29,003 nucleotides of DNA from assembly GCA_004335835.1 (NCBI GenBank), contig RWJK01001532.1:19644-48646 (forward strand), read 5' to 3'. The position numbers and the translations under genes were made by a program. Every line of letters starts with the position of its first letter. Position 1 is the stretch's first letter. Shown here in pieces: positions 1 through 29,003 of this stretch. A model generated the notes under the pieces. It was not told where the DNA came from. It searched no databases and saw only the letters and a list, made by a program, of their open reading frames with translations. This DNA comes from Scenedesmus sp. ARA3. Lineage: Eukaryota > Chlorophyta > Chlorophyceae > Sphaeropleales > Scenedesmaceae.

Positions 1-1
1 G

Positions 2-668
2 TTTGCAAAGGGCTCCACAACCGACAAGTGCTCGGTTGAGACCCGCGAGCAGGATGTGAACGGAAAGGACATTGGGCCTCTTGCTGAGTCATCATGGCTG
101 CGTGTGGTGCCCTGGAGCTTCTACAAGCTTCTGAAATACGTGCAGAGCAGGTGCGGTGTTGTTATAGCAGCTAGTAACAGTTAGTAACAATTGGAAATGC
201 TGTGGAGTGTGGGTAGCCGTTACAAATAGCGCTTCAGTTGCTGTCGGTGCCCTGGAGCTTCTACAAGCAGCAGCAGCGGCAGCACATGTTGCATGTATTG
301 CTGCTGCTAATCAGTGCTGTGTGGTGCTTGCTGACTCATGCCTGTCCCTGCACTCCCTGCACCGCTGCTGCTGCTGCTGCTGCTGCTGCCAGGTACGACC
401 CCAAGCAGATCATGATCACAGAGAATGGTGTGTCAGCACCCAAGGAGGACTCCATGTCTGTGCAGCAGGCCATCAGGGACGACTTCAGGGTGAACTACTA
501 CAAGTGAGTGGGAAGTTCACACTGTGAACTTGCGGCTGAGTGTGAACTTTAACAAGGCGGCTGTCACTGAAGTGCCTGACAGTTGCAGTCAGCAACCGCT
601 TGCAAGGCCGCTGCTGTGTTGAGCTGCAGTCCAGCTATGGAAGTTGTTATTTTTCAACAAGTTCTCAC

Positions 669-708
<40 letters not shown>

Positions 709-2231
709 AGGGGCTACCTGGACTACCTGTGCAAGGCCATCTCTGAGGGCGTGAAGGTCAGCACCTACTTTGCATGGAGCTTCATGGACAACTTCGAGTG
801 AGTGCATGGTTCAATTTCTTGCGATGTTTACTGGTTATTTGTGTTTTTTGGTGTTGATGTACCCAAGGTGGCGTGAAGGTCAACACCTACTTCGCATGGA
901 GCTTCATGGACAACTTCGAGTGAGTGCAAGATGCTGCTTGTGCAACATTCTGTTGAATGTTTTTGGGGTGGTGCACCAAAGGTGGTGTGGAGGTCAGCAC
1001 CTACTTCACTTGAAGCTTCATGGAAAGAAAACTTCACGTGGGTTGTTACACCATGCCTTGCACCACGTGTTGGTGTTTGTTGGCGTGTCTTGATGTAAGC
1101 ATGATCATAGCGCACCATGACGTGTCAGCACTTTGAGACGCTTTGCAGGCGCAAGGAGACTTTGCCTGCTAAAGCTAGTAATTTTAGCGCAGTGCAGTGT
1201 AAGCTAATATCTGCCTCAAGGCCTGGGGCCTACTCTGCAGCGTGAAGGCTGCAGCCAGCGCCGCAGCGCCTTTCCGGCGCCACCTGGATGCCGTCACATG
1301 CATTGCTGCTAGAACTCACACAGCTGCGACCGCTGTGGTTTTGTTGCTCTGCAGGTGGCGTGAGGGCTACAGCCAGCGCTTCGGCATCAATCACGTGGAC
1401 ATTTGACCCTGCCGCCATGCTAATGATTCTTGCTGTTGTTGGTTGCCGCATGCTATGTTGTATTTGTGCAGGTGGCGTGAGGGCTACAGCCAGCGCTTTG
1501 GCATCAACCATGTTGACTTTGACTCTCCTGAGCTCACGCGCACCACCAAGGACAGCGGCAAGTTCTTGTCAAAGCACTTCTTCAGGGTCGGCAGGTGCGT
1601 AAAGATCAAGCCAAGGTTCAGTTATACTACGAGCTGATCTGATATGTTACTTAATTAAAACTACACATTTGGGTGGGTGTTGTGTACGTGCATACAAAAC
1701 AACACTAAGGACAGCGGCAAGTTCCTCTCAAAGCACTTCTTCAGGGTCGGCAGGTGAGCTGAATTATCGGCTCGCTGGGCTAGTGCCTTAGGCAGGTTTC
1801 AGTCCTGAGATGTTTGTATTGTATTGTGTTGAATAACGATGAGATTCAACGCACTGCTCTGCCTGTGCACCACACAGCATCCCCCGCTCCTGAGTCAGTG
1901 TGCCTGTTGGCGCTCCTTGTGCAATGTGTGCATGGGTGGTTGTAATCCCCATGAGCCTTGTCTGGCTCCTTTGTGGGTGGGCTGTGGCCCTCCTTTGGTA
2001 ATGTACAGGCAAGCCTGGCATGCTGATCCCAATGTCTGAATCTCTTTGCTTGAGCTCCACACACTGCGGCATACTAACGAGTTGTCCGTCTGTTTACATT
2101 ATATTCTAATGTGCAGGGGTGGCGGCGTTGGCGCGCGCAGGCCCGGCGGCCGCAAGCCTACAAAGGAGACTCCTGCAGCAGCCAAGCCTAAGGAAGCCCC
2201 TGGTGCAGCCAAGCCTGCAAAGCAGCAGTAG
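2..2231 (+). CDS. Family-1 glycoside hydrolase (beta-glucosidase type), 3' five exons; 5' end outside window
   Basis: Probable exons are 2-150, 393-503, 711-797, 1472-1594 and 2117-2231. They join in frame (585 nt, 194 residues plus stop) through GT-AG introns. The joined protein shows C-terminal GH1 hallmarks in order: [19 protein letters not shown], then IMITENG carrying the Glu that is the catalytic nucleophile in this family, then [18 protein letters not shown], then [23 protein letters not shown]1 enzymes hydrolyse beta-glycosides with retention and usually run to about 450-520 residues, so roughly the last 40% is here. Two oddities: a Gly/Arg then Lys/Ala/Pro-rich tail (residues about 157-194) that is unusual for GH1, and partial exon copies in introns 1, 3 and 4. 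Introns 1 and 2 end in (CTG)n tracts running into the acceptor CAG. Family assignment is secure. Substrate and location are not readable, and the exon 4 donor could alternatively lie at 1753/1754 in a duplicated segment. Confidence 0.88.
244..267 (+). repeat. Intron-1 copy of GH1 exon-1 segment
   Basis: A near-identical copy of exon sequence 104-127 (encoding VPWSFYK) lies 140 bp downstream inside intron 1. It diverges abruptly into CAG repeats after the shared segment and has no retained donor. It is the shortest of the junction copies in this gene. Confidence 0.75.
362..391 (+). repeat. (CTG)n tract forming the intron-1 acceptor region
   Basis: About nine uninterrupted GCT/CTG triplets run directly into the CCAG acceptor at 392. 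They take the place of a normal polypyrimidine tract. Confidence 0.85.
670..709 (+). repeat. (CTG)n tract forming the intron-2 acceptor region
   Basis: About thirteen GCT/CTG triplets end in the GCAG acceptor at 710, the same arrangement as in intron 1. Confidence 0.88.
869..1040 (+). repeat. Two donor-side copies of GH1 exon-3 end within intron 3
   Basis: The exon-3 end, encoding [17 protein letters not shown] with donor at 797/798, is repeated twice downstream. The first copy (869-930) has its donor-equivalent boundary at 919 and still reads [17 protein letters not shown] followed by GTGAGT. The second (981-1040) has its boundary near 1037, keeps a GT, but carries an in-frame TGA. Spacings are 122 and 118 bp. 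Increasing decay with distance from the authentic junction is visible. Confidence 0.88.
1231..1412 (+). repeat. Two acceptor-side copies of GH1 exon-4 start within intron 3
   Basis: The exon-4 start (acceptor AG at 1470-1471, encoding [15 protein letters not shown]) has an upstream copy with acceptor at 1353-1354 and about 45 bp of near-identity before divergence. A more decayed copy follows TACTCTGCAG at 1231-1240. Spacings are about 117 and 114 bp. Both copies retain GCAG at the boundary. Confidence 0.83.
1697..1760 (+). repeat. Copy of GH1 exon-4 end and donor within intron 4
   Basis: The exon-4 end encoding [15 protein letters not shown] and its GGCAG|GT boundary (1594/1595) recurs with boundary 1753/1754, 159 bp downstream. 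The copy carries GTGAGC, arguably a better donor than the upstream GTGCGT. Confidence 0.85.
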
Positions 2232-2233
2232 AT

Positions 2234-2335
2234 GCAGCAGCCAAGCCTACTAACGGTACCCCTGCAGCAGCGCAGCCTGCTAAGGAGACCCCAAAGGCAG
2301 CCAAGCCTGCCAAGCAGCAGCAGAAGCAGCAGTAG
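2234..2335 (+). other. Frame-shifted continuation of the GH1 Lys/Ala/Pro-rich tail
   Basis: Just after the TAG at 2229-2231, a different + frame reads AAAKPTNGTPAAAQPAKETP and then a [14 protein letters not shown] end, stopping at TAG 2333-2335. Composition and motif order match the tail encoded in frame upstream. The coding tail therefore appears to have been longer and to have been cut by a small indel, or is joined by unrecognised splicing. Confidence 0.6.
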
Positions 2336-2698
2336 AGCCAGCTTGTAGCAGCAACGGGCTTTCAGCACTTTCGAAACTGGAAGTCCTGGCCTCGCCGGCT
2401 TGAGTTTGGCAGCTGCTAGCACTGTGCTGTGCTCTGACTCTGAAATTACAGAGAGACAGGGCTATTTGAAAAGGGCTAAGCAAAGGGTGCCAGCAGGCAG
2501 GCTTGGATGGTAGTGTGAGAGTAAGAAAACCCTAAACCCATTGTGTAGTCTGTTTGCATACCTTGGCAGGCTGTTTTTGGCAGCAGAGGAACCCAATCCC
2601 CGCATTTGATTTGAGTGGAAGAAGCGTTATTTGACCTTGTTTGACTAGCAGAATAACACGTTGTAGTATGTCAGAATACTTGCTTGAGTACACTGTTC

Positions 2699-2728
2699 CA
2701 CTGTCACTGTAAATTTACAGTGACAGTG
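2699..2728. terminator. Perfect 30-bp palindrome with TGTAA in both orientations
   Basis: The two 15-bp halves (CACTGTCACTGTAAA and its exact reverse complement) abut with no loop. TGTAA occurs at 2708-2712 on + and at 2719-2715 on -. A role in bidirectional 3'-end formation, between the + GH1 gene and a minus-strand transcription unit, is inference. Confidence 0.5.
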
Positions 2729-2827
2729 TGGTTGTAACACCCATCGGCTAGTACCACTGCTGCCGGTCCCTCTGCAAGTCTTTGCGAGAGGTGCTCTTGG
2801 CCTGGCTGAAGGCTAACCACAATTGAA

Positions 2828-2879
2828 GCCAGTGCGCTAGCTAGCTCTAGTGCAGCATGCCAGTGCGCTAGCTAGCTCT
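2828..2879. repeat. Direct repeat, 21 bp, period 31
   Basis: The segment GCCAGTGCGCTAGCTAGCTC occurs at 2828 and again at 2859, followed by T in both. No coding sense was seen. Confidence 0.8.
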
Positions 2880-2930
2880 CTACTAGACTGACTGAGTCAC
2901 TGGCCGAGTCCTTGATGGCTGATGGAACAG

Positions 2931-3007
2931 GTGGTTGCCCAATGAGCCTGTCATTGGCGCAAATACGGGCTGTGTTCCCGTCGTGCAACACACTTGTGTT
3001 GTGCACA
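2931..3007 (+). repeat. Dispersed repeat, copy 1
   Basis: This shares a GGTTGCCCA(A/G)TGAG block and an ACGGGCTGTGTT-CCGTCGTG core with 25746-25812. It shares the core region with the 45-bp insertion at 25632-25676. The end, with ACACACTTGTGTTGTG, can form an imperfect stem. It is probably a short non-autonomous element or part of one. Confidence 0.6.
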
Positions 3008-5412
3008 AATAGTGAAGCCGTTTGTGAAGATTGTTACACAGTTGCCAGCCCAGCTAGCCACGTCCAAACTACAAGAAGCTCATGAACATGCAACACAACA
3101 GTCACCCTGTCCAGAAATTTAACATCATACATGCAGGCTGATTGCTGACTACCTTCTTGCCTGGAATCACAGGAATGTCTGCAAGCGGGATAATGAAATA
3201 GTGCTCCCTCCCCTTCCCCCTTCGCCTGTTCATTCAGCCGCTCCTGTGGGGCACGGGGCCGATGGCGACGTTGCTATGGCTTAAATGGTAACATGATGAT
3301 GATGATGATCATACATGCATTTCTCAGTGAGGCCTGACACAATAACACCAGCAACTTGCTGATGCCTTTAAGGCATGAACACCATGAACACCAGGACAGC
3401 CATGCAGATGCATGGGCTGATTGAGGTGCGCAGAACCTGCTGCTTATGCGTATGGCTCCAAATGGAAGAACACCACGCAGCACTGCCGCCTGACTCTGCA
3501 GCAGTGCAAGGTACAGCCAATTTAGCATTGCAGCAGCCATTGCTGCGGGTGGCTGTACCCAAAGCACTGCAGTAGTGCACTTTGAACAAGTCGCTGGTGA
3601 TACAGAGCAACACATAAAGGGGGTAGATGGCGCAGCAGCGAGTGCAACACAAGCTGTTGCCTCCAATGCTACGTAAAAGAATACGTATTAAATAGGTATT
3701 TGACGTGGTATGTCGAGCATTGCAATGTGGGCACAAAGCAACACCCGAGGTTTGACCAGTGGTCATATGTAACAAAATATGCGTATGCAGGCAGTGAAGT
3801 GCCGGCATGTGTACAACAAAACATATAAATAATTGCAGTAATTGATAGTGGTAGTGGTGATTGATGTCGTAACCACAATGTACGGGTAACAGCAGTAGGC
3901 GACAGCAGCCAGAGAGTCAACCAGCAACAGGTGCTGCCCCTGCACGCGGGCATGCCGCAACTTGCAGGAATGGCCCTGCTTGCAAACCGCCGCTCCTGCA
4001 AAACAACCAGAAGTGTTTTGCAAGGCACTTCGCAGCTTGCAGGAAACGTCGCCTGCTTGCAGGAAACACACAATCACGAAGCAGTTGCCGGTTTGAGTGC
4101 CATCACAACCCTGCAACCTCCACTGTATCCTCTGCTGTATGCTGCACTTGCAACGTTGCTGTTTGCAAGGCACCAGCAAGCAGTCAGGCTGGAAAACCAT
4201 AGAGTAAGGTAGGTGTGATGTATGTGTGCTGGCAGCTGGCCAGACAACAAGCCACCAGCAACACCAGCACACAGCAAGGTGACACAGCATGAGCAGCCAC
4301 TTGCTGCCATGCTGCTGCTGATGCAACCCCGACATACACAGCGAACCAGCCAACAGGCGCATGTAGTTTCCCGCATCACACACACAAGCTGTCGGTCATC
4401 AAGCGAGCCAGTGCCGGTCAACGGTCAAACCTCCCGCACAACCTAAACTACTGGTCCTAACCTACGGCGTTCATATGATGAACTCAAGTACACGGCGAAG
4501 CCTAGCTACCTAAACCTAACTACTGTGGATTGGGATCCAGCAAGGCAAAGCTATGCTGCAGCAGCAGCAGCAGCGCCACGTGACTGCTGCAGCGTACATC
4601 CGCGGACAACACACTGCATGCAGTTGTTTTGGGCAGTGCATAAGAAACCTGGAGAGAACCAAAGATCAGCTGAGTGTGCCGGAAGTACGCTGTGCCAGGC
4701 GCCCCCAACAGCGTACACGCTACAAGCTGAAACAGCCTGCAGTCACGTCTCCACCAAAAACAAGTGCTGCAAGTTCCAAAAGGTGTAGTCAAAGCTGTGG
4801 TCAAACTGACACGGTGTTTGAACAACACGCTGAGGTAAGGCACACGCACCGAGAAGGGATGAACAGAGCACGTCATGCTCATGTGCACAGCCTCCTGCGC
4901 AGCTTGCACCATGCCGAGTGCTGCAGCAGCTGAACACTCTGCTACCTCAATGCATGCGCCTGCACCTGACAAGCAACCACAAACCACAGCAATGTCTTCT
5001 CCGCCTGCTGCCTCCTGAATGCTGCCTCCAACATATGCCACTTTGCTGGCTGCCTTGTGAGCATGCCACCAACATGCGCAAGTTGGTGGAGTTGGTGCTC
5101 AAGACGCGCGCCGCAACGCATGTGGCCAAAAGGACTGCAGCTGGCAGCATTGCTGCAGACTCCACAAATCGCTGAGGCGCATCGACACTTAAGCAGTGGA
5201 GCGCACTCAGTCGTTGCGCCCCACCGCAGCATACTGGACGATGCCTTCCAACAAGCGTGTGCACAAACTCAACACCCACTGATGCTCTGCACACATGGCC
5301 AGAGTCAAACATGTGCCGCTGTTAATTTTTAAACGCCGCCGCGGTCAACCAGAGCATGCCTATAGAAAGCCTACACAGGAACCAGTCGGTCAGCGCTGCC
5401 CCAGCAGCAGCA

Positions 5413-5688
5413 TCTGTAGCTATCTCAGGGCAGAACTACTGCCGCCTGCTGCACCTATGCTGAGTATGTTGCGTCCCCACGACCTGTCCTGCAAAGTAAC
5501 GGCCCCTGTAGCTACCTCAGGGCAGAACTACTGCCGCCTGCTGCACCTATGCTGGGTATGTTGTGTCACCACGACCTGTCCTGCAAACTAACAGCCCCTG
5601 TAGCTACCTCAGGGCAGAACTACTGCCGCCTGCTGCACCTATGCTGGGTGTATTGTGTCACAGCGGCCTGTCCTGCAAACTAACGTGG
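5413..5688. repeat. Tandem array, 92-bp unit, three copies
   Basis: Units begin near 5413, 5505 and 5597 and share CTCAGGGCAGAACTACTGCC and GACCTGTCCTGCAAA-type blocks with a few substitutions. The period is exactly 92 bp between corresponding sites (5417, 5509, 5601). Since 92 is not a multiple of three, the array is unlikely to be coding. Confidence 0.9.
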
Positions 5689-6130
5689 CAGCAGCAGCAG
5701 CAGCCAGCATGCACACACGCGCATGTATGCGCAAGCAGTAACATGCGCAACACATAGCTAGCCGTGCGTGACTGCTGGGTAGGTCAAGCTGCAGTCAGAA
5801 GTGATGCAACAACAGCAGAACGCAACGTGCAGGAGGCTCAGGACCCTTGTGTCCTGGCTACTCGTCAGCTACTGACATGAAACGTCACAAACTCAAGCGC
5901 TGCAGCCTGTCAACTACCTAAGCATGTGCCTGTGGCTGTGCTGCGACGCGAAGCCATGCAAAGGTCAAAATCGAAAATCACTGCTGCCTGCCGCCAAACC
6001 ACATGCAAGTGAGCCTGACTGGGTTGTGCTGTCTATGCAGGCCAACAGCTAAAGGCCTAGCAACTGATGCTGTGTGAGGCAGCACACGTGCTGAACCCAC
6101 ACTGTGTGCCAGATCCAAGTGAAGCAAATG

Positions 6131-6360
6131 TCTGACTGACTACCAGCTGTGCTGCAGGCAACAGCCCCCTAAGCAAACACCCAAACAGTGTGCATAATGT
6201 CCTGTAACTGAAGCAGCTGCTAACTGACTAGCACCTACTACTGTGTGGGACTGTGCCTGTGCTAACTCTCACAGAGTGTGCACGAACCCTGCACCTGAAC
6301 CAACAGCTAACTGACTAGCACATATTGCTGTCTACAACCGCGCCTGTGCTAACACCAACA
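6131..6360. repeat. Degenerate tandem array, about 87-bp unit
   Basis: TAACTGACTAGCAC recurs at 6221 and 6308, each followed by a related block ending in GCCTGTGCTAAC. A weaker third unit is near 6134. Units are diverged in between. Confidence 0.6.
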
Positions 6361-8205
6361 CCGCGAGCATGGTTCGTACGCCCTCAGCAACAGCTGACTG
6401 TCCTCAGGCCTCCCCTTTCTGCGGGCCTGTGCATCTGCCTGGCTGAAGTCTAGTGCTGCCGTGATTGTGCCTCAACCTACAACCAATGCACAGTATGCAC
6501 AGGCAAAGCAATACACAGGAGATTGGAAAACTGCACACCACACACTGGGCATGCAGCTGCATGATAGCTCCTGGGACCATGCCAGCAATGTGTCGCGTTG
6601 CAGCGCAAAGCATGCATGTGTGGCGGCGGCTGCATGTTGTGCTCACAAACGAACATCAACTGAGCAGCAGGATCACAAACGTCGTTGTCCTGCAATGCAG
6701 CTGAGGTGTGATGCACACAACAAAAGCCCTACTAAGCCAATAACCAAACTGCCCCCTCCAGCTGTGCAGTGCTGAGGGCCGCAACAGCAGCATCACACCC
6801 CTGCTGCTGCTGCTGCATCAGCATTGCACCCTCGGCTGCACACGTTATAACAGGTTGGCTGGTGCCATCCAACCAGTGACCCTGACCCAAAGAAAAACCT
6901 CGTGCAACATCAGCCACCAGCGTCACCTAGCACACACAAGCAGTAAAGACAAAGTTGAGGCCTGGTGCTGTTGCAAGCGCGGCAGCAGGCTGCGTAGTCA
7001 TTTCTGGCCCCAGCCAATCAGGCTTTGGGCAAAAAGACATGCCAGCAACACCGGGTGTTGGTCAGCACAGCACCTGTTGCAGCGCTGCGCGCGACGCATC
7101 TGTTGATGTGCCACCAACACCTGAGCCTCACACATCACCGCCACCCAGCCACAGCGATCACCTCCAAATATCCTCAAAGTGTAAGTATGAGCATTCAAAG
7201 CACGCAGCAGCACCAGCTCGCTCTGTGGGCATCACACAACCGCATTCTGCCATGCACAGCAAGGTAGCAAGGCCTGTGGACAGCAAATACCACTGAAGAT
7301 CACACCCCCCGGAGCATGCACGAGCTGCATTCATCACCAAATGAATACGTAACACACAGCAGCGACGCATGCTCCAATCACCCGTCACACCGTTGCAGCT
7401 CCACATGATCAAAAATTGCAGAACACATGTGCAAGCACGACACAGCCCGGTCCCTTCTTCCTTTAGCCCAATGTCAATGCATGTGCCGCGTAGCTCTGCA
7501 ATGAGCGTTGCTTGCACGATGACAGAGGCATGCAGTGGCGTGGTGTACATATCAGAGTGAGAGCACGTACTTCACAATGTGAAGTAGCAGCAGGCTAGAG
7601 CCAGCCAAACCAGCAGCTGCAAAATGCTGCAGCGTGCATCTTCCAGAGCATAGGAAGCCCACCAACAAAAGCCAAGCAGTAAGCGACTGCAGAATGAAGC
7701 AGCCAAAGACCCAGCAGCCATACATAGGTGAGGTTTAAGCGCCCACACGCGGCGTTCTGTCTCAACATGTGCTGCAGTAAAGCTCAACTGCAATGCTCGT
7801 GCCCCTGAGTGCACTCCCTGGCAACCAACCTGCCATGCCTGACAATGAATGTGCAGGCAGGATACGCATCCGGGCAGGACACATGCACACGCTCACATGC
7901 TGTATGTATACGCCACCTCCAGTAATTGTTATTATGTATGATAATGCAGGCAAGCGACCGCAAATACTGCGGTCTGCAGCTGCTAAAACCCACACACCGC
8001 CACACCCCCGCAGCAAAACCTTCCGTGCGTGCCACCACACCCACACAGCATAGTGGTACAGACCAGATGTAACGTAATTGATAACATAATCACCAGCCAC
8101 ACATGCCATTGCCACATCTCATACCAGACCAAACCCCCACCAGCTGTCACATGCAGTACCTGCTCTGCAAGCTGCCATAAGCAGAGCCCCATGTCCTGCC
8201 CTACG

Positions 8206-8510
8206 CAGCAGCATGCCGCCCTGCTCTGCATGTTGAGCCAGGAAATCAGCACCACAAGAGCTGCACTGCACTGCTGCACATCCTATCCTAGTGGCAGCAT
8301 GCCGCCCTGCTCTGCATGTTGAGCCAGGAAAGCAGCACCACAAGAGCTGCACTGCACTGCTGCACATCCTATCCTAGTGGCAGCATGCCGCCCTGCTCTG
8401 CATGTTGAGCCAGGAAAGCAGCACCACAAGAGCTGCACTGCTACAGTCAGCAGCATGCCGCCCTGCTCTGCAGAATAAGCCTGGCAGAATAAGCCAGGAA
8501 ATCAGCAATA
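8206..8510. repeat. Tandem array, 86-bp unit, about 3.5 copies
   Basis: The block CATGCCGCCCTGCTCTGC starts at about 8212, 8298, 8384 and 8454. The first three units are nearly identical over 86 bp, including a TGTTGAGCCAGGAAA segment and CACATCCTATCCTAGTGG. The last units are truncated (70 bp), then rearranged. Confidence 0.92.
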
Positions 8511-9017
8511 TACCATCATTGCCGTGACAAGATATTATCCCGGTGGGGGTGCTGTGGTGTACTGCCAACTTTGCCAGTCGCTGTGTTTCAGAAATTGAAC
8601 CCAGTGCTGCCCTGCACCAGCAGTGTGCAACGCGCTGTGGGTTGTGTGCATAGCAGCAACAGCAGCACAGCTCTCAACACGAAGAGTGCAGCTGTGCCGG
8701 CGCACAACGACATACACAGATCGAGCACAACCACCCGCACAACACAGAGCTGTGCACGCACGCTCACGCAGCAAAAGCACAATCATGTCCACAACAAGCA
8801 CATGCAGAGCTGGTGTGCTATCAAGCACACACCTCTCCTCGCAAACAGCTGGTTTGCCAAAGCTACGGTCATGTAGCGGCAGCAGCGACCGCATGTCACA
8901 ACAGCACACCAGCAGCTAGGCGCCCGCATGTTTCTCATGCGCAACAGCCACCACAGCTGCAAAACCAGCACGTCGGCATGCAGGTGTCTGCATGTTTTAA
9001 GATACAGCGCTGTCACC

Positions 9018-9193
9018 AGATCATCTGAGGCATACTGCCAGCCATGCAATACCAACATGGCCAGATGCTACAAGTTGTGGTGAGAGACCCATCATGCTGC
9101 CGTGCAGTCAGCAAATGCAGTCAGCAGCTGATGATCATCATCAGCTGTGGCGTACTGCCAACCAGGCAATAACCACATGGCAAGATGCTCCAC
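9018..9193. repeat. Diverged direct duplication, 120-bp spacing
   Basis: The blocks C(A/G)TACTGCCA, CAATA-CACATGG and AGATGCT recur at 9031 and 9151, a spacing of exactly 120 bp. They are separated by unrelated-looking sequence. The spacing matches the intronic junction repeats elsewhere in the window. Confidence 0.65.
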
Positions 9194-11073
9194 GCTAGCC
9201 TGCACAATTCGCCAGGCAGCACTGACAGTGATGGGCCGGTGATCTGGCAGCTGCACACAGCCCAGCTACAACCAAGCCCTAGGTGATGTGCAAGCGCAAC
9301 ACCGTTCTACACTGCTCGTTGAACAGAGCAAGTCTCTCAGCAAGGAGCATGCAACAGCAAGCAGATACACAACAGTCACCTACGCAGCACGTGGCATCAG
9401 CAGCAGGAGGTACCCTGCTGCGCCATCGACATTGCAGAACAAAGAAATTGATAGTAGCGAGATCAGCTGATGAGAGCTGTCGCGAGTCAGGTCAGAAGCT
9501 GGTAAAAGCTGTCACGAACTAGCCACCACCAATGCAAACAGCCGGGGGAGAGGTACAGGGGGCGGCTGTCATTGAAGCTGGGTCGCAGCCACAGGCGCAA
9601 AAGCAGCCACATTACTACTACTACATCTGCTGTGAGTTGTCAAGACCTCGCATCAGTGACATAGCATACTAGTGTTGCGCAAGGATACAATACCACCCAT
9701 TGTGATGATAGTAGCAGACGCAGCACTCGGCACAGTCATGCGATACAGTCTGTTGATATGCCTATTGCGCTAACACTGCATTGCTCTGCCAGCCACACAA
9801 CCAGCAGTGAGCATTCACAAGAGCGCAAAGCTATGCCTTTGCCCCAAACATACACGCACAGGACGATTCTCGACACCCCTGGAGCCAAGGCCATAGGTGC
9901 ACTGCCATGTTGTCAGGCAGTCAACCCTAGTTTCTACAACTCAACACACACCTACACACAGGCCAGCAGCATGCATGTGCATGCCGCACATCAGCAACAT
10001 GCAGTGCGTGCCGGCAGCAGGACAGCTCACAGGCAGAGGCGGCTGCATTCAAGGGGCAATCATCATGTGCATCAATCATGGTGCAACCCCGGTCGGTGAT
10101 GTGTCAGTTCTGCAGTCAAGCAGTCAGCACTTGCAGGACACAGCCAGCGCTGCACCAACAGCTGCTGCGCCTGCCAGTGCCTCACCTGCCTGCTGTCATG
10201 TGCCCAAACAGTGTCATAAAGAGTCAGCACGCTGTGTCCAGCGTGTGGGCTGAGCTGCGCACAACAGCAGCAACAGCTGAGCAAACATATGGGCGCTATT
10301 CCGCCGACACAGCCAGGCACAGTCATATTCAAGTCCACGGTCGCGTCAGCGTCAGTCCAAGTCCCACAGTCAAAAGAGCAGAAGCGCGACCCACGCTAGT
10401 GAACCAAGAAACCAACCGCAAAGGCAATAACACCACACCAAGCCATGCCATATCAAAGCCATGCCAAACAACACCCAGCACATGCGCTACATGCAACTGC
10501 AGGAGGGTGTGACAGCAGCAGTGCCTGCACCAGTAGTCCAAAACTACGTGCTGGCAGATATGCCACTGCTGCAAAGAAGAGTCAGGGCTGGTGCAAGGCA
10601 GTGCAGCACAACCAGTCAGTGTCGAGGCAGCCGAAGCACCAACGGTAGAATGCTGCCAGGCATGTGTTGAACACGGCTGTAGTAATGTATCACGTGACCT
10701 GCAGCACATGCACACCCTCCTTGCAGTGCGTGCACTCGCTCTGTCAAGTCAGCAGTAACATCCTCACTGCATGTCGCCATGATGAAGCCCATGCCTACTG
10801 GTATGCAAGAAGCACGAGGCACTCCTCCCCTGGCACTCAAACTGGCGCTCCTTTTGTTGATGCACCAACATGCATGCACCATGGTAACACCCTACGGGAT
10901 TTCCCTGCAGGCACAGGAGCACCATCACCGCCAGAACACAGTCGATGCAATGCCCCTAGACAACGGCACTTCCTGCAAGACGTCCACAGAGCCACCTTTT
11001 CCTAGCAAGCTTTCCTGCAAAGCATTGCTGCCTCTACGCGCTGTTGTGGTCCTGCAAGCGCGACTGCAAGCTG

Positions 11074-11163
11074 TTGCTGCATGCTTGCAGGATGCAGGCA
11101 CAGTGCTGCATGCTTGCAGGATGCAGGCACAGTGCTGCATGCTTGCAGGATGCAGGCACAGCT
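11074..11163. repeat. Tandem array, 29-bp unit, three copies
   Basis: The unit GCTGCATGCTTGCAGGATGC followed by AGGCACAGT repeats with ATGCTTGCAG at 11081, 11110 and 11139. Related GCTTGCAGGA motifs cluster near 3950-4070 and 27500-27660. Confidence 0.92.
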
Positions 11164-11934
11164 TTAACAACAGTCAAGGCATGCCAGCCGCGCCGGCAAT
11201 ACTGCTGCCACAAAGCACAAGCGAGGAGGCGATTAAGGGCCTCTGCCACAGTCAACCAGAAACAAACTCTTCTACCCATCCTGCCGCGGTCGGGTGTGCC
11301 CCCAGACAACACAGTGTGCAAGCAAGGTCTCGTCTGTCAAGCTACTGCGCAATCCACAGCCAGAACCACAGTACAACAGCACAGCCACAGATGGCAACAA
11401 CCAGTCCAGGCGTGCAGTTGCAGGGTTGCTTTGCTGTGTTTGCGCAGAAAAAACTGTAGTTGGTCAAAGGCAAAGATCCCACCCAGCGTCAGGTGCACCA
11501 GCACAGCCCTAAAGTCTAGTCCAGCGCAGGAAAATAGAACATCTGTGCCTGGCCTGCATGCTGTTGCATGCTGCAGGACGCAGCATACACTCAACTGCTG
11601 CTCTAGCTGCTGCAGTAGCCGGCAGGCCAGTCGGCAGCAGCAAGCCATAGCAATGATAGCTGTCATGTCATGAGTCAAAAGCCTCTGTGCAGTTATGGAT
11701 CACTGCTTTGAAACAAGTGATTGCGTTGGGCGCCCTCTCTGTCATGATATCATTCTTGTCCCCTCCTGAGTGCAGCCAGCAGTACAGCTGCTGCTCACAA
11801 CAGCTGCCCACCAGCCGGCCATGGATGCTGCCTTCACCGTGGATAGTGTAACGGTACATCCTCCGTGTTTTGGGCTGGTTGTCGGGCCGCTACTGCCGTG
11901 GCTGAGCGTCTTCCACATGGCGGGCAAGCTGTTG

Positions 11935-12885
11935 TTAGCTGAGTTGCTGCTGCTCGCTGGCCATCTGCAGAAAAGCGTAACACTATGTCAGAACAAATGT
12001 TGGGTGCGTGACAGGCTGTAACCTGTGCTGGCATCAATGTACGCACTTGCTGCTCCAGCTCCTCCAGCCAGGCCAGTGTCACTGCCTTTGAGCGTGCCTC
12101 AGGAAACAGGCATCGTGCAGACTTGAAAGGCCTGCTCAAGCGCGCGCGTTTACGAGCATCGGCGGCAGGCCTGGCCTGCTGCTGCTCAACACTGTGCTGC
12201 CAGAATTGATGCGACTGGCTGCTGACGCTGCTGGCCGTAAGCGGCTGCGCTCTATCCTTAGGGTCAAAAGGATCAGTCGTGCACATTTTGGGCCGGTCGC
12301 ACTGCGCGGCTCAGGGGATTGAGGACAGGATGGCCAAGCAACTATTTGCGCTGATTCAGGTCTATCATGAGCCACTTTGTCTAGCGGATATATTGGCGCA
12401 AACACTAGTCCAATAGGATCGCGAGGCTTTTTTGCGTCCTTGCAGGCACTGCTGGCAGAACAGCCTCAGTCAAACACTGCGCATTAACAACTGCCAGAAA
12501 CATGAGGCACCGAACGGCTCAGCAAAACACGCGTCGTAAAACACACAATATCAATCAATGCTCCTCTAAACAAAGGACCTCTGATTGAGTACTGTCGCAG
12601 GCGGTAGAGTGCCTTGCTGGCATTACTGTGTCGGGCGTTCCCACGGTTGGACCCAGCACTACGGGTGTCTCGACGCCTGTATACTGAACAAAAGAGCAAA
12701 GGTGCTGTAAGGCCTTGCTTGCAAGCAGCGTCACTGAAGGGCTGGGGTGTCTGGTCTGGCACCACACTCTGGTGGCCGGTCACCTGGGCCAGATGAGCTT
12801 GAAACAGATCGAGAGTCTCGGCCACGCTCATGCTGGAATGACCGTGAGTCAACACTGAAATTGGTTTACATTTGAGCATAAACAC
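11935..12885 (-). CDS. Weak candidate multi-exon gene or gene relic, unknown function
   Basis: Unlike its surroundings, this stretch has several protein-like minus-strand segments. Near the 5' end (12840-12720) is MSVAETLDLFQAHLAQVTGH and on to SDAACKQ. A second segment reads YTGVETPVVLGPTVGTPD after a good CTTTTGTTCAG acceptor (near 12690). A third reads DAKKPRDPIGLVFAPIYPLD (12437-12378). A fourth (12286-12042) is basic then helical, with DARKRARLSRP and AWLEELEQQ, followed by a CAA|GTGCGT donor. A TCTGCAG acceptor would then add MASEQQQLS and stop at 11937-11935. The segments lie in different frames and I could not join all of them by clean introns. It may be a degraded gene. The basic-plus-helix end recalls bZIP proteins but lacks their N-x7-R signature, so no family is claimed. 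Confidence 0.3.
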
Positions 12886-14766
12886 ATGACAAGCACCAAA
12901 TTGCTCCGAAACACATGTGCAGCTGCAGGTGGTGTATCGGCTGGTGTACCCGCGTGGCGCACATGTGCAGCTTGGTACCTACTTTGTAAGCTCACATGCC
13001 GCACTGGTGTGGCACACCACCACAAACAAGTGCCAGGCACCTGCTGCTGCAGGGAGCTGGAGCATCACCAGCAACAACACCATACAAATTGTGGAACAGC
13101 CAAGAACGTGAGCACTCCACCACCACCACCACAATTGTCCTACTCTGTTGTACGCCCACCTCATCAGCCATTTGTAAGGAGACCACACCTTGCCCCATGC
13201 ATGGCTGCCGGTGTTTGACTCAACACGCCAAACCAATGGGCAGCTGCACCACCGCAGATCTGCGGGGCTGCTGCTGCTGCTGGAACGCACAAATTCCACC
13301 AGCAAGGTGCAGCTACCGTAGCGCAGGCATCACACAGGCAGCTTAGGCGCGGGCGCCAAAGAAGACATGCTTTGCACAGCATGCCAGCTCGCTGCCCCAC
13401 ATATCTGGAAGCACCTGGCAGCACCAGGCAGTTACACAACCAAGTCAATACTCCCAGCCGCATTTGTTGGTCAAAAACACAACAGCACACAAACAGCCCA
13501 CACAGCCTTCGAAACACACAGCTCAAAGCAGCTTATGTGGCGATTGAGCAGACACTCACATACCCCAGAACCCCTGTTGCAAACACAAACCGCTGATGTG
13601 AGGCCCCGGCATACTGTTACCTTGCCTGCAGCGCAGGACCTGCGAGTTGTAGCAGCGTGTAGGGCAGAGTGTGACGACAGCGCCAGCATCTGCACACAAC
13701 CACCCCCTTCTAGGTACACTGCTGATTGCAGTCATGCTGCAAGTATGACTGTAAGTATGGCTGACACGAAAATACCAGGCAACATCACCCAACACAGTCA
13801 TCAAGGCAGCAGTGACAGTGGCAGTGCAGCCGTGCAGACGTGGCATGGCATAACATGTTATGCTGTGGTGTTATTCAGGCAAGGTATTAGGGTTTCACAG
13901 CTGAAGCGCCAGCATGACTCAACCCTGAACTGACATGAGGAGGCCTGCCAGAGGTTGTTAACAACGGTTAACAACATTGTTTGAGCTGCATACGCAAACA
14001 CGCTCTCTGCAGCAGCAGGCATGATGAGATGCCCAGCAAACGATCTGTTGTTCAAGGTGCATACGCAAACGCGCTCTGCAGCAGCAGGTGTATTGAGATG
14101 CCCAACGAACAATCAAGCTGGCTCCACATGTAGCAGGGCTTGCGAATGGCAGGTCTGCTTCTTGCTTTGTAATCAACCTGACTCCAAATCAAATGGCACG
14201 CAAACACAGGGGCCCGACTTTGAACAAACAGGGTTCAGCACCCCTGCAGAAAATCCCACCAACAGGTTTCATCACAAACAGACCAAAGCATGAGTAAGAT
14301 CACACGCCTGGCTAGCTGCAGCAGCGCTGACCACACTGCCATGCAGGCAGCAGCACACAGACACCTCGCAACTTGCCGCAATCAACATGCCTTGCCGCAC
14401 ACCTGTCCTGCAGTGCAAACATTATTCTCAACCTGAAAAAGTACTGCTGCTGCATTGGCAGTAGCCGGGTGAAGGGAGCCACGAGAGAGAGAGCAGTAAA
14501 GGCCTCAACCCCGCCTGCCGCAACACCCCGTAGCATACAGGGACACAATGCACAACTACATGTATAACCTTGACCACACAACAGCACCGCCATAACCCGT
14601 AACAACACGCAGCACAGACGGGCTCCCCGCATAACCTCCTCCGGATTCATCCCTCCAAAACTCACACCCCGCAGAAACCCCAAAACCCTGCAGCGTCACA
14701 AACCAACCGCAACCCTCCCAGACCAAACCACCCCAATAAACGACCTGTCCAGCAACACAGCAGTGC
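12886..14766. other. A/C-rich flank downstream of the SBP gene, no gene supported
   Basis: No convincing coding exon was seen on either strand. There is a 71-bp duplication (13984-14118). The first TTACA (TGTAA on the minus strand) that I noticed below the SBP stop is near 13432. If that is the polyadenylation signal, the SBP 3' UTR would exceed 1.3 kb. Confidence 0.4.
13984..14118. repeat. Direct duplication, 71-bp unit, two copies
   Basis: TGCATACGCAAAC(A/G)CGCTC, then GCAGCAGCAGG and GAGATGCCCA, occur at 13987 and 14058 with few differences. A perfect 12-bp palindrome, GTTGTTAACAAC, lies just upstream near 13954. Confidence 0.8.
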
Positions 14767-15482
14767 TCACAAACCGCCATTTGGAAGCAATGCAGCAAAG
14801 GCCTGCAAGCCTCCTAGTCCTGCACTTGCCCCTCCCAAGCCGCCTCCTAAACCACCTCCTAGGCTCATAGGCAAGCTGAGGCCACCCAAACCCAAAGCAG
14901 CAGACCCCCCGGCATTGCTGCTGCCGCCAGCTGCTGCCCCAGCAGCACCAAGACCACCAAAGCCCCTGCCTGCTGCTGCTGCTGCTGCAGGGGCGCTAGC
15001 TCCGGCTGCTGCTGCAGCAGCCGCCAGCACACTTGCTGTCTTCTCCTCGACCTGCTTCTCCTGCATGAGCAGCTGCAGCAGCTGCAGCAGCTGCTGCTGC
15101 TTCTGCTGCTCGCCCTGCTGCTGCTGCTGCTGCTGCACTGGCTGCGGCGACGACAGCGCACCAGCTGACCCCGCTGGCGGCATCCACTGCTGCTGCTGCT
15201 GCTGCTGCTGGCGCTGCTGCTGCTGCTGCTGCAGTGCGCCCCACCCTGGCGAGCTGCTTGCCGGAGCAGCAGCAGCAGCAGGGCGAGCAGCGTTTGAAGC
15301 ACCGCCACCCTGACCTGTGAGCCAGCTCAGTCCATTCAAGCCAGCAGCCTGCCGCTGCTGCTGCTGCTGCTGCTGCTGGGCTGTAGCTGCTGCAGCTGGG
15401 CCCTGCTGCTGCTGTGCCTGCATGCCTGCATTCTGCAGCTCCAGCAGCATCATCAGCTCCAGGTCATTCTCATCCAATGCAG

Positions 15483-15516
<34 letters not shown>

Positions 15517-18500
15517 GGGGCCAAGCCCGAGAGAGGCCAGCACATTCGAGCCAGCAACAGACAGCGGCTCCCCACAGATCAGTGCAGTCGCTGCTGCCGC
15601 TGCTGCTGCCAGCGCATCTTCTTCTGCATCTGTGCCGCCAGCTGCTGCTGCTGCTGCTGCACGTGCTGATGGCGGCTGCACTGGCAGGCCTGCCTTGCTA
15701 GCAGCAGCGGCTTCCAAGCCCATCTCCTGCTGCAGCGCCTGCTGCTGGTGCAGCAGCTGCGACTGCAGATCATCCAACTGCCGCTGCAGCGCTGCTTGCT
15801 GAGCCCGCTTTGCAATCTGCTGATCACTCAGCTGCTGCTCAAGGAGCTGCTCCTCATACATCAGCTGAATCAACTCCCCCAGAAGCTGCTGCTTCGCTGC
15901 CACAGCCTCGGCGGCTGTACCGCCCCCTCCAGCAGTACCAATTGTGCCGCCTGCAGTACCGGCCGACAGTGCAGGGCCAGCAGTCATGGCTGCTGACTTG
16001 CTGCTACCGCTGCCAGGCCGCGACGCAGAGAGCGGCAGCTGCTGCTGCATGCCTGCCAGCCCGCGCTGCATACCAAACTGCTGCTGCCGCTGCTGCTGCT
16101 GTAGCGCCTGCAATCGCCCTGCAAGTGCAGCATCACCTGCTAAAGAAGCGCCCTGAGAGACGCTTCCTGCTGCACCACCTGCAGCGAGCTGCGCAGCAGC
16201 AGCAGCAGGGCCTCCACCCGCGCCGCCAAAGCCATAATCCAGCAGCTGATTCAGCAGGTGATTACCGTCCATGCCTGTGCTCGCTGCTGCTGCTGCTGCT
16301 GCTGCCGGCTGGCGGCTGTTGCCAGCAGCACCACCACCAGCAGCAGCCACGCTGCCCAGTAAGCTATTCAGGGCCTGTTGCAGCACACTGCCTGCATCGT
16401 CAGCAGCAGCAGCACCAGCAGCTCCCCACACGTCATTTCCAGGACCTAGCCCAACAACCCCAGCCGCCCCGAGCCGCTGCTGCTGCTGCTGCTGCTGCGG
16501 GGATGCAGCAGCAGGCTTGTACGTCACGCCAGGGACGCCTCCAGGTGCTGCAGGCGCTTGATTCCTGGCCCGCAGAGCAGCAAGCGCCTGCTGCTGCTGC
16601 AGACTCAAGGGTGCCGCCACTGCTGCTGCTGCTGCGGGGTCTTGATCCATGCCTAATGCACCACCCCAGCCGCGCTTCTGCCCATGTAAACCCTGCTGCC
16701 CAAAGCTGCTGCTGCCGCCCTGCATCTCCTGCAGCTGCTGCAGCATGCTGTGCTGCTGCTGCTGCTGCTGCTGGCCGCCGTACTGCTGCTGTCCATTGTA
16801 CTGCTGCTGGTTGCTGTACTGCTGTGTAGCGTGCGCTACAGCACTCAGCAGGTACAGGTCATCAGGGCCTGGTGCTGCTGCTGCTGCTGCTGCTGCTGCC
16901 GCCGCTGGGTCCTCTGCATACTTTGTCATCGCCTGCTGCTGCTGATGATGATGCTTCTTAGATCGCTTCTGAGGCCGGCTTGCAGGAACAGGCGCAGCAG
17001 CTGCTGCTGCTGCATCCCACTCCATAGGATCAGCTGCAGCACCATACACATCGCTGCCATAGCCAGCAGCAGCGCCCGCACCCGCAAGCATTGCAGTGAG
17101 CCCTGCCAGGCCGCCGCCGTAACCTCCGTTGCCTGCTGCTGCTGCTGCTGCTGCTGCAGCAGCATCAAGGCGGGCCATACTGTTGGCCCTGCCTGGTAAA
17201 CCGCCGCCGCTGCGGTGGTGGTGCTCCGAAGCAGATGCTCCCTTTGACCGCTTGGCGGCTGGCGCGCCGGCGCCGTAGCTGTTACTTTGACCGCTGGTCA
17301 AACTGCCGTAGCCGCGGTCAAACTTGGCTGACTGGCGGCCGGAGGCGGGCTTGAGCTTGGCTGCTGCGGGCTTGCGGTTTGACTTGAGGCCCGCACGGCG
17401 GCGGCTGTTGTGCTTCTGCAGCTGGCTGCGGCAGCTCCTGCAGGACAAAACAAATGATGAAAGCATAGAATAAGATACAGCATTTTGAAGTGTTTGAGAT
17501 CTTGGTGGTGCGGTCATATGGCAGGTGATGCTTCTGCAGCTGACTGCGGCAGCTCCTGCAGGAGGAAACAAACAAGAAAAAAAGAGTGAAGGATACAGAA
17601 AGTAGAGATGAATTGAGATCATGACAGAGCCGTCATGTATCAGATGGTGCTTCTGCAGCTGGCTGCGGCAGCTCCTGCAGGACGATACAAACGTGGCTAC
17701 AAATGTGAATTTGCATGATAGGAGTTGCAGGATGTAATCTCACGTGCGACAACATGGTTTGGTCATGTAGTAGATGAGGCTTCTGCAGCTGGCTGCGGCA
17801 GCTCCTGCAGGGCGACAATAACACTAACAGCATAACAATGCAGCATCTCATCTGCTATAACTAACAGCATGACCATGTGCTGAGTGCAGAACAGCACCCC
17901 AGGCAAGGTGTGCAGAATGTTGATGAGCAGACTCGAGCCGATCCCACCAACACCTTCCAGCGCACCACTTGCTGCCATCAAACAGCATGACCATGGACTG
18001 AGTGCAGAAAAGCTCACAATCCCACATGTGCAGCATTTTGATGTTATATCTGCCTGACTTGCATAATCCCACCGCCACCTCTCATCGCACCTCTTGCTGC
18101 CATCAAACAGAGACACCTTCTCCAACCGGCCACACTGCTGGCACCACCGCACCAGGATCGTGGGCACCTTCGCTGGCTGCTGCTGCTGCTGTGCTGCTGC
18201 GCCTCCAGCGCTGCTGTCGCCTGCTGCAGCAGCAGCACTGCTGTCCTGCGGCTGCTCAGCTGCCTGTGAAGAAGCTGGCTTCCGTTTGCGCTTGCGCGAG
18301 GAGCCGGGAGAGACCTCCTCAGCAGCATCAGCAGCAGCAGCAGCAGCAGCGGTGCTGTCTGCGGCAGCATCCTGATCTTGCTGCTGCTGCTGCTTGCTGC
18401 TCTGCTCCTGCTGCTTGTCCTCACCACCATGCTCATCAGCAGCACCGCCTGCATCCGCATCTGCTGCTGCTGCTGCTGCTGCATCCGCATCTGCTGCTGC

Positions 18501-18573
18501 TGCTGCATCAGCGGTGTCAGGCGACATGGGCGCCTTGCTGCTGCTGTCGCTGCTGCCTGCATCAGCCTCGGTA

Positions 18574-18617
<44 letters not shown>

Positions 18618-20178
18618 GCCGCTACTGCTGCGCGGCTTGCTGCTGGTGCCCTGGCCCGAGGTATCACCACCCTGCTGTGCCTCACCCTCACTGCCTGGCT
18701 GCTCCTCTCCTGCAGACTCTGCCGCTGCTGCTGCTGCTGAAGCATCCTGTGCTTCTGCATCTGCCTTCTCCTCTTCTCCCTCCTTCTCCTGCTGCTCCAC
18801 CCCTTCCTCCACATCCCCCTCATCTGCTGCTGCTGCTGCTTCATCTGCAGCATCGCCTGCTGCAGCCTCATCAGCATTGTCCTCATCTGCTGCTGCTGCT
18901 GCCTCTGCTTCGCGCTGAAGCTTTGCAATGGCTTTTGGGTCGGGGATGCAGATCGCGTCAGCTGATACGTGATCCGCGCAGATCTTGTGCCGCTGGTTGT
19001 ACATGCGCTGCTCCAGCAGGTTTGCACAGCAGCCTGGGACCTGCAGGCAACATTTTGAACAAAAAAAAACAGCTTGTGGGTTTGATGCTTTAGCTGGTGA
19101 GGCATCTGCCATTGGTTGTACGTGCGCTGCTCCAGCAGGTTGCTGTGCAAACCTGGAACCTGCAGGCACAAAAGTGAAACACAATGTGTGTGATGATGCT
19201 TTTGTTACTTGTTGCTGGTGCGGTATATGCCGCTGGTTGTACATGCGCTGCTCCAGCAGGTTTGCGCAGCAGCCTGGGACCTGCGGGCACGAACGTAACA
19301 CACAGTGCTTGTCATTTTGGCGCTTTTGTTGCTTGTTGCTGTGCGGTGTATGTCGCTGGTTGTACATGCGCTGCTCGAGCAGGTTTGCACAGCAGCCTGA
19401 GACCTGCAGGCACGAAAGTAACACATTAAAACATAACATAACAGGTGCTGGTGAGGTTGGAAAAGGAGTGAGTGCAGGAGGCTGGGGGTTGCCTGCTGGG
19501 AGCACGGCAGCAGTACAGCTGCTGCTTGCAGGATTCGCATGGGCTGGTGCGCTGTTGCTAGAAACTAGCCCAACATGCTGCAGAGCAAATGTAACATTAT
19601 TTGAAATGGTGGCGCTGATGAAGTGGCTTGATGTAGGGCCTGGCAGCTGGACACTGCCTGGGGCAGGCAGCAGCGCAGCAGCGCCGGGGGTTACTTCCCA
19701 GCAATGCCTGCTGTGCAGCCACAGCCAGGCCTGCTACAGCCTGCTGCAGGATTGGGATAATACAAGTGTTCCAAACACGATGAGGCAGGCACTGTGCCGT
19801 TGTGGCAGTGCTGCTTTGCTGCAAGAGCCCAACGGCAGCTGATGACAACGCAGGTCTGCTGGCTCATGGGAGCGCCCGATGCAGCAGCACGCCGCGCACG
19901 ATAGTGTAACACTGCAGTTTCTGCGAGTTCAGACCGAACGAACGCAACCCTGGGGCCCCAGCGTGGCTGGAGCAATAAAGCCCACCATTGAGCACCCCAC
20001 CAACCTGGCATTGCGGAACCTTTTTCGGCTTCTCTTGCTTCTCCCTGACCTTCGAAGAATCATCCTGCTCCTCCTCGGGTGGTGAAGTGCCTGCAGCCTC
20101 GCTGGCAGCCTGCCCTTCTGGAGCTGCACTGTCCTCTGCCCCTGCTGCCTGCTCTGTAGCCGCTGCATCCTCCGCCAT
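14767..20178 (-). CDS. SBP-domain (SQUAMOSA promoter-binding-like) transcription factor with a split DNA-binding domain
   Basis: Three exons are proposed: 20178-20005, 19040-18091 and 17437-14767, about 1264 residues. Exon 1 ends PKKVPQCQ. Exon 2 opens VPGCCANLLEQRMYNQRHK then ICADH, giving zinc site 1 as C57, C62, C79, H82 with family spacing. Exon 2 ends ILVRWCQQCGRLEKVSLFDG-SK. Exon 3 supplies RSCRSQLQKHNSRRRAGLK, giving C358, C361, C377 of site 2 and the basic NLS. All joins keep frame. SBP proteins bind GTAC-core DNA in the nucleus; algal and plant members include copper and developmental regulators. Two departures: about 275 residues separate H82 from C358 (normally under 20), and E365 replaces the usual His. 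Exon 3 is mostly poly-Q, poly-A and Gly, with a probable coiled coil (around LLEQQLSDQQIAKRAQQAAL, about 15725-15870) and no ankyrin repeats. Start chosen because exon 1 supplies the first Cys and an in-frame stop lies upstream. Confidence 0.85.
17520..17815 (-). repeat. Three acceptor-side copies of SBP exon-3 start within intron 2
   Basis: The authentic acceptor (TCCTGCAG|GAGCTGCCGCAG, exon start 17437) has three copies farther upstream in the gene, with start-equivalents at 17555, 17674 and 17804. Spacings are 118, 119 and 130 bp. Each preserves CCTGCAG plus about 28 bp of exon (ELPQPAAEA or SCRSQLQKH depending on frame) before diverging. Confidence 0.92.
17842..18010 (-). repeat. Donor-side copies of SBP exon-2 end within intron 2
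   Basis: The exon-2 end CTGTTTGATGGCAGCAAG with donor at 18091/18090 recurs with its boundary near 17966 (AAGTG|GTGCGC). A decayed third unit ends near 17842. Each is preceded by CACTCAG(T/C)(C/A)CATGGTCATG. Spacings are about 125 bp. With the acceptor copies they fill most of the 653-bp intron. Confidence 0.82.
19100..19430 (-). repeat. Three acceptor-side copies of SBP exon-2 start within intron 1
   Basis: The exon-2 start (19040) encoding VPGCCANLLEQRMYNQRHK is repeated with start-equivalents at 19160, 19280 and 19403, spacings 120, 120 and 123 bp. All keep GCAG|GT at the boundary. The copies at 19280 and 19403 keep the zinc-site residues and reading frame. The 19160 copy is frame-shifted. 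The intervening parts of each unit are also related to each other. Confidence 0.93.
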
Positions 20179-20529
20179 GTCGCTAGCTGCACGTGATAAG
20201 GCCTTCCTTATGCAGACAGGCCGCCCACAGCGCTGGAGAGCACTGGATACACTGTACGATTATATTCGCAACGCCCAACTCCGAGCCCGCAGACACCAGG
20301 TAAGTAGAACCAGACAGCACTATCTGAAAATTGCAGGACACTGGAATAAGGGTCTCTGCTCGTGCGAGATTGGCACCGCCAATAAGCGCGTTGCGAACGA
20401 AGCTCGCTAGTATCGTACACACACGATCTCAATTTCAATTGTAACTGGCATTGCGTGCAGTTGGTGCTGGGGAAAGGGGGACCAGGCATATCGCACCAAA
20501 AACAGCCTGTAGTGGTGGGACCTCGATGA
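20177..20529 (+). CDS. Possible small divergent gene, two exons, unknown function
   Basis: The + ATG at 20177-20179 overlaps the SBP start codon on the other strand (CATG). Exon 1 (20177-20299, 41 codons) reads MSLAARDKAFLMQTGRPQRW, then RALDTLYDYIRNAQLRARRHQ, and ends at a consensus CAG|GTAAGT. A TGCGTGCAG acceptor at 20460 would join, in phase, a 22-codon exon (LVLGKGGPGISHQKQPVVVG, P, R) ending at TGA 20527-20529, for a 63-residue basic protein. No family is recognised. The strong donor and natural amino-acid mix argue for coding. The short length, and the possibility that this is simply SBP 5' UTR read backwards, argue against. Confidence 0.38.
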
Positions 20530-20649
20530 CAACCCCGCAGAACCCCTGGGATCCTTTAACTATGATGAACATATGTTATACGTTGAGGCAGCGGTGATAT
20601 ACGCTTTGAGGTGGCGCATGCATTGAGTTGGGCTGGTGCAACAACACAG

Positions 20650-20681
<32 letters not shown>

Positions 20682-20955
20682 GATGCAGCAGGACTGGTGC
20701 CTCCAGCCAGCTAGCATCACCATAGTATACATTTGACATTGACTACAATACCACATTCATTTTGTTGCTGGGTATTGCTGTGGAAGCTGTCAAACCACGC
20801 GAGAAGGAAACTCCAGCGATTGCTCTGCTGCACACCAGACACCAGATGAACACCCGCCTCACCTATACTAGCTGCTGCCCTGGCAGCAAGCAGCACCAGA
20901 AAAAATCAACATAGAATAATAGGCTGCTGAAGCTATTCTACAAGCTTAAGTCTGC
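20530..20955. other. Spacer upstream of the WW-GYF gene
   Basis: No gene was seen. It contains a (CAG)n tract with interruptions (20648-20692). It is the presumed promoter and 5' UTR of the gene starting at 20956; no TATA-like element was convincing. Confidence 0.4.
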
Positions 20956-21145
20956 ATGCATCCGGCCCAACATGCAGCAGCACTGCCACAAGGATGGCAG
21001 GCGGCTTGGAGTGAGCAGCATGGCAGCTGGTACTATTGCAACACAGCACTGGGCCTCACCCAGTGGCACCCACCTACAGCAGCAGCACCAGCAGCAGCAC
21101 TACACAGCAGCGCAGCAACAGTACAGCCTGCTGAGCAGCAGCCCT

Positions 21146-21203
<58 letters not shown>

Positions 21204-21564
21204 TGCGGCGCCGAAGCACGGCAGCAGCAGCAGCAGCAGCACTGCCAAGGGGCCTTTTTGGTACCATGACCCCTGGGGCCGGTTGCTAGGCCCCTTCTCT
21301 TTGCAGCAGCTGATAGGATGGCGCCACTCTTTGCCGATGGATCTGCAGCTGCTGCTGCAGGAACCCAGCAGCAGCGAGTGCAAAGCAGCTGCTGCTGTTG
21401 CAGACGCAGATGACGCAGCAAAGCTTGAAGCAGCAGCAGATTGTGCAGCAAAGTTCAAAGAAGAAGCAGATGATGCAGCAAATCCTGCAGCAGCAGCAGC
21501 AGCAGCTGCAGCAGAGGAGGGGGTGCTGGAAGACAGGGGTGCCGTCGATGTTTCCAGTGCTGAT

Positions 21565-21596
<32 letters not shown>

Positions 21597-22456
21597 GGCA
21601 GCTGACGACGCAGTTGTGGCAGCTGCTACAGCATCATTGCAGGAGGTGGCAGCAGGCTCTCCTGCAAACCTGCAGGAGGCAGACACTGCAGATGCGGCTG
21701 CAGCTACTCCGCGTGCAGCAGCAGCAGCAGCAGCAGCAGCAGGGGCAGCTGATGACGCAGTTGTAGCAGCTGCTACAGCATCATTGCAGGAGGTGGTAGC
21801 AGGCGCTCCTGCAAACCTGCAGGAGGCAGACACTGCAGATGCAGCTGCAGCTACCCCGCCAGCAGCAGCAGCAGTAGCAGCAGCGGCGGCAGCAGCGCCA
21901 GCTACTGCATCAGCATTGGAGGTGCTGACAGCAGGCTCTGCGGCTGCAGCTACCCCGCCTGCAGCAGTAGCAGCAGCAGCAGCGGCGCCAGCTGCTGCGA
22001 CTGCAGATGCCGGCAACGCGGCCCAACCGAGCAGCCAAGCAGCAGATGACGCTGCACAAGACGGAGTGTCCGCTAATGGTGCTGATGCAGCAGCCAACAG
22101 TAGGCCTGGTGCAGCAGTCATCATTGGGCCTGATGCAGGTGCCAACATTGTGCCTGATGCAGCAGCAGTCAACATTGGGCCAGATGCAGGTGCCAACATT
22201 GTGCCTGGTGCAGCTGTCAACATTGGGCGTGATGCAGGTGCCAACATTGTGCCTGATGCAGGTGCCAACATTGTGTCTGATGCAGCAGCCAACAGTAGGT
22301 CTGGTGCAAGTGCTGCAGGAGAGCCTGTTATTGCTGCTCAGTTGATAGGTGAGGGCCACAACCGGCGCGGCAGTAGCAGCAGCAGCGGCAACTGGCTGCT
22401 GCTTGCTGAGCTGTTGGGTGATGCAGCGCTGCTGTCTTCATGGAAAGCAGCTCACA

Positions 22457-22491
<35 letters not shown>

Positions 22492-23022
22492 TATAAGACA
22501 GTGGCTCCGCCCGCTCCTGTGTGGGAGGCATGGTGTGCTAGCTACAGCAGAGGCAGCAGCAGCAGCAGGGGTGCTTACTCAGCTGCAGCAAGAGGCGTGC
22601 AGCAGCACCCTGTGCAGGGCACTGCAGCGCTGCCGCAGCAACAGCAGCAGCGGCCGTGGCAGCAGCAGCAGCACGCGCCGGCAGCAGCAGCAGCGGCGCG
22701 CGCAGCAGTACCTGCCAAGGGCGCCGCAGCGCATGGCGGGCAAGTAACAAGGCCTGGCGGAGGGTTTAACAAGTATGCAGCTGCGGTTTTGGAGGGGCTG
22801 CCTCCAGACGATGAGGCGGTACAGTTTGCACAGCTGGCTGCAGCACAGGGCTACAGCTTGCAGGAGCTGCTGCAGCAGCAGCAGCAGTCAGGCAGTACAG
22901 CAGGCAGTACAGTTGTCAGTTTCAATAACAGTGGCGGCTCCAGTCAGGGGCTGCAGCAGCAATCATCAACAGCAGGTGGTGTGGGGGTGATGTTGACTAA
23001 AGACCCTCGTAGTGGCCGGCTC

Positions 23023-23056
<34 letters not shown>

Positions 23057-23193
23057 ACGGCGCGAATGGCGGCAGCAGCAGCAGCAGCAGGCTGGCGCTG
23101 GAGCTGTATGGTGACCTGGCTCGCTGGTGTGACCCGAGGTCATTAGAACAGGCACTGGTGCGCGCACGCGCAAAGAAGCGCAAGGTTGGCTGA
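20956..23193 (+). CDS. WW and GYF-like domain protein, poly-Ala/Gln rich, C-terminal NLS
   Basis: A single 745-codon ORF. Residues about 10-40 form a WW domain: LPQGWQAAWS, then WYYCNTALGLTQWHPP, with W14, YY26-27, N29, W37 and P40. Residues about 101-135 resemble a GYF fold: FWYHDPWGRLLGPFSLQQLI then GW, although the terminal GYF triplet is replaced. Both modules bind proline-rich ligands and are common in splicing and transcription adaptors. A long Ala/Asp-rich middle carries 49-residue repeats (DDAVVAAATASLQEV type; 21601 and 21748) and an IGPDAGANIV repeat block (22081-22310). The conserved C-terminal part reads FNKYAAAVLEGLPPDDEAVQ, then VMLTKDPRSGRL, then ELYGDLARWCDPRSLEQAL, ending AKKRKVG, a typical nuclear import signal. 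A nuclear adaptor role is inference. The WW call is firm; the GYF call is moderate. Upstream exons cannot be excluded. Confidence 0.75.
21601..21895 (+). repeat. Internal 147-bp coding repeat in the WW-GYF gene
   Basis: The block starting GCTGA(C/T)GACGCAGTTGT recurs at 21601 and 21748, exactly 49 codons apart. It encodes DDAVVAAATASLQEV-AG-PANLQEADTADA followed by poly-Ala. The partial duplicate downstream carries one unit. Confidence 0.85.
22081..22310 (+). repeat. IGPDAGANIV repeat block
   Basis: At least five imperfect units, (I/V)(G/P)(P/R)DAGANIV and A(A/V)NIG, are encoded in succession. The downstream partial duplicate has only one or two (24048-24120), so copy number has changed since duplication. 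Confidence 0.8.
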
Positions 23194-23255
23194 CTCAGCG
23201 TCACTAGGGTGTGCAGTCAGCAGATGGCACAGTGTGTGCTGGCACGGCGTTGCGA

Positions 23256-23430
23256 GCGGCAGGCTATTTGCTGCTGCAGCAGCAGCTGGCGGTGCAAATG
23301 GCAGCAGCAGCAGCAGGCTAGCGCTTGAGCTGAGCGGTGACCTGGCGCGCTGGTGTGACCCGCGCTGGTGCACAGCTCGCTGGAGCAGGCGCTGGTGCGT
23401 GCACACGCAAAGAAGCGCAAGGTTGGCTGA
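23256..23430 (+). repeat. Extra copy of the WW-GYF C-terminal cassette
   Basis: A diverged copy of 23030-23193 encodes LALELSGDLARWCDPR, then, after a small rearrangement, an NLS-type AKKRKVG and TGA at 23428-23430, 237 bp after the first TGA. The downstream flank (GTGTGCAGTCAGCAGATGG) is also duplicated. Confidence 0.85.
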
Positions 23431-23616
23431 TTCGGCGTCACTGCGGTGTGCAGTCAGCAGATGGCGCAGCTGTGTCTGCTGTAGCCCTCCTTTCTGTGCA
23501 TCAGCGGGGTTGGTTGGTTGCAGCCTGCAATACTGAGTATGGGAGTCTGGCGTGGCTTACAGTGGCGAGTGCATGCGCGCAGTGTTAGTGCAGCTTGCCA
23601 GGAAGCTGGAGTCGTT

Positions 23617-25053
23617 GCGGCAGCAAAGCTTGAAGCAGCAGCAGATGGTGCAGCAAAGCCTACAGAAGAAGCAGATGATGCAGCAAATCCTGCAGCAGCA
23701 GCAGCTGCAGCAGAGGAAGCGGTGCTGGCTGATAGGGGTGCCGTCCATGTTTCCAGTGCTGATGCAGCAGCAGCAGCAGGGGCAGCAGCAGCAGGGGCAG
23801 CTGACGACGCAGTTGTAGCAGCTGCTACAGCATCATTGCAGGAGGTGGCAGCGGGCGCTCCTGCAAACCTGCAGGAGGCAGACACTGCAGATGCAGCTGC
23901 AGCTACCCCGCCTGCAGCAGCAGCAGCAGCGGCGGCAGCAGCGGCAGCGGCGCCAGCTGCTGCGGCTGCAGATGTCGGCAATGCGGCCCAACAGAGCAGC
24001 CATGCAGCAGATGACGTTGCACAAGATGGTGTCTCTGCTAATGGCGCTGATGCAGCAGCAGTCAACATTGGGCCTGATGCAGGTGCCAACATTGTGCCTG
24101 ATGCAGCAGCCAATAGTAGCCCTGGTGCAAGTGCTGCAGGCGAGCCTAGTATCAATGCACAGTTGATAGGTGAGGGCCACAACAGCGGCGGCAGCAGCAG
24201 CAGCGGCGGCAACCGGCTGGTGCTTGCTGACCTGTTGGGTGATGGAGCGCTGCTGCCTTCATTGAAAGCAGCTCGCAATCACCAGCAGCAGCAGCAGCAG
24301 CAGCATAAGGCAGTGGCACCACCGGCTCCTGTTTGGGAGGCGTGGTGTGCGAGCTACAGCAGAGGCAGCAGCAGCAGGGGTGCTTACTCAGCTGCAGCAA
24401 GAGGCGTGCAGCAGCACCCTGTGCAGGGCACTGCAGCGCTGCTGCAGCAACAGCAGCAGCAGCAGCAGCAGCAGCACCACGCGCCGGCAGCAGCAGCTCC
24501 GCGCGCAGCTCTGCCTGCCAAGGGTGCTGCAGCGCATGGGGGGCAAGTAACAAGGCCCGGCGGAGGGTTTAACAAGTATGCAGCTGCGGTTTTGGAGGGG
24601 CTGCCTCCAGATGATGAGGCGGTACAGTTTGCACAGATGGCTGCAGCACAGGGCTACAGCTTGCAGGAGCTGCTGCTGCAGCAGCAGCAGTCAGGCAGTA
24701 CAGTTGTTACTTTAAATAACAGTGGCGGCTCCAGTCAGGGGCTGCAGCAGCAATCATCATCAGCAGGTGGCATGGGGGTGATGTTGACTAAGGATCCTCG
24801 CAGCGGCAGGCTCACTACTGCTGCTGCTGCTGCTGACGGTGCAAATGGTGGCAGCAGCAGCAGCAGCAGCAGCGGCAGCAGGCTGGCGCTGGAGCTGTAT
24901 GGTGACCTGGCGCGCTGGTGTGACCCGAGGTCATTAGAACAAGCGCTGGCGCACGCGCAAAAAAGCGCAAGGTTGGTTGATAGCACCTTCAAAGTTGATA
25001 GAGTAAGGAATGAATTGTGTCAGGGTCGTGCTGTGTTGGCAGATTCAAAATAG
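23617..25053 (+). pseudogene. Partial tandem duplicate of the WW-GYF gene lacking WW and GYF domains
   Basis: From 23617 the sequence parallels 21414 onward (AAAGCTTGAAGCAGCAGCAG), with fewer Ala and DAGANIV repeats, and continues through the FNKYAAAVLEGLPPDDEAVQ and VMLTKDPRSGRL blocks. The ORF is open from 23518. It lacks the WW/GYF-encoding 5' part, and a 4-bp deletion in the last cassette shifts frame. It therefore ends in an unrelated stretch (QKSARLVDSTFKVDRVRNEL and on) with stop at 25051-25053 instead of KKRKVG. It is probably a relic, unless spliced to another 5' exon. Confidence 0.72.
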
Positions 25054-25484
25054 ACCCTATGATTGTCCTCATGTTGATGATCTGGGCGCTAGCCACGCAA
25101 CTGTAGAGCAGCGGCCAAGAGAGGCCGGCGCTGGAGCTGTATGGTGATTTGGCTCGCTGGTGTGACCCGAGGTCATTAGAACAAGCGCTGGTGCGCGCAC
25201 GCGCAAAGAAGCGCAAGGTTGGTTGATAGCACCTTCAAAGTTGATAGAGTATGGAATGAATTGTGTCAGGGGTTGTGTCAGGGTCGTGCTGTGTTGGCAG
25301 ATTCAAAATAGACCCTATGATTGTCCTCATGTTGATGATCTGGGCGCCAGCCACGCAACTGTAGAGCAGCGGTCAAGAGAGGCCACCGCTGGAGCTGTGT
25401 GGTGACCTGGCGCGCTGGTGTGACGCGAGGTCATTAGAGCAAGCGCTGGCGCGTGCACGCGCAAAGAAGCGCAAGGTTGGTTGA
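24981..25484 (+). repeat. Tandem units of about 246-258 bp carrying the C-terminal NLS cassette
   Basis: The unit starts TAGCACCTTCAAAGTTGATA (24981 and 25227). It passes through TGTAGAGCAGCGG(C/T)CAAGAG and then ELYGDLARWCDPRSLEQAL-type or ELCGDLARWCDARSLEQAL-type coding, and ends GCGCAAGGTTGGTTGA at 25226 and 25484. Both units restore the KKRKVG ending lost in the partial duplicate. Confidence 0.9.
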
Positions 25485-25631
25485 TGCGGCGTCACTGGGG
25501 TGTGCAGTCAGCAGATGGCACAGCTGTGTCTGCTGCAGCCCTACTTAATGTGCATCATCGGGGTTGGTTGGCTGTCGCAGTATGTGGGTGCTGGTGTGGC
25601 TCACAGTGGCGGGTGCATGGACGCAGTGTTA

Positions 25632-25676
25632 TTGGCGTGAAAACGGGCTGTGTTCCATTCGTTTAGCACACAAACT
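25632..25676 (+). mobile_element. 45-bp insertion with 6-bp GTGTTA flanking duplication
   Basis: At the paralogous site (23582-23587) GTGTTA is single and continuous with GTGCAGCTTGCC. Here it appears at 25626-25631 and 25677-25682, with 45 bp between. The inserted sequence carries the AACGGGCTGTGTTCC core also found at 2931-3007 and 25746-25812. An empty site plus target-like duplication suggests insertion of a very short element; deletion in the other copy is the alternative. Confidence 0.55.
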
Positions 25677-25745
25677 GTGTTAGTGCAGCTTGCCAGGAAG
25701 CTGGAGTCCTTGTGGCAGCTGGCCATTCCTGGTATTGGTGGGTTC

Positions 25746-25812
25746 AATGGTTGCCCAGTGAGTCTGCCATAGGCTCCACAACGGGCTGTGTTACCGTCGT
25801 GTCACACAATTG
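25746..25812 (+). repeat. Dispersed repeat, copy 2
   Basis: It matches 2931-3007 in two blocks (TGGTTGCCCAGTGAGTCTG and ACGGGCTGTGTTACCGTCGTG), with divergence between them. It lies only about 70 bp downstream of the 45-bp insertion that shares the second block. Confidence 0.6.
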
Positions 25813-26646
25813 GCGGCGCCAGCTTCAGCCCTGCTTACATGTCGTGGAATGAAAACTCTCCCTTTACACCTTCAAGTTGTGTTGGCTACGGCAGGCTCTT
25901 GGTCTTGTACGGCAGGCTTCAAGTTTAACTTCAACAAGTTGTTGTCTGCACATGCGGAGGCTCCCACTGGGCAGCTGAGCAGCATTCATGCTCTTGACAT
26001 TATGCATGCTTTTGTGGGGTGTTGGGAGCACGTATAGAGGTGAAATAAGATCATGTTCTGATAAGCTGGATGATAAGCTGCGTGACTTACGTTGGACCAG
26101 CTGGTCGACTCAGTGCAGCACATCCGTCTCTAAATGACAGCGCCGCTGTCATCCCCCATGCGGCAGGGGGGAACCTGCTCTGAGCCAATTCAACTTTGCC
26201 CAACTGCGGCAGTTACCCATGGCTCTGTTACAATGGGCATTTGCCTTTGAGGTGCTTTTGAAGTGGTATGTGAGGGTACCACATGTCGGAGCTTGCACAC
26301 CAGCTAGATTCTGTCACAGAAAGGCAGTAACCTGCTTCGCTTCTTGATGGGGCCCACCGTCCTCCATGCACTGTGCTGCCGTGACATAATATATTTCATG
26401 ATTTAAGCTTTTGAGTTCAGCGATACTATAGTGTCTTGGCCCACGTGGCAGGGCCAACCAGGCGGTAGTGCAAAAACCCTGCAGACAGGTGTCACAGGGT
26501 GGGACCTTTTGCAGCGTGCAGTTGATGTGCAGCCACGTTTCCTTGCCACACAAGCTGAAAAGTTGAATGTCAGTTCCCCAGCATATTTCTTTATAGTTGT
26601 TGCGTGCTCCTACAAGCAGAACAGGGCAGCAGCCCCGATCGCAAGC

Positions 26647-29003
26647 ATGTCCTACCGCGACAGGGATCGTGATGAGCCATACAGTAGAGATAAAGGGTCT
26701 AGCCGCTACTCCTTTGAAAAGAAGGCCGATGCTGCGCCCAAAGTTTTCGTCGGCAACATTCCCTACACCACCTCGGATGAAGAAGTGAAGGCGCACTTTG
26801 AAAGCGCTGGCAGAGTGCAGGAGGTCCTGGTGCGTGTCGCGTTCGCTTTGGGTCGCGGGCAAGCCAGCAGCTCGGCAGGGGAAAACGGAGTTGGCACAGC
26901 AGCTGTGTGCTTCCCGTTGGCAGTCTGAGCAGACCCATCACAGCGTGTGCTGCCAATATTGAATAGTCGGCGCTTCAATACTTATCGGTGCCCGCCCTGC
27001 TGTCGCAGATCCCGCGTGATCCGGAAGGACGCATCAAGGGCTTTGGCTTCATCACTTTTGAGGACTTCGACAGCATGGAAAGGGCCATCAGAAAGGTGTG
27101 TGGCTTGCTGCGTACGCCATATAATCCAGGAAGGGCAACCAGCGTCTGTCCATCTCACAAACAGGGGTGCTGTTTTCAAAAGGACCACGACAGCAGCAGT
27201 GCCGGGCAGCAGCAGTGCTGGGAGCAACACCATTCCTACCTTGTCAGCTGTCCATCAGAAAATAATATACGTGTTCCACATTGCTTGGTATGTCAAAAGC
27301 GCTTTGCAATTACTATGTCGTCTGGGATGCCGCGTTGGAGTTGGCTGGCGGCAGGCAGGTCAACACGCTGGTCAAGGTTGTCCGCTGGTAGCAGCGAATT
27401 GTTGAGCGGTAGCTGGAGAAATGCTTTTCAAATTCAGCAGAGCTTTGCATGGTGCGGATTACATGCATGCATGCGCTGTCAATGAGGCACAACACACATG
27501 CCAGCTTGCAGGACATCTCTCCTTCCACACAGCTGCGCAAATAGGCCCTTATAAGGATGGTGCATCTGCAAGCACCTGCGAACTGGGACAAATGGATGTC
27601 AGGAATGGCTTGCAGGACACGTGCTTGCAGGAGCTGTGCTCAATGGCTTGCAGGACATGCTCTCACAATTCGGCAGTTATTGCGCAGCAGCATCAACACC
27701 ATCTCTACCTGTCGGTATCTGCAAGTGGCTGTGGTACAATCAGCCCCTCGCTGTTGGAAAGAGTTTACTTGCTGCTAATGGTGTGCATCTTCAGTGGGAC
27801 TGGAGGGAGAGTAAGTGACGGGTCAACGTTATAACCAAGGGACTTGGGGCGCACTGCAGCATTGACACTGGATGGTCTTTTCTGCTGGTGGAACATCGCT
27901 CCATCCATTCTGGCTGCGTGGCATGTATGGTGCAAACGGGGCCGTTGCTCAATCACACTAGGCTGCTCTGGGCAAGGACAAACAGATATTTGGAGTGCGG
28001 CAGGCGCCATACCAGCACACCTAGCAGTGCTACAGGTGCTATGCTACAGGTATTCGCCCAAGTACTGGTCAAGACGCAGGTACCGTACTCTGCAAGGCTT
28101 CCTGTTGCCTATGAGCATTGCCATGAGCTGATCAATTGTCCAGAGCGGCCACTTTGGAGAACAACTATTGTCCACGCAACCGGGGCATATGCTGTAGTCC
28201 TGCCCACCAACAAGTGCAGCTAGTGCTGGTGTTATTCTACATCTACTCCATCGCCCCGACTGGTGCCGCGTTACAGATGGACGGCAGCAGCCTGCTGGGC
28301 AACACGCTGCGGGTGGACAGGGCCAATGAGCGCAAGGAGCGGCCAGCCTTCGACAGCAGGGGGCCACCACCCAGCAGGGGCTATGACGGTGAGCGTGTGA
28401 TGAGCTTTGCATGGTTGATTGTGTGCGCTGGTCTGTGTTTTGGGGTCTGCTGTTGCTATTCTTGTCTGTTTGCGTGTCGTGTGGGCCTCTGGCGTGGCAA
28501 GGAGCGGCCAGCCGTTGACAGCAGGGACCACCACTGAGCATCAGCTGCAAAGGTGAGTGTGCTTTCGGTGTGGCTGTGTGTCTTGGGTGGCGGCGGGTGT
28601 TGCTGTTCATTCTGCCATATACCTCACTCCTGCATCTGCGTGCATGTTACATGTATTTGATGTGCAGACAGCCGCGATGGAGGCGGCTATGGTGATTGGG
28701 CAGACAGCCGAGGAGGTGGCGGCTGCACTGGTGTGGCTCACCTTAGGGACTTGCTCTGCTCCATTCTTCAATGTATTGATGCTTGTGTACTGCTTGTGCA
28801 GACAGCCGCGGTGGAGGTGGCTACGGCGGCGGCCATGACTATCTGCAAAGCCTCTCACCAGTGCTTGCACGCCTTTGAAAAGTGTGTATGCTGCTGCTTG
28901 AGCTGCGCAGACAGCCGCAGTGGAGGCGGCTACGGCGGCAGCCATGGTGGCGGCGGCGGGGAGCGGCGGGAGCTGAAGTGGTTCTGCCAGCCATCTCACA
29001 ATT
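26647..29003 (+). CDS. Glycine-rich RRM RNA-binding protein, 3' end beyond window
   Basis: Exons 26647-26829, 27009-27095 and 28277-28388 join in frame. The N-terminus is Arg/Asp/Ser-rich (MSYRDRDRDEPYSRDKGSSR). One RRM follows: RNP2 KVFVGNIP (residues 32-39), RNP1 KGFGFITF (71-78), and the terminal strand NTLRVDRANER. Acceptors TCGCAG and TTACAG and donors GTGCGT, GTGTGT and GTGAGC support the borders. Downstream are Gly-rich alternatives, each opening DSR-GGGY: 28668-28691 (a 24-nt phase-1 micro-exon), 28802 onward (stops after about 25 codons), and 28921 onward (open to the window end, GGSHGGGGGERREL). The family binds RNA in splicing, stability or translation; the Gly-rich tail resembles cold-inducible/GRP-type proteins. 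Intron 2 (1181 bp) holds GCTTGCAGGA repeats. Exons 1-3 are firm; the C-terminus is not. Confidence 0.83.
28495..28560 (+). repeat. Copy of RRM exon-3 end and donor within intron 3
   Basis: The exon-3 segment AAGGAGCGGCCAGCC through the donor (28388/28389, GTGAGC) recurs with boundary 28552/28553 (GTGAGT), 164 bp downstream. The copy would read KERPAVDSRDHH then stop. The following intron stretches are also similar. Confidence 0.8.
28661..28960 (+). repeat. Three acceptor-side units encoding DSR-GGGY in RRM intron 3/C-terminus
   Basis: Three acceptors, GCAG|ACAGCCGC, lie at 28667, 28801 and 28920, spacings 134 and 119 bp. Each is followed by about 24-40 bp of Gly-rich coding sequence (DSRDGGGY, DSRGGGGYGG, DSRSGGGYGG). 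Confidence 0.88.

Follow-up and report, generated by a model that had tools for sequence, protein, structure and literature searches.

About one in five of the exon edges in a 222-kb sample of this algal genome is copied, splice site included, in the adjoining intron. The copies form arrays; these arrays, their frequency in the sample, their enrichment at junctions and one young array with the whole unit repeated are directly observed. The explanation we prefer, which we give about an even chance, is recurrent local tandem duplication across splice junctions followed by homogenisation of the exon-derived cores, probably by gene conversion. A neighbouring PDI gene identifies the source as Tetradesmus obliquus or a very close relative.

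The window, i.e. the whole analysed stretch of 29,003 nt, contains no N bases. With simple repeats masked, it has 68 merged short-range repeats, whereas three versions shuffled locally have 3, 0, and 4, and in a comparison with one Markov control, masked likewise, 292 repeats were observed versus 1; a chance origin of the repeats is thus ruled out. The initial annotation described junction copies in introns of the GH1 (beta-glucosidase), SBP, and RRM genes, and direct repeats were located at the places it gave. These features are as follows.

711..797, plus strand, GH1 exon with reiterated 3' end, donor GT at 798-799 (gene finder, protein P0121)
748..806, plus, GH1 donor core, original (50 exon and 9 intron nt)
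870..928, plus, GH1 donor core, intronic copy 1, 97%
984..1042, plus, GH1 donor core, intronic copy 2, degenerate; 66% without gaps, and longer by 3 nt
1240..1261, plus, GH1 acceptor copy 2, a 22-nt remnant, 91%
1341..1403, plus, GH1 acceptor core, intronic copy 1, 86%
1458..1520, plus, GH1 acceptor core, original, exon start 1472 (exon from gene finder)
1541..1597, plus, next GH1 donor core, original, exon end 1594 (exon from gene finder)
1700..1756, plus, copy of the next GH1 donor core in the following intron, 93%, spacing 159
17411..17444, minus, SBP intron 2 acceptor core, original, exon start 17437
17529..17562, minus, SBP intron 2 acceptor core, copy 1, 97% over 34 nt
17648..17681, minus, SBP intron 2 acceptor core, copy 2, 100% over 34 nt
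17778..17811, minus, SBP intron 2 acceptor core, copy 3, 97% over 34 nt
17941..17985, minus, SBP intron 2 donor core, intronic copy, 87%
18066..18110, minus, SBP intron 2 donor core, original, exon end 18091 (exon from gene finder)
18988..19046, minus, SBP intron 1 acceptor core, original
19107..19165, minus, SBP intron 1 acceptor core, copy 1, 83%
19228..19286, minus, SBP intron 1 acceptor core, copy 2, 97%
19351..19409, minus, SBP intron 1 acceptor core, copy 3, 95%
28332..28388, plus, RRM exon end, original, predicted donor 28389 (gene finder)
28497..28552, plus, RRM exon-end copy, donor after 28552, 75.5% over 53 aligned nt, spacing 164
28661..28703, plus, RRM acceptor core
28795..28837, plus, RRM acceptor core
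28904..28946, plus, RRM acceptor core, closest of the three to the exon body and so probably the original

The GH1 junction 797/1472 is consistent with the T. obliquus protein P0121 (DNFE/WREGY); all other junctions are predictions of a home-made gene finder. The spacing was claimed to be mostly 114-134. This holds for GH1 intron 3 (donors 122 and 114, acceptors 117 and 118) and for the SBP intron 2 acceptors (118, 119, and 130), but not for RRM, where the donors are 164-165 apart and the acceptor cores 134 and 109, with a weaker fourth match at 28697. The four acceptor units claimed for SBP intron 1 were recovered at spacings of 119, 121, and 123. The 'donor unit' placed near 17842 in SBP intron 2 shares mainly upstream spacer and has no clear exon core. 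The additional donor copy in GH1 intron 4 (1541-1597/1700-1756) is absent from the initial annotation. In the GH1 acceptor copy at 1341..1403, all four differences from the exon, in 45 exon nt compared, fall on third codon positions. For SBP, a Pfam scan of raw open reading frames gave a match for this one of ten, and a protein search with a short, inexact query returned nine candidates, none at E ≤ 0.001. One of five SBP paralogs (L030) carries donor-like copies, at a spacing of 62.

The scan of the 222-kb sample demonstrates that enrichment of copies at junctions extends well beyond the three window genes. From 600 predicted junctions, 440 were usable after units shorter than 37 nt or of low complexity were dropped, and 438 were scored; an own-junction copy was defined as a match with a score of at least 18, within 420 nt, on the intron side. 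Such copies were found at 54 of 225 donors and 41 of 213 acceptors. The controls gave 1/1061 and 3/1008 with units of other genes, 1/225 and 1/213 with reverse complements, and 16/223 and 18/212 on the exon-side flank (donors and acceptors, respectively). For exons of at least 100 nt, copies occur at 28/135 donors and 29/133 acceptors, versus 1/631 and 1/611 with units of other genes. When units were stepped across the donors of these exons, a downstream copy was present for 1/75 units at -120, 4/102 at -80, 27/134 at -20, 22/137 at 0, 7/135 at +40, and 10/127 at +80; thus, the peak covers about 50 exon nt beside the junction. The splice dinucleotide is retained in 75 of the 81 matches aligned across it. 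Median predicted intron length is 178.5 nt at the 88 junctions with copies and 260 nt at the 512 others, which speaks against lengthening, although the comparison is confounded by the gene finder calling some copies exons.

Two elements of the original description need revision. The spacing of about 120 bp is not special to junctions: although 100-140 bp is the commonest class among junction repeats (30/77), intron-only repeats share it (33/102). Nor is the similarity 'junction-centred': it lies on the exon side and drops about 10 nt into the intron, so that duplication alone is insufficient to produce the pattern.

Many arrays directly combine a near-identical exon core with a strongly diverged spacer. 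Core and spacer window profiles were computed for all 88 hits, and the spacer test was applied to the 35 hits with spacing of 80-170 and within limits on spacer length. For 22 donor hits with cores at least 93% alike, best-shift identity at intron positions +20 to +40 is 0.55, with 0.14 of windows at 0.8 or above (null mean 0.45); a neutral donor simulation for such cores predicts 0.868, with 0.777 of windows at that level. For donor hits with cores below 93%, the values are closer, 0.56 observed versus 0.685 simulated. The 15 acceptor hits with cores at least 93% alike are less extreme than the donors (0.64 at -40 to -20, 0.33 of windows at 0.8 or above). In the spacer test, 13 of 35 spacers exceed the 99% null, and 20 do not exceed the 95% null, which leaves tandem ancestry unproven in those cases. 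All 11 spacers beside cores at least 93% alike fall below the prediction from core identity, 5 of them exceeding the 95% null. In SBP intron 2, identity among the four acceptor cores is 0.94-1.0, whereas that of their spacers is 0.51-0.67 (null mean 0.50). In some arrays core and spacer have diverged about equally (e.g. L014 9746 and L007 166). The copies share breakpoints, and spacer divergence among them is graded.

The coding state was assessed in 48 copies, left from the 88 hits after removal of those with more than 1/5 of the copy in a predicted exon and of repeats of one place. One third of these copies are no longer intact as coding sequence: 17/48 contain a gap or a new stop, as do 4/17 of those with cores at least 93% alike. 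None of 20 core gaps is divisible by three, which is weak evidence, as the gap scoring disfavours gaps of three or more. Copy spacing modulo 3 is 19/15/14 (n = 48), without frame preference. Coding copies as a general rule are ruled out by the frameshifts and the lack of a preferred frame. Third codon positions hold 104 of 181 differences (57.5%, bootstrap 50.7-65.1) versus 46.7% expected after composition adjustment, and 44 of 71 (62%) for cores at least 90% alike; this excess over the neutral or converted expectation hints at some constraint on the copies.

The PDI gene provides the young array, with copies identical at 166/176 positions. Over one full period identity is 117/125, comprising 32/33 in the exon part and 85/92 in the spacer. 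The copying process may be 'ongoing', as initially proposed. Four public T. obliquus PDI proteins differ solely by added segments, two of them repeated on this contig: records P0003 and P0004 carry the extra in-frame segments VALEHKGKLVM and ALTKFIKKNA. Records P0002 and P0003 have one locus tag.

We propose the following scenario. In genes of T. obliquus, local segments, in most cases about 85-150 bp long and occasionally about 250, would be duplicated in tandem again and again. If such a segment crosses a splice junction, the outer donor and inner acceptor would remain usable, so the duplicate would land in the intron and be tolerated; repeated rounds would yield donor copies at the 5' end of the intron and acceptor copies at the 3' end. 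The real exon, fixed by coding selection, would then re-homogenise the cores by gene conversion, and the spacers would drift and escape homogenisation. The copies would mostly be skipped and now and then used as alternative splice sites or exons.

The main rival, in our judgement an unlikely one, is selection that maintains the copies, either as reserve or decoy splice sites or as alternative exons with a role in tuning splicing. It agrees with the largely intact GT or AG, the third-position excess, and the PDI isoform records; those records, however, may be gene-model predictions, and the disrupted copies and even spacing modulo 3 argue against it. Selection acting on copies at about one fifth of sampled junctions is also a heavy demand. 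In SBP intron 1, copies 2 and 3 have identities of 0.97 and 0.95 to the original core, but the adjacent copy 1 only 0.83 (the spacers of copies 1 and 2 are 0.73 identical; 95% null 0.58), an unevenness within one array that fits episodic conversion better than uniform selection. Plain tandem duplication with neutral decay, where exon-anchored copies stay visible longer since the real exon is constrained, is distinctly unlikely and already disfavoured. It predicts the exon-side bias, comes nearer to the donor hits with less similar cores, and suits the arrays of equal divergence, but it leaves unexplained the near-random spacers beside donor cores at least 93% alike and those of SBP intron 2.

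An assembly artefact, in which gap filling or concatenation placed the ends of exons from a second haplotype in introns, appears quite improbable. A heterozygous diploid T. obliquus strain is on record (PMC12636532), the UTEX 393 draft was built from 101-bp reads with GapFiller (PMC5255914), the 222-kb sample contains stretches of N, gaps or withheld sequence, and the GH1 intronic copy encodes N, as does the public protein P0121, where the window exon encodes S. Against this stand the window free of N, the graded divergence of spacers, the gaps or stops in 17 copies, and the common breakpoints, which rule out read concatenation as the origin. Besides, records from two accession series show the repeated PDI segments as additions, and one of the series lies on contigs of up to 3.05 Mb. 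A GH1 query and an SBP query against the assembly turned up no second haplotype, which might also reflect its removal. Similar spacing across unrelated genes might point to a mobile introner-like element inserting beside splice sites, but every core is the host gene's own exon, units of other genes almost never match, and a 348-nt SBP query against 87 Mb matched, among the best candidates scored, only itself and three neighbouring copies. A dispersed element is thus ruled out by the other-gene control and the local SBP matches, and we regard the mobile-element explanation as very improbable.

Among the closest known systems is tandem duplication across an intron-exon boundary, for which PMC4974935 describes a single case in which one duplication created a new intron. 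There, as here, splice signals travel with a segment spanning the boundary; here too, copies lie next to one another and share one orientation (reverse complements gave 1/225 and 1/213). Unlike that case, serial copies lie inside an existing intron, on both sides. The same source describes intron gain in which an exon segment containing AGGT is duplicated, and PMC2891723 describes Drosophila cases of intron gain by tandem duplication. Splice sites are again supplied by a short local duplication, but the unit here spans an existing junction, and its copies hold an existing donor or acceptor rather than an exonic proto-splice site; in the window, and likewise among the sample hits displayed, the copies sit within the existing intron, not as exonic AGGT segments on either side of a new one.

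Tandem duplication of exons and alternative exons likewise involve exon sequence placed head to tail in introns, and some PDI records include copies as extra segments. The window repeats, unlike whole exons with both splice sites, comprise about 20-60 nt of longer exons and usually one splice site; the GH1 and SBP cores span only part of predicted exons of 87-1259 nt. Short exons elsewhere in the sample (33 nt in PDI) are repeated whole, among the hits displayed. Minisatellites and other local arrays share head-to-tail units of variable copy number, but here each unit is bipartite in conservation, the exon core being kept and the spacer lost. A literature search of partial coverage and with capped lists, judged by titles, beginnings of abstracts, and passages, brought up no paper that describes repeated copies of exon-intron junctions for a green alga.

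Boundary duplication, a single case in PMC4974935, looks like a genome habit in this 222-kb sample, where it can be dated, counted, and tested. Junction duplication may be a source of the long introns of T. obliquus, whose mean length is 462 bp versus 230, 302, 284, and 270 bp in four compared algae (PMC5966456). Gene models are complicated by such segments, because public PDI records already differ by them. A natural experiment in splice-site choice is on offer where a single transcript has nearly identical donors or acceptors some 120 nt from each other. It is possible, though we hold it only tentatively, that the real exon continually rewrites its degraded intronic self-copies, so that about one in five junctions keeps a standing supply of nearly perfect spare splice sites and exon ends, and the intervening DNA turns over. 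If true, this would be a genome-wide mutational ratchet, with introns growing and splice options multiplying. Introns of this alga may be enlarged by recurrent local duplication and filled with spare splice sites.

The junction copies that the initial annotation had noted, about 120 bp apart, in introns of the beta-glucosidase gene GH1 (plus strand), the SBP gene (minus strand), and the RRM gene (plus strand) were recovered in place by a direct-repeat comparison of the window. With simple repeats masked, 68 merged direct repeats spaced 20-400 bp apart were counted in the window, whereas three locally shuffled controls yielded 3, 0, and 4. The next GH1 intron contains an additional donor copy (1541-1597 vs. 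1700-1756). The least secure of the proposed units are the GH1 acceptor at 1240, a remnant, and a third SBP donor unit near 17842, whose resemblance lies mostly in the spacer upstream of it. Within GH1 intron 3, the segment 1118-1198 has 80-88% matches on eight other contigs and appears to be a dispersed repeat lying inside the junction array. Other repeats of the window are as follows.

5403-5685: tandem array, 92-bp unit, 3 copies, 93%; outside exons called by the gene finder
8206-8441: tandem array, 86-bp unit, 2.7 copies, 99%; outside exons called by the gene finder
14900-24900: dense CAG/CTG runs; poly-Q and poly-A tracts of two opposite-strand genes, according to the gene finder
25015-25485: 258-bp unit, 1.8 copies, 94%; overlaps predicted exons

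The assembly searched has 1567 contigs totalling 87.27 Mb. A small HMM gene finder, trained on 33 fetched pieces (221,694 bp; N runs, representing gaps or withheld stretches, occur in this sample, none in the window), yielded 293 introns with the donor consensus AG|GTGAG or GTGCG and the acceptor TGCAG. It reproduces junctions 797, 1472, and 1594 in GH1, and 18091 and 17437 in SBP. When units of 45 exon and 12 intron nucleotides were searched for in 420 nt on the intron side (score at least 18), a copy of the junction's own unit was found at 54 of 225 predicted donors and 41 of 213 acceptors. Units of other genes gave 1/1061 and 3/1008, reverse complements 1/225 and 1/213, and exon-side searches 16/223 and 18/212, respectively. 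For exons of at least 100 nt, where the gene finder is safer, copies occur at 28/135 donors and 29/133 acceptors (control, 1/631 and 1/611). Stepping the unit across the donors of these exons gave 1/75 at -120, 4/102 at -80, 18/123 at -45, 27/134 at -20, 22/137 at 0, 7/135 at +40, and 10/127 at +80; the same steps at acceptors gave 3/80, 6/104, 20/131, 29/133, 32/142, 20/133, and 17/141. Copying is therefore concentrated near junctions, with a sharper focus at donors than acceptors, against a lower level of local duplication through the introns.

A scan of the sample for direct repeats (spacing 40-300, score at least 18) found 292, vs. 1 in one Markov control. Repeats enclose more of the predicted junctions than of shifted positions: donors, 34 of 293 (shifted mean 20.9, sd 4.0); acceptors, 38 of 307 (22.2, sd 4.0). 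Repeat coverage is maximal on the exon side (donors, -50 to +10; acceptors, -20 to +50), with a second hump approximately 60-140 nt inside the intron. Spacings of 100-140 account for 30/77 junction, 19/52 exon-intron, and 33/102 intron-intron repeats. Junction (13/77) and intron-intron (12/102) repeats show a further distinct peak at 240-260, with no clear peak among exon-intron repeats (4/52). In one SBP paralog (C1557:200400-201400), donor-like copies AGCAACGGT stand at a spacing of 62, with a third copy farther on; they are absent from the other four SBP paralogs read.

Public Tetradesmus obliquus records provide a comparison with other assemblies. A PDI gene upstream of the window (C1147:1-19643, same contig) has several short repeated exon segments. 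Its query, typed from predicted exons with the repeated segments and a stray stretch omitted and one residue guessed, matches T. obliquus protein P0002 at 100% (rounded) over its full length. The T. obliquus PDI proteins P0001-P0004 differ solely by added segments: EERQTVALKGKITKDGLD in P0001, VALEHKGKLVM in P0003 (locus tag OEZ86_007219, common to P0002; contigs up to 3.05 Mb), and ALTKFIKKNA in P0004. With up to two mismatches allowed, these segments lie on C1147 as follows.

9702: EERQTVALKGKITKDGLD minus its last residue, 1 occurrence
10237, 10345, 10470, 10595: VALEHKGKLVM, 4 occurrences, presumed original included
12312, 12438, 12579, 12700: ALTKFIKKNA, 4 occurrences, presumed original included

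The repetition here of two of the three added segments argues against the arrays being specific to this assembly, the cross-assembly basis being these putative PDI isoforms and not GH1, SBP, or RRM.

The exon-derived cores of the units and the spacers between them differ in conservation. Among 88 matches with scores of at least 20, the alignment spans the splice dinucleotide in 81 and keeps it in 75 of those, and homology stops shortly past the junction. In SBP intron 2, four 34-nt cores are 0.94-1.0 alike, and the spacers 0.51-0.67 (null mean 0.50, 95% 0.58). For 22 donor matches with cores of at least 93%, best-shift identity at intron +20 to +40 is 0.55 against a null mean of 0.45, and 0.14 of the 20-nt windows reach 0.8 or more; for 15 such acceptor matches, the -40 to -20 values are 0.64 and 0.33. 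Neutral simulation of donor-spanning duplication predicts 0.868 and 0.777 for these donor cores, and 0.685 and 0.319 for cores below 93%, vs. 0.56 and 0.20 observed. Neutral decay alone is thus quite unlikely to be the whole explanation. Of 35 spacer-to-spacer comparisons, 15 lie above the 95% null, 13 of them also above the 99% null, and therefore some arrays are diverged tandem duplications; the other 20 do not pass the 95% level. Among the 11 spacers beside cores of at least 93%, 6 likewise fail to pass that level, and all 11 fall below the core-identity prediction. In a young PDI array the whole unit is repeated (166/176 nt identical), one period matching at 32/33 exon and 85/92 spacer nucleotides.

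The 48 copies that fall within predicted introns differ from the exon at 39/608 first, 38/613 second, and 104/611 third codon positions. The third-position share is 57.5% (bootstrap 50.7-65.1), vs. a composition-adjusted neutral expectation of 46.7% that assumes 0.7 of real-exon third-position changes to be free. This mild excess is stronger in cores at least 90% alike (62%, 44/71). No length among the 20 core gaps is divisible by 3 (longer gaps are disfavoured by the scoring), 17 of 48 copies carry an exon-part gap or new stop (4/17 with cores of at least 93%), and copy spacings modulo 3 are 19, 15, and 14. These features indicate that the copies are non-coding as a rule, yet core loss is slowed by something.

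Tandem duplication is well supported as the birth event of the arrays, because the young array repeats its whole unit, breakpoints are shared, and SBP matches are local only. Duplication alone would be insufficient, as differential persistence of exon-derived cores needs a further process. We give exon-templated gene conversion about an even chance of being that process, and favour it because core identity is uneven within one array: the SBP intron 1 copies match their exon core at 0.97 (copy 2), 0.95 (copy 3), and 0.83 (the adjacent copy 1), with spacers at 0.49-0.73. Copy 1 (19107-19165, minus strand) has GGTTTGCACAGC at the place where the exon carries its reverse complement, GCTGTGCAAACC, apparently a local 12-nt inversion of the kind expected from template switching on a hairpin.

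Selection on splice-competent copies could also keep cores, and the third-position excess and the kept splice dinucleotides speak for it; we consider it unlikely. Also unlikely, somewhat more so, is an artefact of diverged haplotypes, against which stand the gaps and stops in copies, their common breakpoints, the PDI segments in public records, and the failure to find a second GH1 or SBP match in the assembly. The GH1 exons match T. obliquus protein P0121 at 95% identity (best local alignment, covering 53% of the joined query). The GH1 intronic copy 870-928 encodes N as in P0121, and the window exon has S at that residue; ancestral state, conversion, and haplotype mixing are alternatives.

The closest published case we found comes from one potato gene, where tandem duplication across an intron-exon boundary founds a new intron (PMC4974935). 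In contrast, the algal duplicates sit in existing introns and recur, in arrays with a conserved exon core and lost spacer. The initial annotation's suggestion that copying lengthens introns is not reflected in the sample, where introns at the 88 copy-bearing junctions have a median of 178.5 nt vs. 260 nt at the 512 others, a comparison confounded by the calling of some copies as exons. As tabled in another report, the mean intron is 462 bp in T. obliquus vs. 230-302 bp in four other algae (PMC5966456), and such long introns would fit growth by junction duplication.
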